Positions 1 through 64,000 of a stretch of 64,000 nt of DNA are shown here, one piece after another. A model generated the notes under the pieces. That model was not told the origin of the DNA, did not search any database, and saw only the letters and a list, made by a program, of their open reading frames with translations. The position numbers and the translations under genes were made by a program. Every line of letters begins with the position of its first letter. Position 1 is the stretch's first letter. The stretch is from Spongilla lacustris (lineage: Eukaryota > Porifera > Demospongiae > Spongillida > Spongillidae). The stretch spans positions 4,717,609-4,781,608 of the forward strand of contig OX442418.1 in NCBI GenBank assembly GCA_949361645.1. The letters are read 5' to 3'.

Positions 1-410
1 GTCTTCAAGGAGGACTGGAGGTGGTGGGGTGCCATGGAGCTAGCCAGGAGGTTCCTGCTCCTCCTCTTCACCCTCCCCTTCCCTGGGAACCCCATCCCTC
101 CCTCCTACCTCCTCATGGTCTACATCTGTGCCTATGCCTTCATCCAGCCTTACAAGTCAACTATGGTCAACCTTCTTGAGGTGGTACTATGTGTGGACCT
201 CCTGGTGATGCTGCTGATAGTGGGAGACTCGGCAATCCCTGAGGACCTGCTCTACTCCCACACAACCCAGCTCTCTGCCCCCCTGAGCAACAAAGATGGC
301 TGCATCGTGTCTGGATTCACCAGTTATGCAGGTCTCCTGACTCCATTTTACTACCTCCCCCTCCTGGCAGGAATTGTGTGTGTCGCTGTGGGTGTGGCCT
401 CACTTTTCAG
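1..410 (+). CDS. Exon of a host multipass membrane protein (partial)
   Basis: The frame is open from the first base, so the exon begins upstream of the window and the ATG at 34 is internal. It ends in a good splice donor (CAG|GTAATT at 411). The translation starts with a Trp-rich stretch (EDWRWWGA) followed by at least three hydrophobic helices, including a PYK motif between two of them. This pattern resembles the C-terminal membrane region of large adhesion-type or receptor-type proteins that are numerous in sponges; I recognise the style, not a named gene. It is on the opposite strand from the LDLa/SRCR gene and seems unrelated to it. Confidence 0.55.
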
Positions 411-570
411 GTAATTAAGTCTCCTAACTTTCTAGTCAGTTTTCAATACAAATACCATTTGGTTATTGTACATGTGCGGTGTAGATCACAATAGAAAATA
501 TACATGGGCTGTGTTCAAGAGTGTTACAGCAGTGCACTATTATATGTGCATTCTGCTGCTTACAGTACAA

Positions 571-925
571 AAGCAGTACACTACCTGTAAGGGATAGGGT
601 GAAGCAGTACACTACCTGTAATGGATAGGGTGAAGCAGTACACTACCTGTAAGGGGGAGGGTGAAGCAGTACACTACCTGTAAGGGGGAGGGTGAAGCAG
701 TACACTACCTGTAAGGGATAGGGTGAAGCAGTACACTACCTGTAATGGATAGGGTGAAGCAGTACACTACCTGTAAGGGATAGGGTGAAGCAGTACACTA
801 CCTGTAAGGGATAGGGTGAAGCAGTACACTACCTGTAAGGGATAGGGTGAAGCAGTACACTACCTGTAAGGGATAGGGTGAAGCAGTACACTACCTGTAA
901 GGGGGAGGGTGAAGCAGTACACCCA
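571..925. repeat. Minisatellite, 31-bp unit, about 11 copies
   Basis: Tandem copies of a 31-bp unit containing GCAGTACACTACCTGTAA and a variable GGGATAGGG or GGGGGAGGG segment. It lies just 3' of the exon at 1-410, in the presumed intron. The bases 411-570 and 926-1300 hold nothing else I recognise. Confidence 0.9.
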
Positions 926-1308
926 TAACCATATACCAGGGTGTTGCTAACCTTTGTGCATGTTATCTTTACAGGGCACATAAAACGTTGCCACATATTG
1001 ACGTAACTTCCCATGTGCACCAATCTGATTGGTTTGAGGGTTTCTCATCTCATCCAATGACTAGTAGCCTTTATACAGTCTTGGGTAATGAAGACAATGG
1101 TCTTCATTCAAACTATGCATCACTGCAGTGTGAAACTCATATGGATACTAAATGATGCTAACATTGGTTGGTTGTGTTTGATAATACTTGGATATTCACT
1201 ATACTTCATTGGCTATATTACATGTACATGTATATCTCATAAATGAATTTAATTGGCATGTTGGGCAGAACAAATGGAGCAAGTCTCGCATCACAACTGC
1301 CCCTCCAT

Positions 1309-1747
1309 GGTGCTTCTTCATACACCAGCCCCTCCATGCAGCTTGTCCATACACCACCCCCTCCATGCTACTTGTCCATACCCCTCCATGCTACTTGTCC
1401 ACCACCCCCTCCATGCTACTTGTCCATACCCCTCCATGCTACTTGTCCGCTACTTGTCCATGCACCACCCCCTCCATGCTACTTGTCCATACACCACCCC
1501 CTCCATGCTACTTGTCCATACACCACCCCCTCCATGCTACTTGTCCATACACCACCCCCTCCATGCTACTTGTCCATACACCACCCCCTCCATGCTACTT
1601 GTCCATACACCACCCCCTCCATGCTACTTGTCCATAAACCACCCCCTCCATGCTACTTGTCCATACACCACCCCCTCCATGCTACTTGTCCATACACCAC
1701 CCCCTCCATGCTACTTGTCCATACACCACCCCCTCCATGCTACTTGT
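1309..1747. repeat. Minisatellite, 29-bp unit
   Basis: About 15 copies of a 29-bp unit (core CCCCCTCCATGCTACTTGTC), with shorter units near the left end. Because 29 is not a multiple of 3 and the unit lacks stops, all three forward frames stay open and give the same peptide out of phase. The long open frames here are therefore a repeat artefact. Confidence 0.9.
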
Positions 1748-1789
1748 GCTTCTCTGTGCACTATATCAAACATCAGTCACCTGATGCAG

Positions 1790-2370
1790 CCTTTTGAATA
1801 TATCACCTGTTCCAAACTGATACCCAACCTCACAGGTCTTTGTGCCCCTTCCGACACTGAAAGAGACCTATTAATCCTGCCAGTCAGATTAGGTGGAATG
1901 GGTTTAATAAACCCAAACTGAATTTTACTCTTTCAGTCTCATTTCTCAGCCATTAGTAAACAACATCTTGTCTCACAACTATGACTACACTGATGAAATA
2001 GTCCTTGAGCAACAAACAGCAGTACAGAAGTTGAATATTAAGCTCAACAGTCACAATACTGCTGCTGCTCAGCTCAGAACCACGTTGCCTTATAATCTCC
2101 AGCTAGCGATGGACCAATGCTAGGAGAATAGAGCATCCAGCTGGCATAGAGCGTTTCCTGTAGAAGTGTATGGGTCCACCTTTCACAAGACCACCTCCTG
2201 AGATGCACTAGCTATAGCTCTTAGATATGTAGGTATGGCTGGTTGCCTGCCAACATGTCCACCAGCTGTACCTGTGGTGCTCCATTGTCTGTTGTGCATG
2301 TACTGTCATGTTCAAAAGATGGCAGAATCCCTTCCATCAAGCACAATCCTCTGTTCACTACATTGTAAGG
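1790..2370 (+). pseudogene. Decayed non-LTR retrotransposon fragment (C-terminal part of the RT ORF)
   Basis: Two islands on the plus strand match the C-terminal part of LINE-type ORF2 proteins. Near 1840-1920 there is a segment with LPVRLGGMGLINP, the usual LPxRxGGLGI motif. Near 2253-2365 there is a Cys/His island with the order CxCG, H, LSC and a following HN, as in the zinc-binding tail of such proteins. Stops and frame changes separate them, so it is a dead fragment. The 5' end is lost in the neighbouring minisatellite. Confidence 0.5.
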
Positions 2371-3081
2371 ACATGTATGCATGCCTTTAAACAAATTTGC
2401 TTGCAATAGTAATCATGCAAAGGTACATTATTCAGTATATTACTGTTGTTACATTGAGTCACCACAAAAGAACTAGTATTTAGAACACATATAAAATTTA
2501 GGCAGTTAAATTACATGTAGTTGTCATGCAAAAGAGTACATGTATGTTTCATCCATACAATTATACAACATGTACATGTACATGTATCTCTGTACATGTA
2601 CCTCTATCTGTGTTGACTTGGATCCAAAGACTTTGTCCAAGTCAAACACTTCTCATGTCAAAACCTTCATAACACCATCATCGTCCCTGTCGGAAAGGAC
2701 CACCACATCTGCCTGGGTACCCTCTCCGTCCTCTGAGATGTCCGACCTCATAAGACAGAAGATACATATGTTGCCTCTCCAGTCCACCAGCTTATTGTGC
2801 AGCCTCTTCCTCAGCTCATCTCCTTCCAGTACTTGGAGACCCAGCAAGGTCCACTGTAGCTGTGGCAAGCCTCTCATTGGTGCTGGCAGTCCTAGCCTTC
2901 CCCTGCCAGCTCCACAGCTGTGCTCACTGCCTGAGCCATCTTGCCGTCCAACTTAATTGGTCAGCTGGGACTGCAGGAGCTGACATTAGGATGATGATTC
3001 CTTCAGCTGGGATTCAAGGATGGCACACCTGGATGATGACTCCTCAACACACTAGATACATGTACATGTATATAAGCATTG
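2371..3081. other. Stretch without a recognisable gene
   Basis: Contains ACATGTACATGTA-type simple sequence (about 2570-2600 and 3055-3075). A 74-codon minus-strand open frame (2653-2877) has a non-repetitive, partly acidic translation that could be an exon, but I do not recognise it and see no clear splice signals. Confidence 0.4.
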
Positions 3082-3395
3082 TACAGTACCGAGAGAAGGC
3101 CAACAGTATAGGGAGAAGGCCAACAGTATAGGGAGAAGGCCAACAGTATAGGGAGAAGGCCAACAGTATAGGGAGAAGGCCAACAGTATAGGGAGAAGGC
3201 CAACAGTATAGGGAGAAGGCCAACAGTATAGGGAGAAGGCCAACAGTATAGGGAGAAGGCCAACAGTATAGAGAGAAGGCCAACAGTACAGAATAGGGAG
3301 AAGGCCAACAGTACAGAATAGGGAGAAGGCCAACCGCATAGGCAGAAAGCCAGTAGTATAGGGAGCAGGCCACCAGTATAAGAGATGGCCAACAG
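3082..3395. repeat. Minisatellite, 20-bp unit, about 15 copies
   Basis: Tandem GCCAACAGTATAGGGAGAAG units, with the last few carrying short insertions. The three long minus-strand open frames across it are repeat artefacts. The following 3400-4300 is AT-rich with nothing I can identify. Confidence 0.9.
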
Positions 3396-4301
3396 TACAG
3401 GGAGAAGGCGATATCTCCTCCTTCACTGCATCGAAGATATGCCTGTTCTGCACATCCACTGCCCAACATACCCTACGCTACCCTACTAAATTTACATAGT
3501 ATACTCACCAAAGCACCTGCGTCTCGGAAGATGAAATCATGAAGGGCCGCCCTGCATGCCTAATTGATGCGCTCCACATCTCTAGCGCATATAGCATCTC
3601 AATTGTGAGTTATCCATGCCAATAGTTACCCGACATAAATTTAATAATTTTAACTTTTTTATTCCAAGATGACGCAAGGATTACGCAATGACTACTTCGT
3701 TTATGAGCGGTAGAAATGAATTTCTTGTCTTGATTTTAGTTTACGAATGGTTCATGGTATAATCTTATAAACCACAGAATCACAATCAGTCCGATTTATC
3801 GTAAATTATACACGTGTTTAAAATTCAATTTGAAAAAAAAAAAGCAAGATGACCGCCTATGTATGGGCCATTTCTCTATATGTCAACCAATCGTTTAAAT
3901 TTATACGGGTCCATTAACCCTTATTAGATATGGAAAAGGTCTGTCATCCTTTTAGGTATTGAGACAACAAAATATAAAATCTACAGTGTTGTTCCTTAAT
4001 CATTTCTTCTCATTCCTTTAAGTTTTAACTTTAAAAATGGCTTCACTACTTTTTAACATACGCAATAATTTATTGTAGCATGGACAAAATGAATGCAGAC
4101 ATATTACAGACCTGTGGATGGTACGCTGTTGTCAGCCGGTGATCTATACCTAGAAGATCCATAAGGTGCTTGTACAGAAGAACATACTTTTAAAAATATG
4201 CACTTAGGCTTCAGACTAAATAATTAGCAACTGCCAGGATTGCTATCCATGGTGCATGTGCAAGAGATCAAAAATTCGTTTTTGTATTCGGTGCCATTAT
4301 C

Positions 4302-4326
4302 CAATCCAATACACAAACGCACACAT

Positions 4327-4390
<64 letters not shown>

Positions 4391-5281
4391 CATACCTGAG
4401 ACCACACCAGGTTCAACAACAGCACACTGCAGATGTAGGTCTGCACTGAGTTCATATCACATAAGTACGCTTGTAATTGTAGCGCACCTGTACCCTGTAC
4501 ACAAGCAAAGCTACAAGCAAAGCTACAAGCAAAGCTACAAGCAAAGCTGGGCAGTTTAAATCAAGTCTAACAGACATGGGTCGCATGCTCAACTGATGCA
4601 TTGGATTGGCCAGCAATTGGGTCAAATGCAGTAAGAGTAACCTTAACATCACCTCAGTGTCTGAGAGATACAATGTGGTCTGTACTTGTGGACCACACAA
4701 GGAAGATTTTTTATTACCTCCTCTTAATTGTTGTTGCAAACCTGGTGGTACTACATATATAGCGGGAAGGTTTGAAGCGTTAAAACACGTGCAAATTTTG
4801 CAGTTTTGTTCTGTGTGTATGTATGCATAACAACAAGAGGAGTGTCAAATGCATGCGGCATTCTCTTATCGTAAGTGTAGTTTTACTCTAGTGGCTTTAA
4901 GGTTAGCCGGCATGACATTTACTGTAAAACTGCATAGGTGGTAAAAGAATATCTTCCTTGTGTGGTCCACAGACCACATTGTATCTCTCAGACAGGTGAT
5001 GTTAAGGTTACTCTTACTGCATTTGACCCAATTGCTGGCCAATCCAATGCATCAGTTGAGCATGCGGTATGTGGACCCAATGTCTGTTAGATTTGATTTA
5101 AACTGCCCAGCTTTGCTTGTGTACAGAGTACAGGTGCACTACAATTACAAGCGTACTTATGTGATGTGAACTCGGTGCAGATCTACATCTGCATTGTGTT
5201 AAGTTGTTGTGGTCTCAGGTATGTTGTGTGTGTGTGCGTGTGTGTGTGCATGTGTGTGCATGTGTGCGTTTGTGTATTGGA
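4302..5281. mobile_element. Foldback element with CA/TG simple repeats in its arms
   Basis: The left arm (about 4302-4712) is matched in inverted orientation by the right arm (about 4944-5281). They share the CCAATACACAAACGCACA end, the segment with AAGCAAAGCTGGGCAG and the inner CTTCCTTGTGTGGTCC. The left arm carries (CA)n at 4329-4389 and a fourfold GCAAAGCTACAA repeat. The right arm carries a decayed TG tract and a single copy of that repeat. The loop is about 230 bp. I see no coding capacity, so this is a non-autonomous foldback. Confidence 0.7.
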
Positions 5282-6256
5282 CTTGTGCGCAAGTGTGATT
5301 TGTGTGCATAAGTGTGTACATGCATGTGTGTTAAAATGTGCATTTGGTACAACAATGTAGGCATTTTTGCTTACGACACCAAACGGTACAACCATTATAA
5401 ATTTCAATTGATTTATTGTGTTGCATGCATACATTTTATTGTGGTGACACACCGCCATGAACGTGTTCCTTCTTTTGTTACTTAAGCTTAAATTGAAAGG
5501 CAATGCATGGTTTTGAACTTATAAGCGGTGTCCTAGTTGCGTAATTGCAAAAATAATAATAATAGACGCTGTGTTTTACTCAATAGCGGTTTGCGATTTG
5601 ACCACATTGCTATTGCGTCATTGATGTTGAAGCACGTTAAAAATGCTTTGCGGATGACAGCAATTACGCAACAGCGACCACCGTTTACTTATACAATCCA
5701 TGCAATTACTGCGCCCAAAATTTTCCACTAGTACTGTTGCGAGGTTTTACTTTCCACTGTTCCGAGCCCCCCCCCCCCCCCCCCCCCCCCCCCACGACTA
5801 TGGACAAATCAAGGTCAGGGAACGAGAACTACGACCTTTTTTGTTCTCTTAAAGTAAACGGTTTGGCGACTTGAACAAAGTATAAAAATGATCGTCTTTC
5901 CATTGTGGCTCGATAGCAATAAAGACCTACACTATCCGTTTTTCGGTTCGTGAGTTAACTTATACGTGGATTTCATGATACGGCACAAATCCTATATGAG
6001 ACCGTAACTCTCGATAGTGCATAGACAATATATTTACCTACGATGAACGCAAACGCAAAGAACCAAGTCAGTTTTGCACATATCTGACCTTTATGAAGTA
6101 TGGATATGGCTCGCTCAAAAAGTAACATTCATAATGAGGTGTGGATTATAGTTCCAAAACCATTTACGGTAAAACCGTACTGTTCTAATTCACCTAGTGT
6201 GAATCACACTAATCTAATGCTAAAATAACGTGTGTCACTCTGTGTCATTCATTGTT
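5282..6256. other. Intergenic, with a poly-C tract
   Basis: No gene seen. A run of about 28 C residues begins near 5766. The stretch is otherwise AT-rich and lies downstream of the minus-strand receptor gene's stop codon. Confidence 0.4.
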
Positions 6257-6702
6257 TTAAGATGGATAGGGTGGTGGAGCACCTGGATAACCAGTGGTAG
6301 GATAACCAGTAGTAGGATAACCAGGGGCAGGATAACCAGCAGTAGGATAACCAGTGGTAGGATAACCAGGGGCAGGATAACCAGTAGCACCAGTGGCTGG
6401 ATAACCAGTGGATGGATAACCGGTGGCTGGATAACTTGGAGGAGGAGCATAACCAGTATATCCAGTATATCCCTTCGAATGATCAAAACCCGCTGTCTGA
6501 GGTGTGCTGTTCTGGGTTGTCGTGGTGACTACAGTGGTAGCGGTGGGAGCATTAGTGACCACCCTGGTCTGCAGACCTCTGCGTATGATGGCCTGTCTTG
6601 CATAGACCCTGACCACTGCCAGAACAACCACCACTATGAAGACCAGAATAAACACAGACACACCTACTCCTATTCCAACACTGGAGGAGGATGTGTATGA
6701 GC
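6257..6702 (-). CDS. Terminal exon of the LDLa/SRCR receptor gene: transmembrane segment and PGY-rich tail
   Basis: The minus strand has a splice acceptor (CATAG|GC) at 6702 and an open frame to TAA at 6257. The exon starts in phase 1, the same as every LDLa and SRCR exon upstream on this strand. It encodes a short Ser-rich linker, one transmembrane helix (about 24 residues of V/I/L/G/F), a basic stop-transfer segment, a Thr-rich stretch and then about 13 repeats of GYPxxGYPxPGYP type. It ends in PPPYPS, which contains a possible WW-domain ligand (PPxY). This is a type I receptor tail. The repeat is a 15-bp minisatellite visible at 6285-6420. It is inferred to be the 3' end of the gene whose LDLa exon lies at 7293-7403. 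Confidence 0.65.
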
Positions 6703-7078
6703 CTATGTAATGGGAGAGATTCCATTTAATGAACACCAATACATGTGTAAATGTGTGATACAACTACATTATGAAGTGAACAACAGATGGTCTGGTGTGC
6801 TTAGATGGTGGAGGGTGTGCTCAGATAGTAAACTGTCTATTTGCGCCGTGTGCACAGGTGTGCATACTGTACGTACAGTGTGTACAGGTGTGCACACTTC
6901 ATTTATATCTGTAACAGTTGTTGGATTCCTGTAGCAAATTTTACATCATTTTAAAGATAGGTCTTTGCCGAATATGGGGAAATACAGAACAACTGTACTT
7001 AAAACTCATAGTTTTTTTGCCAGAAAAGCAATCAAAAATTCGTACGCACGTGACATTAAAAAAAAAAAAAAAACTCAA

Positions 7079-7184
7079 TACTAATTAGATACTCTATTGC
7101 ACGCCAGTGTGGCATCAATACATGTACATTGTTCATTGAAACATTGGAAATGGTATGAGTAGCAATAACCAGCACAAAGAAGTG
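7079..7184 (-). pseudogene. Degenerate second LDLa exon (unit 1)
   Basis: Homologous to the intact LDLa exons at 15603-15716 and 52228-52341. The acceptor AG has become TG (GTGCTGG for GTGCAGG), and the sequence is cut after ACNRVS by a stop followed by a poly-T/poly-A tract at about 7058-7074. The SRCR exons that follow in the other units are missing here. It probably cannot be spliced, so the LDLa exon at 7293-7403 would join directly to the tail exon. Confidence 0.6.
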
Positions 7185-7292
7185 GGTGTGGCTCAATAGA
7201 TGTAGATATAAGCAATGATGTAGTCCATGACCCCATCCAATGATGTAAAGATGACATCCCATTGCCATATGCATCACCACACCCAACCTTAC

Positions 7293-7403
7293 CACATCCA
7301 AATTCATCACTGTTGTCTCCACAATCATCATAATCGTCACACTTGTAGGATAAAGGTTCACAGTTTCCATTGTTGCATGTGAACTGAGATGATGAGCAGT
7401 ATG
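7293..7403 (-). CDS. LDLa domain exon (receptor unit 1)
   Basis: This 111-bp phase-1 exon runs from CTCCAG|CA to G|GTAAGG. It encodes a full LDL-receptor class A module: [13 protein letters not shown], then [18 protein letters not shown], with six Cys and the DCGDNSDE calcium-binding end. Length and phase equal those of the exons at 15831-15941 and 52456-52566. It is followed on its 3' side by the degenerate LDLa exon and then the transmembrane exon at 6257-6702. Confidence 0.75.
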
Positions 7404-7494
7404 CTGGAGTGGTCGCTGAAAGAGAAAATGAAATATAATTAACTAGTCGACAATTAAAAGTGAAGTTACTAGCCATACTTCTCTGCCATATACT

Positions 7495-10400
7495 CATTAC
7501 CACTCCCTCCATCTCCTCCACTCCCTCCACCTCCTCCATCCACCTCTTCCACTCCCTCCACTTCCTCCAGTCCCTCCACCTCCTCCATCTCCTCCACCTC
7601 CCCCACTCCCTAAATCTCCTCCACGAGCTCCATCTCCTCCACTCCCTCCACCTAATCCACTCCCTCCACCTCCTCCACTCCCTCCATCTCCTCCACTCCC
7701 TCCATCTCCTCCACTCCCTCCACCTCCCCCACTCCCTCCACCTCCCCCACTCCCTCCATCTCCTCCACCTCCCCCACTCCCTCCACCTCCTCCACTCCCT
7801 CCACCTCCTCCACTCCCTCCACCTCCTCCACTCCCTCCACCTCCTCCACTCCCTCTACCTCCACCTCCGCCACTCCCTCCACCTCCCCCACTCCCTCCAC
7901 CTTCCCCACTCCCTCCACCTCCCCCACTCCCTCCACCTCCCCCACTCCCTCCACCTCCCCCACTCCCTCCACCTCCCCCACTCCCTCCACCTCCTCCACT
8001 CCCTCTACCTCCTCCACCTCCCCCACTCCCTCCACCTCCCCCACTCCCTCCACCTCCCCCACTCCCTCCACCTCCCCCACTCCCTCCAACTCCCCCACTC
8101 CCTCCACCTCCCCCACTCCCTCCACCTCCTCCACTCCCTCCACCTCCCCCACTCCCTCCACCTCCCCCACTCCCTCCACCTCCCCCACTCCCTCCACCTC
8201 CCCCACTCCCTCCACCTCCCCCACTCCCTCCACCTCTTCCACTCCTTTCACCTCCTCCACTCACTCCACCTCCTCCACACCCTCCACTCCCTCCACTCCC
8301 TCCACTCCACCTCCTCCACTCCCTCCACCTCCTCCACTTCATCCACCTCCTCCACTCTCTCCACCTCCTCCACTCCCTCCACTCCACCTCCTCCACTCCC
8401 TCCACCTCCTCCACTTCATCCACCTCCTCCACTCCATCCACCTCCTCCACTCCCTCCACCTCCTCCACTCCTTCCACCTCCTCCACTCCCTCCACCTCCT
8501 CCACTCCCTCCACCTCCTCCACTCCCTCCACCTACACCCCTCCCTCCACCTCCCCCACTCCCTCCACCTCCCCCACTCCCTCCACCTCCGCCACTCCCTC
8601 CACCTCCCCCACTCCCTCCACCTCCCCCACTCCCTCCACCTCCCCCACTCCCTCCACCTCCCCCACTCCCTCCACCTCCCCCACTCCCTCCACCTCCCCC
8701 ACTCCCTCCACCTCCCCCACTCCCTCCACCTCCCCCACTCCCTCCACCTCCCCCACTCCCTCCACCTCCCCCACTCCCTCCACCTCCCCCACTCCCTCCA
8801 CCTCCCCCACTCCCTCCACCTCCCCCACTCCCTCCACCTCCCCCACTCCCTCCACCTCCCCCACTCCCTCCACCTCCCCCACTCCCTCCACCTCCTCCAC
8901 TCCACCTCCTCCACTCCCTCCATCTCCTCCACTCCACCTCCTCCACTCCCTCCACCTCCTCCACTCCTTTCACCTCCTCCACTCACTCCACCTCCCCCAC
9001 TCCCTCCACCTCCCCCACTCCCTCCACCTCCTCCACTCCCTCCACCTCCCCCACTCCCTCCACCTCCTCCACTCCTTCCACCTCCTCCACCTCCTCCACT
9101 CCCTCCACCTCCCCCACTCCCTCCACCTCCTCCACTCCCTCCACCTCCTCCACTCCACCTCCTCCACTCACTCCACCTCCTCCACTCCCTCCACCTCCTC
9201 CACTCCCTCCACCTCCTCCACTCCACCTCCTCCACTCCACCTCCTCCACTCACTCCACCTCCTCCACTCCATCCACCTCCTCCACTCCCTCCACCTCCTC
9301 CACTCCATCCACCTCCTTCACTCCCTCCACCTCCTCCACTCCCTCCACCTCCTCCACCTCCTCCACTCCCTCCACCTCCTCCACTCCCTCCACCTCCCCC
9401 ACTTCCTCCACTCCCTCCACTCACTCCACCTCCCCCACTCCCTCCACTCCCTCCACCTCCTCCACCCCTCCACCTCCTCCACTCCCTCCACTCACTCTAC
9501 CTCCTCCACTCCCTCCACCTCCTCCACTCCACCTCCTCCACTCCCTCCATCTCCTCCACTCCACCTCCTCCACTCCCTCCACCTCCTCCACTCCATCCAC
9601 CTCCTCCACTCCATCCACCTCCTCCACTCCCTCCACCTCCTCCACTCCATCCACCTCCTCCACTCCCTCCACCTCCTTCACTCCCTCCACCTCCTCCACT
9701 CCCTCCACCTCCTCCACTCCCTCCACCTCCTCCACTCCCTCCACCTCCCCCACTCCCTCCACCTCCCCCACTCCCTCCACCTCCCCCACTCCCTCCACCT
9801 CCCCCACTCCCTCCACCTCCCCCACTCCCTCCACCTTCCCCACTCCCTCCACCTCCCCCACTCCCTCCACCTCCCCCACTCCCTCCACCTCCCCCACTCC
9901 CTCCACCTCCCCCACTCCCTCCACCTCCCCCACTCCCTCCACCTCCCCCACTCCCTCCACCTCCCCCACTCCCTCCACCTCCCCCACTCCCTCCACCTCC
10001 CCCACTCCCTCCACCTCCCCCACTCCCTCCACCTCCCCCACTCCCTCCACCTCCCCCACTCCCTCCACCTCCCCCACTCCCTCCACCTCCCCCACTCCCT
10101 CCACCTCCCCCACTCCCTCCACCTCCCCCACTCCCTCCACCTCCCCCACTCCCTCCACCTCCCCCACTCCCTCCACCTCCCCCACTCACTCCACCTCCTC
10201 CACTCCCTCGTCCTCCCCCACTCCCTCCACCTCCTCCACTCCTTCCACCTCCTCCACCTCCTCCACTCCCTCCACCTCCCCCACTCCCTCCACCTCCTCC
10301 ACTCCTTCCACCTCCTCCACTCCCTCCACTCCCTCCACCTCCTCCACTCCTTCCACCTCCTCCACTCCCTCCACCTCCCCCACTCCCTCCACCTCCTCCA

Positions 10401-10679
10401 CCCCTTCCACCTCCTCCACTCCCTCCACCTCCTCCACTCCCTCCACCTCCCCCACTCCCTCCACCTCCTCCACTCCCTCCACTCCCTCCACCTCCTCCAC
10501 TCCCTCCACCTCCTCCACTCCCTCCACTCCACCTCCTCCACTCCCTCCACCTCCTCCACTCCTTCCACCTCCTCCACTCCCTCCACCTCCTCCACTCCTT
10601 CCACCTCCTCCACTCCCTCCACCTCCTCCACTCCCTCCACCTCCTCCACCTCTTCCACTCCCTCCACCTCCTCCACTCC
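7495..10679. repeat. Giant CTCCAC-type minisatellite, about 3.2 kb
   Basis: Built of 18-bp units (CTCCACCTCCCCCACTCC and one-base variants) with occasional 6- or 9-bp indels. All units are multiples of 3 and lack stops, so all frames are open on both strands: Leu/His, Pro/Leu and Ser/Thr/Pro on plus; Gly/Ser, Glu/Val and Arg/Trp on minus. None of these long frames is good evidence for a protein. In all three receptor units this array type abuts the 5' side of the first LDLa exon, so it is probably intronic. Blocks of nearly identical units (8530-8890, 9740-10190) point to recent local expansion. Confidence 0.9.
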
Positions 10680-12059
10680 ATGTCTTTGTTGGGTACAATG
10701 ACGATCTTTTCTCAGTGAATACAGGCTATTTAGAAAGGGGGGGGGGGGGGGTTGTTGCAAACACAGCCATGTGTTGTATTTATAGCACGTCCGTTTGTAT
10801 CTACCAGATCGTTATTTTAGCTATAAACTCTCAGTTACACGTGTATTGTTGTACCTTTGTGGTATGATAAAAGTATATCTATTTGGTGTTCGTGTCTGAG
10901 CTGACTCTCTTCATCCAGTGGCACCTCTATGCACTCACACTATCTCCTGCCCACACACTTCTTTTCACACTCCCCTTGTCACCCATTTGCCTTGTACACA
11001 CCACCCAATGCACACACTCCAAAATATCTTTGTCACACCCTCCCCCTTGTACACACCCACTGTAATAATCCATTCCACATCTATCACCCTGCAGTCCTCT
11101 CACAGCATGTACATGTATTCCACTTGTTAGCACCCTGTGTGAACTCTGGCTCACTACTGCACCTACACATAGTGATGTGAAGGTGTGGAACCCTTGCACA
11201 CATGTCATTGATTCTTCTATCATGTGCATGCACATCCCTTGTCATATACACCTATGTACACACCACCCATTGTACACACCACCCATTGTACACACCACCT
11301 ATTATGCAATTTATCAATCCAATTTGTCATACTCACACTCCACAGCACACCCACATAAGGAATGCAATTTGCTAATTTTACGTCAGGTCCAGAGTTCTTC
11401 CTGCTAGTGATGTATGTGTCATGTGTAAAATGACTCGCAAGGGTGTATCTATGTACTGTAAGAAGTTGGAGGGCAATGTTGCGTATAAGCGCACAAATTC
11501 TAAGGTTTAGCATTCGAAACACTAAACTTATACAAGTACGAGCTTGTTTATTCAAAGTACAAATTGCGATAAACATTGTGTCATATTGGTCTGGGAACAA
11601 GACTAGCACAGCTGATATTGACACAGTACATAAATGTCTTGGCAACACTGACCTATCTATTTGGCTTTGCTTTCGGCTAGCCGATTGCATTTTTATCCCA
11701 TGGCAAATTAGCCACCTTCGGAGCGCTGCCATATTACTGATCTCTAGTGGCTCCTCGAGAAACGCACCTGGGATGTCTGCCTCTGTGAGTACTGTTGTGA
11801 CAGAGGCTTGGTTGGTCGAAAATTATCAACAGTCTGGTACAGTGTTACTGCTCACGCGCTGGAAGAACTCCGGAAGTAACGCAATTAAGAATAATTGCAT
11901 TCCTTACGCCGTGAAGGGAAAGGGTCTATTGCAATCCTCTCACGGCATGCCTACCACACTCACCCCCTGTACACATCCACCCACTGCACACACTCCCTAC
12001 CTACACACATACTATTTGCTCTCCTTGTCACACTCTTGCCAATCTACACAGTGCAATGC

Positions 12060-14245
12060 ACACCCCTCACACACTGCTTGTACACACCCTCTCAACACAC
12101 TCCCTCACACACCCTCTCAACACACTCCCTCACACAACCATCTCAACACACTCCCTCACACACCCTCTCAACACACTCCCTCACACACCCTCTCAACACA
12201 CTCCCTCACACACCCTCTCAACACACTCCCTCACACCCTCTCAACACACTCCCTCACACACCCTCACAACACACTCCCTCAACACAATCCCTCACACACC
12301 CTCTCAACACTCCTTCACACACCCTCTCAACACACTCCCTCACACACCCTCTCAACACACTCCTCACACACTCTCAACACACTCCCTCACACACCCTCTC
12401 AACACACTCCTCACACACCCTCTCAACACACTCCCTCACACACCCGCTCAACACACACCCTCTCAACACACTCCCTCTATACACACACTGCCTGACATAC
12501 ATCCCTTGTGAGCACACCCCCTCACACACACTCTACACACACTCCCTCACACACCCTCTACACAAACTCCCTCACACACCCTCTCAACACACTCCCTCTA
12601 TACACACACTCCCTGACATACACCCCTTGTTTGCACACCCTCACACACCCTCTACACACACTCACTCACATACCCTCTACACACACTCACTCCCTCACAT
12701 ACACCCAATGTGCATACACTCCCTCACACACACCCTACACACACTCTCACACACACCCTCTCTATACACACTCCCTCACACACCCCTCGGAAAAACCCTC
12801 TCGTACACACACTCCCTCACACATACTCCTTGTACACACACCACTTGTAAACACACTACACCTTTGTACACACGCCCTCACACACACCCTCACACACACC
12901 CTCACACACACCCTCACACACACCCTCACACACACCCTCACACACACCCTACACACACACTCTCTCACACATACCCTCTCTATACACACTCCCTCACACA
13001 CCCCTCGGAAAAACCCTCTCGTACACACACTCCCTCACACATACTCCTTGTACACACACCACTTGTAAACACACTACACCTTTGTACACACGCCCTCACA
13101 CACACCCTCACACACACCCTCACACACACCCTCACACACACCCTCACACACACCCTCACACACACCCTACACACACACTCTCTCACACATACCCTCTCTA
13201 TACACACTCCCTCACACACCCCTCGGAAAAACCCTCTCGTACACACACTCCCTCACACATACTCCTTGTACACACACCACTTGTAAACACACTACACCTT
13301 TGTACACACTCCCTCACACACACCCTCACACACACCCTCACATGCACCCTCACACACACCCTCACACACGCACCCTCACACCCTCTACACATTTCCTCAC
13401 ACACTACACATTCCCTCACACACTACACACTCCCTCACACCCTCTACACATTCCCTCACACACACCCCTTGTGTGCACACTCCCTCACATACTCTCTACA
13501 CACACACTCCCTCACACACACCCTCGCACACTCCTTGGAAACACCCTCTCGTAACACACACTCCCTCACACATATTCCTTGTACACACACCACTTGTAAA
13601 CACACTACACCTTTGTACACACTCCTTCTCTACACACACCCTCATGCACTACACACTCCCTCACACACTACACTCCCTGACACACCCTCTACACAATACC
13701 TTACACTCTACACTCCCTGACACACCCTCTACACAATCCCTCACACACCCCTTGTGCGCACACCACTTGTAAACACACTACACCTTTGTACACACTCCTT
13801 CTCTACACACATCCTCACATGCATTAGACACTCCCTCACACACTACACTCCCTGACACCCTCTACACAATCCCTTACGCACCCCTTGTGCGCACACCACT
13901 TGTAAACACACTACACCTTGGTACACACTCCTTCTCTACACGCACCTCACATGCACTACACACTCCCTCACACACTACACTCCCTGACACACCCTCTACA
14001 CAATACCTTACACTCTACACTCCCTGCATGACACACCCTCTACACAATCCCTCACACACCCCTTGTGCGCACACCACTTGTAAACACACTACACCTTTGT
14101 ACACACTCCTTCTCTATACACACACCCTCACATGCACTACACACTCACACTACACTCCCTGACACACCCTCTACACAATCCCTTACACACTACACTCTCT
14201 GACACACCCTCACACACTACACATTCCCTCACACACTACACTACA
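12060..14245. repeat. Cys/His-frame minisatellite region (CACACCCTCTCAACACACTC)
   Basis: The first part (12060-12480) has 23-24 bp units of ACACTCCCTCACACACCCTCTCA type. From about 12757 there is a higher-order repeat of about 218 bp, roughly three copies, containing CCCTCGGAAAAACCCTCTCG. Later parts carry TTGTACACACTCCTTCTCTA units. No stops occur for hundreds of codons in several frames because of the repeat itself. The corresponding array in copy A' is at 48920-50920. Confidence 0.85.
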
Positions 14246-14860
14246 CACAGCATGTACACATCCACCCACTGTGGTACGATGGTGGCTGGATTAATTTGGT
14301 AGAATGTAAGTTGTGTGCCCATCGCATGTTTTTAAAGGTAAACCACGTTCCATTTGTTCAGTGAATTTCTTCAAAAGTGATGGATGGCAGAAGAAAATTG
14401 ATTCTTTGGCACATTCATCTGTAATAAATTCACTCAGTGTCTCCTTCCTACTAATAATTATTGGACACAAATTTGAGTCTTCTGCGGTTAAAAAAAAAAA
14501 AAAAAAAAACGCCTTGATACAGGCCTTATTTGCCAAGAATTGGATTACACATAACACGGTAATAGTCCTTCCAATGGGGTACTGGCCTTCAATGACACAC
14601 AAAATAGCCTCACAAACTATGTCATTGTACAGCTACAGGTATGGCAAATAAATGAAAATCTATTTGGTGAATAAGTCCTATACATGTACATGAACGTTTC
14701 AGTTAGATTGCATGCTGAGGAAATTGTTTAAAGCATACGGTAAATATCACATTTGTATATGTGCGTGATGTGGGCTAATTATTTAATCAACAGGGCCAAC
14801 GGGAGGAACCCTGAACCCTCCCCCTGTATCCGCCCCTGATGTAAATGTAGCCCCACATAC
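14246..14860. other. Intronic/intergenic sequence between array and SRCR exon
   Basis: Unique, moderately AT-rich, with an A-run at 14491-14509. It is duplicated at about 50930-51500. No gene recognised. Confidence 0.4.
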
Positions 14861-15061
14861 TTGTTGCAATTGTGGTTTGTGATGTAGAACCATAACAGGT
14901 CACACTGGCATCTTGAGAATGGGAGCAGTAGGGTGTAACAACACTGCCACTATAGCCACAGTAGAGCAAAGAGGACTCAGTGCCATAACAGTAAAGACCA
15001 TAGAGAAAGATACTTCCAGTGCCCTGACCATACAGTGCACTTGAGCTGTACGTTGCATACC
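14861..15061 (-). CDS. SRCR domain exon, second half (receptor unit 2)
   Basis: This 201-bp phase-1 exon runs from CTTCAG|GG to CAA|GTATGT. It encodes the C-terminal half of a scavenger receptor Cys-rich domain: ALYGQGTGSIFLYG, CYGTESSLLYC, then CSHSQDASVTC. This matches the family pattern GxGxGxI..C.GxExxLxxC..C.H..D.gV.C. It continues the domain begun in the exon at 15151-15315. The copy at 51502-51693 is 9 bp shorter near the 3' end, still in phase. Confidence 0.8.
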
Positions 15062-15150
15062 CTGAAGTAGGGGGAGGAGGAACAAGGGTGGTCATATTGC
15101 ATCACTGTACTGGTGGGTGGGGTCACGTGATATGGGCATGGTCCCCTCAC

Positions 15151-15315
15151 CTGAGAAGCCAAGCTGTCTGCACACCACTGTGGCAGTATTATAGCTCCAG
15201 CTACTTCCACATATGGTGCCCCATGTGTTATTATAGCACATCTCCACGCGGCCATAACCAGAGGCCTGGTTTGATCGTGTCCCAATAAGACGAACAGCTC
15301 CATTTGGGCAGGTAT
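15151..15315 (-). CDS. SRCR domain exon, first half (receptor unit 2)
   Basis: This 165-bp phase-1 exon runs from TTCCAG|AT to CTCAG|GTGAGG. The translation has [26 protein letters not shown] and [12 protein letters not shown]. This is the standard N-terminal half of an SRCR domain (VRL.G...G.VE..Y...WGTVC...W....A.VVCRQLG). The exon pair makes one complete extracellular SRCR module. Confidence 0.85.
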
Positions 15316-15602
15316 CTGGAAATTAGTTCATGTGTGGGTACAGTTTTGTGGTTACTGTTATCATTATATCCATAGAATAGGGAGGGAATGCAGAATGGAG
15401 TGGGCATGTGTTTCAACTCTATTTTAAAAATACATGCACAATCATGCCATGCATATATAGGATTAGAATGTAGATGAATTGACAATTGAAGTATAGCAAT
15501 AGTTATGTAACTTATATGAGGCAAAGATAACAGATATGCACACAATCTGCCCCACCCCTCCCCCTTGTTGGCATCATGCCACACCCCCTGGTCCTAACTC
15601 AC

Positions 15603-15716
15603 ATGTGCAGCGAGACTCGTCACTTCCATCACTGCAAGTAGATACTCTATTGCACGCCAGTGTGGCATCAATACATTGTCCATTGAAACATTGGAACTGG
15701 TATGAGGAGCAAGAAC
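15603..15716 (-). CDS. Second LDLa domain exon (receptor unit 2)
   Basis: This 114-bp phase-1 exon runs from TGTGCAG|GT to CAT|GTGAGT. It encodes [14 protein letters not shown], then [18 protein letters not shown], a complete LDLa module ending in the SDGSDES calcium site. It lies between the first LDLa exon (15831-15941) and the SRCR pair. Confidence 0.8.
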
Positions 15717-15830
15717 CTGCACAAAGTGGTGGGTTTGGCTAATATGAGCAAACATTAAATCCATTACCCCCCATCCAATGATGTAATGATGACCTCCCAT
15801 TGCCGTATCCACCATCACACCCAACCTTAC

Positions 15831-15941
15831 CACATCCAAATTCATCACTGTTGTCTCCACAATCATCATACTTGTCACACTTGTAGGATAAAGGTTCACA
15901 GTTTCCATTGTTGCATGTGAACTGAGATGATGAGCAGGACA
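15831..15941 (-). CDS. First LDLa domain exon (receptor unit 2)
   Basis: This 111-bp phase-1 exon runs from CTCCAG|TG to G|GTAAGG. It encodes [13 protein letters not shown] and then [16 protein letters not shown]. An alternative upstream AG seen in unit 1 (TTTCAG) is TTTCAA here. This supports the CTCCAG acceptor, which also gives the shared exon phase. Confidence 0.8.
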
Positions 15942-16035
15942 CTGGAGTGGTCATTGAAAGAGAAAATGAAATATAATGAACTAGTTGATAATTGAATGTG
16001 AAGGTATAAGGCCAGTGGTACATGTACATCCACTA

Positions 16036-17059
16036 GATCCATCTCATCCACCTCCTCCACTCCCTCCACCTCCTCCACTCCCTCCACCTCCTCCACTCCC
16101 TCCACCTTCTCCACTCCCTCCACCTCCTCCACTCCCTCCACCTCCTCCACTCCCTCCACTCCCTCCACCTCCTCCACCCCTCTATCTCCTCCACCTCCTC
16201 CACCCCTCCACCTCCTCCACTCCCTCCACCTCCTCCACTCCTTCCACCTCCCTCACTCCCTCCACCTCCTCCACTCCTTCCACCTCCCCCACTCCCTCCA
16301 CCTCCCCCACTCCCTCCACCTCCCCCACTCCCTCCACCTCCCCCACTCCCTCCACCTACCCCATTCCCTCCACCTCCCCCACTCCCTTCATCTCCTCCAC
16401 ACCCTCCACCTCCTCCACCTCTGTGATCCCTCCACCTCCTCCACTCTGTCCACCTCCTCAACTCCCTCCACCTCCTCCACTTCCTCCACTCCTTCCACCT
16501 CCTCCACTCCCTCCACCTCCTCCACTCCCTCCACCTCCTCCACTCCCTCCACCTCCTCTACTCCCTCCACCTCTTCCACTCCCTCCACCTCCTCCACTCC
16601 CTCCACCTCCTCCCCTCCTCCATCTCCTCCACTCCCTCCACCTCCCCCACTCCCTCCACCTCCTCCACTCCTTCCACCTCCTCCACTCACTCCACCTCCT
16701 CCACCTTCTCCACTCCTCCACCTCCTCCACTTCCCCCACTCCCTCCACCTCCCCCACTCCCTCCACCTCCCCACTCCCTCCACCTCCTCCACTCCTTCCA
16801 CCTCCTCCACTCACTCCACTCCCTCCACCTCCTCCACTTCCTCCACCTCCTCCACTCCCTCCACCTCCTCCACTCCATCCACCTCCTCCACTCCCTCCAC
16901 CTCCTCCACTCCCTCCACTCCTTCCACCTCCTCCACTCCCTCCACCTCCTCCACTTCCTCCACCTCCTCCACCTCCTCCACTCCCTCCACCTCCTCCACT
17001 CCTTCCACCTCCTCCACTCACTCCACCTCCTCCACCTCCTCCACTTCCTCCACTCCCTC
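16036..17059. repeat. CTCCAC-type minisatellite, about 1.0 kb
   Basis: Same unit family as at 7495-10679, more diverged, immediately 5' (on the minus strand) of the LDLa exon at 15831-15941. Its long open frames on both strands are repeat artefacts. Confidence 0.9.
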
Positions 17060-17061
17060 TA

Positions 17062-17267
17062 CAGTGCTCCCTCGGAAAAGTACATGTATTACCTCGATTA
17101 TACGGAAAATAAGGCACATTCATTGGGTGTTAGGAAAACTATCCGTGTACTTAGCGGTAGGCTGTCTAAGCTGGTTTAGACAACTTACCGTTAAGTACAC
17201 GGATAGTTTTCCTAACACCCAATGAATCTGCCTATAATCGAGGTACCGTATAATCGAGGGAGCACTG
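17062..17267. mobile_element. Short palindromic MITE with TA target duplication
   Basis: About 206 bp beginning CAGTGCTCCCTCG and ending CGAGGGAGCACTG, flanked by TA on both sides. The arms share ATTGGGTGTTAGGAAAAC and continue nearly to a short centre at about 17163-17173. Terminal CAGTG...TCCCTCG and the TA duplication fit a non-autonomous pogo/Tc1-type element. Confidence 0.75.
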
Positions 17268-17642
17268 TATCCGATTATGCGAATTTGCGTACGCGTAAGA
17301 ACTTACAGTAGCGGCTCGCACATTGCGACAATTTGCATATCCCACATTGCGAAAATATGCCCCATTCATAGTGATGTTAGGCTAGGTGTTTGTGTTCCTA
17401 GCGATCCCTACGACCCACCGCTAATGAGATTCACGCGGTGATGGAATCTCATTAGAAGGTGGTTTATGTCAACTGTACCCCTCCCAGCAGTTATTAACCC
17501 GGATACTGCATGAAAATGCGCCTTACCTTCACGTACACGTACGTACCCTTTGGCTCGAAAGAAAACAAAATTACCTGCGCGCCCTTATACATAAAGACTG
17601 GCTCTAGATGAGCAGCTGACGACAGATTGGCAGGTTGCAACA

Positions 17643-18083
17643 AGCAGTAGTAATAAGGGGGTGTAACTCCGAGTTGACGATAGGAGCCCCCGCCGGTCAA
17701 TCAGACTCGATTAACATGTTCGATGAGACCCTTCAACTCTTTTTTACCGTTAGAGGCTTCTATCTATAACTCGCTAAAATGGGACACCGCCGGCACCCAA
17801 TTTATAGATATAGGCTCGATCCGATCCTGCAAGCCCTTGTAACTAGTTCGAATAGATTCTTCGGGACGTGACACTGATTAGAGGCTTCTATCTATAACTC
17901 GATATACCGAAATGTGCTTGAGAAGCGTAAATATATTTTTTAATACTTCGATTGATATGTGAAAAATTGAGTAGCATTTTTTACGCTTAAAAGACTACTA
18001 GGAGCTTTCTAGGATGTGCATACTAGTTACCGGAGAGAAAACCCCCTGAGAAAACCCCCTGATAAAACCCCCTGAGAAAACTA
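17643..18083 (+). repeat. Left terminal inverted repeat of the virus (441 bp)
   Basis: Inverted copy of 43163-43603. It contains two direct 24-bp repeats (17750-17773 and 17878-17901, core GAGGCTTCTATCTATAACTC) and, at its inner edge, a 13-bp tandem repeat GAGAAAACCCCCT (18035-18083, nearly four units). In this virus class the TIR end is where the integrase cuts and where protein-primed replication starts. Confidence 0.95.
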
Positions 18084-18160
18084 TCAAATAACCTATTGCA
18101 AACATTTTGTAGTACTCGATTAATAGCTTTTGAGGATAGTTGGTTAATAATGGTCTGCTG

Positions 18161-18214
18161 CCGGCGGGGGCTCCTATGTACAACTCGAAGTTACACCCCC
18201 TTATTACTACTGCT
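18161..18214 (-). repeat. Extra inverted copy of the viral terminus inside the left end
   Basis: Matches the last 54 bp of the element (43550-43603) with four mismatches, in the orientation of a right end. It lies 78 bp inside the left TIR and is followed by the HU-like gene. Together with 17643 it would bound a 572-bp unit with inverted ends. Confidence 0.8.
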
Positions 18215-18254
18215 TGACATTTTATAGATTGTAAAATTATAAAATCGCTACAAA

Positions 18255-18563
18255 TCATATCATATCCTTAAGGCGTTTTAGTGCTTTAGCTTTTATAACC
18301 TCTTTAGATGGATGTGCTTTAAATGTTGTTGCTTCACCTGTAAAAGGATTTATACCGGGTCGTTCTGAAGTTGCTTTCTTAGTTTTAACTACGATCTTAA
18401 TTAAGTCAAATAGTGTTACATGCTTATGAGATTTTATTTCGCTTTCTATGATTCCAGTAGTTGCTGTGAATACATCTTTAACTTGCTTGCGTGTTAATCC
18501 TGTTTTAGTTGCAATCTCACTAATCATTTGGGTTTTAGTTAAACCCTTCGCGTGTTGTGACAT
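18255..18563 (-). CDS. HU/IHF-like DNA-binding protein
   Basis: This 102-residue protein starts at the ATG at 18563; the open frame extends upstream only through tandem repeats. It has the bacterial HU/IHF fold signature. Residues 7-45 fit the helical dimerisation part (LTKTQMISEIATKTGLTRKQ resembles the MTKxELIxxIAxKTGLSKK start). Residues 66-80 carry RPGINPFTGE, equivalent to the RxGRNPxTGE arm that inserts into the DNA minor groove. It ends with a PSKEVIKAKALKRLKD helix, like the FKxGKxLKDxV end of HU. HU proteins bend and compact DNA. Among eukaryotic viruses a well-known example is the HU-like protein of African swine fever virus; it is unusual here. A role in genome compaction or in replication/integration complexes is inferred. 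It is divergent from the polymerase gene across a repeat-bearing regulatory region. Confidence 0.85.
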   Translation of the reverse strand: MSQHAKGLTKTQMISEIATKTGLTRKQVKDVFTATTGIIESEIKSHKHVTLFDLIKIVVKTKKATSERPGINPFTGEATTFKAHPSKEVIKAKALKRLKDMI

Positions 18564-19043
18564 AATAAGAAAAATATTATTAAAACTCAAAATAGCGATG
18601 CATTTAATCTGGACACCGGTGAGATCCCAGCGCCGACAAGCAATTTTGGAGTAACACGATAGAAGGCTTTGCGAAAATTGATAAAAACTGGACACCAGTG
18701 AGATCCCAGCGTCGACAAACAATTTTGGAGTAACACGATAGAAGGCTTCGCGAAAATTGATAAAAACTGGACACCAGTGAGATCCCAGCGTCGACAAGCA
18801 ATTTTGGAGTAACACGATAGAAGGCTTTGCAGAAAATTGATAAAAACTGGACATCAGTGAGATTCCAGCGCCAACAAGCAATTTTGGAGTAACACGATAG
18901 AAGGCTTTTATAATGAAATAGCAGGGTATAGATAGTATGTATATTTTTTAAGGCTTTATAGGGCATGAGCTTGCAGCCAATGTGCGGACAATTTTTATTT
19001 GAAGAATTCTTGAGTAGTATATATTATATCTGAAGCTGGAGCA
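18564..19043. promoter_or_regulatory. Intergenic control region between HU-like and PolB genes
   Basis: A 480-bp gap between divergent genes. It holds four tandem copies (starts 18609, 18688, 18767, 18847; the last is short) of a 79-bp unit containing CAATTTTGGAGTAACACGAT. An AT-rich TATATATTATATC box lies 15-30 bp before the PolB start. A promoter, enhancer or origin role is inferred from position. Confidence 0.5.
18609..18907. repeat. 79-bp tandem repeat, 3.8 copies
   Basis: Copies begin CTGGACACCxGTGAGATCCC and end GATAAAAA. Periods are 79, 79 and 80 bp with a few substitutions per copy. The translated open frame across it in continuation of the HU-like gene has no start of its own and is an artefact. 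Confidence 0.9.
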
Positions 19044-22000
19044 ATGCTCACCGTAAACGAACACATTCAGAAGCTCAAGAACCTGGCTGCAAATGGCAAG
19101 ATCCCTAGCGATCTTCGTCAAGTATTATTAAACGAGATAAGTGATTTGGAAATGGTTATTCAAAAACCAGTAGTTGATCACCCATTGCCGCAATTTAATA
19201 AAAAGCAGCCTAAAAAGCGAGACATTATGGATGTTTATTTAGTTGGTAAGGATAAGCAAAATGTGAGGCAGCAAAAGAAAACTGAGAAGTTACATTATAA
19301 GAATCTTAAAAGGGAAACAATTAAAAATAATGGTATAGATTTCAAACTGACAAAAGATCATAATTTGTTTGCAAGATACTCTATAAACTTTAAACATTTT
19401 AATAATACTTTTAGGTACGCTCATAATGATACAATGGAATATATTAAGCCTAAGTTGAACACCCTGGTGGAGAAAAAGATAGAAGATTTTAAATCTCTTA
19501 AGGTCAACGTAACTTTGACTGCTACTTTTATTAAAAAATCGTTTGGGGAAATGATGGTTGATGGTGTTAAAGTAGAGCTGAAGGAAGACGTAAAAGTGGC
19601 ATATCTCAGAACAAAGACGCAGGTTTGTATAAATAAAGATGATATTAAATATGCAGTTGATGAATGTATAAGCGAGTTGTTAGAAAAGATTGATGAATTT
19701 ACAAATTTGGGTAGTAACTGGGTATTTAAGCATGCAGATCGTATTGATGTAGGAATAACTAAATACAAACCAATGAGAGGTGGAAGTTATATAAAGACTC
19801 CTGATTATGTGCCTCGTAGATGTGTCATAAATGTAGATAATGATGATGAAGAATGTTTTAAATGGTCAATATTGGCATCGCAATTTCCACCTGAGACACA
19901 TCCTGAAAGAGTTAATCAATATAAACAGTATGAACATAAATTTAATTTTAGTGGAATTAGTTACCCAGTACAGATAAAAGATATTAAAAAGTTTGAAGCT
20001 CAAAATCCAACATTATCAGTAAATGTGTTTGGTTGTTATGCTGATATTATCTTTGGAAAAGAAAAATTTGAAATTTATCCTATATATATTTCAGAAAAAT
20101 ATAATGGAATTGAAAATGATAAAATGATAGATCTTTTATTAATAGAAGGTAGACATTATGTATGGATTAAGAATTTCGCTGGAATTTGCTTCAGATTGAC
20201 GAAGCATAATGCTAAGAAATTTCCATGCAGAAGATGTCTCCATATATGTTATACTGCAGAAAAGTTGCAAAGCCATATAAAAGAATGCCGAGGCATTTCA
20301 AAGGCACCGGCAAGAGTTAAACTTCCAAACCCAAATACATTTTGCCAATTTTATGAATATGGTATGTGTATGAAAGTTCCATTAACGATTCATGCAGATT
20401 TTGAATAATATAATAAAACTATTAATAAGCAATGTGGTGACCGAACAGTACAAATTGGGGAACAAGATGCAAATTCTTATTGTTATACCATGGTCTGGAG
20501 AGATGGCAGAAGAGAAGGTCCGTTTCTATATAGAGGTGATTCTCCGGTACCACATTTTCTACAAGAATTAAAGAAATTATCGTTTCGAGTAAATAAAATC
20601 TTTGCTGATATAAAACCAATAATAATGACTGCAGAACAAAGTATAACTCATAAGGAAGCAACGCATTGCTATTTATGTTCTGATAAATTTATTGATAAAA
20701 ATAAGAAATGTGCTCATCATGATCATTTGAATGGTTTATATGAGGGTCCTGCTTGTAATAATTGTAATCTGAAAATGAGAATTGTTCCATTTGAAACAAA
20801 GATACCTGTCATATTTCACAATCTCCGAGGATATGATTCTCATCTATTATTGTCAGAAATTGGTAAAGTAACTGATAATCTAACTGATATAAGCTGCATC
20901 CCAAATAATATGGAAAAATACATGTCATTTTATATGGGTCAATTTCAGTTCATAGATTCTTATCAATTTATGCAAGAGTCTCTAGATAATTTAGCTAAAA
21001 ATCTCTCTGATGATGAGATGGTACACACAAAAGATTATTTTATGAAAAAGTATAATGAGGAAATGTATACCCTTATGAGGAGAAAAGGTATATATCCCTA
21101 TGAATGGGTTAATAATAAGGAGAAGTTTGATAGCACTGAGTTGCCTCCAAAGGAAGCATTTTATAGCAGGTTATCTAGAACAAATATAACAAATGCTGAT
21201 TATGAACATGCTAAAAATGTTTGGGAAAAATGCCATTGCAAAAACTTTGGCGATTACCACGATCTATATCTCATAACTGATGTAATGTTATTAACTGATG
21301 TCTTTGAGACTTTCAGAAATATGTCAATGAAAAATTATGGTATCGATCCGGCTTATAAATTTTCAACTGCCGGGCTATCTTGGTCAGCAATGTTAAAATC
21401 TACTCGGGTAAAATTGGAATTACTTTCTGATTATGATATGCATTTAATGTTTGAAAAGGGAATACGTGGCGGCATCTCAACTGTATGTGCTAAGAGATTG
21501 ATGGAATCTAATAACAAATATTGTAAGAATTTTGATCCCAAAAAGTTGACAAAATATTTAATGTATTTGGATGCTAATAACTTATATGGCTGGGCGATGA
21601 TGAGAAAGATGCCAGACGGCCAATTTAAATGGATTACTATGTCTTTGGATCAAGCAATAAAAAATATTAAGAAAACAGATTTTGATTCCGATTATGAATG
21701 TATTTATGAAGTAGATCTAGAATACCCTGGCGAGCTGCATGACTTGCATAATGACTATCCATTGGCTCCACAGCGAATGAAAGTTAAAAAAGATGAATAT
21801 AGCCCGTGGCAGCTTGAGATGGCAGAAAAGATTGGCAATAATTTAACAGAATATGAAAAGCTTATACCAAATCTTAGCGATAAGGAGCATTACGTTGTAC
21901 ACGGCCAAATTTTGAAACTATATCTAGAATTGGGAATGAAACTTACAAAGGTTCATAGAGCTATTCATTTCCACCAAACTGCATGGCTTAAACCTTATAT

Positions 22001-23000
22001 AGAACAAAATACAAATCTTAGAAAGAAATCAAAGTCAGATTTTGAAAAGAATTTCTTTAAACTTATGAATAATGCTATCTATGGGAAAACCATGGAGAAC
22101 GTGCGAGGAAGAGTTAATGTGGAATTGGTGCATGCTAATAATAATGAAAGAATGCAAAAATTGTTAAATAGTCCAAACTTTGATTATATGAAAACGTTTG
22201 ATAATGACTTAGTTGCAATGCATATGTTTAAGACTACGGTGCATTTAGTTAAGCCAATTTATGTAGGAATGGCAATCCTAGATCTCTCAAAGTATTTGAT
22301 GTATAACTTTTGGTATAATCATATTAAGAAAAATTATGGAAATAAAGCCCAACTTTTATATACCGATACTGATTCTTTTATATACGAAGTAGAAACCGAA
22401 GATATTTATTCTGATATGAAAAAGAATGAAACATATTATGATTTTAGCGAATATCCTAAGAATCATCCTTGTTATAACCCAATAAACGCTAAGGTGCCGG
22501 GATTGTTTAAGGACGAGTCGTGTGGCAGACCAATGTCAGCTTTTGCTGGAATAATGTCAAAAATGTATGCATTTACCCGGGATCCTTTTGAGGACGAGGA
22601 AGTTAAAATAATTAATGATAAAGAGGTTTATGTTAAGAAAGATATAAATGTTGAAACTATGAGTGAAAAAGATTTAAAGGGATTGTCTAGCGATGCTGCT
22701 AGGAAGCACACCGTCAAGAAGATTAAGGGCGTAGGAACGGTTGTTGTAAATATGGATGTTGGTTACGAAATGTATAAAGATTGCATTTTGAATGGCACAG
22801 AATACAGCTTTTCTCAAACCGTTCTTAGAAGTAAAAGTCATAAAATTGGTGTATACGAACAAACTAAAAAGGCATTATCTCCGTTAGATACAAAGAGATA
22901 CATACTCGACAATGGTATTGACACCCTGGCTTTTGGTCATTATAAAATTAAAGAAGCTGCATTGCAAGCTGTGGACGATTTCTTCCAAAATTTCGATTAA
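19044..23000 (+). pseudogene. pPolB: Protein-primed family B DNA polymerase with one in-frame stop
   Basis: One reading frame of 1318 codons, broken only by TAA at 20406-20408 (codon 455). The stop comes directly after the DFE of the first exonuclease motif, and both sides keep the same frame and continue the homology. Upstream parts resemble the N-terminal region of Maverick polymerases, including the RGGSYIKTP segment and a Cys-rich CRRCLHIC finger. Downstream are an FHNLRGYDSHLL segment, Exo III DYHDLYLITDV (codon ~737), motif A YLDANNLYGW (~841), motif B MNNAIYGKT (~1005) and motif C YTDTDS (~1107). The enzyme would replicate the linear genome from a terminal protein. The stop could be a real nonsense mutation, a sequencing error or, less likely, read through. 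A shorter polymerase from ATG 20490 would lack Exo I. Confidence 0.9.
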
Positions 23001-23068
23001 CTTATACATCTTCTTTATATATTAGACAGTAATTTAGTGATAAGTATTACTAGGTGAGATAAAAAGTG

Positions 23069-23908
23069 ATGGCGCATCAACAACAAATAAATGTGATGGC
23101 TGACATTTTGCATCCCGCTCAATTGCCTAAAAAATCTGTGGAGCCTTGGGTAAAAGTATTTTGCGAGCAACATTTGGAAGCACTAAAAAATATTAATTTG
23201 GCAGTAAATTTCGTGGCGCCATATATAGATGAGGCAACTAATGAACAATTGGCGAATAATATTAAATGTCGAAGATGTAATAAATATTGCCCAGAGGTAA
23301 TGTATGCTAACCTTAAACACGGTGAAGGTAAAAAATCTATATGTTGCATTTGCAGCAGCGATGACTGTATATTACCTGAAATTGTAACAGGAATAAAAAA
23401 TATGACTCGCCGAATTCTCCTAAGAAAAAATGTTTATACCAATAGACTTACTAAATATACTTGTGAGTTATGTAAAATAACATTGACAAATTCTGCTAAA
23501 GGTTCTCATGAGGTTAGTAAACAACATACTGATAATATAAAACTTAAGCAAGAAAGGGAAGAACGAAATATGTCTCACGAAGAAACGGTTGATCAATATG
23601 AAGATCAACTTTATAAATTACAATCAGATATTGCAGTACTTGAGGAACAAGTTACAGATTTTGAAGATAAAATTACAGAATTTGAAGATAAAGTTGTAGA
23701 ACTTGAAGATAATAACGCAGATCTTAAGAAACAAGTAAAAGAAGTTGAACAAAAAGTTGTAGAACGTGATGATAAAATTTATATGCTTGAAACAGAACTT
23801 GATAGAGCACAAAATGAAGCTGATAACTTTCGTAGCAAATACGAACAACTTTTGGCACAAACGAATAAGCCTAAGGTAACAAGGCCTTATTATAGACGCT
23901 ATAAATAA
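23069..23908 (+). CDS. Zinc-finger and coiled-coil protein, unknown function
   Basis: 279 residues from ATG 23069; the codon before it is GTG, so the ATG is preferred. A Cys cluster (C67, C70, C74, then C92, C93, C95, C100) suggests one treble-clef or RING-like zinc site. A second finger, C132-x2-C135-x11-H147-x5-H153, is of the U1/matrin type. Residues about 160-265 are a long Glu/Lys-rich coiled coil with heptad-like VxDFEDKITEFEDK repeats, and the C-terminus is basic (RPYYRRYK). It follows the polymerase by 68 bp on the same strand. A nucleic-acid-binding scaffold is a guess; I recognise no family. Confidence 0.75.
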   Translation: MAHQQQINVMADILHPAQLPKKSVEPWVKVFCEQHLEALKNINLAVNFVAPYIDEATNEQLANNIKCRRCNKYCPEVMYANLKHGEGKKSICCICSSDDCILPEIVTGIKNMTRRILLRKNVYTNRLTKYTCELCKITLTNSAKGSHEVSKQHTDNIKLKQEREERNMSHEETVDQYEDQLYKLQSDIAVLEEQVTDFEDKITEFEDKVVELEDNNADLKKQVKEVEQKVVERDDKIYMLETELDRAQNEADNFRSKYEQLLAQTNKPKVTRPYYRRYK

Positions 23909-24382
23909 TTTTGTAAAAACTTTGCTAAGGTAATAATAAAAAAAATAAAAATAAATAAGTTAATTTTTTTTAGCATGCCCAATAAAAAGTTACCCACTTT
24001 TCATCTTTTTACCAGATGATGATTGTCATGTCTCAGACATGTTATTTTTGTCCATATTAAGGTGCGGACACTTCACCGGTAACCATGGGATCATTATTTT
24101 TTACTCGGTATAAGGGAGGAAATCACAGCTGGTCCTAATCATTGCTGGATACCTTCTGCCACCTCGCGATGGACAGTTACCGAGAAACCCACATTATATT
24201 TAAAACAGCTTTAATATTTATATAGTATTGATATAAGCACTTTGCCCTTGTGGGTTTATATGGCTTCGCAAAGTATTTAGAGGCAAACCAATTATGGTTG
24301 CAGGGTATGCTAAAACGGCTTCTGTTATTATGATGTAATGCTATAGTAGGTGTTTGGGTGTGGTAGCATTTTTTGTTTGAAA
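23909..24382. other. Viral non-coding stretch
   Basis: AT-rich near 23930-23985, then more mixed sequence without open frames or clear hairpins. It holds nothing I recognise. Confidence 0.4.
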
Positions 24383-24877
24383 ATGGCAGTATCTCGAGAG
24401 CTGGCTAAGAAAGAACTTACTGATCAATGGGAAACGTATTGCGATTATAAACAAGACTTTGTGGAGGCGTTGAATAACTATGCGAAGTATTGCAGCGAAA
24501 TGACCCCAAAACTGAAGGTATGCGGCTATCTGGAAAAACTTGTTGGAAAGTCGCCAAACCAAGTAAACGAGAATGAATGGAAGAAAGAAGTGGGCCTTGC
24601 TGCTTATGATTGTACGAGTTCTAGGTCCAGTAGGGCATCATCTCGAAGTTCAGTTCAACACCTCACGCGAGCAAAACGACGACAAATTGCTGACCAGGTG
24701 CCAATGGCGGTGGATGCTAGCTACCCGTACTACGCAGAAATGCAACCAGAAGCTCCTAAGGAAGTTGCACCTGATGATGTGAAAAAGTCTTTGGGACAAA
24801 TATTGGGAAAACTGGATGATCTTGGTGGCGCGTTACAATCGCTCAACAGCCGCGTGCAAGACTTGGAAAATTTCTGA
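24383..24877 (+). CDS. Small basic/Ser-rich protein with C-terminal coil, unknown
   Basis: 164 residues from ATG 24383; the in-frame upstream codon at 24350 is GTG. It begins AVSRELAKKELTDQWETYC, a helical N-terminal region. Then comes a Ser/Arg stretch (SSRSSRASSRSS), a basic RAKRRQ that could be a nuclear localisation signal, an acidic/Pro region, and a short terminal helix with leucines at heptad spacing. Base composition is richer in G and C than in flanking viral genes, and codons are less A/T-ending. That hints at a different origin. No family recognised. Confidence 0.6.
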   Translation: MAVSRELAKKELTDQWETYCDYKQDFVEALNNYAKYCSEMTPKLKVCGYLEKLVGKSPNQVNENEWKKEVGLAAYDCTSSRSSRASSRSSVQHLTRAKRRQIADQVPMAVDASYPYYAEMQPEAPKEVAPDDVKKSLGQILGKLDDLGGALQSLNSRVQDLENF

Positions 24878-24963
24878 ACAATTTCCCTACAAGCCCAATG
24901 ATTAACTTTGTGTGAGCCCAATGCTTAACTTTGATATTAAAATCAGTAAAAAATATATAAACT

Positions 24964-25122
24964 ATGGATATTTTATCAAGAATTCTTGTCGAGGATACGG
25001 TTAGAGTAATTTTAGATTACTTTGGGTATAAGGAGTTGTTAATACGTTTTTGGTTGCGCGATAAACTTGTTGTTCATTACAATATAAGGGCTAAAAAAAA
25101 AAAAATTAACTACTTAAATTAA
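24964..25122 (+). CDS. Possible 52-residue small protein
   Basis: An ATG preceded by an AAAAAATATATAAACT box opens a 52-codon frame. It starts MDILSRILVEDTVRVILDYF, has a hydrophobic/aromatic middle and ends in a Lys-rich tail partly encoded by an A13 run. It lies in the gap between the plus-strand gene ending at 24877 and the minus-strand gene at 25148. The A-run and small size make it uncertain. Confidence 0.35.
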   Translation: MDILSRILVEDTVRVILDYFGYKELLIRFWLRDKLVVHYNIRAKKKKINYLN

Positions 25123-25147
25123 CTTAATTATTATTATTATATAAAAT

Positions 25148-25363
25148 TTACTGGAAAGGCGCGTTTTCATCAATAACATATGCTATCATATCATCAGGAA
25201 TATGCTTTATATAATCAAGATCAAGATTGAAAATAGTATCAATTGATGTTTGTATATAATCGGTATTAACAGTATAACTATTTGACGTTACTTCTATTTT
25301 TTTTTCTTCCTTAACCTGGAAATCATCAAACGCTGCGAACTCGAAGTCATAAGAAGAAGACAT
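25148..25363 (-). CDS. Small acidic protein (71 aa), unknown
   Basis: Starts MSSSYDFEFAAFDDFQ and is strongly acidic and aromatic throughout, without Cys or membrane segments. It stands alone on the minus strand with an AT-rich leader (TATAAAGTATATC). Such short acidic proteins often bind other proteins, but nothing specific can be said. Confidence 0.5.
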   Translation of the reverse strand: MSSSYDFEFAAFDDFQVKEEKKIEVTSNSYTVNTDYIQTSIDTIFNLDLDYIKHIPDDMIAYVIDENAPFQ

Positions 25364-25493
25364 TTTTTGCTTTTTTACTTGATTGATATACTTTATACTT
25401 CTTGAATATCTAATATGAAAATTATTTTTAATGAGTAAAAAATTTTTGGGGATTTATATCACATTATTAACTTGTAGGGCATGCGACCCATTT

Positions 25494-25901
25494 TTAAAAT
25501 CTTTGGAGATATTCGTGGTTTCTATTAAGATAACTTTCTCTTGGGGAATCGTCATCCATCTTATAAATTTCTGCCATATACCTTTTAATAAGTTCCTCAG
25601 TAATTACTGTTTCAATGACTGGATGAGCTTCCAAATATGCATCTCGTAGTTTTTCAGATTCATCAATATCTGAAAGTATTTTTTGTTTTTCAGCTTTTAA
25701 GGCTTGCAACAGCTTTGGGAATTTAACCCCATCGCAAGCAGAAATTATCTTACCAGCAGTATTTAATGCTTCATAATTTCTAACAACATTAGAACACATA
25801 GTTCCATATTTGTATCTTTGATATTCAGGTGTTAAATTATCATTTATCAGGTCATAAATTATTCCAGCTTCCTCGATGACTTGTATTTTGTCAGATGCCA
25901 T
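25494..25901 (-). CDS. Predicted all-helical protein (135 aa), unknown
   Basis: Mostly amphipathic helix by composition (segments such as LLQALKAEKQKILSDIDESEKLRD), with no Cys cluster or membrane helix. It shares a divergent intergenic region (25902-26089) with the zinc-ribbon gene. Function not recognised. Confidence 0.65.
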   Translation of the reverse strand: MASDKIQVIEEAGIIYDLINDNLTPEYQRYKYGTMCSNVVRNYEALNTAGKIISACDGVKFPKLLQALKAEKQKILSDIDESEKLRDAYLEAHPVIETVITEELIKRYMAEIYKMDDDSPRESYLNRNHEYLQRF

Positions 25902-26089
25902 TTTTGTTTTCTCTCATAATACTTTTCAGTAGCGAAAATTCTAATATTAAAAAAGGTCGACCTTTTTCTCAGTAAAATATAAAATTACGTTGAGCAAACT
26001 AGTGGATATCAAATAAAAAGCTCCGGCGAGACTTGAGGCACATTGTCTATATTTTCTACCTACATTAGATAAATATCTATATATATTGT
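25902..26089. promoter_or_regulatory. Divergent promoter region
   Basis: 188 AT-rich bp between starts at 25901 (minus) and 26090 (plus), with ATATCTATATATATTG just before the plus-strand ATG. The role is inferred from layout only. Confidence 0.35.
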
Positions 26090-26593
26090 ATGATAAGCAC
26101 AAGAATGACCGAAATATACGAAGATAATTACGACGGTTGCAGTAAAACTCAAGTGCTCGACTCGCAAGGCATTTCTAGGACAGTTTTTATTCCAATGCAT
26201 CTAGAAAAGTTATATATGGATGCTAAAAAAGATTCTGATAATTATAACGATCATACGCCAAGATGCCCGGCTTGTACTGGTTACCTTAAAATGAGTGTTA
26301 GACCAAGAATTACTAGAAATGAGGTAAAAAAGATGTCATATAGAGTATATGATCGTGTTATAAAATGCGAGAAATGCCTGAAAGCTTATATTAAAGAGAC
26401 TAGAATTTATTATATTGTCAATTATTCCAAAGCCGAAATCCAACGAGCAAAAAGCTTGGGCATGCGATACGATGGTTATGTAAAATGCTGGTATATATTT
26501 AAAAGCAGCCCTATAAATAATCTAAAGCTAGCAGCAATACATTTTGATGAAATAGATTATAGATCGTTGCTAGGCGACGGTTCAATGCTATGA
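26090..26593 (+). CDS. Zinc-ribbon protein with DUF5710-like C-terminal module
   Basis: 167 residues. Two CxxC pairs (C59/C62 and C93/C96) form a probable zinc ribbon. Residues 107-137 read YYIVNYSKAEIQRAKSLGMRYDG and then KCWYIF. This fits the DUF5710 pattern (Y.nVpys...eAK.lGA.wD...k.WYi), a small module often attached to primases and other DNA-handling proteins. A DNA-processing role is therefore plausible but unproven. The gene is followed by a G-rich palindrome at its 3' end, shared with the convergent gene. Confidence 0.7.
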   Translation: MISTRMTEIYEDNYDGCSKTQVLDSQGISRTVFIPMHLEKLYMDAKKDSDNYNDHTPRCPACTGYLKMSVRPRITRNEVKKMSYRVYDRVIKCEKCLKAYIKETRIYYIVNYSKAEIQRAKSLGMRYDGYVKCWYIFKSSPINNLKLAAIHFDEIDYRSLLGDGSML

Positions 26594-26641
26594 GGTGGGG
26601 AACGCTTTAGCTAACTAATAGATAACTCAAAGGGGGGTTAA

Positions 26642-26658
26642 AGGGGGGTTTCCCCCCT
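26642..26658. terminator. Perfect hairpin between convergent genes
   Basis: Stem AGGGGGG / CCCCCCT around a TTT loop, preceded by another GGGGGG run. It lies at the convergent 3' ends of the genes at 26090-26593 and 26658-27158. A similar G/C-run arrangement follows the gene ending at 29846. Confidence 0.5.
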
Positions 26659-27158
26659 CATATGAGGTCAGAGGTTATACAGCCTGTACTAATAATAGCA
26701 AGAGTTTTTATTAATGTAGTTATATCATGTGAAGATGCCCCATAAAATGATAATGCGGTGCCTCCAGCTATTGGAATATAATGAGTGCTAAAATCTAGAG
26801 GGGCGTTAGATAGGCCATAGCTTAGGCCTAAATTTTTTTTGTAATATAATTCGCGAACTGCATTAGTTACACCGCCCGCAGAACCAAATAAAAATGGATC
26901 TTCTCCCAAGCTATAAGCCATTGCCCCAGAAACTATAGAAGCCAGGCCAATTTTTAGATAAACTGTTTTATCATTATCAAATTCTGGATTTACAAAATTT
27001 GGATTTACATTTACTACATTACTATTTGATAAATTAGGACTAACTGTTATAGTAGTATCGATTTTGGGTTGAACAATATTTGTATTCGGTGCCGTGACTG
27101 TTGCAGTGCTGCGGCTATTAGTCGTTGGCGAAGACGTTGATGACGATTGGTTACCCAT
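26658..27158 (-). CDS. Probable N-myristoylated membrane protein (virion-associated?)
   Basis: 166 residues starting MGNQSSST. Gly2 with Ser6 fits the N-myristoylation consensus. Residues 5-60 are Ser/Thr/Asn-rich and low complexity. From about residue 70 there are three or four Gly/Ala/Ser-rich hydrophobic helices, ending in a STGCITSDLI-like segment. Spacing and small motifs (hydrophobic pair, a TALSFYG-like segment, a terminal helix ending in xxSDx) resemble the genes at 27247 and 28771, suggesting paralogues. Myristoylated hydrophobic proteins in large DNA viruses are often inner-membrane or entry/fusion components; that is inference. Confidence 0.65.
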   Translation of the reverse strand: MGNQSSSTSSPTTNSRSTATVTAPNTNIVQPKIDTTITVSPNLSNSNVVNVNPNFVNPEFDNDKTVYLKIGLASIVSGAMAYSLGEDPFLFGSAGGVTNAVRELYYKKNLGLSYGLSNAPLDFSTHYIPIAGGTALSFYGASSHDITTLIKTLAIISTGCITSDLI

Positions 27159-27246
27159 GGTGATAATTTTTATTAAGTTATTTTTTTAGTTAATGAAAGT
27201 ATAGTAAATATTTAGCTAAAGCAGGTCTTAGGGCTTGCTGCCCAAC

Positions 27247-27699
27247 TTATATATCGGAGGTTGATTTATATTCCATGCTGCTAAGTTGGCTAGAGATAGC
27301 TGCTGATGCAGAGCTTGCAACGTCGAAGAACTTGCTGGATACAAAAAAAGGGTCTACAAATTTTAATACTATATCTGAGGCCACTCCATACATGGCCCCT
27401 CTCAGGAATTCGGATTTTAGATCGCCGGCCTGTTCAGATGCTGATGCAACACCCGCGAAAACGGCCCCGGCAGTAGCGGCACCAACTGCATATGATTTAT
27501 AACTCATAGGATTCGCAGCCATTCCAGTGGCAATATCGAGTTTAGGTAAAAGTAACGTTTTTCCATAGTAATCTCCCATACCAGCCAGAGCTGCCGTAAC
27601 CAATCCTGCATAAGTATAATTATAACCCGAATAATAATCAAAACCGTAGCAAATAGCACTAGCTACGACTCCTTGTTTAACTGCTTGCATTAGCGACAT
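27247..27699 (-). CDS. Small Gly/Ala-rich hydrophobic protein (paralogue family)
   Basis: 150 residues without the Ser/Thr tail of its neighbours. Hydrophobic helices lie at about 5-20, 30-45, 70-88 and 102-118. An AGLVTAALAGMGDYYGK segment aligns with AGISGISYLVGDQVANY of the protein at 28771, and the terminal YGVASDIV aligns with AAGIAADYL. It is therefore one of three related membrane or capsid-interior proteins. It diverges from the ATPase gene with a 97-bp gap. Confidence 0.65.
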   Translation of the reverse strand: MSLMQAVKQGVVASAICYGFDYYSGYNYTYAGLVTAALAGMGDYYGKTLLLPKLDIATGMAANPMSYKSYAVGAATAGAVFAGVASASEQAGDLKSEFLRGAMYGVASDIVLKFVDPFFVSSKFFDVASSASAAISSQLSSMEYKSTSDI

Positions 27700-27796
27700 T
27701 TTGGTATAACTTTTTATTATGATATTACATATTTAAATTAGGAAATTGCGTCACAATATATATTGGAAAATATCTATAGAGGATATATCCCCATAA
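27700..27796. promoter_or_regulatory. Divergent promoter region (hydrophobic protein / ATPase)
   Basis: 97 AT-rich bp between two starts, with TATATATTGG and AGAGGATATATCC before the ATPase ATG. Inferred from position. Confidence 0.35.
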
Positions 27797-28810
27797 ATGA
27801 ACGATGCAAGTATTCAGAAATTATTACAGGATCGTCCGAAGCTGGAGAAGCTTTGCACTGATCTTAATATTAGGAAGCCTTCTAGCAAGATCCCTAAAAC
27901 AAAATCTAAGAAAAGTAGCTCTAAATCTATGTTGGATAGCTTATGTGTATCTGGAGGAAAATCAAAATCAAAAGATAAAATCAAAGATATTGCTGACCAA
28001 CCTGCAGAAGAGATCGCTTCCGAATGCTCCCCCCTCATTGATGAAAGAGACCCAAATCCTAGTTCCCTTGAAAAACATACAGAAATAGATGCAGCTGAGC
28101 AGGGAAGAAGTCCCCCCTCTGAATTTTTGAGATTTCAAATAAAACCTACGGCTATGATGATATTTGGCCCTCCAGGTAGAGGTAAAAGTTATTTATTAAA
28201 AAAGATGTTTTTGAATCCCCCGTTAAATCCTGATGATATTAACCCTAAAACAGGAGAACCACAACCAGCGATACAAATGATAGTAATTTTTACACCAACC
28301 TTTAAAGATTGGGAAGATGTGCCTGAAGCTAAAAAATGCCTAAGATCTTGGAGTATAGATAGCATAAGATCATTAATGCAATACCAATATAATTCTGGGG
28401 GAAAACATCACATTGCCGTAATACTTGACGACATTTTGGCAGTTATAAATTTTGATGACAAATTAATGATAGAACTTTTCACCAGGCATAGGCATTATAA
28501 TATGAGTATTGTCATTTCTGCACAAAATATTACAAAAACTATACACAAAATTATAAGAAATATGATATCAATTTTCGTAACTTTTGATCTACCATCGTTA
28601 GAATCTAGTGACGCAGTATATAAAGCTTTTGGTGCTGATGTATGGCCAAGTATTAATGCAATGTTTCGTGATATAAAATCGCTAAATTTAAGAGAAACTC
28701 ATTCTTATGTAATTATAAGAGTTGGGGAGCCAGGTTATTCAGTAGGTTGCGAAGAGGGAGGAGAATTAGATCAAACAGTCCCTAAAGAGGAAGTATCAGA
28801 AGCTAAGTAG
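27797..28810 (+). CDS. A32-like genome-packaging ATPase
   Basis: 337 residues. After a Lys/Ser-rich N-terminal 115 residues comes a P-loop domain: Walker A GPPGRGKS (124-131), then a hydrophobic Walker B strand HIAVILDDIL with DD at 211-212, and a sensor-like strand SIVISAQN (about 240-247). This arrangement is that of the FtsK/HerA-type packaging ATPases of Polintons, virophages and poxvirus A32. Such enzymes drive DNA into preformed capsids. Its 3' end overlaps the convergent gene at 28771-29424 by 40 bp. Length is within the usual range given its long N-terminal extension. Confidence 0.85.
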   Translation: MNDASIQKLLQDRPKLEKLCTDLNIRKPSSKIPKTKSKKSSSKSMLDSLCVSGGKSKSKDKIKDIADQPAEEIASECSPLIDERDPNPSSLEKHTEIDAAEQGRSPPSEFLRFQIKPTAMMIFGPPGRGKSYLLKKMFLNPPLNPDDINPKTGEPQPAIQMIVIFTPTFKDWEDVPEAKKCLRSWSIDSIRSLMQYQYNSGGKHHIAVILDDILAVINFDDKLMIELFTRHRHYNMSIVISAQNITKTIHKIIRNMISIFVTFDLPSLESSDAVYKAFGADVWPSINAMFRDIKSLNLRETHSYVIIRVGEPGYSVGCEEGGELDQTVPKEEVSEAK

Positions 28811-29424
28811 TCAGCCGCAATACCAGCAGCAGAACTTATTAATGAAATTCCTAAACTTTCTGCAGTGCCGATACCTAGATATGACATAATGCCAACGCCT
28901 AGTGCTGTTGAAGCAGCAAATGTAATAATTTGATTTTTTCCCCCAGACGGCAATACATCCGGAGGTGCATACTTGTCATAAGGATTTGGCATAGCGATTG
29001 ATCCATTAAAATAATTTGCAACTTGATCACCAACTAAGTACGATATTCCTGAAATACCCGCTGACATATTTGGATTATAATTTAGCATATAGCCTCCCGC
29101 ATATCCCCCAGCTGCCGAGGATATTGTGGCCAAAATTGGAAAATTAAAACCACTTAGTGACCCAATGCCTTGCCCCTTGCCATCTTGAAATACTGAATTG
29201 GGCTGATTAAAACCAAAACTCGGCGTTGCTGTTGTTGAAGAACTTTGGCTAAATTTTTTACCTGATGAGGAATCGTCTTGATCTAAACTTATATTTATAG
29301 GGTTAGTTATTATTGGGCTGACCGTATTATTATTCGGAGAATAATTTGATAAATTTCGAGTACTATTGTCTGTGGCATTATATGCCTGACTTAGCTCCTG
29401 TCGTGATGTATCTACAGTAACCAT
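28771..29424 (-). CDS. Hydrophobic protein with Ser/Asn-rich N-terminus (paralogue family)
   Basis: 217 residues. The first 85 are Ser/Thr/Asn/Gln-rich. The remainder has Gly/Ala-rich hydrophobic segments (ATISSAAGGYAGGYM, GISGISYLVGD, ITFAASTALGVGIMSYLG, LGISLISSAAGIAADYL). The pattern matches the proteins at 26658 and 27247: helix, helix ending in GD, a Pro/Tyr-rich loop, then two helices. It overlaps the end of the ATPase gene on the opposite strand by 40 bp. Probably a membrane or capsid-lining component; not recognised beyond that. Confidence 0.65.
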   Translation of the reverse strand: MVTVDTSRQELSQAYNATDNSTRNLSNYSPNNNTVSPIITNPINISLDQDDSSSGKKFSQSSSTTATPSFGFNQPNSVFQDGKGQGIGSLSGFNFPILATISSAAGGYAGGYMLNYNPNMSAGISGISYLVGDQVANYFNGSIAMPNPYDKYAPPDVLPSGGKNQIITFAASTALGVGIMSYLGIGTAESLGISLISSAAGIAADYLASDTSSLGTV

Positions 29425-29483
29425 TGTTTCTAGAGTGTATTTGAGATATGTATAAATAATTATACCTTAAATATAGTTAAAAA

Positions 29484-29846
29484 ATGGCAGCTATAGCGGT
29501 AACGCAAGGATTTAGTGCGGCAAATGGAGTTTATCAAAGCTCAATAGTTCAGGACTCTCTGGCACAGGGGGCTATTCCCCATCGAATGATATATGCCGTT
29601 GTGATGGGAGGAGGTTCTTATCTTATAACTTCATTAGTAATGTCAGGGGGCATTTCGGGATTAATTAGGGGTACACAGGGAGCATTAGTTGACTCATCGC
29701 CAATTGGTTGGATAGTTAATCCATTTTTAAAAGGAAAAACTGCTGGAGATTATATATCAGGCAATACATCAAAAGGATTCTTTAAAGATAATGCAGCAGC
29801 AATAGCAGGAGCCGCCGGAGCAATTGTCGGCTTTATGATCGGGTGA
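29484..29846 (+). CDS. Small hydrophobic membrane protein (120 aa)
   Basis: Gly/Ala-rich with hydrophobic segments at about 35-58 and a C-terminal AAAIAGAAGAIVGFMIG helix. The size and the glycine-zipper-like tail recall small hydrophobic virion proteins. Similarity to the three neighbouring hydrophobic proteins is only general. It is divergent from the gene at 28771-29424 with a 59-bp gap and is followed by a palindrome and C-rich runs. Confidence 0.6.
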   Translation: MAAIAVTQGFSAANGVYQSSIVQDSLAQGAIPHRMIYAVVMGGGSYLITSLVMSGGISGLIRGTQGALVDSSPIGWIVNPFLKGKTAGDYISGNTSKGFFKDNAAAIAGAAGAIVGFMIG

Positions 29847-29855
29847 GGGGGTGGG

Positions 29856-29871
29856 GAATGCTAAAGCATTC
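29856..29871. terminator. Palindrome after the hydrophobic gene
   Basis: GAATGCTAAAGCATTC, 10 bp after the stop at 29846, followed by CCCCCC runs. It parallels the GGGGAACGCTTTAGC and GGGGGG runs after the stop at 26593, so the two 3' regions share a design. Confidence 0.45.
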
Positions 29872-29995
29872 AGAAGAAAACCCCCCTATGACCCCCCTTT
29901 ATTAGCTATATGAGATCTTTCACTAATAATTAACAAATAGAAAAAATAGATAACGTTTTGGTATCCTAAGCGGGTTTTAGGGCGCATCCCCTAAT

Positions 29996-32900
29996 ATGAC
30001 GTTGAGAGGTAACGCTGGAAGATTGGTGCAAGGCGTTAATAATTTGTCAGGTTTTGTTTCATTAACCGAAGGACCTGGCATAGAAATTATACCAAATAAT
30101 GCAAGAAATTCGCTACAATTTGGTACGGTTACTGCTATGTTAGAATTTGACGATATTTTGGCAAATGGTGATACTACTGCAAGATCAGCAAAATTTTTGA
30201 ATAATGCATCGGATACTATACCGGCACTTATTGTTCACAACACGTTAGATTTTGGTAGCGGGGGCTCTTCAGGAGCCTTGCCCGGTGTAACATTGAAATA
30301 TAGTCCTGGTACTCCAGATGGCTTAGTTATAGGTCCTACTACTGGCACAAATAAAAAAATATTAAGAACTGATATAATTGGCGCAAATACGTCTACAGCA
30401 ATTGCAGTTAAAAGTGGTATGACTTTTGATACAGGCCTTACATTGATAGTTGACAACTTAGTTGCACAAACTGTATCAACTAATGGGGATATTGCGGCTA
30501 GTAGATTATTGCCAATTGATACCTCTGGCTTAACAATAAATTTAGATACTTGCACGATGTCTTGTGCAGATAGTGTTGCAAATCCTAGTATTAATATACA
30601 GACTGAATTAAATTGCACAAGGGGTATTACAGCTGCTGCCGGAATGACACTTACGGGCGAATTAAATCTAAATAGTACAATTATAACCCCATCATTAATA
30701 GTTCCTATTGACCTTACTTTAAAACCATCCGGAGATGTTAGAGTTTTTAATGGTAAAACATTATTTTGTGACACAATTAGTCAAAGTAATACAAGTATTA
30801 ATTTTACCATAACAGCATTAGGTACTAATAGAAACATAAATATAAATCCCTCAGGCACGGGACGTACATATTTTGGCGGTAGTGGTATAATGGTGGGATA
30901 TATATCAAGTACTTTTGGTAGAGATATTACTATTCAACCCGATGCAGGGGCAATAAATTTACTTACTAATGTAAATGCAGCAAATATAACTGCTACTAAT
31001 ATTGTTACAGCAACAAATATAAATTTAAATATAACTCCTGGTGGCACTGGGTCAACAAATATTAATAGCGCTGTAGCAATTCGTGATAGCTTAACTGTAG
31101 ATACTATAAGATCTAGAACAACAAATGGCAATTTAATTTTGGCTGCTAATGGCACTGGAACTATAAATTTAAATTCTGCGGTAATTGGTACAAATATTAC
31201 TACTAATGTATTGACTTCACCGGCTGCAACAAATTTGTCTATAAATTCACCAGGAGGTGTCATAAATACAAATGCAACTAATATAACTGCCTCAGGAGCA
31301 TTATCACTAGCATCAAATGGAGCCCTAAATTTGCAGGCTCTTACCGGAAATAGCAGTGTTAATATATCAGGTACAGGCACTGGAACTATAAATCTAAATT
31401 CACCAGCAATAGGAACTACTATAACGGCAACAACATTTACATCACCTGCTAATACAAATTTGAATCTAAATGCCCCAGGTGGTAGTATATTATCAAACGC
31501 TCTTAATTGGTCGGCTACTGGGGTATTAGGAATAAATTCTGGCGGGACTATGACATTATGGCCAACAAATAATCAATGCATAATAGATGCTACTTTGACT
31601 GTAAATAGATCGATAATAGGTTCACGATTTGTAGGTACTGAATTTGTATCAAATGTGTTAAATACAGGTATCGCATTATCTCCAAACGGCACGGGACAGG
31701 TTAACGTTTTAGCAGGAAAAACGCTTACTGCAGACACAATAAGTTCTACAACAGCAAATACCAATTTAATTTTAACTCCTAATGGAACAGGCACTCAGGT
31801 TCAAATCGCAAGTGGTAAAACATTAGCTACAGATATTATAAATACAAATACAGCCGCTGCTATTGCAGTAAAAAATAATATGACTTTCGATGCGACAAAA
31901 ACATTAACTGTTGATAACATTATTTCAAAATCCATATCCAATAATGGTAACATAGTGGCGTCAAAATTGATAAAATATATAGGTGATGGCTTAACAATCG
32001 ATCTGGATAATTCTACAATAACTTGTAGTGATATAACGTTACCGATTCTTATAGAGCCTCACGTTCAAATAGATGGCATATTAACTTGCACATCTAACGC
32101 AATAATTTTTAACGGTTTAGCAACAACTACGTTAACACCATATGGCTCAACCGGATTAACAATTAATTTAAATAATAGCACATTATCATCAGCAGTTCCA
32201 ATAAACATAGGCTCTATTGTTGCAAATACTATAACTTCTGCTGCTGCAACAAATTTGACCATAAATTCACCAGGAGGCACCATAAATACAAATGCAACTA
32301 ACATCACTGCTTCTGGAGCATTATCATTGGCATCAAATGGAAACTTAAATTTGCAGGCTTCTACTGGAAATAGTAGTATTAATATATCGGCCAGCGGTTC
32401 TGGGGTTGTTAACATGTCAAGTCCATTGTTAGTAAATAGTATAATTCCATATAATTCTGCGGACTTAACGCTAGCTGCCAGTGGTATAAATGGAAATATC
32501 AATTTAACTGCTACAGGCACTGGAACTATAAAATGTAATTTTCCTTTAACGGCTTCAACAATAACTTCACCGGCTGCAACAAATTTGACCATAAATTCAC
32601 CAGGAGGCACCATAAATACAAATGCAACTAACATCACTGCTTCAGGAGCAATAGCTTTAAATTCTACTAATGCACGCTTGACACTTAATGCATGTACAAA
32701 TAATGTTTATGTAAGCTCGCCAGCAACTTTTAATGATAGTATAGCATGTTCAAGTTTTTCTAACGGAGTAAATAATAATATAATTATGACGCCTTTAACT
32801 GGAACTATTACTTTATCGACAAATAATGCCAATAATATAAATATAAACCCCGGAGGCCTAACATCTTTTGGCGGTAGTGGTATTAATTTACCAAATGGTG

Positions 32901-33271
32901 GCAGTACACTTAATTGGTATGAAGAATATCAAATGACTGGAAGATGGATTATAAATTCTGTATCCTTTCCATGTGGATATTGCTTTATAAGAATAGGTAA
33001 AATGGTAAGTATATTTGGAGAAAACGTTACAGCTTCTATTCCCTCTGCAATTAATTTCAGTCAAAATTATTCAACAACTATACCATCGCAGTTTAGGCCA
33101 TCTAACGTAGTTATAGCTAATTATAATACACATCAAATATCAATTCAAACAAATGGTTCATTCGAATTAAAAATAGTTGCCACAGGAGCATTATCAGTTC
33201 GTTTTGCCCAAACTATAACTTATTCTCTATTAGCATTTTCTGGAGGTTTTAATACAGATACAATTGCTTAA
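29996..33271 (+). CDS. Large repetitive fibre-like protein (putative receptor-binding fibre)
   Basis: 1091 residues, very rich in Asn, Thr, Ser, Ile and Gly, almost without Cys or charged residues until the end. It is built of short beta-type repeats (GTGTINLNS, NLTINSPGGTINTN, SGALSLASNG), as in trimeric phage tail fibres and beta-helix spikes. A ~79-bp segment recurs at about 31222, 32242 and 32572. A module of about 85 residues (AIAVKxxMTFD...LTVDN) occurs twice, from ~30397 and ~31855. The last ~120 residues (from about 32915) are non-repetitive with aromatic residues and Cys and end in YSLLAFSGGFN, a likely knob. A fibre for host attachment is inferred from architecture. The start is preceded by CCCTAAT. 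Confidence 0.75.
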   Translation: MTLRGNAGRLVQGVNNLSGFVSLTEGPGIEIIPNNARNSLQFGTVTAMLEFDDILANGDTTARSAKFLNNASDTIPALIVHNTLDFGSGGSSGALPGVTLKYSPGTPDGLVIGPTTGTNKKILRTDIIGANTSTAIAVKSGMTFDTGLTLIVDNLVAQTVSTNGDIAASRLLPIDTSGLTINLDTCTMSCADSVANPSINIQTELNCTRGITAAAGMTLTGELNLNSTIITPSLIVPIDLTLKPSGDVRVFNGKTLFCDTISQSNTSINFTITALGTNRNININPSGTGRTYFGGSGIMVGYISSTFGRDITIQPDAGAINLLTNVNAANITATNIVTATNINLNITPGGTGSTNINSAVAIRDSLTVDTIRSRTTNGNLILAANGTGTINLNSAVIGTNITTNVLTSPAATNLSINSPGGVINTNATNITASGALSLASNGALNLQALTGNSSVNISGTGTGTINLNSPAIGTTITATTFTSPANTNLNLNAPGGSILSNALNWSATGVLGINSGGTMTLWPTNNQCIIDATLTVNRSIIGSRFVGTEFVSNVLNTGIALSPNGTGQVNVLAGKTLTADTISSTTANTNLILTPNGTGTQVQIASGKTLATDIINTNTAAAIAVKNNMTFDATKTLTVDNIISKSISNNGNIVASKLIKYIGDGLTIDLDNSTITCSDITLPILIEPHVQIDGILTCTSNAIIFNGLATTTLTPYGSTGLTINLNNSTLSSAVPINIGSIVANTITSAAATNLTINSPGGTINTNATNITASGALSLASNGNLNLQASTGNSSINISASGSGVVNMSSPLLVNSIIPYNSADLTLAASGINGNINLTATGTGTIKCNFPLTASTITSPAATNLTINSPGGTINTNATNITASGAIALNSTNARLTLNACTNNVYVSSPATFNDSIACSSFSNGVNNNIIMTPLTGTITLSTNNANNININPGGLTSFGGSGINLPNGGSTLNWYEEYQMTGRWIINSVSFPCGYCFIRIGKMVSIFGENVTASIPSAINFSQNYSTTIPSQFRPSNVVIANYNTHQISIQTNGSFELKIVATGALSVRFAQTITYSLLAFSGGFNTDTIA

Positions 33272-33354
33272 CACATTAGTGCATTTTCTATCACTAGTTA
33301 TCGGTTGTATTTTACTATATTAAACATTTTGTATGTTTTGGATATTACGCAGAA

Positions 33355-34017
33355 ATGCCGAAACATAACGACGTTGGATCAAAGGCTCCAGAAGTTAATG
33401 AACTTACATCAAAATCTAGTGGACTTTTAAGCCCTAGTAGTTTAGCTCTTGCAGCCCCCCAGGCAGCTACTGGCATCTTTAAAGAAAAAATCTGGAATTC
33501 TAATGGTAATTTAGTAGAATATTTTGGTGTAAGACAACCATTATATATTACTGATGAACTAGCAGAAGTACTTTATATACAATGGACAGGCTATGTTAAA
33601 AGTGGTAATGTGCCAAATGCAGGTGATATGAAAGCTGATGGTAGTGGATATGGTGATTATAAGTTAGATGCTGATGTAACTGAAACAGAAGTAGTATCAC
33701 AAATAAAATCTGCTAACCAATTATCAAAACGTGAATTGACAACCGATGATTTACTATATTCTATGTCTAGAACAAAAAGTGGTAGACTTGCAATGATGGC
33801 CTTTCGCGACTCTTCTGATATCTTTATCACAAGTGGTGGAACAAATCCTATATATGTAAATTCATATTATCTGAAAGTAAATGGAATAGGCGATATTGTC
33901 TCAGGTGCTGGTGGTGGAGGATATGTAATCGATAAGGCTGTTACATCAAAATCAGAGGGTATTACTAAAAATATGGCTGCTGCAGCTACTCTGAGTCTTC
34001 GAACTAGAAGAACATAA
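33355..34017 (+). CDS. Unknown viral protein, possible virion component (220 aa)
   Basis: Ser/Ala-rich first 40 residues, then a mixed alpha/beta region with aromatic strands (LVEYFGVRQPLYITDELAEV), an SNQ/KR helix region, a Gly-rich segment (GAGGGGY) and a basic SLRTRRT end. No Cys, no membrane helix. It sits between the fibre-like gene and the next large gene on the same strand, with 83- and 27-bp gaps, so it may be in the same late transcription group. Not recognised. Confidence 0.65.
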   Translation: MPKHNDVGSKAPEVNELTSKSSGLLSPSSLALAAPQAATGIFKEKIWNSNGNLVEYFGVRQPLYITDELAEVLYIQWTGYVKSGNVPNAGDMKADGSGYGDYKLDADVTETEVVSQIKSANQLSKRELTTDDLLYSMSRTKSGRLAMMAFRDSSDIFITSGGTNPIYVNSYYLKVNGIGDIVSGAGGGGYVIDKAVTSKSEGITKNMAAAATLSLRTRRT

Positions 34018-34044
34018 ATAGAGGGGTTAAGGAGAATACTTATC

Positions 34045-35763
34045 ATGAGTAAAGTGAGAGTAACTTTCACAGAGAAATTTTTTATAGAGGATCATACTAT
34101 TACATATCATGGTGTGCTGATTCCGCTATATGGATTGTTAAACGAATTTATCGATATATACTATATTGACATAGTATCTGATGATGTTAAATTATATTAT
34201 GAACGAAAAAATAAAAATGGCTTATCTATTGAGCAAAAATTGAGGCTTATAGCAGAAACTGATAGAGGTAGACTAATTATTAAGGAATTTTCAGAATTTG
34301 GCACAAATGCATCTTTTGCCGAAACTAAGCGACAATTTGTTCCGGATTGGTATATTAACCCTAACGGTCCCATTTCGAGCCTAACAAATGGCAATCATTC
34401 ATATAGTGAATATTATTATTTACCGTTAAGTTCTGAGGAAAGATGGAAACGATACGTAGGAACATTGCCACCATCAGTTCCATTATTTGTATCATTATTT
34501 CAAAAAACTTCTAACGTAATAGCAAGAATTATTTCTAGAAGCTCTCCCAGGCCAACCTCTAGAGATTCTACCCCAAGAAGGAGTCCTACCCCAGATAGAG
34601 GCTCTTTAGCAACTGATGGAAGCCTAACAGTAGATGCTGGAGAAATAAGTTCTCCCTTAAGAACTGTAGATACGGATTATGAGACTGCAGATGACATGAC
34701 ACCAATTGCTTCACCTATAGCTCTGCATCCTTTTGATTCAGGGCCTCCCCAATCAGAATCAGAGATTTTAATAACAGAAGAAGTTTTAAAAGATTGGCCT
34801 GAAGATCCTAAGCCAGATCCCGATGGAGATCCCGATGGAGATTTCCCTCCAAATCCCGATGGAGATTTCCCTCCCTCCTATGATGATTCTAAAAAAGATA
34901 TATTAATAGCATTTGGTCCAACTGACGTAGAAATAAATAGTGAATATGCTGATATAAATAAAGGCGCTATTAAAGCACTTCTAACAACTCCATCAACTAT
35001 AATTAATTTTATGCAAAATGCCCTAAATATTCAATATCTAAAGACAGATGATGAAGTTAAAAGACTAATAGACGAACCAAATTTCAGAAAATTCTTACCC
35101 AAAAATTTCAATGATTCAGAAGATATGGGTGTCATAAGATCACAAGCAGTTAAGGCATATACTAGACTTGTTGTATCTATGGGTTATACTTATGCTAATT
35201 TAAGAAATCTTAAAGAATATTTAACTGTGCAATTTAAATATTTTAACCCATTATCAGCAGAAGCTATAAAAACACAAGTTAAAGAATTTAGCAATAAACC
35301 GCCGGATTTTAGTTCAATAAAATATAAATTAACACCAAAAGAAATTGAAAAGCAAAAAGAGTTAGTTATAAAAGAACTTAATGATGAAGAAGAACAAATA
35401 AAAGGCATAGAAGATGCTAATAAAATATTAACTCAATCTGTTGACCCAGCTAAAACATATGCTACAAAATTTCTAAAAATATTTGATTTGGGCCAAGAAA
35501 TTAAACTTTCAAATTGCCCTCAGTTAATATCTCCTGAAAGGTTAGGCGTATTATTAAAACTATTTTCTAAAGGTAATGTATCAGAAATTAAAAAACTTTG
35601 TGATGTATATGACATATCTGTTCCAAGTGGTATATCATTAAGACGAGATATAGGTGAACATATAAAAACTAAACTTAGTAAAATGAATTTAAAAGGTTCT
35701 AAATATTTAATAGCAAGTTTCAATATTGGCACTAGCGGTGGATGGGGTCGTTTTATAAAATGA
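34045..35763 (+). CDS. Large unknown viral protein with Asp/Pro/Gly repeats (572 aa)
   Basis: The N-terminal 110 residues are globular and begin much like the middle of the preceding protein (ITYHGVLIPLYGLLNEFIDI compares with YFGVRQPLYITDELAEVLYI, and both have SGRL or RGRL further on). Residues 165-250 are Ser/Pro/Arg-rich and probably disordered. Residues 258-280 are a DPDGDPDGDFPPNPDGDFPP repeat. The C-terminal half is helical and charged. Residues ~515-555 (EIKKLCDVYDISVPSGISLR) resemble a SAP DNA-binding module, with low certainty. Shared N-terminal features with the upstream gene suggest an old tandem duplication. Function unknown; perhaps a virion core protein. Confidence 0.65.
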   Translation: MSKVRVTFTEKFFIEDHTITYHGVLIPLYGLLNEFIDIYYIDIVSDDVKLYYERKNKNGLSIEQKLRLIAETDRGRLIIKEFSEFGTNASFAETKRQFVPDWYINPNGPISSLTNGNHSYSEYYYLPLSSEERWKRYVGTLPPSVPLFVSLFQKTSNVIARIISRSSPRPTSRDSTPRRSPTPDRGSLATDGSLTVDAGEISSPLRTVDTDYETADDMTPIASPIALHPFDSGPPQSESEILITEEVLKDWPEDPKPDPDGDPDGDFPPNPDGDFPPSYDDSKKDILIAFGPTDVEINSEYADINKGAIKALLTTPSTIINFMQNALNIQYLKTDDEVKRLIDEPNFRKFLPKNFNDSEDMGVIRSQAVKAYTRLVVSMGYTYANLRNLKEYLTVQFKYFNPLSAEAIKTQVKEFSNKPPDFSSIKYKLTPKEIEKQKELVIKELNDEEEQIKGIEDANKILTQSVDPAKTYATKFLKIFDLGQEIKLSNCPQLISPERLGVLLKLFSKGNVSEIKKLCDVYDISVPSGISLRRDIGEHIKTKLSKMNLKGSKYLIASFNIGTSGGWGRFIK

Positions 35764-35778
35764 GGGGAAAAATCCCTC
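35762..35778. terminator. Short hairpin at the 3' end of the 572-aa gene
   Basis: GAGGG / CCCTC stem around GAAAAAT, beginning in the stop codon. Short, so weak alone, but it fits the series of 3' palindromes in this element. Confidence 0.35.
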
Positions 35779-35885
35779 CCTTAGCTAAAATAAAAGACAA
35801 AAAAAATTAATCTATTTTTTTTATGCTATTTTTTAATTAACTTAACCCAAATTACAACACGGCTATACCTTCGGTTGACTCTAAA

Positions 35886-35910
35886 GAACGTCTGTGCTAC
35901 GCAGATGTTC
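35886..35910. terminator. Near-perfect hairpin at the 3' end of the major capsid gene
   Basis: GAACGTCTG / CAGATGTTC arms (one G-T mismatch) around a 7-base centre. It ends at the first base of the capsid stop codon as read on the plus strand. Confidence 0.45.
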
Positions 35911-37565
35911 TAAAGAACATCGCCTTGAAGTGCCGGTGGGGCGTCAATATATCTAACTTTAGTAGTTCTATCTGGGAAAATTATAAGATTTGCAAACTTC
36001 GGAAACAGGATGTATGCCTGGTACTGAGTATTTGGTATCAATCCTGCACCAACTGAGCCTCCATTATCAACAACTTTTGGAAACAATGCTCCTGCCGCAC
36101 GCAGAGAATTAGTCAGCACTCCCCATCTAGCACCCTGAACAGTTGTATCATAATCATTTAGCCTAGTCATAGTAATTGTAAGTCCTGCCAAAGAATTGAC
36201 ATTTGTGCTACCTACTGTTATTAGGGCGCTACCATAAACATCCATATTATCTACAATATTTTGAACTGTTGCCTGAGAATCATTCCAATTAATTTGTGCA
36301 CTAGTATAAGTATAACCGAGACCATCGCAATAATGAATCTGAAAAGAGCCTCCTGTAGCTACAACCGCGGCTCCTGTGGCATCAATTGTTGTAATTGTTA
36401 TAACTCTTGGCACTTCTGCGATATATGGCCCAGGAATAATTTGTAAAATTTCGTTATTAATAGCCTTTCTCCATCCAGCTCCCATTATACCATTCATTGA
36501 TGCTATCCTATTTTTTGTGAAATCCATGAAATATAGTCCCTGCCATGCCCCGCTCAATAGTTTGCTATAAGAACTCTCCGCAGCAAACTGAATCTGCAAA
36601 TAAGGATCAATACTCTGTGCAGTATATGGGGTGCCTGAAGGATCGCAGAGAGCCACTTTTGCCTGACTAACTGCAGAAGCCAATTTAGCAAATCGCTTGC
36701 ATGCTCCGTATGCCGGTGTCAAATCAGATATCAATTGCAAGCCATAAACTAAGAACGGTGAAACTCCCTCTACACCAGTTAGCGTGATATTAATTGGGAC
36801 GCCAGTTTGTGCATTTGTAATAATTTGAGGGGTAAGTATCTGCCAATCTAGAAATATTCTTTCATTAGGTATTCTATAGCTATTAAGCAGGCTATATGCC
36901 TTGGCCTGGGGAACCAGAGATTCTTCGAGAATAAGTTGAGCTGAAATCAGAGAAACATTTGCGGCCAGACCCTGCTCGATGCAGCCGTTAAATGGTGAAA
37001 TAATATTCATATTCATGTTTTTGGGATATGCCTTGAGTAAAGCGTTTGTAAATAGGCAATTATCATAAAGTGGAACATAAACTTGATAATTTCCAACGGG
37101 AGTAAAAGCTGTGGTCCATGCGTCATCGGGGTCGACCAACATAGACTGTGCCATGACCCTGAATTGTTCCGGTAGCAAGTTGTCATAAGACATCAATAGA
37201 TTGGTCCAATTAGTTTCCTGACCTCTGGCATTGGTAGAATCTTGAAAGGCTTGAATCTTATAAAACCACATAAATGCAGGAAGAAGTCTAACCGGGGCAT
37301 TACTTATTTGAATGTTAAAATTCACCCAAACTCTTGATATTTGACCAGAATCTCCAGGAATAACAAAATTAATGGTACTTTGTTGGGTTAAATACGTTGG
37401 ACATGTGGTTTGCATAGCGATAGGAGTATACTTCTTTTGATTTCTACCTGCCTTAAAACCAACAACTTGGTCCGTTAGCTGTGCTACGGGTCCACTAACA
37501 TAGGGATCCAATAGACCGGTAACTTTATTATAATGATCGACAAGATGAACTCTTGATGCTGCCAT
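35910..37565 (-). CDS. MCP: Major capsid protein, probable double jelly-roll type
   Basis: 551 residues. It is identified from features typical of Polinton/virophage-like capsid proteins: a beta-strand-rich body, an early strand NFVIPGDSGQISRVWVNFNI, a middle helix-rich turret region, and a conserved-looking C-terminal QAYILFPKFANLIIF strand. It also lies head-to-head with the penton-like gene. Residues about 385-475 (from VPRVITITTID to GLTITMTR) look inserted. They carry a FQIHYCDG strand, NDSQATVQNIV and ALITVGSTNV, like the Ig-like decoration module common in phage head and tail proteins. The protein would form the hexameric shell of an icosahedral virion. The start ATG follows TTTCTAAT. 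No sequence search could be run, so the fold call rests on pattern and context. Confidence 0.75.
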   Translation of the reverse strand: MAASRVHLVDHYNKVTGLLDPYVSGPVAQLTDQVVGFKAGRNQKKYTPIAMQTTCPTYLTQQSTINFVIPGDSGQISRVWVNFNIQISNAPVRLLPAFMWFYKIQAFQDSTNARGQETNWTNLLMSYDNLLPEQFRVMAQSMLVDPDDAWTTAFTPVGNYQVYVPLYDNCLFTNALLKAYPKNMNMNIISPFNGCIEQGLAANVSLISAQLILEESLVPQAKAYSLLNSYRIPNERIFLDWQILTPQIITNAQTGVPINITLTGVEGVSPFLVYGLQLISDLTPAYGACKRFAKLASAVSQAKVALCDPSGTPYTAQSIDPYLQIQFAAESSYSKLLSGAWQGLYFMDFTKNRIASMNGIMGAGWRKAINNEILQIIPGPYIAEVPRVITITTIDATGAAVVATGGSFQIHYCDGLGYTYTSAQINWNDSQATVQNIVDNMDVYGSALITVGSTNVNSLAGLTITMTRLNDYDTTVQGARWGVLTNSLRAAGALFPKVVDNGGSVGAGLIPNTQYQAYILFPKFANLIIFPDRTTKVRYIDAPPALQGDVL

Positions 37566-37611
37566 ATTAGAAATGTTAATACTTCCGTATTATTAATTCT
37601 TAAAATCAGAG
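37566..37611. promoter_or_regulatory. Divergent promoter region between MCP and penton genes
   Basis: Only 46 bp, AT-rich, between the two capsid gene starts. This implies overlapping, probably co-regulated promoters. Confidence 0.45.
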
Positions 37612-38367
37612 ATGAGCCTAGAAAAATACGTATTCGTGCTCGATACTTCCGGTAAACAAAGTGGTACCCCCAATACAGGATCAGTTTATTCTACTTTTAA
37701 TTTAATCCCAACAACCGAGCCATTTTACATGAAACTTACCATGTTTAATATGGTATTTGCAGCTCCCAATATTTCTCCATCGAAAGGTAATACAATCCAA
37801 TGCGATGACGGAACAAATATTATAACAGTTGTTTTACCTACTGGGGCATATGGGGTTGGCAGCACAAATGATTTAGGTAATACGGTTGCTGCATTATTGA
37901 CAGCCGCAGATGCCGGTTTGGCAGCAATAATTTTTACATCAACTTACGACGATGCAACAAATTTATACACCCTTTCTGGCACTCGACCATTTAAATTAAT
38001 ATTTAACACAAATAGCATAAAAAATCAATATGGCTTCGAAGGCACCTCTCCAATGGCCACTTCTCAAACGGCTACAAAGTATCCAAATTTATATGATAAT
38101 TACTTTCAGGTACAAATATATGCCGATAATGCAACAACTCAATACGTTAAAATCCCATCGAAAACAGGAGTGACACAATGTAGTTTTGTGGTACCGAGAC
38201 GAGTTGACTTTGGTGGTCAGCTATCTTTGACACAATCAGATATAACACCGCAATATATGAGATTTAATCGCTGTCCCACCCAAATTTCCTGGAATCTTAC
38301 ACGCCCCAACGGGCAGCCCTTAGAGCAACAACTGGATTGGACGGCAGTATTTGCAATAGAAAAATAA
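37612..38367 (+). CDS. Minor capsid protein, penton-like single jelly-roll
   Basis: 251 residues with the layout of Polinton/virophage penton proteins. An N-terminal strand region (YSTFNLIPTTEPFYMKLTMF) is followed by NTIQCDDGTNIITVVLPTGAYG, the usual 'lp.G.Y' step before a helix. Next come LYTLSGTRPFKLIFN and QYGFEG, matching the common 'f.l.f...lGF' part, and a C-terminal region of beta strands. Pentons occupy the five-fold vertices. It is divergent from the MCP gene (46 bp) and abuts the convergent gene at 38368 with no gap. Confidence 0.75.
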   Translation: MSLEKYVFVLDTSGKQSGTPNTGSVYSTFNLIPTTEPFYMKLTMFNMVFAAPNISPSKGNTIQCDDGTNIITVVLPTGAYGVGSTNDLGNTVAALLTAADAGLAAIIFTSTYDDATNLYTLSGTRPFKLIFNTNSIKNQYGFEGTSPMATSQTATKYPNLYDNYFQVQIYADNATTQYVKIPSKTGVTQCSFVVPRRVDFGGQLSLTQSDITPQYMRFNRCPTQISWNLTRPNGQPLEQQLDWTAVFAIEK

Positions 38368-39141
38368 TTATTTTTCAGTAGATTGTAGAGATTCTATACC
38401 TAAAGCTACAGGCAATGGTTGTGGCGGCGTCTCAGTAGGTAGCTGCGGTGGCTGCTGTTCTAATTTAGGCTCGTGAACTTTTTTCATTTTATTATGCGTA
38501 TATACAGCACTCATCGACCCAGCATAAATAAGCATAAATTGTATATAGGAAGGTATTTTTTTACTTCCTGTAAAACCAGAATCTATAAGCGTCATTACTA
38601 AAGCTTTTCGGCAACTCACCTTTGCAACATCACTAAATCCTGTAACGTCATAACCAAATGAAATCAGCATATTTTCTATCAATGGATTTACATTATTTAA
38701 AATAATATCAGCCTGTTTCGGGGGACTAGTTATATCTTCGCCAACACTAGCTTTCAATTCCTGTTCTATAGCTTGCAACTTTCCCAATTTAGCACCATCA
38801 GACAAAACCTTATCAACTTTTTCTTTTAATTTTTTACTGAATACTACACCATCTGTTTCAAAAACAGAATAAGATTCCCGCCATCTCCTAAGCCTTCCCA
38901 TCAATAACATTTCTTCCTTGTCGTCATTGCTTTCTGCAGCAGCTTTTCTATTTTCTGCCTCAGATTTAGCTATTGCGCGTACAAATGCTGCATCGTGATG
39001 TTGGACCATCCTAGGCTGTTGCTGCTGAGGCTTTTCCTCTTCTTTTTCTGATTCAGACGACGACTCTGACTCATTTTCAAATAAAATGCTATTTACACCG
39101 CTATCTGGTGGTATGATTTGGTCAATACTTTTGTAATCCAT
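38368..39141 (-). CDS. Unknown protein with acidic/Gln-rich N-terminus (257 aa)
   Basis: Residues 20-45 are Ser/Glu-rich and then Gln-rich, probably disordered. Residues 55-140 are helical and charged. Residues 150-215 contain an apparently globular domain (LIENMLISFGYDVTGFSDVA) ending in a hydrophobic helix YIQFMLIYAGSMSAVY. The last 40 residues are Pro/Gln-rich. Its stop adjoins the penton stop directly. Position among capsid genes suggests a virion or assembly role; family not recognised. Confidence 0.65.
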   Translation of the reverse strand: MDYKSIDQIIPPDSGVNSILFENESESSSESEKEEEKPQQQQPRMVQHHDAAFVRAIAKSEAENRKAAAESNDDKEEMLLMGRLRRWRESYSVFETDGVVFSKKLKEKVDKVLSDGAKLGKLQAIEQELKASVGEDITSPPKQADIILNNVNPLIENMLISFGYDVTGFSDVAKVSCRKALVMTLIDSGFTGSKKIPSYIQFMLIYAGSMSAVYTHNKMKKVHEPKLEQQPPQLPTETPPQPLPVALGIESLQSTEK

Positions 39142-39190
39142 TTTGAATATATATTGATTTAGATGATATTAGTATAGAAAAATTTCTAAT
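39142..39190. promoter_or_regulatory. Divergent promoter region
   Basis: 49 AT-rich bp between starts at 39141 (minus) and 39191 (plus). The plus-strand gene has TTTCTAAT directly before its ATG, identical to the MCP gene leader. Confidence 0.4.
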
Positions 39191-39976
39191 ATGGAAGCAA
39201 AAGAAGATTACTCTACCTCTGAATCTGAAATGTCCGATGAAGAAATCTCTGTTAAGAAGAAAAATCCAAAATCCCGGTCAATAGTTGGGCATCCTGCCCA
39301 AATCCCGTCCAATAAATCTTCAACCGGAAATTCGTCCGGATCAATAGTTGGGCATTCTAACCAGGCCCCGTCCAATAAATCTTCAACCGGAAATTCGTCC
39401 GAATCAATAATTAGAACTAGAAGAAATCCTGACCCCCAGGCCCTGTCCAATAAATCTCTTCCTAAGGGGCAGTCCTCGGGTCAAGTTATCTCGAAAGATA
39501 GTCAAAAAGACACCCAAAAAAGCAAAGTTAAGGTAGATAGTTTGGCATATTATAAGGATCAAGCAAGAGCCCTCGGCATCAAAGGTTTTTCGAAAAAGAC
39601 TAAAAAAATATTGAGAGAGTTAGTTGCCCAAAAGCTAAATCCCAGGCAAGTTAGCTCAGTAAATTCTGAAGAAGTTTCGAGTTCTGTCGAGCCATCAAGC
39701 GATCTATCGACCGAAAAACTTGGCCAAGATGACAATTCGGGCCAAGAAACCTCGAAAGTTGTCGAGCCAGATTCTACTTCCTTTGGATCCTCGGATAGAG
39801 AAACATCGATAATTAGTGGGCTATGGAGACAGCCATGCGACCAACTTCGCCAAATGTGTAGAGATTGCTCGCCCAAAATAACCATTTCCAAGTACGATAG
39901 TTCGTTAAAAATGACCCGACCAAAAAATAAGGAGGAATTAATTAAGAATCTAACTAAATATTGTCTAGAACACTAA
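39191..39976 (+). CDS. Ser-rich protein with two SAP-like modules (261 aa)
   Basis: After an acidic start there is a 63-bp (21-residue) tandem duplication (SIVGHxxQxPSNKSSTGNSS, 39281-39406) and a partial third copy. Residues ~117-150 (YYKDQARALGIKGFSKKTKK) match the SAP pattern (..LR..c...GI.G.sk..K..Ll..l). A second region at ~214-258 (CDQLRQMCRDC, then KNKEELIKNL) is SAP-like too. SAP modules bind DNA, so a genome-associated core protein is plausible. The gene ends in a perfect 18-bp palindrome. Confidence 0.65.
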   Translation: MEAKEDYSTSESEMSDEEISVKKKNPKSRSIVGHPAQIPSNKSSTGNSSGSIVGHSNQAPSNKSSTGNSSESIIRTRRNPDPQALSNKSLPKGQSSGQVISKDSQKDTQKSKVKVDSLAYYKDQARALGIKGFSKKTKKILRELVAQKLNPRQVSSVNSEEVSSSVEPSSDLSTEKLGQDDNSGQETSKVVEPDSTSFGSSDRETSIISGLWRQPCDQLRQMCRDCSPKITISKYDSSLKMTRPKNKEELIKNLTKYCLEH

Positions 39977-39980
39977 AAAT

Positions 39981-39998
39981 GGGAGAATAAATTCTCCC
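39981..39998. terminator. Perfect palindrome after the SAP-like gene
   Basis: GGGAGAATAAATTCTCCC, four bases after the stop codon at 39976. Confidence 0.5.
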
Positions 39999-40045
39999 TA
40001 TAGTCAATTAAACGATAAATATTTTATAAGTATTGGCCGTAAAAA

Positions 40046-40324
40046 ATGAGCGCGGAAGCTACTGCTAGAAAATATGCTGAAAATTTGGAGACTTATCTGT
40101 TGCAAAAATCTAAAAACCTAGGTACAGAGATATTAGACTTAATATCGAATCTTAAGACAACACCCTGGGAAAATATATATTCTAAAACAATGATATATCG
40201 AATACTATCAGATGAAGAAAGACTAAGTACAATAAAATCCAAACTTTCTTTTCTCACAGACGCCGAATGCTATTTAGTTAAGCAACACATAGATTATATT
40301 ATTTTATTAGCTGAGCATCCCTAA
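40046..40324 (+). CDS. Small helical protein (92 aa), unknown
   Basis: Predicted almost wholly alpha-helical (LETYLLQKSKNLGTEILDLI and similar), no Cys cluster or membrane helix. Its stop overlaps the stop of the convergent gene at 40321. Not recognised. Confidence 0.55.
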   Translation: MSAEATARKYAENLETYLLQKSKNLGTEILDLISNLKTTPWENIYSKTMIYRILSDEERLSTIKSKLSFLTDAECYLVKQHIDYIILLAEHP

Positions 40325-40719
40325 TCAAATTCCTCACCCGTAGAAATTTTACTTACTCTTCTACTTCTATTATCGTACAAACCAAATGTATCAACCCCAG
40401 TCTTTTGATAGAGCCTTGATAATTTTTTTGTAGCAGTAGTTGTATTATTATCAGCAAATGCTTTTAATCTCTCTACACCAGCTATACTTAATGTCGCACC
40501 AGCAGCTACTTTACTAATAATAGGTGATATTTCTATTATTCCAATTATCCCAGATACAAATGAAATAAATAATATAAGTACACTACAAAAAGTAGATAGA
40601 ATACTATATATTTGACGGGTACGCATCTGACATTTGACATTTGATTCATAATCATCAATAACATCTTGGCCTAACTTTTCACCAAGATTTTGTTTTAATT
40701 CCAAATTTACATGTTCCAT
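40321..40719 (-). CDS. Small membrane protein with two hydrophobic helices (132 aa)
   Basis: A charged N-terminal 30 residues, then two close hydrophobic segments (about 38-65 and 68-82: ILSTFCSVLILFISFVSGII and VAAGATLSIAG). A charged C-terminal part has RSRRVSK. This suggests a hairpin membrane anchor. It diverges from the integrase gene with a 35-bp gap. Function unknown. Confidence 0.55.
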   Translation of the reverse strand: MEHVNLELKQNLGEKLGQDVIDDYESNVKCQMRTRQIYSILSTFCSVLILFISFVSGIIGIIEISPIISKVAAGATLSIAGVERLKAFADNNTTTATKKLSRLYQKTGVDTFGLYDNRSRRVSKISTGEEFD

Positions 40720-40754
40720 TTCAAGTAATATAAGATCTTGTTCATATATTTAAC

Positions 40755-41744
40755 ATGGAAAAATTACAAGAAATATACTACTCAAAAAATGGCTACTGGC
40801 ATGGACAAAAAGCAATAGATATCCTATGTGAGAAATCAGGGCTTTCTAAGCATGATGTTACCCACTGGCTAAAACGTCAACCCATATGGCAGATATACTT
40901 ACCAGGGCCTAAATACATCCCCAGGCCAAAGATAGAAGAAGTAATTCCTAACGGCGTTCATCAAACAGACATATTATATTTGCCTCACGATACAGTTGGT
41001 AGGAAAACTTATAAATACTGTTTATGCGTTATAGACGTAGCTAGCAGATATAAAGATGCAGAGCCGTTACTTGATAAAACTGCCGCCCAAACGACAGCGG
41101 CTATAGAAAAGATATATAAGCGAGGGCCATTAAAATTTCCAAACTTAATACAAGTTGACGCCGGGAAAGAATTTTTGGGAACATTTGCTAAATTAATGGC
41201 AAAAAAGAAAGTTAAAGTAAGAACAGCTACGCCCGGTAATCACAGGCAGCAAGGCATAGTAGAAAGATTTAATAGAACTTTATCAGAAAGACTTTTCAAA
41301 TCTCAGTATCATGAAGAAATAAAAAATCCATCACAACGTAGCACAAAATGGGTAAAGGATCTGCCTGCGGTTATAGACGAGCTTAATAGCCGCGTAACAA
41401 GATTAACAGGTCATATCCCTCATGAGGCAATTCTAAGCCCTACAGTCGAATCTGATTCTAGCCTGCCATCTAAACGTGCAGTGGGGGACGAAAAAATTAT
41501 AAGCTCTACAGCTATAGTATGTTATCTATATTTGCCGGGCGAGCTAGAAGGTGGTCGTCGCCGAGCGACAGATCCGATATGGAGCCTCACCGCCCATAGG
41601 ATAGATAGCATTACTAAACGTGAGGGCTCTCCCAACGTATACAAGTTAACTAATGATATAAACAACGATCAACCCCCTCCCGCCCGTATATTTGTTAGAG
41701 AGGAATTACTATTGATACCGGAGGATACCGAATTTAATGCATAG
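40755..41744 (+). CDS. INT: rve-family integrase (Polinton/retroviral type)
   Basis: 329 residues. The N-terminal 60 include a helix-turn-helix-like segment. The RNase H-fold catalytic core has D72 (HQTDILYL), D135 (QVDAGKEFLG) and E170 (GIVERFNRTL). The last two are 35 positions apart, as in retroviral and Polinton integrases. The C-terminal part (DPIWSLTAHRIDSITKRE to REELLLIP) fits the small SH3-like domain. The enzyme joins element ends to host DNA, in agreement with the exact CAACA duplication. All three acidic residues are present, so the gene looks functional. Its end overlaps the convergent gene by 11 bp. Confidence 0.92.
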   Translation: MEKLQEIYYSKNGYWHGQKAIDILCEKSGLSKHDVTHWLKRQPIWQIYLPGPKYIPRPKIEEVIPNGVHQTDILYLPHDTVGRKTYKYCLCVIDVASRYKDAEPLLDKTAAQTTAAIEKIYKRGPLKFPNLIQVDAGKEFLGTFAKLMAKKKVKVRTATPGNHRQQGIVERFNRTLSERLFKSQYHEEIKNPSQRSTKWVKDLPAVIDELNSRVTRLTGHIPHEAILSPTVESDSSLPSKRAVGDEKIISSTAIVCYLYLPGELEGGRRRATDPIWSLTAHRIDSITKREGSPNVYKLTNDINNDQPPPARIFVREELLLIPEDTEFNA

Positions 41745-42198
41745 TTTTTATATAAAATGTTAATCCACTAGAAATTTTAGTTTCCTCCTTTCTATCATAT
41801 ATAATAGAATCTATTTCTGGGTAGTAATAGACGTCATGTTTAAATTTACCATTCATATAAATACAAAATATAAACGACATCTCAACATACTTTTCGAGTT
41901 GTGCTACATTTATCAGTAATTTACATTCGTCAAAGGCTCTAGAATCGCCCGCTGTATAAACAATTTCTGCTTTGAGATGTGTAGAATTTATAATTATTTT
42001 ATACTTTCTTCTAAAATCTGGACAGCAGTTACATTTTTTGCAATATGTGCCTACTTCTATGTAAAATATTTTTTCCTTTTCCGTTGGCAACTGGGGATCA
42101 AAAGCTAACACGGCGTCATATAAAGGCATTCTTATATTGACATACCTTTCACTACTTCTAATAGATCTCTTTGCATCCTTTTTATGTATTCTAAACAT
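41734..42198 (-). CDS. Cys-bearing unknown protein (154 aa)
   Basis: Contains a compact Cys group (YCKKCNCC, about 53-60) and later single Cys residues in beta-type sequence (KYKIIINSTHLKAEIVYTAG). It overlaps the upstream gene (42132-42485) by 67 bp in another frame and the integrase end by 11 bp. Basic N-terminus. Not recognised; no catalytic triad of a viral protease is visible. Confidence 0.55.
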   Translation of the reverse strand: MFRIHKKDAKRSIRSSERYVNIRMPLYDAVLAFDPQLPTEKEKIFYIEVGTYCKKCNCCPDFRRKYKIIINSTHLKAEIVYTAGDSRAFDECKLLINVAQLEKYVEMSFIFCIYMNGKFKHDVYYYPEIDSIIYDRKEETKISSGLTFYIKTMH

Positions 42199-42485
42199 TC
42201 TATTTGCATATGAAATAATATTCGTTTATCATCAAGTGATTGTGCGTTATTAAACCTTAAATTAAGATCGAACATTTCAATAATATGTTTTTGTAGTTCA
42301 ATCATACAACATCTCTCCTTTTTACGTTGTTCTTCCTCCATATGTTTTCTAAAATCCTGATATACTATTTTATTATGTTGCCTTATTTCTTCTTCTTCTT
42401 GGTTAATATTATCAAACTCTTCAATCAATTTCGTCATCTCTTCATCTTCATAATCTTCATAACTTAGTTGCCTCTCGTCTGCCAT
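42132..42485 (-). CDS. Acidic coiled-coil protein (117 aa), unknown
   Basis: The start is ATG 42485 (MADERQLSYEDYEDEEM); an upstream in-frame TTG is not needed. A TTTATATATA box lies just before. Highly acidic first 40 residues, then a charged helix (HMEEEQRKKERCCMIELQKH). It shares a 58-bp divergent gap with the gene at 42544. Not recognised. Confidence 0.55.
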   Translation of the reverse strand: MADERQLSYEDYEDEEMTKLIEEFDNINQEEEEIRQHNKIVYQDFRKHMEEEQRKKERCCMIELQKHIIEMFDLNLRFNNAQSLDDKRILFHMQIECLEYIKRMQRDLLEVVKGMSI

Positions 42486-42543
42486 TTCGGTATATATAAA
42501 AGCCAATAAATTTCTATTATAATTAAATATTTAGTAATATATA

Positions 42544-43149
42544 ATGGATAACTTCTACAATCTATCGAAATACATCGGTCTCAAACATATACAAAAATTC
42601 AGAATATGTCGATACTGGGCTAATGAAGTATATTTATCTCATAGGGGTAAATATGACTCGATAAATGATCCTTATCAACGACAAAGATATAATTGGCTAT
42701 ATCTCAAGAAATCATTATCTAACGCCAGCTATATTGAGGATGATAACAATATGTATTATAGCGATCGCAAGCTAAAAACAATTATAAAAGTTATTTACAT
42801 GACAGATATGCTTAAGGATAAAATATATAGAGTAACCCCTATAGGTATAACAGAAAATACATTTTATTTTATTAGAAGTATAAAATTTACAACGCGTACT
42901 CATGTTATTATTGTAGATACAGATAATATGTATAACATGTTTAAACTAGCAAATGTACTAATATCAAGTAATATAATAGATAAACTAAATAAATGTGGAT
43001 CTTTAAAAGCATTTAATGATCTTATGCGATCGATCAAAAACTGGAAATATAATAGTGATGAAGTAAATATGATAAATCGATGTAAATTTATATCGGTAAT
43101 AGAAGACACCAGGTGTCCTGATTATATATTTCGCCGAGACAGAGCTTAA
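42544..43149 (+). CDS. Basic unknown protein next to the right TIR (201 aa)
   Basis: Tyr-, Asn- and Lys-rich, mixed alpha/beta (LSKYIGLKHIQKFRICRYW at the start; a strand THVIIVDTDNMYNMF at ~119-133). It is the last gene before the right TIR, ending 13 bp before it. The C-terminus is CPDYIFRRDRA. A nuclease or terminal-protein role would fit the position, but no motif supports it. Confidence 0.55.
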   Translation: MDNFYNLSKYIGLKHIQKFRICRYWANEVYLSHRGKYDSINDPYQRQRYNWLYLKKSLSNASYIEDDNNMYYSDRKLKTIIKVIYMTDMLKDKIYRVTPIGITENTFYFIRSIKFTTRTHVIIVDTDNMYNMFKLANVLISSNIIDKLNKCGSLKAFNDLMRSIKNWKYNSDEVNMINRCKFISVIEDTRCPDYIFRRDRA

Positions 43150-43162
43150 TAGTTTTCTCATC

Positions 43163-43603
43163 TAGTTTTCTCAGGGGGTTTTATCAGGGGGTTTTCTCAG
43201 GGGGTTTTCTCTCCGGTAACCAGTATGCACATCCTAGAAAGCTCCTAGTAGTCTTTTAAGCGTAAAAAATGCTACTCAATTTTTCACATATCAATCGAAG
43301 TATTAAAAAATATATTTACGCTTCTCAAGCACATTTCGGTATATCGAGTTATAGATAGAAGCCTCTAATCAGTGTCACGTCCCGAAGAATCTATTCGAAC
43401 TAGTTACAAGGGCTTGCAGGATCGGATCGAGCCTATATCTATAAATTGGGTGCCGGCGGTGTCCCATTTTAGCGAGTTATAGATAGAAGCCTCTAACGGT
43501 AAAAAAGAGTTGAAGGGTCTCATCGAACATGTTAATCGAGTCTGATTGACCGGCGGGGGCTCCTATCGTCAACTCGGAGTTACACCCCCTTATTACTACT
43601 GCT
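43163..43603 (-). repeat. Right terminal inverted repeat of the virus (441 bp)
   Basis: Inverted copy of 17643-18083 with a single difference noticed (ACCAGTATG against ACTAGTATG). It ends in ACTACTGCT followed by the target duplication CAACA. Confidence 0.95.
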
Positions 43604-43608
43604 CAACA

Positions 43609-45205
43609 CCTTGGCTGTTAGTGTGAGACAACACAAGTGGCATGATTCAGATACATCAACCAGAACATAAACCCACCTACATATGCATGCACATCTTGTG
43701 AATGCGATGTGGCCTGCTTACAATATGAATGAAGGAATTACAGCGCAATACAAACTGTGCCAACAGCACCTCACCAAGCATCATGTTCTACAAGCTTCTC
43801 AGATGCCTATCCCCCACCTGATGATGCAAGTGCACCTGGACAAACAAAACAACCTTGGTTGAACAGCTGACCCCTCAGGTTGAGTAGCACAATAACTCAT
43901 CTTTGTTTTCACAATGAGTACACCATTTTCTGCTGTGTGCGGATGAAAAGCACGACACAAGAAAAAGATACAGTGTGTGGAGTGATGGTCTTCTTTATGC
44001 TCACACCATCATGCATTTGCAATACGAGATTTGGTATTACAAATGTGTATGGTACCATACAAAATTGTAGCTGCAGCATTACATGTCAAAAATGGGACAC
44101 CTGAAAATGCTTTATATTTAGGACAGCTTTGCCAACCATTCATACAGAGCACAGATCAATTGCGTTCAGGTCACTGGCTCATTGAGGCAGATGGACGTTG
44201 CGGACAAATGTCTATGGAGTACGATCAGGTTAGGCTGTCTGCCACGGGGATCTAAGCTACATGTAATGCTGCTTCTTTGTATGTGTAGGAACCATACACA
44301 CTTGTGCATAGTTCTACATGTACATCAACAGCACACACAGTACATATATACATTCAGCACACCATTTTCAGCTGCGCGAGGATGAAAAGCATGACACAAG
44401 AAAAAGGTACAGTGTGTGGATGCTCATGCATCTGCAACATGTCGACGGATATGGTGATTTAGTATGACAAATGTGTACAGTACCATACAAATTGTAGCTG
44501 CAGCATTACATGTCAAAAATGGGACACCTGAAAATGCTTTCTATTTAGGACAGCTTTGCCAACCATTCATACAGAGCACAGATCAATTGCGTTCAGGTCA
44601 CTGGCTCATTGAGGCAGATGGACGTTGCGGACAAATGTCTATGGAGTACGATCAGGTTAGGCTGACTGCCACGGGGATCTAAACTACATGTAATGCTGCT
44701 TCTTTGTATGTGTAGGAACCATACACACTTGTGCATAGCTCTACGTGCACATCAACTAATCTAAAGCAGTACAGTACATGTATACACACGTTTAACCATA
44801 TTGTACGCATGCATGACATTCAAATGTACGATCATAAGTCGCGAGGGCTGCTTCATACTTACCCCCATACTGGCTGTAACGAGGCCCTTACCCCCTTGGC
44901 TTCATAGTGTCTCATCTAACCGCGCGTAGGCAAAGCCACGAACACGTACGTTGCTGTGCATCAGTGTTTAAATCTTCACCGGAACTAAATGTAATCGGCA
45001 TAACCAGTCACGTAGCTCCGAGGTCATATTGACGATAGGCCTATGGCGACCACGTGCACTACAGTGTGAAATCAATCATTCACTTACCTCATAGTTTCAC
45101 ACGTATGCTTACAAAGTGAGGCTACTTGTACGCAGTGTGATGTAGATACTGCCTGTGTACTTTCTGCCGCTATAGATTCCAATTGAAGGTGCTCATTCAT
45201 TAGAA
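43609..45205 (+). repeat. Left arm of the host palindrome, right of the virus
   Basis: Pairs in inverted orientation with about 45217-46806. It contains two copies of a ~240-bp segment (from about 44037 and 44468) sharing CATTACATGTCAAAAATGGG. No recognised protein. Confidence 0.85.
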
Positions 45206-45216
45206 TCGTGACGCAA

Positions 45217-47140
45217 GTTCTAATGAATGAGCACCTTTATAGCGGCAGAAAGTACACAGGCAGTATCTACATCACACTGCGTACAAGTAGCCTCACTTTG
45301 TAAGCATACGTGTGAAACTATGAGGTAAGTGAATGATTGATTTCACACTGTAGTGCACGTGGTCGCCATAGGCCTATCGTCAATATGACCTCGGAGCTAC
45401 GTGACTGGTTATGCCGATTACATTTAGTTCCGGTGAAGATTTAAACACTGATGCACAGCATCGTACGTGTTCGTGGCTTTGCCTACGCGCGGTTAGATGA
45501 GACACTATGAAGCCAAGGGGGTAAGGGCCTCGTTACAGCCAGTATGGGGGTAAGTATGAAGCAGCCCTCGCGACTTATGATCGTACATTTGAATGTCATG
45601 CATGCGTACAATATGGTTAAACGTGTGTATACATGTACTGTACTGCTTTAGATTAGTTGATGTGCACGTAGAGCTATGCACAAGTGTGTATGGTTCCTAC
45701 ACATACAAAGAAGCAGCATTACATGTAGCTTAGATCCCCGTGGCAGTCAGCCTAACCTGATCGTACTCCATAGACATTTGTCCGCAACGTCCATCTGCCT
45801 CAATGAGCCAGTGACCTGAACGCAATTGATCTGTGCTCTGTATGAATGGTTGGCAAAGCTGTCCTAAATATAAAGCATTTTCAGGTGTCCCATTTTTGAC
45901 ATGTAATGCTGCAGCTACAATTTGTATGGTACTGTACACATTTGTCATACTAAATCTCCATATCCGTCGACATGTTGCAGATGCATGAGCATCCACACAC
46001 TGTACCTTTTTCTTGTGTCATGCTTTTCATCCTCGCGCAGCTGAAAATGGTGTGCTGAATGTATATATGTACTGTGTGTGCTGTTGATGTACATGTAGAA
46101 CTATGCACAAGTGTGTATGGTTCCTACACATACAAAGAAGCAGCATTACATGTAGCTTAGATCCCCGTGGCAGACAGCCTAACCTGATCGTACTCCATAG
46201 ACATTTGTCCGCAACGTCCATCTGCCTCAATGAGCCAGTGACCTGAACGCAATTGATCTGTGCTCTGTATGAATGGTTGGCAAAGCTGTCCTAAATAGAA
46301 AGCATTTTCAGGTGTCCCATTTTTGACATGTAATGCTGCAGCTACAATTTTGTATGGTACCATACACATTTGTAATACCAAATCTCGTATTGCAAATGCA
46401 TGATGGTGTGAGCATAAAGAAGACCATCACTCCACACACTGTATCTTTTTCTTGTGTCGTGCTTTTCATCCGCACACAGCAGAAAATGGTGTACTCATTG
46501 TGAAAACAAAGATGAGTTATTGTGCTACTCAACCTGAGGGGTCAGCTGTTCAACCAAGGTTGTTTTGTTTGTCCAGGTGCACTTGCATCATCAGGTGGGG
46601 GATAGGCATCTGAGAAGCTTGTAGAACATGATGCTTGGTGAGGTGCTGTTGGCACAGTTTGTATTGCGCTGTAATTCCTTCATTCATATTGTAAGCAGGC
46701 CACATCGCATTCACAAGATGTGCATGCATATGTAGGTGGGTTTATGTTCTGGTTGATGTATCTGAATCATGCCACTTGTGTTGTCTCACACTAACAGCCA
46801 AGGTGTTGCAACCTGCCAATCTGTCGTCAGCTGCTCATCTAGAGCCAGTCTTTATGTATAAGGGCGCGCAGGTAATTTTGTTTTCTTTCGAGCCAAAGGG
46901 TACGTACGTGTACGTGAAGGTAAGGCGCATTTTCATGCAGTATCCGGGTTAATAACTGCTGGGAGGGGTACAGTTGACATAAACCACCTTCTAATGAGAT
47001 TCCATCACCACGTGAATCTCATTAGCGGTGGGTCGTAGGGATCGCTAGGAACACAAACACCTAGCCTAACATCACTATGAATGGGGCATATTTTCGCAAT
47101 GTGGGATATGCAAATTGTCGCAATGTGCGAGCCGCTACTG
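45217..47140 (-). repeat. Right arm of the host palindrome (uninterrupted)
   Basis: Contains the empty target site of the virus near 46803-46812 and continues to the terminus at 47140 without interruption. Its outer 335 bp match 17306-17642 inverted. Confidence 0.85.
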
Positions 47141-48919
47141 TATTTGTTTTCAACAAATTATTGTTTTTGAGGTGTGGTTATGGTAGTTATTGCAGCGGCT
47201 GAATGACTTTTGTATGGACGCCCTTTGTTTTTTGGAATGCTGACTGGATGAATTATCTTCCCTTGCGTATGGATGGGCGCGATCTATTCATGTTCGAGCG
47301 TGCGATGGTGAGAAACGAATCTGAACGTAACGCTACCTCGTCTCTTAGTGTTTGAGGTACGTTGTAAACATATGCGATGTCTTTGTTGGGTACAATGACG
47401 ATCTTTCTTCAGTGAATACAGGCTATTTAGAAAGGGGAGGGGGGGTTGTTACAAACACAACCAGCCATGTGTTGTATTTATAGCACGTCCGTTTGTATCT
47501 ACCAGATCGTTATTTTAGCTATAAACTTTCAGTTACACGTGTATTGTTGTACCTTTGTGGTATGATAAAAGTATATCTATTTGGTGTTCGTGTCTGAGCT
47601 GACTCTCTTCATCCAGTGGCACCTCTATGCACTCACACTATCACCTGCCCACACACTTCTTTTCACACTCCCCTTGTCACCCATTTGCCTTGTACACACC
47701 ACCCAATGCACACACTCCAAAATATCTTTGTCACACCCTCCCCCTTGTACACACCCACTGTAATAATCCATTCCACATCTACCACCCTGCAGTCCTCTCA
47801 CAGCATGTACATGTATTCCACTTGTTAGCACCCTGTGCGAACTCTGGCTCACTACAGCACCTACACATAGTGATGTGAAGGTGTGGAACCCTTGCACACA
47901 CGTCATTGATTCTTCTATCATGTGCATGCACATCCCTTGTCATATACACCTATGTACACACCAGGCATTGTACACACCATCCACACCAGCCATTGTACAC
48001 ACCATCCACACCAGCCATTGTACACACCATCCATTGTACACACCACCCATTGTACACACCACCCATTGTACACACCACCCATTGTACACACCACCCATTG
48101 TGCACACCACCCATTGTGCACACCACCCATTATGCAATTTATCAATCCAATTTGTCATACTCACTCCACAGCACACCCACCTGCCCATAGACCCTTCCCT
48201 TTAACGGCATAAGGAATGCAATTTGCTAATTTTACGTCAGGTCCAGAGTTCTTCCTGCTAGTGATGTATGTGTCATGTGTAAAATGACTCGCAAGGGTGT
48301 ATCTATGTACTGTAAGAAGTAGGAGGGCAACGTTGCGTATAAGCGCACAAATTCTAAGGTTTAGCATTCGAAACACTAGACTTATACAAGTACGAGCTTG
48401 TTTATTCAAAGTACAAATTGCGATAAACATTGTGTCATATTGGTCTGGGAACAAGACTAGCACGGCTGATATCGACACAGTACATAAATGTCTTGGCAAC
48501 ACTGACCTATCTATTTGGCTTTGCTTTCGGCTAGCCGATTGCATTTTATCCCATGGCAAATTAGCCACCTTCGGAGCGCTGCCATATTACTGATCTCTAG
48601 TGGCTCCTCGAGGAACGCACCTGGGATGTCTGCCTCTGTGAGTACTGTTGTGACAGAGGCTTGGTTGGTCGAAAATTATCAACAGTCTGGTACAGTGTTA
48701 CTGCTCACGCGCTGGAAGAACTCTGGAAGTGACGCAATTAAGAATAATTGCATTCCTTACGCCGTGAAGGGGAAGGGTCTATTGCAATCCTCTCACGGCA
48801 TGCCTACCACACTCACCCCCTGTACACATCCACCCACTGCACACACTCCCTATCTACACACAGACTATTTGCTCTCCTTGTCACACTCTTGCCAATCTAC
48901 AAAGTGCAATGCACACCCC

Positions 48920-50920
48920 TCACACACCCTCTCAACACACTCCCTCACACAACCCTCTCAACACACTCCCTCACACACCCTCTCAACACACTCCCTCACA
49001 CACCCTCTCAACACACTCCCTCCCCTCTCAACACACTCGCTCAACACACTCCTTCAACACACTCCTTCAACACACTCCTTCAACACACTCCCTCACACAC
49101 CCTCTCAACACTCCCTCACACACCCTCTCAACACACTCCCTCACACACACTCCCTCACACACACCCTCAACACACTCCCTCACACACTCCCTCACACACC
49201 CTCTCAACACACTCCCTCACACACCCTCTCAACACACTCCCTCACACCCTCTCAACACACTCCTTCACACAATCCTCTCAACACACTCCCTCACACATCC
49301 TCTCAACACTCCCTCACACCCTCTCAACACACTCCCTCACACACCCTCTCAACACACTCCCTCACACACCCTCTCAACACACTCCCTCACACACCCTCTC
49401 AACACACTCCCTCACACACCCTCTCAACACACTCCCTCACACACCCTCTCAACACACTCCCTCACACACTCTCTCAACACACTCCCTCACACACCCTCTC
49501 AACACACTCCCTCACACACCCTCTCAACACACTCCCTCACACACTCTCTCAACACACTCCCTGTATGCACACCCCTCACACACACTCTACACACCCTCTC
49601 AACACTCCCTCACACACCCTCTCAACACACTCCCTGTATGCACACCCCTCACACACACTCTACACACCCTCTACACACACTCCCTCACACACCCTCTCAG
49701 CACACTCCCTCTATACACACACTCCCTGACATACACCCCTTTGTTTGCACACACCCTCACACACCCTCCTCTACACACACTCACTCACATACCCTCTACA
49801 CACACTCACTCCCTCACATACACCCCTTGTGCGCACACTCCCTCACACACCCTACACACACACTCCCTCACACACACCCTCTCTATACACGCTCCCTCAA
49901 CACCCCTCGGAAAAACCCTCTCGTAACACATACTCCTTGTACACACACTACACCTTTGTACACACTCCCTCACACACACTCTCACACACACTACACATTC
50001 CCTCACACACTACACACTCCCTCACACACACTACACATTCCCTCACACACTACACACTCCCTCACACCCTCTACACATTCCCTCACACACACCCCTTGTG
50101 TGCACACTCCCTCACATACCCTCTACACACACACTCCCTCACACACACCCTCTCTATGCACACACCCTCACACACCCCTTGGAAACACCCTCTCGTAACA
50201 CACTCCCTCACACATACTTTGTACACATACATGTACCACTTGTAAACACACTACACCTTTGTACACACTCCTCTACACACACCCTCATGCACTATACACT
50301 CCCTCGCACACTACACTCCCTCACACACTACACTCCCTCACACACTACACTCTCTCACACACTACACTCCCTCACACACTACACTCCCTCACACACTACA
50401 CTCCCTCACACACTACACTCCCTCACACACTACACTCCCTCACACACTACACTCCCTGACGCACCCTCTACACAATCCCTCACACACTACACTCCCTGAC
50501 ACACCCTCTACACAATCCCTCACACACCCTTGTGCGCACACCACTTGTAAACACACTACACCTTTGTACACACTCCTTCTCTACACACATCCTCACATGC
50601 ACTAGACACTCCCTCACACACTGCACTCCCTGACACCCTCTACACAATCCCTAGCACACCCCTTGTGCGCACACCACTTGTAAACACTACACCTTTGTAC
50701 ACACTCCTTCTCTACACACACCTCACATGCACTATGCACTCCCTCAGACACTACACTCCCTGACACACCCTCTGCACAATCCCTCACACACCCCTTGTGT
50801 GCACACCACTTGTAAACATACTACACCTTTGTACACACTCATCTACACACACCCTCACATGCACTCCCTGACACACCCTCACACACTACACATTCCCTCA
50901 CACACTACATACAGCATGTA
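48920..50920. repeat. CACACCCTCTCAACACACTC minisatellite in copy A'
   Basis: Homologous to 12060-14245, with very regular 24-bp units at 49330-49560 and 20-bp ACTACACTCCCTCACACACT units at 50290-50450. Open frames across it are repeat artefacts. Confidence 0.85.
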
Positions 50921-51501
50921 CACATCCACCCAGGTGGCTGGTTTTATACATGAATGTAAGTTGTGTGCCCATCGCATGTTTTTAAAGGTAAACCACGTTC
51001 CATTTGTTCAGTGAATTTCTTCAAAGGTGATGGATGGGCAGAAGAAAATCAAAGCTTCGGCACATTCATCTGTAATAAAATCACTCAGTGTCTCCTACCT
51101 ACTAATAATTATTGGACGCAAATTTGAGTCTTCTGCGGTTAAAAAATAATAAAAAAACGCCTTGATACAGGCCTTATTCACCATGAATTGGATTTAACGT
51201 ACATGTAACACGGTAATAGTCTTTCCAATGGGGTACTATCCTTCAATGACACACAAAATAGCCTCACAAACTATGTCATTGTACAGCTATGGCAAATAAA
51301 TGAAAATCTATTTGGTGAATAAGTTCTATACATGAACGTTTCGGTTAGATTGCATGCTGAGGAAATTGTTTAAAGCATACGGTAAACGTATGCATATGTG
51401 CGTGATTATATTCATCAACGGTTCTAAGGGGGGTATTTTGCGGACACCTACCTCCTGTATCCGCCCCAGACTGATCTACATGTACATGTAGCCCCACGTA
51501 C

Positions 51502-51693
51502 TTGTGGGTGTTGATGTAGAACTATAACAGGTCACACTGGCATCTTGAGAATGGGAGCAGCTGGTTGTAACAACACTGCCATAATAGCCACAGTAGAGCA
51601 AAGAGGACTCAGTGCTATAACAGCTCAGACCATAGAGAAGGATACTTCCTGTACCCTGACCATACAATGCATTGGAGCTGTACGTTGAATACC
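51502..51693 (-). CDS. SRCR domain exon, second half (receptor unit 3)
   Basis: 192-bp phase-1 exon (TATCAG|GG to CAA|GTACGT). The translation has NALYGQGTGSILLYG, CYSTESSLLYC and CSHSQDASVTC. It is 9 bp shorter than the unit-2 exon in the Ser/Thr-rich end. Confidence 0.75.
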
Positions 51694-51787
51694 CTGATAT
51701 AGGGGGAGGAGGAACAAGGGTGTGGTCATACTGCATCACTGTACTGATGAGTGGGGTCACGTGATGTGGGCGTGGTCACTTCCTCAC

Positions 51788-51952
51788 CTGAGAAGCCAAG
51801 CTGTCTGCACACCACTGTGGCAGCATTATAGCTCCAGCTACTTCCACATATGGTGCCCCATGTGTTATTATAGCACATCTCCACGCGGCCATAACCAAAG
51901 GCCTGGTTTGATCCTGTCCCAATAAGACGAACAGCTCCATTTGGGCAGGTAT
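51788..51952 (-). CDS. SRCR domain exon, first half (receptor unit 3)
   Basis: 165-bp phase-1 exon (TTCCAG|AT to CTCAG|GTGAGG), nearly identical to 15151-15315, with [24 protein letters not shown] and VVCRQLGFS. Confidence 0.8.
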
Positions 51953-52227
51953 CTGGAAATTAGTTCATGTGTGGGTAATGTTTTTGTGGTTACTGTTATC
52001 ATTATATCCATAGAATAGGGAGGGAATGCAGAATGGAGTGGGCAACTCTATTTTAAAAATACATGTACAATCAGGCCATGCATATATAGGAGTAGAATGT
52101 AGATGAATTGACAATTGCAATAGTTATGTAACTTATATGAGGCAAAGATAACAGATAAGCACACAATCTGCCCCACCCCTCCCTCCCCCTTGTTGGCATC
52201 ATGCCACACACCCTGGTCCTTACTCAC

Positions 52228-52341
52228 ATGTGCAGCGAGACTCATCACTTCCATCACTGCAATTAGATACTCTATTGCACGCCAGTGTGGCATCAATACA
52301 TTGTCCATTGTAACATTGGAACTGGTATGAGGAGCAAGAAC
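52228..52341 (-). CDS. Second LDLa domain exon (receptor unit 3)
   Basis: 114-bp phase-1 exon (TGTGCAG|GT to CAT|GTGAGT) with SCSSYQFQC, then a SDGSDES calcium-binding end. Same length and phase as 15603-15716. Confidence 0.8.
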
Positions 52342-52455
52342 CTGCACAAAGTGGTGGGTTTGGCTAATATGAGCAAACATTAAATCCATTACCCCCCATC
52401 CAATGATGTAATGATGACCTCCCATCACCATATCCATCACCACACCCAACCTTAC

Positions 52456-52566
52456 CACATCCAAATTCATCACTGTTGTCTCCACAACCATTATACAAGC
52501 TGCACTTGGAGGATGATAAAGCACAGTATCCATTGTTGCATGTGAACTGAGATGATGAGCAAGACG
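52456..52566 (-). CDS. First LDLa domain exon (receptor unit 3)
   Basis: 111-bp phase-1 exon (CTCCAG|CG to G|GTAAGG) with [14 protein letters not shown], then [12 protein letters not shown]. The middle differs from units 1 and 2 (ALSSSKCSLYNG), so it is older or has diverged faster. Confidence 0.8.
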
Positions 52567-52663
52567 CTGGAGTGGTCATTGAAAGAGAACATGAAATATA
52601 ATGAACTAGTTGACAATTGAAGTGAAGGTATAAAGCCAGTGGTACATGTACATCCACTAGATC

Positions 52664-53757
52664 TCCACCTCCTCCACTCCCTCCACCTCCTCCACTCCCT
52701 CCACCTCCTCCACTCCCTCCACCTCCTCCACTCCTTCCACCTCGTCCACTCCCTCCACCTCCTCCACTCCCTCCACCTCCTCCACTCCCTCCACCTCCTC
52801 CACTCCCTCCACCTCCTCCACCTCCTCCACTCCTTCCACCTCCTCCACTCCCTCCACCTCCTCCACTCCCTCCACCTCCACTCCCTCCACCTCCTCCACT
52901 CCCTCCACCTCCTCCACTCCCTCCACCTCCTCCACTCCCTCCACCACCTCCACTCCCTCCACCTCCCCCACTCCCTCCACCTCCTCCACTCCCTCCACCT
53001 CCACTCCCTCCACCTCCACTCCCTCCACCTCCACTCCCTCCACCTCCACTCCCTCCACCTCCCCCACCTCCTCCACTCCCTCCACCTCCTCCACTCCCTC
53101 CACCTCCCCCACTCCCTCCACCTCCCCCACTCCCTCCACCTCCCCCACTCCCTCCACCTCCTCCACTCCCTCCACCTCCTCCACTCCCTCCACCTCCTCC
53201 ACTCCCTCCACCTCCTCTACTCCCTCCACCTCCTCCACCTCCTCCACTCCCTCCACCTCCTCCACTCCCTCCACCTCCTCCACTCCCTCCACCTCCTCCA
53301 CTCCCTCCACCTCCTCCACTCCCTCCACCTCCTCCACTCCCTCCACTCCCTCCACCTCCACTCCCTCCACCTCCTCCACTCCCTCCACTCCCTCCACCTC
53401 CTCCACTCCCTCCACCTCCTCCACTCCCTCCACCTCCTCCACTCCCTCCACCTCCTCCACTCCCTCCACCTTCTCCACTCCCTCCACCTCCTCCACTCCC
53501 TCCACCTCCTCCACTCCCTCCACCTCCTCCACTCCCTCCACTCCCTCCACCTCCTCCACTCCCTCCACTCCCTCCACCTCCTCCACTTCCTCCACCTCCT
53601 CCACTCCCTCCACCTCCTCCACTCCCTCCACCACTCCCTCCATCTCCTCCACTCCCTCCACCTCCTCCACTCCCTCCACTCCCTCCACCTCCTCCATCTC
53701 CCCCACTCCCTCCACCTCCTCCATCTCCTCCACTCCCTCCATCCCCACCTCTTCCAT
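52664..53757. repeat. CTCCAC-type minisatellite, about 1.1 kb
   Basis: Same family and same position relative to the LDLa exon as the arrays at 7495-10679 and 16036-17059. Units of 18, 15, 12 and 9 bp. Its long open frames are artefacts. Confidence 0.9.
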
Positions 53758-53796
53758 TATCTAGATGAAGTGGGAGGGGCACAATAAACGGCTTAC

Positions 53797-53820
53797 CATT
53801 GGTTGCATAGAACATAGCAC
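53797..53820 (-). CDS. Candidate 24-bp microexon of the receptor gene
   Basis: On the minus strand a Pyr-rich tract ending CGCACAG precedes 24 bases encoding GAMFYATN in phase 1, followed by GTAAGC. Phase and strand fit the receptor exons, but so short a match to splice signals may be chance. Confidence 0.3.
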
Positions 53821-53829
53821 CTGTGCGGG

Positions 53830-54445
53830 AGGGAGGAAGGTATGAGTTATTGCACTGATCAGAGAATATAAAATTTGCGTAGTGATTTTGATATAATAAG
53901 TTTATTAACAACTCAGTTTGTTGTATAGCAAATTGTTCCCATGATATGAGATAATTTACAAATCTAAGCCTATCCCCCCCCACCCCCACACACACACTTT
54001 CAGGTGATCAGCACGCTTTTGACAGAGAGCACAAAAGATACAGGAGACCGAGACCTTTCCTCTAGATTCATCCCATTGGAACCACTCACCAACACTATTT
54101 AACTGCTTCGACCCTTTTGTTAGTTTTGTACACACTTGTCCGATTAAGATGAATATTTAATTAGCTCAGCATAAGGGTTATTTGTCTCTAACTAGCTCTC
54201 TATCGATGTCACGCGAGTCTATACAGTCATCTGATGCATCGTTGCCGGGCATGTTTCGTCTGCGACAATCCTTTGAAGTTGTTTCACACTTTATAAAAAT
54301 TAAAACCGCATCACAAAATGCGATGTAATATGCCCACTGATCAATGCAAGTTAGTTTGTTATCATTCAATTATCTACAAGCTAAGCAATCACAAGGGGAA
54401 TGGAAGTGATTGGAGAGACAGTGGAAGAAGTGGAGGGAGGAGGAA
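53830..54445. other. Stretch without a recognisable gene
   Basis: Moderately AT-rich; only short open frames without features. Confidence 0.4.
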
Positions 54446-54498
54446 CTAGTTGGGCGTAGCCCGACCCAATACGCGAAGGTCGGGCTACGCCCAACTAG
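54446..54498. repeat. Perfect short inverted repeat
   Basis: CTAGTTGGGCGTAGCCCGACC and its exact reverse complement around an 11-base loop (CAATACGCGAA). Probably a miniature transposon remnant or the end pair of one. Confidence 0.7.
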
Positions 54499-54639
54499 GT
54501 GGAGGAGGGAAGGGGATTATTCAGCTGATTCACTAAATATGCGGTCGCATTTCTGAAGACAAGTGACCATAATAGGCTGTACTGACTAGTGACAGTCCCA
54601 TTTGAAGCATTTGGATGGATTGTGCTCAAAAACGCTCCA

Positions 54640-56140
54640 AAACGTTAAATGTCTATTGTCCTGAATGTCCACCCGGGGGTACAATTCGACGGTCACGGAA
54701 GGGACCTGGCTGCATTTAAGGCTACTGGCCTACAGAACAAGTCTTTTCAGGATCGGGCCGAGATAAGTAAGACTTAAATCCTTTCGGTACTCGTAAAATA
54801 CTAGCGGACCTATCCATTACGCTCCGACCGATCCGCACGGAGCGTAATGGATAGGTCCGCTAACACAGCTCGTTCTACATGTACCAAAAGGATTTAAGCC
54901 TTGCTTATCTTGGCCCAATCCTGAAAAGACTTGTACTATAAGCCAGTACCGTTAAATGCCACTAGGTCCCTTCCGTGACCGTAACTTTTTTAGTCCACCC
55001 GCGGGTATACAATTCAGGACAATCAGTGCCGGATTAACCGTTTAATGGGCCTGGCGCAGGGTAAATCTTGTGGGCCCCTGCAGCCCTGCCTAGTATAAAT
55101 GCAAGCGGGGCGGGGGGGGGGGGGTACCCCTTGCGTTGGGCCCAGCAGGGCCGGCGTATTTGCTCCAGGGGTGCATTTTCCGGGTTTGAACATAACTCCT
55201 TCCGATATCATTCGTTTTCTACCATGCGTAGCTGGTTTGTTTCGTACACAGCGCACACATGCATGTAATCATTTCTAATCTTTTTAATGAAGATACACAT
55301 GCACTTATGCATGAAAAGCGATTTTTCTAGTTCTAGCTTGAACGGCTGAAAACGAATCAACTGATAAATGTACTAAATTTTAGTACTGCATAGCAGGGAC
55401 GGATCCAGGATTTCGGGGCGAGGGTGGGGGTGAAGGATACCTGGATACGCCTCCCCCCGGGCCCAGCACGGATGTCCGGATATGGGTCATGGGGGTCTGG
55501 GGCGGAGCCCCAGCCGCTTTGCAACTTTTGCACTTCTAAAGTGCATAGTAATCATTACGTGATATCACATACAAATGAATTTTAATGTTCAATCACACAG
55601 TGATTTTACAGAGGATTTTTAAAAATCCTTTATAAAATCAAAACGGCCCGATTCGACATGCACGTTTCCCCCTGTACTAAGTAACATGCTAAAAATAGGT
55701 ATAATACGACAAGAAGTACTTGCTTCCCCCGATCCACCAGTCCAAGAATGCTGCAGTTGCATGCATTTCGATCTAATCAAAGCTATAAGACTTCAAGAAT
55801 ATCTTAAGTATCTTCCGTAATTGATGGATTCAGAAAAGTCTTTATAAGCTTCAAGCTCCGTTCTGTAGCTGGTGCAACTCAGCAAGCTGTTAATAAAATG
55901 CGTACCGTACATACTGTGGCGAGGTGGTCCATTTCTATATGGGTGTTCCGTAGGGCCGATTCGCCTTTAACACACGCGCCGCTGCTTTACTAGTTGCACT
56001 TATTATCTAATTAAATTAATCCATTGTGGGCGTGTACATATGTGGATTAATGGGCCCCTATCGTCGGTGGGCCTGGCGCTTTTGCGCCACCTGCGCCCCG
56101 GTTAACCTGGCGCTGAGGACAATAGACATTAACTGTCTTC
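54640..56140. mobile_element. Foldback element with a nested hAT-like insertion
   Basis: The left half runs from about 54640 (TTAAATGTCTATTGTCCTGA). The inverted half reads through CCTATCCATTACGCTCCG near 54815-54860 and ends at about 56130 (GGACAATAGACATTAACTG) once the nested element is removed. The arms share TAGCGGACCTATCCATTACG and CCTGAAAAGACTTGT. Without the insert it is about 400 bp. No coding capacity. Confidence 0.75.
55024..56115. mobile_element. Non-autonomous hAT-like element with 8-bp target duplication
   Basis: 1092 bp with imperfect terminal repeats CAGTGCCGGATTAACCG and CAGCGCCAGGTTAACCG (reverse complement of the right end), flanked on both sides by AGGACAAT (55016-55023 and 56116-56123). 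Eight-base duplications and CAG-rich ends are typical of hAT elements. No transposase frame remains. Confidence 0.85.
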
Positions 56141-56636
56141 TGTTGCCTTGCATTGGGTGAATCTACATCACATCCAACTTGGTATGTCACCTGGCTACAT
56201 GCAGAGGTTTTAGCTAAGCCTGCGAGTAACGACATTGTCAAGCGTATTGAAAAGTGATAATATGATTCCTGGTTCAGAGTGTATATTTTCAATAGCCACA
56301 CGCAATGACTCATGCACAGATGATACGCTTGCTTAATAAACTTACAACTCATCAACAAGAGATAGGTGAATACACCGCTGCAGTAGATCATCTTGCCCTG
56401 CCCTGCTTGCGTAAACAAAATCACGAATTATGTAATGTTACTAATATTATAACTGCACGTGAGCTAATATGTATTAAAAACAAGTGATGCACGTTTAATA
56501 GAGTTTAAGGTAGTTAAACGCGGTTAACCGACGCTCGTGCCCACGTCCACACCGGCTACATAAGGGTTGGGGCGCATGCGCCTGGCATACGTGTTCGCCA
56601 GTCTGACGCGTTCATTGATTTTGAGGAAGCTTCACG

Positions 56637-57745
56637 ATGGGTGAAAAATCTACTACTGAAGCGACGGCCAGCTTGCAATCCTCTACGGTAGACCCACCTT
56701 TTAACGAGCGTCAGCTGGCTTGGCTGACCACAGTTCAATCCTCCAGTAAGTCGTAATGGTGGCATCGCGAGAGTGGGATTCAGTTCGTAGAAGGGGCGCA
56801 TAATCGATGCTATTTCTCCGCTGTTGTCGTCGTCATTTAAACGTGCTCACGTCCAGTACTTAACGTGTTTCATGTGATTATAGGTGTGCATTATAGTACA
56901 TGTACTTCTTTCGTGGTGTTTTAGGTATGGCCCCCTCGACGCCCATTGTAGACGTGCCGACGTTTACTCCACTGTTCTCGGGCGAGAGTCAACTGCAGAT
57001 GCCGGCATCGAGCATAGTGCCTTCGTCGTCGAATCAGGCACCGTCGTTCGACCCAGTCGCGGGGCTACCGGCTCGACTCGTCAAGCGAATTCTCGAGTTC
57101 GAATTCGTAGAAATGGCGGACATGTTGCCAGACGCGTGGCAAGAAGAGTCCCAAACGGGGGCCGACACCCATCCGTTGTCACGCCGGCTCGTACGTCGTG
57201 CGCCTATTGCCGAGATCACCCTGTGGTTGGAGGGATTCGCCTGGTTGGCCTCTGTTTTGACGTCGAAACACCCCACCTAAGTCGCTGAGATGTGGGCCTA
57301 CCAGTCGGCGATCATTCGCGCGGCCAGGAACTTTGAAGGCACCGCGTGGGTGGCCTACGATCGCCAGTATCGTCGGGAGGCCCTGGCCAGGAGAGATCTG
57401 AACTGGTCGGTGGTAAATATGCGGTATTACAGCGAGGCGTTTACCGGTCGCGCCAAGGTCATCCCGCGGTGTCGCTACTGCCTCAGTGAAACGCACGACC
57501 TTCGTGCCTGCCCGTCAAACCCGGATATTCTCGACCAGCTTCGTAGGCCGTCGAGTCCCCATATGCACCCAGCAAAGGACGCAATCTGTAGGAACTACAA
57601 CGATGGGAGATGTCGTTACGACCGTTGCAAGTACCAGCACATATGCCGCGAGTGTCTAGGTCCCCACTCATGGCTCTCATGCTCGAGAAATACCCGACGG
57701 GAGGATCGCAGCGGTCGCGACCGCTCCAGGCCGCCACGTCCTTAG
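56637..57745 (+). pseudogene. Retrotransposon gag-like gene with one intron and one in-frame stop
   Basis: Exon 1 (56637-56745) starts MGEKSTTEATASLQSS and ends TCCA|GTAAGT. The inferred acceptor TTTTAG is at 56919-56924 and exon 2 is 56925-57745. The joined frame is uninterrupted except for TAA at 57278-57280, after which the same frame continues. Features include an LPARLVKRILEFEF segment, a WAYQSAIIRAARNFEG segment, RCRYCLSETHDLRACP and a terminal CCCH-plus-zinc-knuckle region (CRNYNDGRCRYDRCKYQHIC). It ends in an Arg/Asp/Ser-rich tail. This fits gag-like first proteins of metazoan retrotransposons (perhaps tyrosine-recombinase type). No polymerase follows in the window. High GC content marks it off from its surroundings. 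Confidence 0.55.
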
Positions 57746-59150
57746 TACATTTGTATAATTTAGCGCATGCGTAGACATATATATACAGGGTGATCCAAAA
57801 GTCGCGCAAAATCTTTGAATTGGCATAACTCCAGAACTGAACATGGTAAAATTATGCTGTTTAAACCAAAAATCATGCCAATCATTAGCTTAAGTTATGA
57901 ATGTGTAGTTATTAAAAGTTAGTTATCGGTTTAATAAAAACATGCCAATGCTATGATCAACATTCAGTACCACCCAGGAAGTGTGTAAAAATTAACTTTT
58001 ATAACTATTAAAATTACTTATCACGTGATCTATCTTATATGTGGTTTTTGTGGGGAAACCCCTGCTGAAAGTCAAGCTATTGCAAATTAATCACCAATAT
58101 CACGGTGAATCTATGCAAAGAAGCATCCAATAATCGTGCCAATGAACAGCTTACCATCTTGCGTGGTGACTAACGAAGCCAAACGTTTAAAACGGAGTTG
58201 ATTAGTTTATGTTAATTGACATTGTTAAAAGCTAACTTTGAATTATCAGACCTGTAGAGGAAGCCGTACTCTAATTGTGGAACTAACTTTTGTATTTTCT
58301 CCTCCACTGGAAACAAAGTTACAAACTGTCCAAGTTTGGCAGCGCTTACGCATGCGCGGAATTATTGAACGAAAGTGGAACATGAATGTTTAGGTCTGCG
58401 TACGAGAGGTCTCACGTGAACACAATTGAATATTATCACATTCACGTGATACATTGCCGCTGTGCACAACACAGCCCCACCCTCCTAAACTATGCTTCTC
58501 TTCAACATCATTGCGCGCACTTTTCATTCGCCTGCGCAAATGTGACCCATCAGATGCATGGGCAAATATTGTAAAATCCAGTGTTATCAAAAATCCCCAA
58601 GCCGTGGCTAACGAGCCTATGCTTCACTGAGTTGTTCATAAAAAATAAAAAAAAGCAGAGAATCTTTATTGGACGCAAATCGTACCATACCGCGTCGTTC
58701 GTTTCACAGCAGTTAGCTAGCTGTACTGGTTTTAATAACAAACCGTACTAGGTGTGCACCATTTCAATTCGAGCGTCATTTCAAATAGGCCTACCTGCGG
58801 GGAGGTGAACTTAAGCAACAAGGCAGCTTAGTACAGCGCTGCAGCTACACTAGTGCATGCAGCCGCGTGGTCCAGAACGTGCTTCATCAAAGACGCTAGA
58901 GTACGTACGTACACATGCACGCGCATAGGTAAGTATGGGTTCAGAAATTATGTAGCGTATTCGTTCATGTTACAGACACAATTCGTAGAAAGCAGGGTCG
59001 CTACGAGCAGGACACTTGTACGAACCCAGAAACAACTGGAGCAGCTTGCTCTGCAATGTCCTACCACACTAACTAAGGTTCGTGTACGTGCGTGCCAGCC
59101 TCGACAGGCTATACCTGCTGTATACGTAGTCACTCTGCCTCCACCTGGAC
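57746..59150. other. Stretch without a gene; possible mariner-type end at 57786
   Basis: CAGGGTGATCCAAAAGTCGC at 57786, preceded by TA, resembles a Tc1/mariner-group terminus, but I could not place a matching inverted end. The rest is AT-rich to mixed, with short open frames only. Confidence 0.3.
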
Positions 59151-59159
59151 TGGAAGGTC

Positions 59160-62100
59160 GAGGTCTCTCCGTCTCACTTGGAGAAAAGGTCTCTCTACCC
59201 GACTGGAAGAGAGGCGTCTCTCTACCTGACTGAAAGGCAGGGGTCTCTCTACCTGCCTTCAAAAGAGGGGTCTCTCTACCTGACTGGAAGGCAGGGGTCT
59301 CTCTACCTGACTGGAAGGCAGGGGTCTCTCTACCTGACTGGAAGGCAGGGGTCTCTCTACCTGACTGGAAGAGAGGAGTCTCTCTACCTGACTGGAAGAG
59401 AGGAGTTTCTCTACCTGGCTGGAACTGAAGAATGAACTCTGCCTGACACACAGAGAGGGGTCACTCTATTTGACAGAGAGAGAATGCTTTTTTCTGTCTC
59501 ACTCAGAGAGGGGTCTCTGTACCTGACAGGAAGAGAGGGGTCTCTCTACCTGACTGGAAGTTAGGGGTCTCTCTACCTGACTGGAACTAAAGGATGATCT
59601 CTGTCACTCTATCTGACAGAAAGAGATCTGTCTCACTCAGAGAGGGTTCTGTCAATCTGTCTAGAAGAGAAGGTCTCTCTACCTGACTGGAAGAGAGGAG
59701 TCTCTCTACCTGACTGGAACTGAAGGATGATCTCTGCCTGAGGGGTCTCTTAATATGACAGACAGTAAATCCTTTTTCTGACTCACTCAGAGAGGGGCCT
59801 CTCTACTTGACTGGAAGGGAGGGGTCTCTCTGTCTCACTCAGAGACGGGGGTCTCTCTACCTGACTGGAACTGAAAGGTGATCTCTGCCTGACACAGAGA
59901 GAGGGGTCTCTCTGTTTGACAGAAAGAGAATGATCTTTCTGTCTCACTCAGAGAGGGGTCTCTCTACCTGACTGGAAGGGATGGTTTCTCTGTCTCACTT
60001 GGAGATAAAAGTCACTCTACCTGACTTGAAGACAAGGGTCTCTCTACCTGACTGGAAGAGAAGGGTCTCTCCGAGACAGGGGTCTCTGTACCTGACTGAA
60101 AAAGAAGGATCTCTCTACTTGACTGGAAGAGTAAGGTCTCTCTACCTGACCGGAAGAGAGGGGTCTCTGTACCTGACTGGAAGTATGAGGTCTCTACCTG
60201 ACTGGAACTGAAGGATGATCTCTGCCTGACACAGAGAGAGGGGTCTCTCTATCTGACAGAAAGAGAATGCTTTTTCTGTCTCAGTCAGAGAGGGTTCTCT
60301 CTATCTGACAGAAAGAGAATGCTCTTTCTTTCTCACTCAGATAGGGTTATGTCTATCTGTCTGGAAGAGAAGGGTCTCTCTACCTGACTGGAAGAGAGGA
60401 GCCTCTCTACCTGACTGGAACTGAAGGATGATCTCTGCCTGACACACAGAGAGGGGTCTCTCTATTTGACAGAGAGAATGCTTTTTCTGTCTCACTCAGA
60501 GAGGGGTCTCTCTACCTGACTGGAAAAGAGGTGTCTCTGTACCTGAGTCTCTCTACCTGACTGGAACTGAAGGATAATCTCTGCCTGAGGGTTCTCTCCA
60601 TTTGACAGAAAGAAAATGCTTTTTCTGTCTCACTCAGAGAGGGGTCTCTTTGCATGACTGGAAGAGAAAGGTCTCTCTGTCTCACTCAGAGACGGGGGGT
60701 CTCGCTTCCTGACTGGAACTGAAAGGTGATCTCTGCCTGACACAGTAAGAGGGATCTCACTATCCGACAGAAAAAGAATGATCTTTCTGTCGCACTAAGA
60801 GAGAGGTCTTGCTACCTGACTGATGGAGAGGGATCTCTCTACCTGACTGGAAGAGAGAGTGGTCTCTCTACCTGACTGGAAGAGGGGGGTCTCTCTACCT
60901 GACTGGAAAAGAGGTGTCTCTCTACCTGACTGATAGAAAGGTTTCTCTCTATCTGACTGGACATGAGCGATCTCTCTACCTGACTGGAAGAGAGGAGTCT
61001 CTTTACCTGACTGGAAGAGAGGGGTCTCTCTACCTGTCTCTCTACCTGACTGGAAGAGTGGGGTCTCTCTACCTGACTGGATCTCTGCCTGAGAGGTCTC
61101 TTAATTTGACAGAAAGAATATGCTTTTTCTGTCTCACTCAGAGAGGAGTCTCTCTACCTGACTCAAAGAGAGGGGTCTCTCCATTTCACTTGGAGAGGAA
61201 GATCTCTTTCCCTGACTGCAAGAGAATGGTCTCTCTGTCTCACTCAGAGACTGGGGTCTCTCTACTTGAAAGGTGATCTCTGCCTGACACAGAGAGAGAG
61301 GTCTCTCTGTCTGACAGAAAGAGAATGATCTTTCTGTCTCACTCAGAAAGGGGTCTTTCTACCTGACTGGAAGTGAGGGATCTCTCTGTGTCACTCACAC
61401 AGAGGAGTCTATCTGCTGCCCTGGTACAGACAGGTCGGTTTCTCTACCTGACTATAAGGGATGGTCTCTCCATCTCACTTGGAGATAAGAGTTTCTCTAC
61501 CTGACTGGAAAAGTTGTATCTCTCTACCTGATGGGAAGAGAGGGGTCTCTGTACCTGACTGGAAGAATGGGGTCTCTGTACCTGACTGGAACTGAAAGAT
61601 GATCTCTGCCTGACACAGAGAGAGGGGTCTCTCGATTTGACAGAAAGAGAATCCTTTTTCTGTCTCACTGAGAGTGGGGTCTCTCTATCTGACAGAAAGA
61701 GAATGCTCTTTTTTTCTCACTCAGATAGGGTTCTGTCTATCTGTCTGGAAGAGAAGGGTATCTCTACCTGACTGGAAGAGAGGAGTCTCTCTACTTGACT
61801 GGAACTGAAGGATGATCTCTGCCTGAGGGGTCTCTCTATTTGACAGAAAGATAATGCTTTTTCTGTGTCACTCAGAGAGGGGTCTCTGGAAGGGAGGGGT
61901 TTCTCCATTTCACTTGGAGAGGAAGGTCTCTTTACCTAATTGGAAGAGAATGGTCTCTGTCTCACTCAGAAACGGGGGTCTCTCTACCTGACTGGAACTG
62001 AAAGGTGATCTCTGCCTGACACAGAGAGAGGGGTCTCTATCTGACACAACGAGAATGATCTTTCTGTCTCACACAGAGAGGGGTCTCTCTACCTGACTGC

Positions 62101-64000
62101 GAGAGAGGGGTCTCTCTACCTGATTGGAAGGAAAGGGTCTCTGTACCTTACTGGAAGAGAGGGGTCTCTCTACCAGACTGGAAGAGAAGGGTCTCTCTAC
62201 CTTACTGGACGAGAAGGGTCTCTCTACCTTACTGGAAGGAAGGGGTCTCTCTACCTGACTGGAAGAGAAGTGTCTCTCGACCTTACTAGAAGAGAAGGGT
62301 CTCTCTACCTGACTGAAAGAGAGGGGTCTCTCTACCTGACTGAAAGAGAGGAGTCTCTCTACCTGACTGTAATAAAGGGGTCTTTCTACCTGACTGGAAA
62401 AGAGAGGTCTCTTTACCTTACAGGACAAGAAGGGTCTCTCTACCTGACTGGAAGAGAGGGGTCTCTCTACCTATTAAGTTACTGGAAAGCAGGGGTCTCT
62501 CTACTTTACTTGAAGAGAGGGGTCTCTCTACCTGGCTGGAAGATAATGGTCTCTCTACGTGACTGAAAGAGAGGGGTCTCTCTACCTGACTGAAAGAGAG
62601 GGGTCTCTGTACCTTACTGGAAGAGTGGGGTCCCTCTACCCGACTGGAACTGAAGGATGATCTCTGCCTGACACAGAGAGGTGTCTCTCTATTTGACAGA
62701 AAGAGAATTTCTGTCTCACTCAGAGAGGGATCTCTCTACCTAACTGGAAGAGAGGGGTCTCTCTACCTGACTGGAAGAGAGGGGTCTCTCAACCTGACTG
62801 GACGAGAGGGGTCTCTCTAACTGACGGGAAGAGAAGGGTCTCTCTACCTGACTGGAAGAGAGGGGTCTCTGTACCTTACTGGAAGAGTAGGGTCTCTCTA
62901 CCTGACTGGAAGAGTAGGATGATTTCTGCCTGACACAGAGAGAGGTGTCTCTCTATCTGACAGAAACAGAATGCTTTTTCTGTCTCACTCAGAGAGGGTT
63001 CTGTCTATCTGTCTGCAAGGGAAGGGTCTCTCTACCTGACTGGAAGAGAGCAGTCTCTCTACCTGACTGGAACTGAAGGATGATCACTGCCTGACACACA
63101 GAGAGGGGTCTCTCTATTTGACAGAGAGAGAATGTTTCACTCAGAGAGGGGTCTCTGTACCTGACAGGAAGAGAGGGGTCTCTCTACCATACTGAATGTT
63201 AGGGGTCTCTCTACCTGACTGGAAGAGCGGTGTCTCTTTACCTGACTGGAAGGGAAGAGTCTCTCTACCTGACTGGAACTGAAGGATGATCTCTGCCTGA
63301 GGGGTCTCTCTATCTGACAGAAAGAAAATGCAGTTTCTGTCTCACTCAGAGAGGGGTCTCTCTACCTGACTGCAAGGGAGGGGTCTCTCCATTTCACTTG
63401 GAGTGGAAGGTCTCTCTACCTGACTGGAAGAGAATGGTCTCTCTGTCTCATTCCAAGACGGGGGTCTGTCTTCCTGACTGGAACTGAAAGGTGATCTCTG
63501 CCTGATACTGAGAGAGGTGTCTCTCTATCTGACAGAATGAGAGTTATCTTTCTGTCTCACTCAGAGAGGGATCTCTCTACCTGACTGGAAGAGAGAGGTC
63601 TCTCTACCTGACTGGATGAGAGGGGTCTCTCTACCTGACTGGAAGAGAGGGGTCTCTCTCCTGACTGGAAGAGAAGGGTCTCTCTACCTTACTGGAAGAG
63701 TAGGGTCTCTCTACCTGACTGGAACTGATAGATGATCTCTGCCTGACACACAGAGAGGGGTCTCTCTATCTGACAGAAAGAGAATGCTCTTTCTGTCTCA
63801 CTCAGAGAGGGTTCTGTCTATCTGTCTGGAAGAGAAGGGTCTCTCTACCTGACTGGAAGAGAGGAGTCTCTCTACCTGGCTGGAAGAGAGGTGTCTCTGT
63901 ACCTGACTGGAAGAGAGGAGTCTCTCCTCCTGACTGGAACTGAAGGATGACCTCTGCCTGAGGGATCTCTCTATCTGACAGAAAGAAAATGCTTTTTCTG
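59160..64000. repeat. 26-bp minisatellite region with higher-order structure, runs off the window
   Basis: Units of GGTCTCTCTACCTGACTGGA plus AGAGAG, mixed with a related unit containing CTGACAGAAAGAGAATGCTT and TCTGTCTCACTCAGAGAGG. Together they form a looser super-repeat of several hundred bp (recurring near 59470, 60250, 60990, 61640, 62680, 63120, 63750). It is more diverged than the CTCCAC arrays. All short open frames in it (SLYLTGREG-type peptides) are repeat artefacts. Confidence 0.9.

Follow-up and report, generated by a model that had tools for sequence, protein, structure and literature searches.

What kind of element interrupts a palindrome in the genome of the sponge Spongilla lacustris, and did it enter as a virus? 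A sequence-only reading of the window (the whole 64,000-nucleotide stretch analysed here) had described a complete Polinton-like virus with exact ends. We consider the element quite likely to be a recently integrated provirus from a Polinton-like double-stranded DNA virus lineage of freshwater sponges, with its exact ends, 5-bp target-site duplication (TSD), empty sites, gene set, copy family and low dN/dS of the major capsid protein (MCP) all obtained directly. The genome searched comprised 248,560,934 bases in 51 contigs, of which C1 to C5 measure 31.13, 22.15, 17.78, 13.56 and 11.34 Mb; we infer that the window's contig is S. lacustris chromosome 4.

The ends were confirmed to the base, while the interval first assigned (17638-43608) takes in both TSD copies; the element itself spans 25,961 bp, 17643-43603. 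The insertion site and the terminal inverted repeats (TIRs) are laid out as follows:

17304-47142, no strand: host palindrome centred near 45206 and split by the element, a multi-copy repeat of the host
17638-17642, no strand: left TSD, CAACA, from the flank sequence
17643-18083, plus strand: left TIR, 441 bp, identical to the right TIR at 440 of 441 positions
18148-18216, minus strand: internal inverted copy of the TIR end (89%; 93% over 54 bp)
43163-43603, minus strand: right TIR, from the TIR alignment
43604-43608, no strand: right TSD, CAACA, from the flank sequence
46804-46808, minus strand: empty site, an intact CAACA target in the other arm of the palindrome

The TIRs, with termini AG...CT and a single mismatch, and the CAACA on both sides were thus as originally described. 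To the right of the element, 43604-46808 equals its own reverse complement at 98.8%, and the left flank (17304-17642) matches the reverse complement of 46804-47142 at 99.7% over 339 bp. The empty-site control proposed for the opposite arm also held, as a 300-bp query joining the left flank, one CAACA and the right flank aligned to 46953-46654 at 100%, and the same query matched both arms of three further palindrome copies (L014, L015, L016) at 99.0-99.7%, all of them empty. Chance does not account for an inverted repeat of 441 bp together with a TSD and seven matching empty sites. GC content is 35.1% within the element versus 48.9% in its flanks, and published work on S. lacustris also yielded an algal cobiont and a microbial metagenome (available part of PMC12141999), both of which would suit an assembly join or a virus of a contaminating alga or protist from within the sponge. 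The TSD, the empty sites and the location inside a multi-copy palindrome of the host speak against such an origin, however, as do relatives on many S. lacustris contigs and, for the MCP, on Mb-scale contigs named Ephydatia muelleri, and a join is further opposed by a window with zero N bases; we regard this explanation as highly improbable.

Having settled the boundaries, we turned to the genes. The frame table gives 39 open reading frames (ORFs) of at least 60 amino acids, those without a family scan being small or overlapping others, and 25 listed frames cover about 86% of the element. The main ones are:

18255-18563, minus strand: HU/histone-like DNA-binding protein (Bac_DNA_binding), accessory, putative start codon
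19044-23000, plus strand: family B DNA polymerase (PolB; DNA_pol_B_2), in-frame stop at 20406-20408
23069-23908, plus strand: zinc-finger/coiled-coil ORF, family matches below cut-off
26090-26593, plus strand: ORF present in the C3, C1 (21.85 Mb) and group-3 copies, absent from the group-2 copy
26658-27158, minus strand: Gly-rich hydrophobic ORF, candidate minor virion protein, detectable in group 2
27247-27699, minus strand: Gly-rich hydrophobic ORF, candidate minor virion protein, detectable in groups 2 and 3
27797-28810, plus strand: packaging-type ATPase, Walker A GPPGRGKS, Walker B VILDDI
28771-29424, minus strand: hydrophobic ORF, candidate minor virion protein, detectable in group 2
29484-29846, plus strand: hydrophobic ORF, candidate minor virion protein, detectable in groups 2 and 3
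29996-33271, plus strand: long repetitive protein of putative fibre function, N-terminus conserved, remainder variable
33355-34017, plus strand: conserved ORF without assigned function
34045-35763, plus strand: fast-evolving ORF in the fibre to MCP interval
35910-37565, minus strand: MCP, probably double jelly-roll (DJR), Ig-like domain at residues ~384-504
37612-38367, plus strand: predicted penton (minor capsid) protein, from its position beside the MCP
38368-39141, minus strand: conserved ORF without assigned function
40046-40324, plus strand: small conserved ORF
40755-41744, plus strand: rve integrase (rve 2.2e-11; D72, D135, E170)

Of the gene set originally listed, the PolB, the rve integrase and the packaging ATPase stood, the MCP remains a probable DJR protein, and the penton is predicted by position only, its structure model being too poor for a fold test. 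The genes are mostly intact, as had been claimed, except that the PolB frame of the window copy carries the in-frame stop; its C-terminal piece matches DNA_pol_B_2 at 2.7e-16, and five other copies have open PolB frames of 1261-1347 amino acids (whole match, no stop). The integrase triad, assigned by motif, has 34 residues between the second D and the E; the integrase frame of the C3 copy is broken. The ATPase has a weak family score, with Zot at 22.7 bits (above the cut-off of 20.3) and Pox_A32 at 17.6 (below that of 22.8). The MCP is probably a double jelly-roll, its second jelly roll more tentatively so, with a phage-like Ig domain, as judged from a weak structure model (mean pLDDT 47, pTM 0.34) of a confidence at which matches can be meaningless. 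The best group-2 match of the fibre-like protein covers residues 1-159 only. The HU-like ORF matches Bac_DNA_binding at 6.9e-17 (98 amino acids, 18255-18551), its nearest PDB relatives being a viral histone-like protein (2.9e-12) and pA104R (3.5e-12), followed by bacterial HU (2e-4). Among the copy ends covered, its gene was found at 2 of the 53 loci searched, namely in the window copy and in one C4 copy, where it adjoins the integrase-side TIR.

Together, these genes suggest how such an element would propagate. PolB would copy a linear genome from its TIR ends, with protein priming assumed from the family; the ATPase would package that genome into an icosahedral capsid built from DJR MCP and pentons and bearing a fibre for receptor binding; and the integrase would insert it into host DNA with a 5-bp stagger. 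Where members of the family have the HU gene, its product may serve to compact viral DNA.

The element is full-length, yet only one among dozens of loci, an addition to the sequence-only reading. Genome-wide, the MCP gave at least 52 matches in no fewer than 36 loci, fragments counted. At 17 of these the frame is stop-free and almost complete, with identities of 88-100% in 11 and 47-52% in 6 (as counted from the match table). PolB gave 67 matches at 33 loci and lies within 30 kb of the MCP at 21 of the 36 MCP loci; the integrase gave 123 matches, and most of those under about 40% identity look, in our reading, like other rve elements. Gene order is common, gene for gene where matched, to the C3 copy, a C1 copy (MCP 88%), a group-2 copy on C25 (50%) and a group-3 copy on C1 (46%). 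In each of the five copies for which both ends were located, the TSD measures 5 bp; four of these copies belong to one group and one to group 2, two lineages about 50% apart. Within-copy TIR pairs are 99.6-100% alike in three copies, a likeness that gene conversion could also produce, and the pair of the C3 copy differs by 20 gap positions only. The group-2 pair is only 91.8% alike, and that insertion therefore need not be recent; for the window element, the exact ends and near-identical TIRs support the recent insertion of a Polinton-like element first proposed.

The copy number also bears on whether the element is a self-synthesising transposon, spreading in the germline by its own replication and insertion, with the capsid genes as passengers. 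An rve integrase, TIRs and a TSD would by themselves suffice for transposition, and dozens of loci lie within one genome. Selection on the capsid argues otherwise. By the Nei-Gojobori method, 55 pairs among 11 intact MCP copies of one group gave dS of 0.04-1.28 (values over 1 being near saturation) and dN/dS of 0.021-0.178, and against its four closest copies the window MCP showed dN/dS of 0.02-0.03. Compared with the C3 copy, the MCP had the lowest value among 23 matched gene pieces (0.028, below PolB), whereas the fibre-like ORF and the ORF at 34045 were looser (0.46-0.50), a frequent trait of entry proteins, and several small ORFs looser still (0.50-0.87). MCP genes across the family hence appear, from their sequences, to be maintained intact by natural selection, and we consider the transposon explanation unlikely. 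Since TIR pairs are near-identical in most of the five copies with known ends, yet the MCPs of 11 copies diverged at low dN/dS, we infer that the copies diverged under capsid selection while replicating with a working capsid and then inserted, most of them recently, with lesions such as the PolB stop presumably arising late. Under the provirus explanation, the copies would stem from a diverse replicating pool and not from the decay of one old insertion.

A further possibility is that the host retained the element as a defence against a larger virus, in the manner of the mavirus provirophage. Its multi-copy, recent and integrated state would fit, and such roles have been proposed for protist Polinton-like viruses (PLVs; available part of PMC12220804). 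We find this slightly less probable still than a transposon, as no virophage-type protease was recognised in 26 window sequences (25 ORFs, PolB as two pieces). Nor did any adenovirus-type protease family appear at E≤1 in the same sequences (for one protein, among the best 25 of 55 matches); the only match named for a protease, Rhomboid, stayed under its cut-off (E 0.085), and the window element possibly has a diverged protease.

The sequence-only reading had also called for core-gene phylogeny, which placed the window PolB with another of its own family but yielded an MCP tree of that family only. PolB has at least 8000 database relatives; identity among those listed is mostly 42-49%, with one at 52% over 77% of the query (three members of its own family, by the tree, set aside). 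In a FastTree phylogeny of 75 sequences (72 of the best 120 matches and three from the S. lacustris genome), the window and group-2 sequences fall in a clade of six, with support of 0.83, that includes three database proteins. For the MCP, single-sequence and profile shared-word searches of 5.77 billion proteins, scoring 7999 candidates each, found 16 relatives; the two that are named are both from Ephydatia muelleri, and none of the 16 is named Maverick. In the midpoint-rooted MCP tree, with no outside MCP found, seven database MCPs form a clade nested among the S. lacustris copies, and the lineages are therefore older than these hosts or cross between them. We tentatively entertain, at somewhat less than even chances, a separate sponge virus family, still circulating and transmissible as virions, with a DJR MCP bearing a phage-type Ig domain and an MCP lineage distinct from those of Mavericks, adintoviruses and protist PLVs.

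No description of such elements in sponges was found among the open-licence PMC titles and abstract beginnings listed. The term 'sponge' is absent from PMC11071296, PMC11071308 and the available text of PMC8097293 and PMC10120064, 'virus' from that of the S. lacustris genome paper (PMC12141999), and Maverick, Polinton and virus from the E. muelleri paper; PMC7385117 gave no match to the terms searched. If our interpretation is true, an early-branching animal phylum harbours a capsid-bearing, recently mobile Polinton-like lineage outside standard Maverick features, and a sponge with a public genome offers a place for testing whether such elements still form particles.

Among known systems, the element resembles Mavericks/Polintons in its DNA_pol_B_2 polymerase, rve integrase, ATPase and MCP with an adjoining penton-like gene, as well as in TIRs of a few hundred bp starting with AG; the one group-2 element read starts AGTAGT, the commonest end motif of vertebrate Mavericks in the available part of PMC8097293. 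It differs in its size of 26-27 kb, against an average of 16.9 kb for intact vertebrate Mavericks (same source), and in an MCP without a match to any named Maverick MCP (shared-word search, 7999 candidates). We file it as a Polinton-like virus and not a Maverick because, when tested for a 6-bp TSD and a recognised protease, the sponge copies gave 5 bp in 5 of 5 and the window no recognised Ulp1/adenovirus-type protease, a gene that is itself not universal, occurring in 74% of Polintons (available part of PMC4028283). With an MCP family of 16 database relatives found, this upholds the original view that the element is no standard Maverick. In sequence searches, the MCP Ig domain gave only weak matches to the capsid Ig-like domains of the mycobacteriophages Bxb1 and Patience, to which it may or may not be related by descent. 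For the HU-like protein, here an accessory, ASFV pA104R is one of the nearest relatives of solved structure. Protist PLVs (14-40 kb, with TIRs and sometimes 5-6 bp TSDs; available part of PMC12220804) share its size range, TIRs, TSD length with an rve integrase, packaging ATPase and accessory genes, but the sponge element resides in an animal genome, and no protist MCP was among the relatives of its MCP in the shared-word searches. Cnidaria have MCPs that fall outside the main Maverick cluster (available part of PMC10120064); by description only, the sponge MCP would likewise be an animal MCP apart from the standard cluster. Overall, a new lineage of Polinton-like viruses, rather than a standard Maverick, is the best-supported placement.

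Among copies of the Polinton-like element, the HU-like gene, an accessory gene for an HU / histone-like DNA-binding protein, was found at opposite ends. In the window copy it lies interior to the PolB-side TIR (18255-18563, minus strand), and in the copy at 6.19 Mb on the chromosome-scale contig C4 it lies interior to the integrase-side TIR (L054:524-820, coordinates of that locus), pointing outward in both, a sequence pattern that looks as if element ends had been exchanged. A tandem repeat with a 79-bp unit (3.8 copies, 18609-18908) lies next to the gene in the window. Lesions differ from copy to copy of the element; the copy on contig C3 (L045) carries a broken integrase frame and a stop within one small ORF.

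The host palindrome (43609-46800) was found again on several chromosomes, near full length and at 92-100% identity, and may be a fold-back mobile element in its own right. As it is flanked by two direct modules of ~6.4 kb, one on each side (10680-17059 and 47377-53756; 83-97% alike in parts), the host locus looks, from its sequence, like a larger tandem unit. Minisatellites also occur in the window: one with an 18-bp unit at three places (7500-10676, 16047-17059 and 52663-53756), its plus strand nearly without G (GC skew near -1), and a long 27-bp array on the right side (59188-63939).
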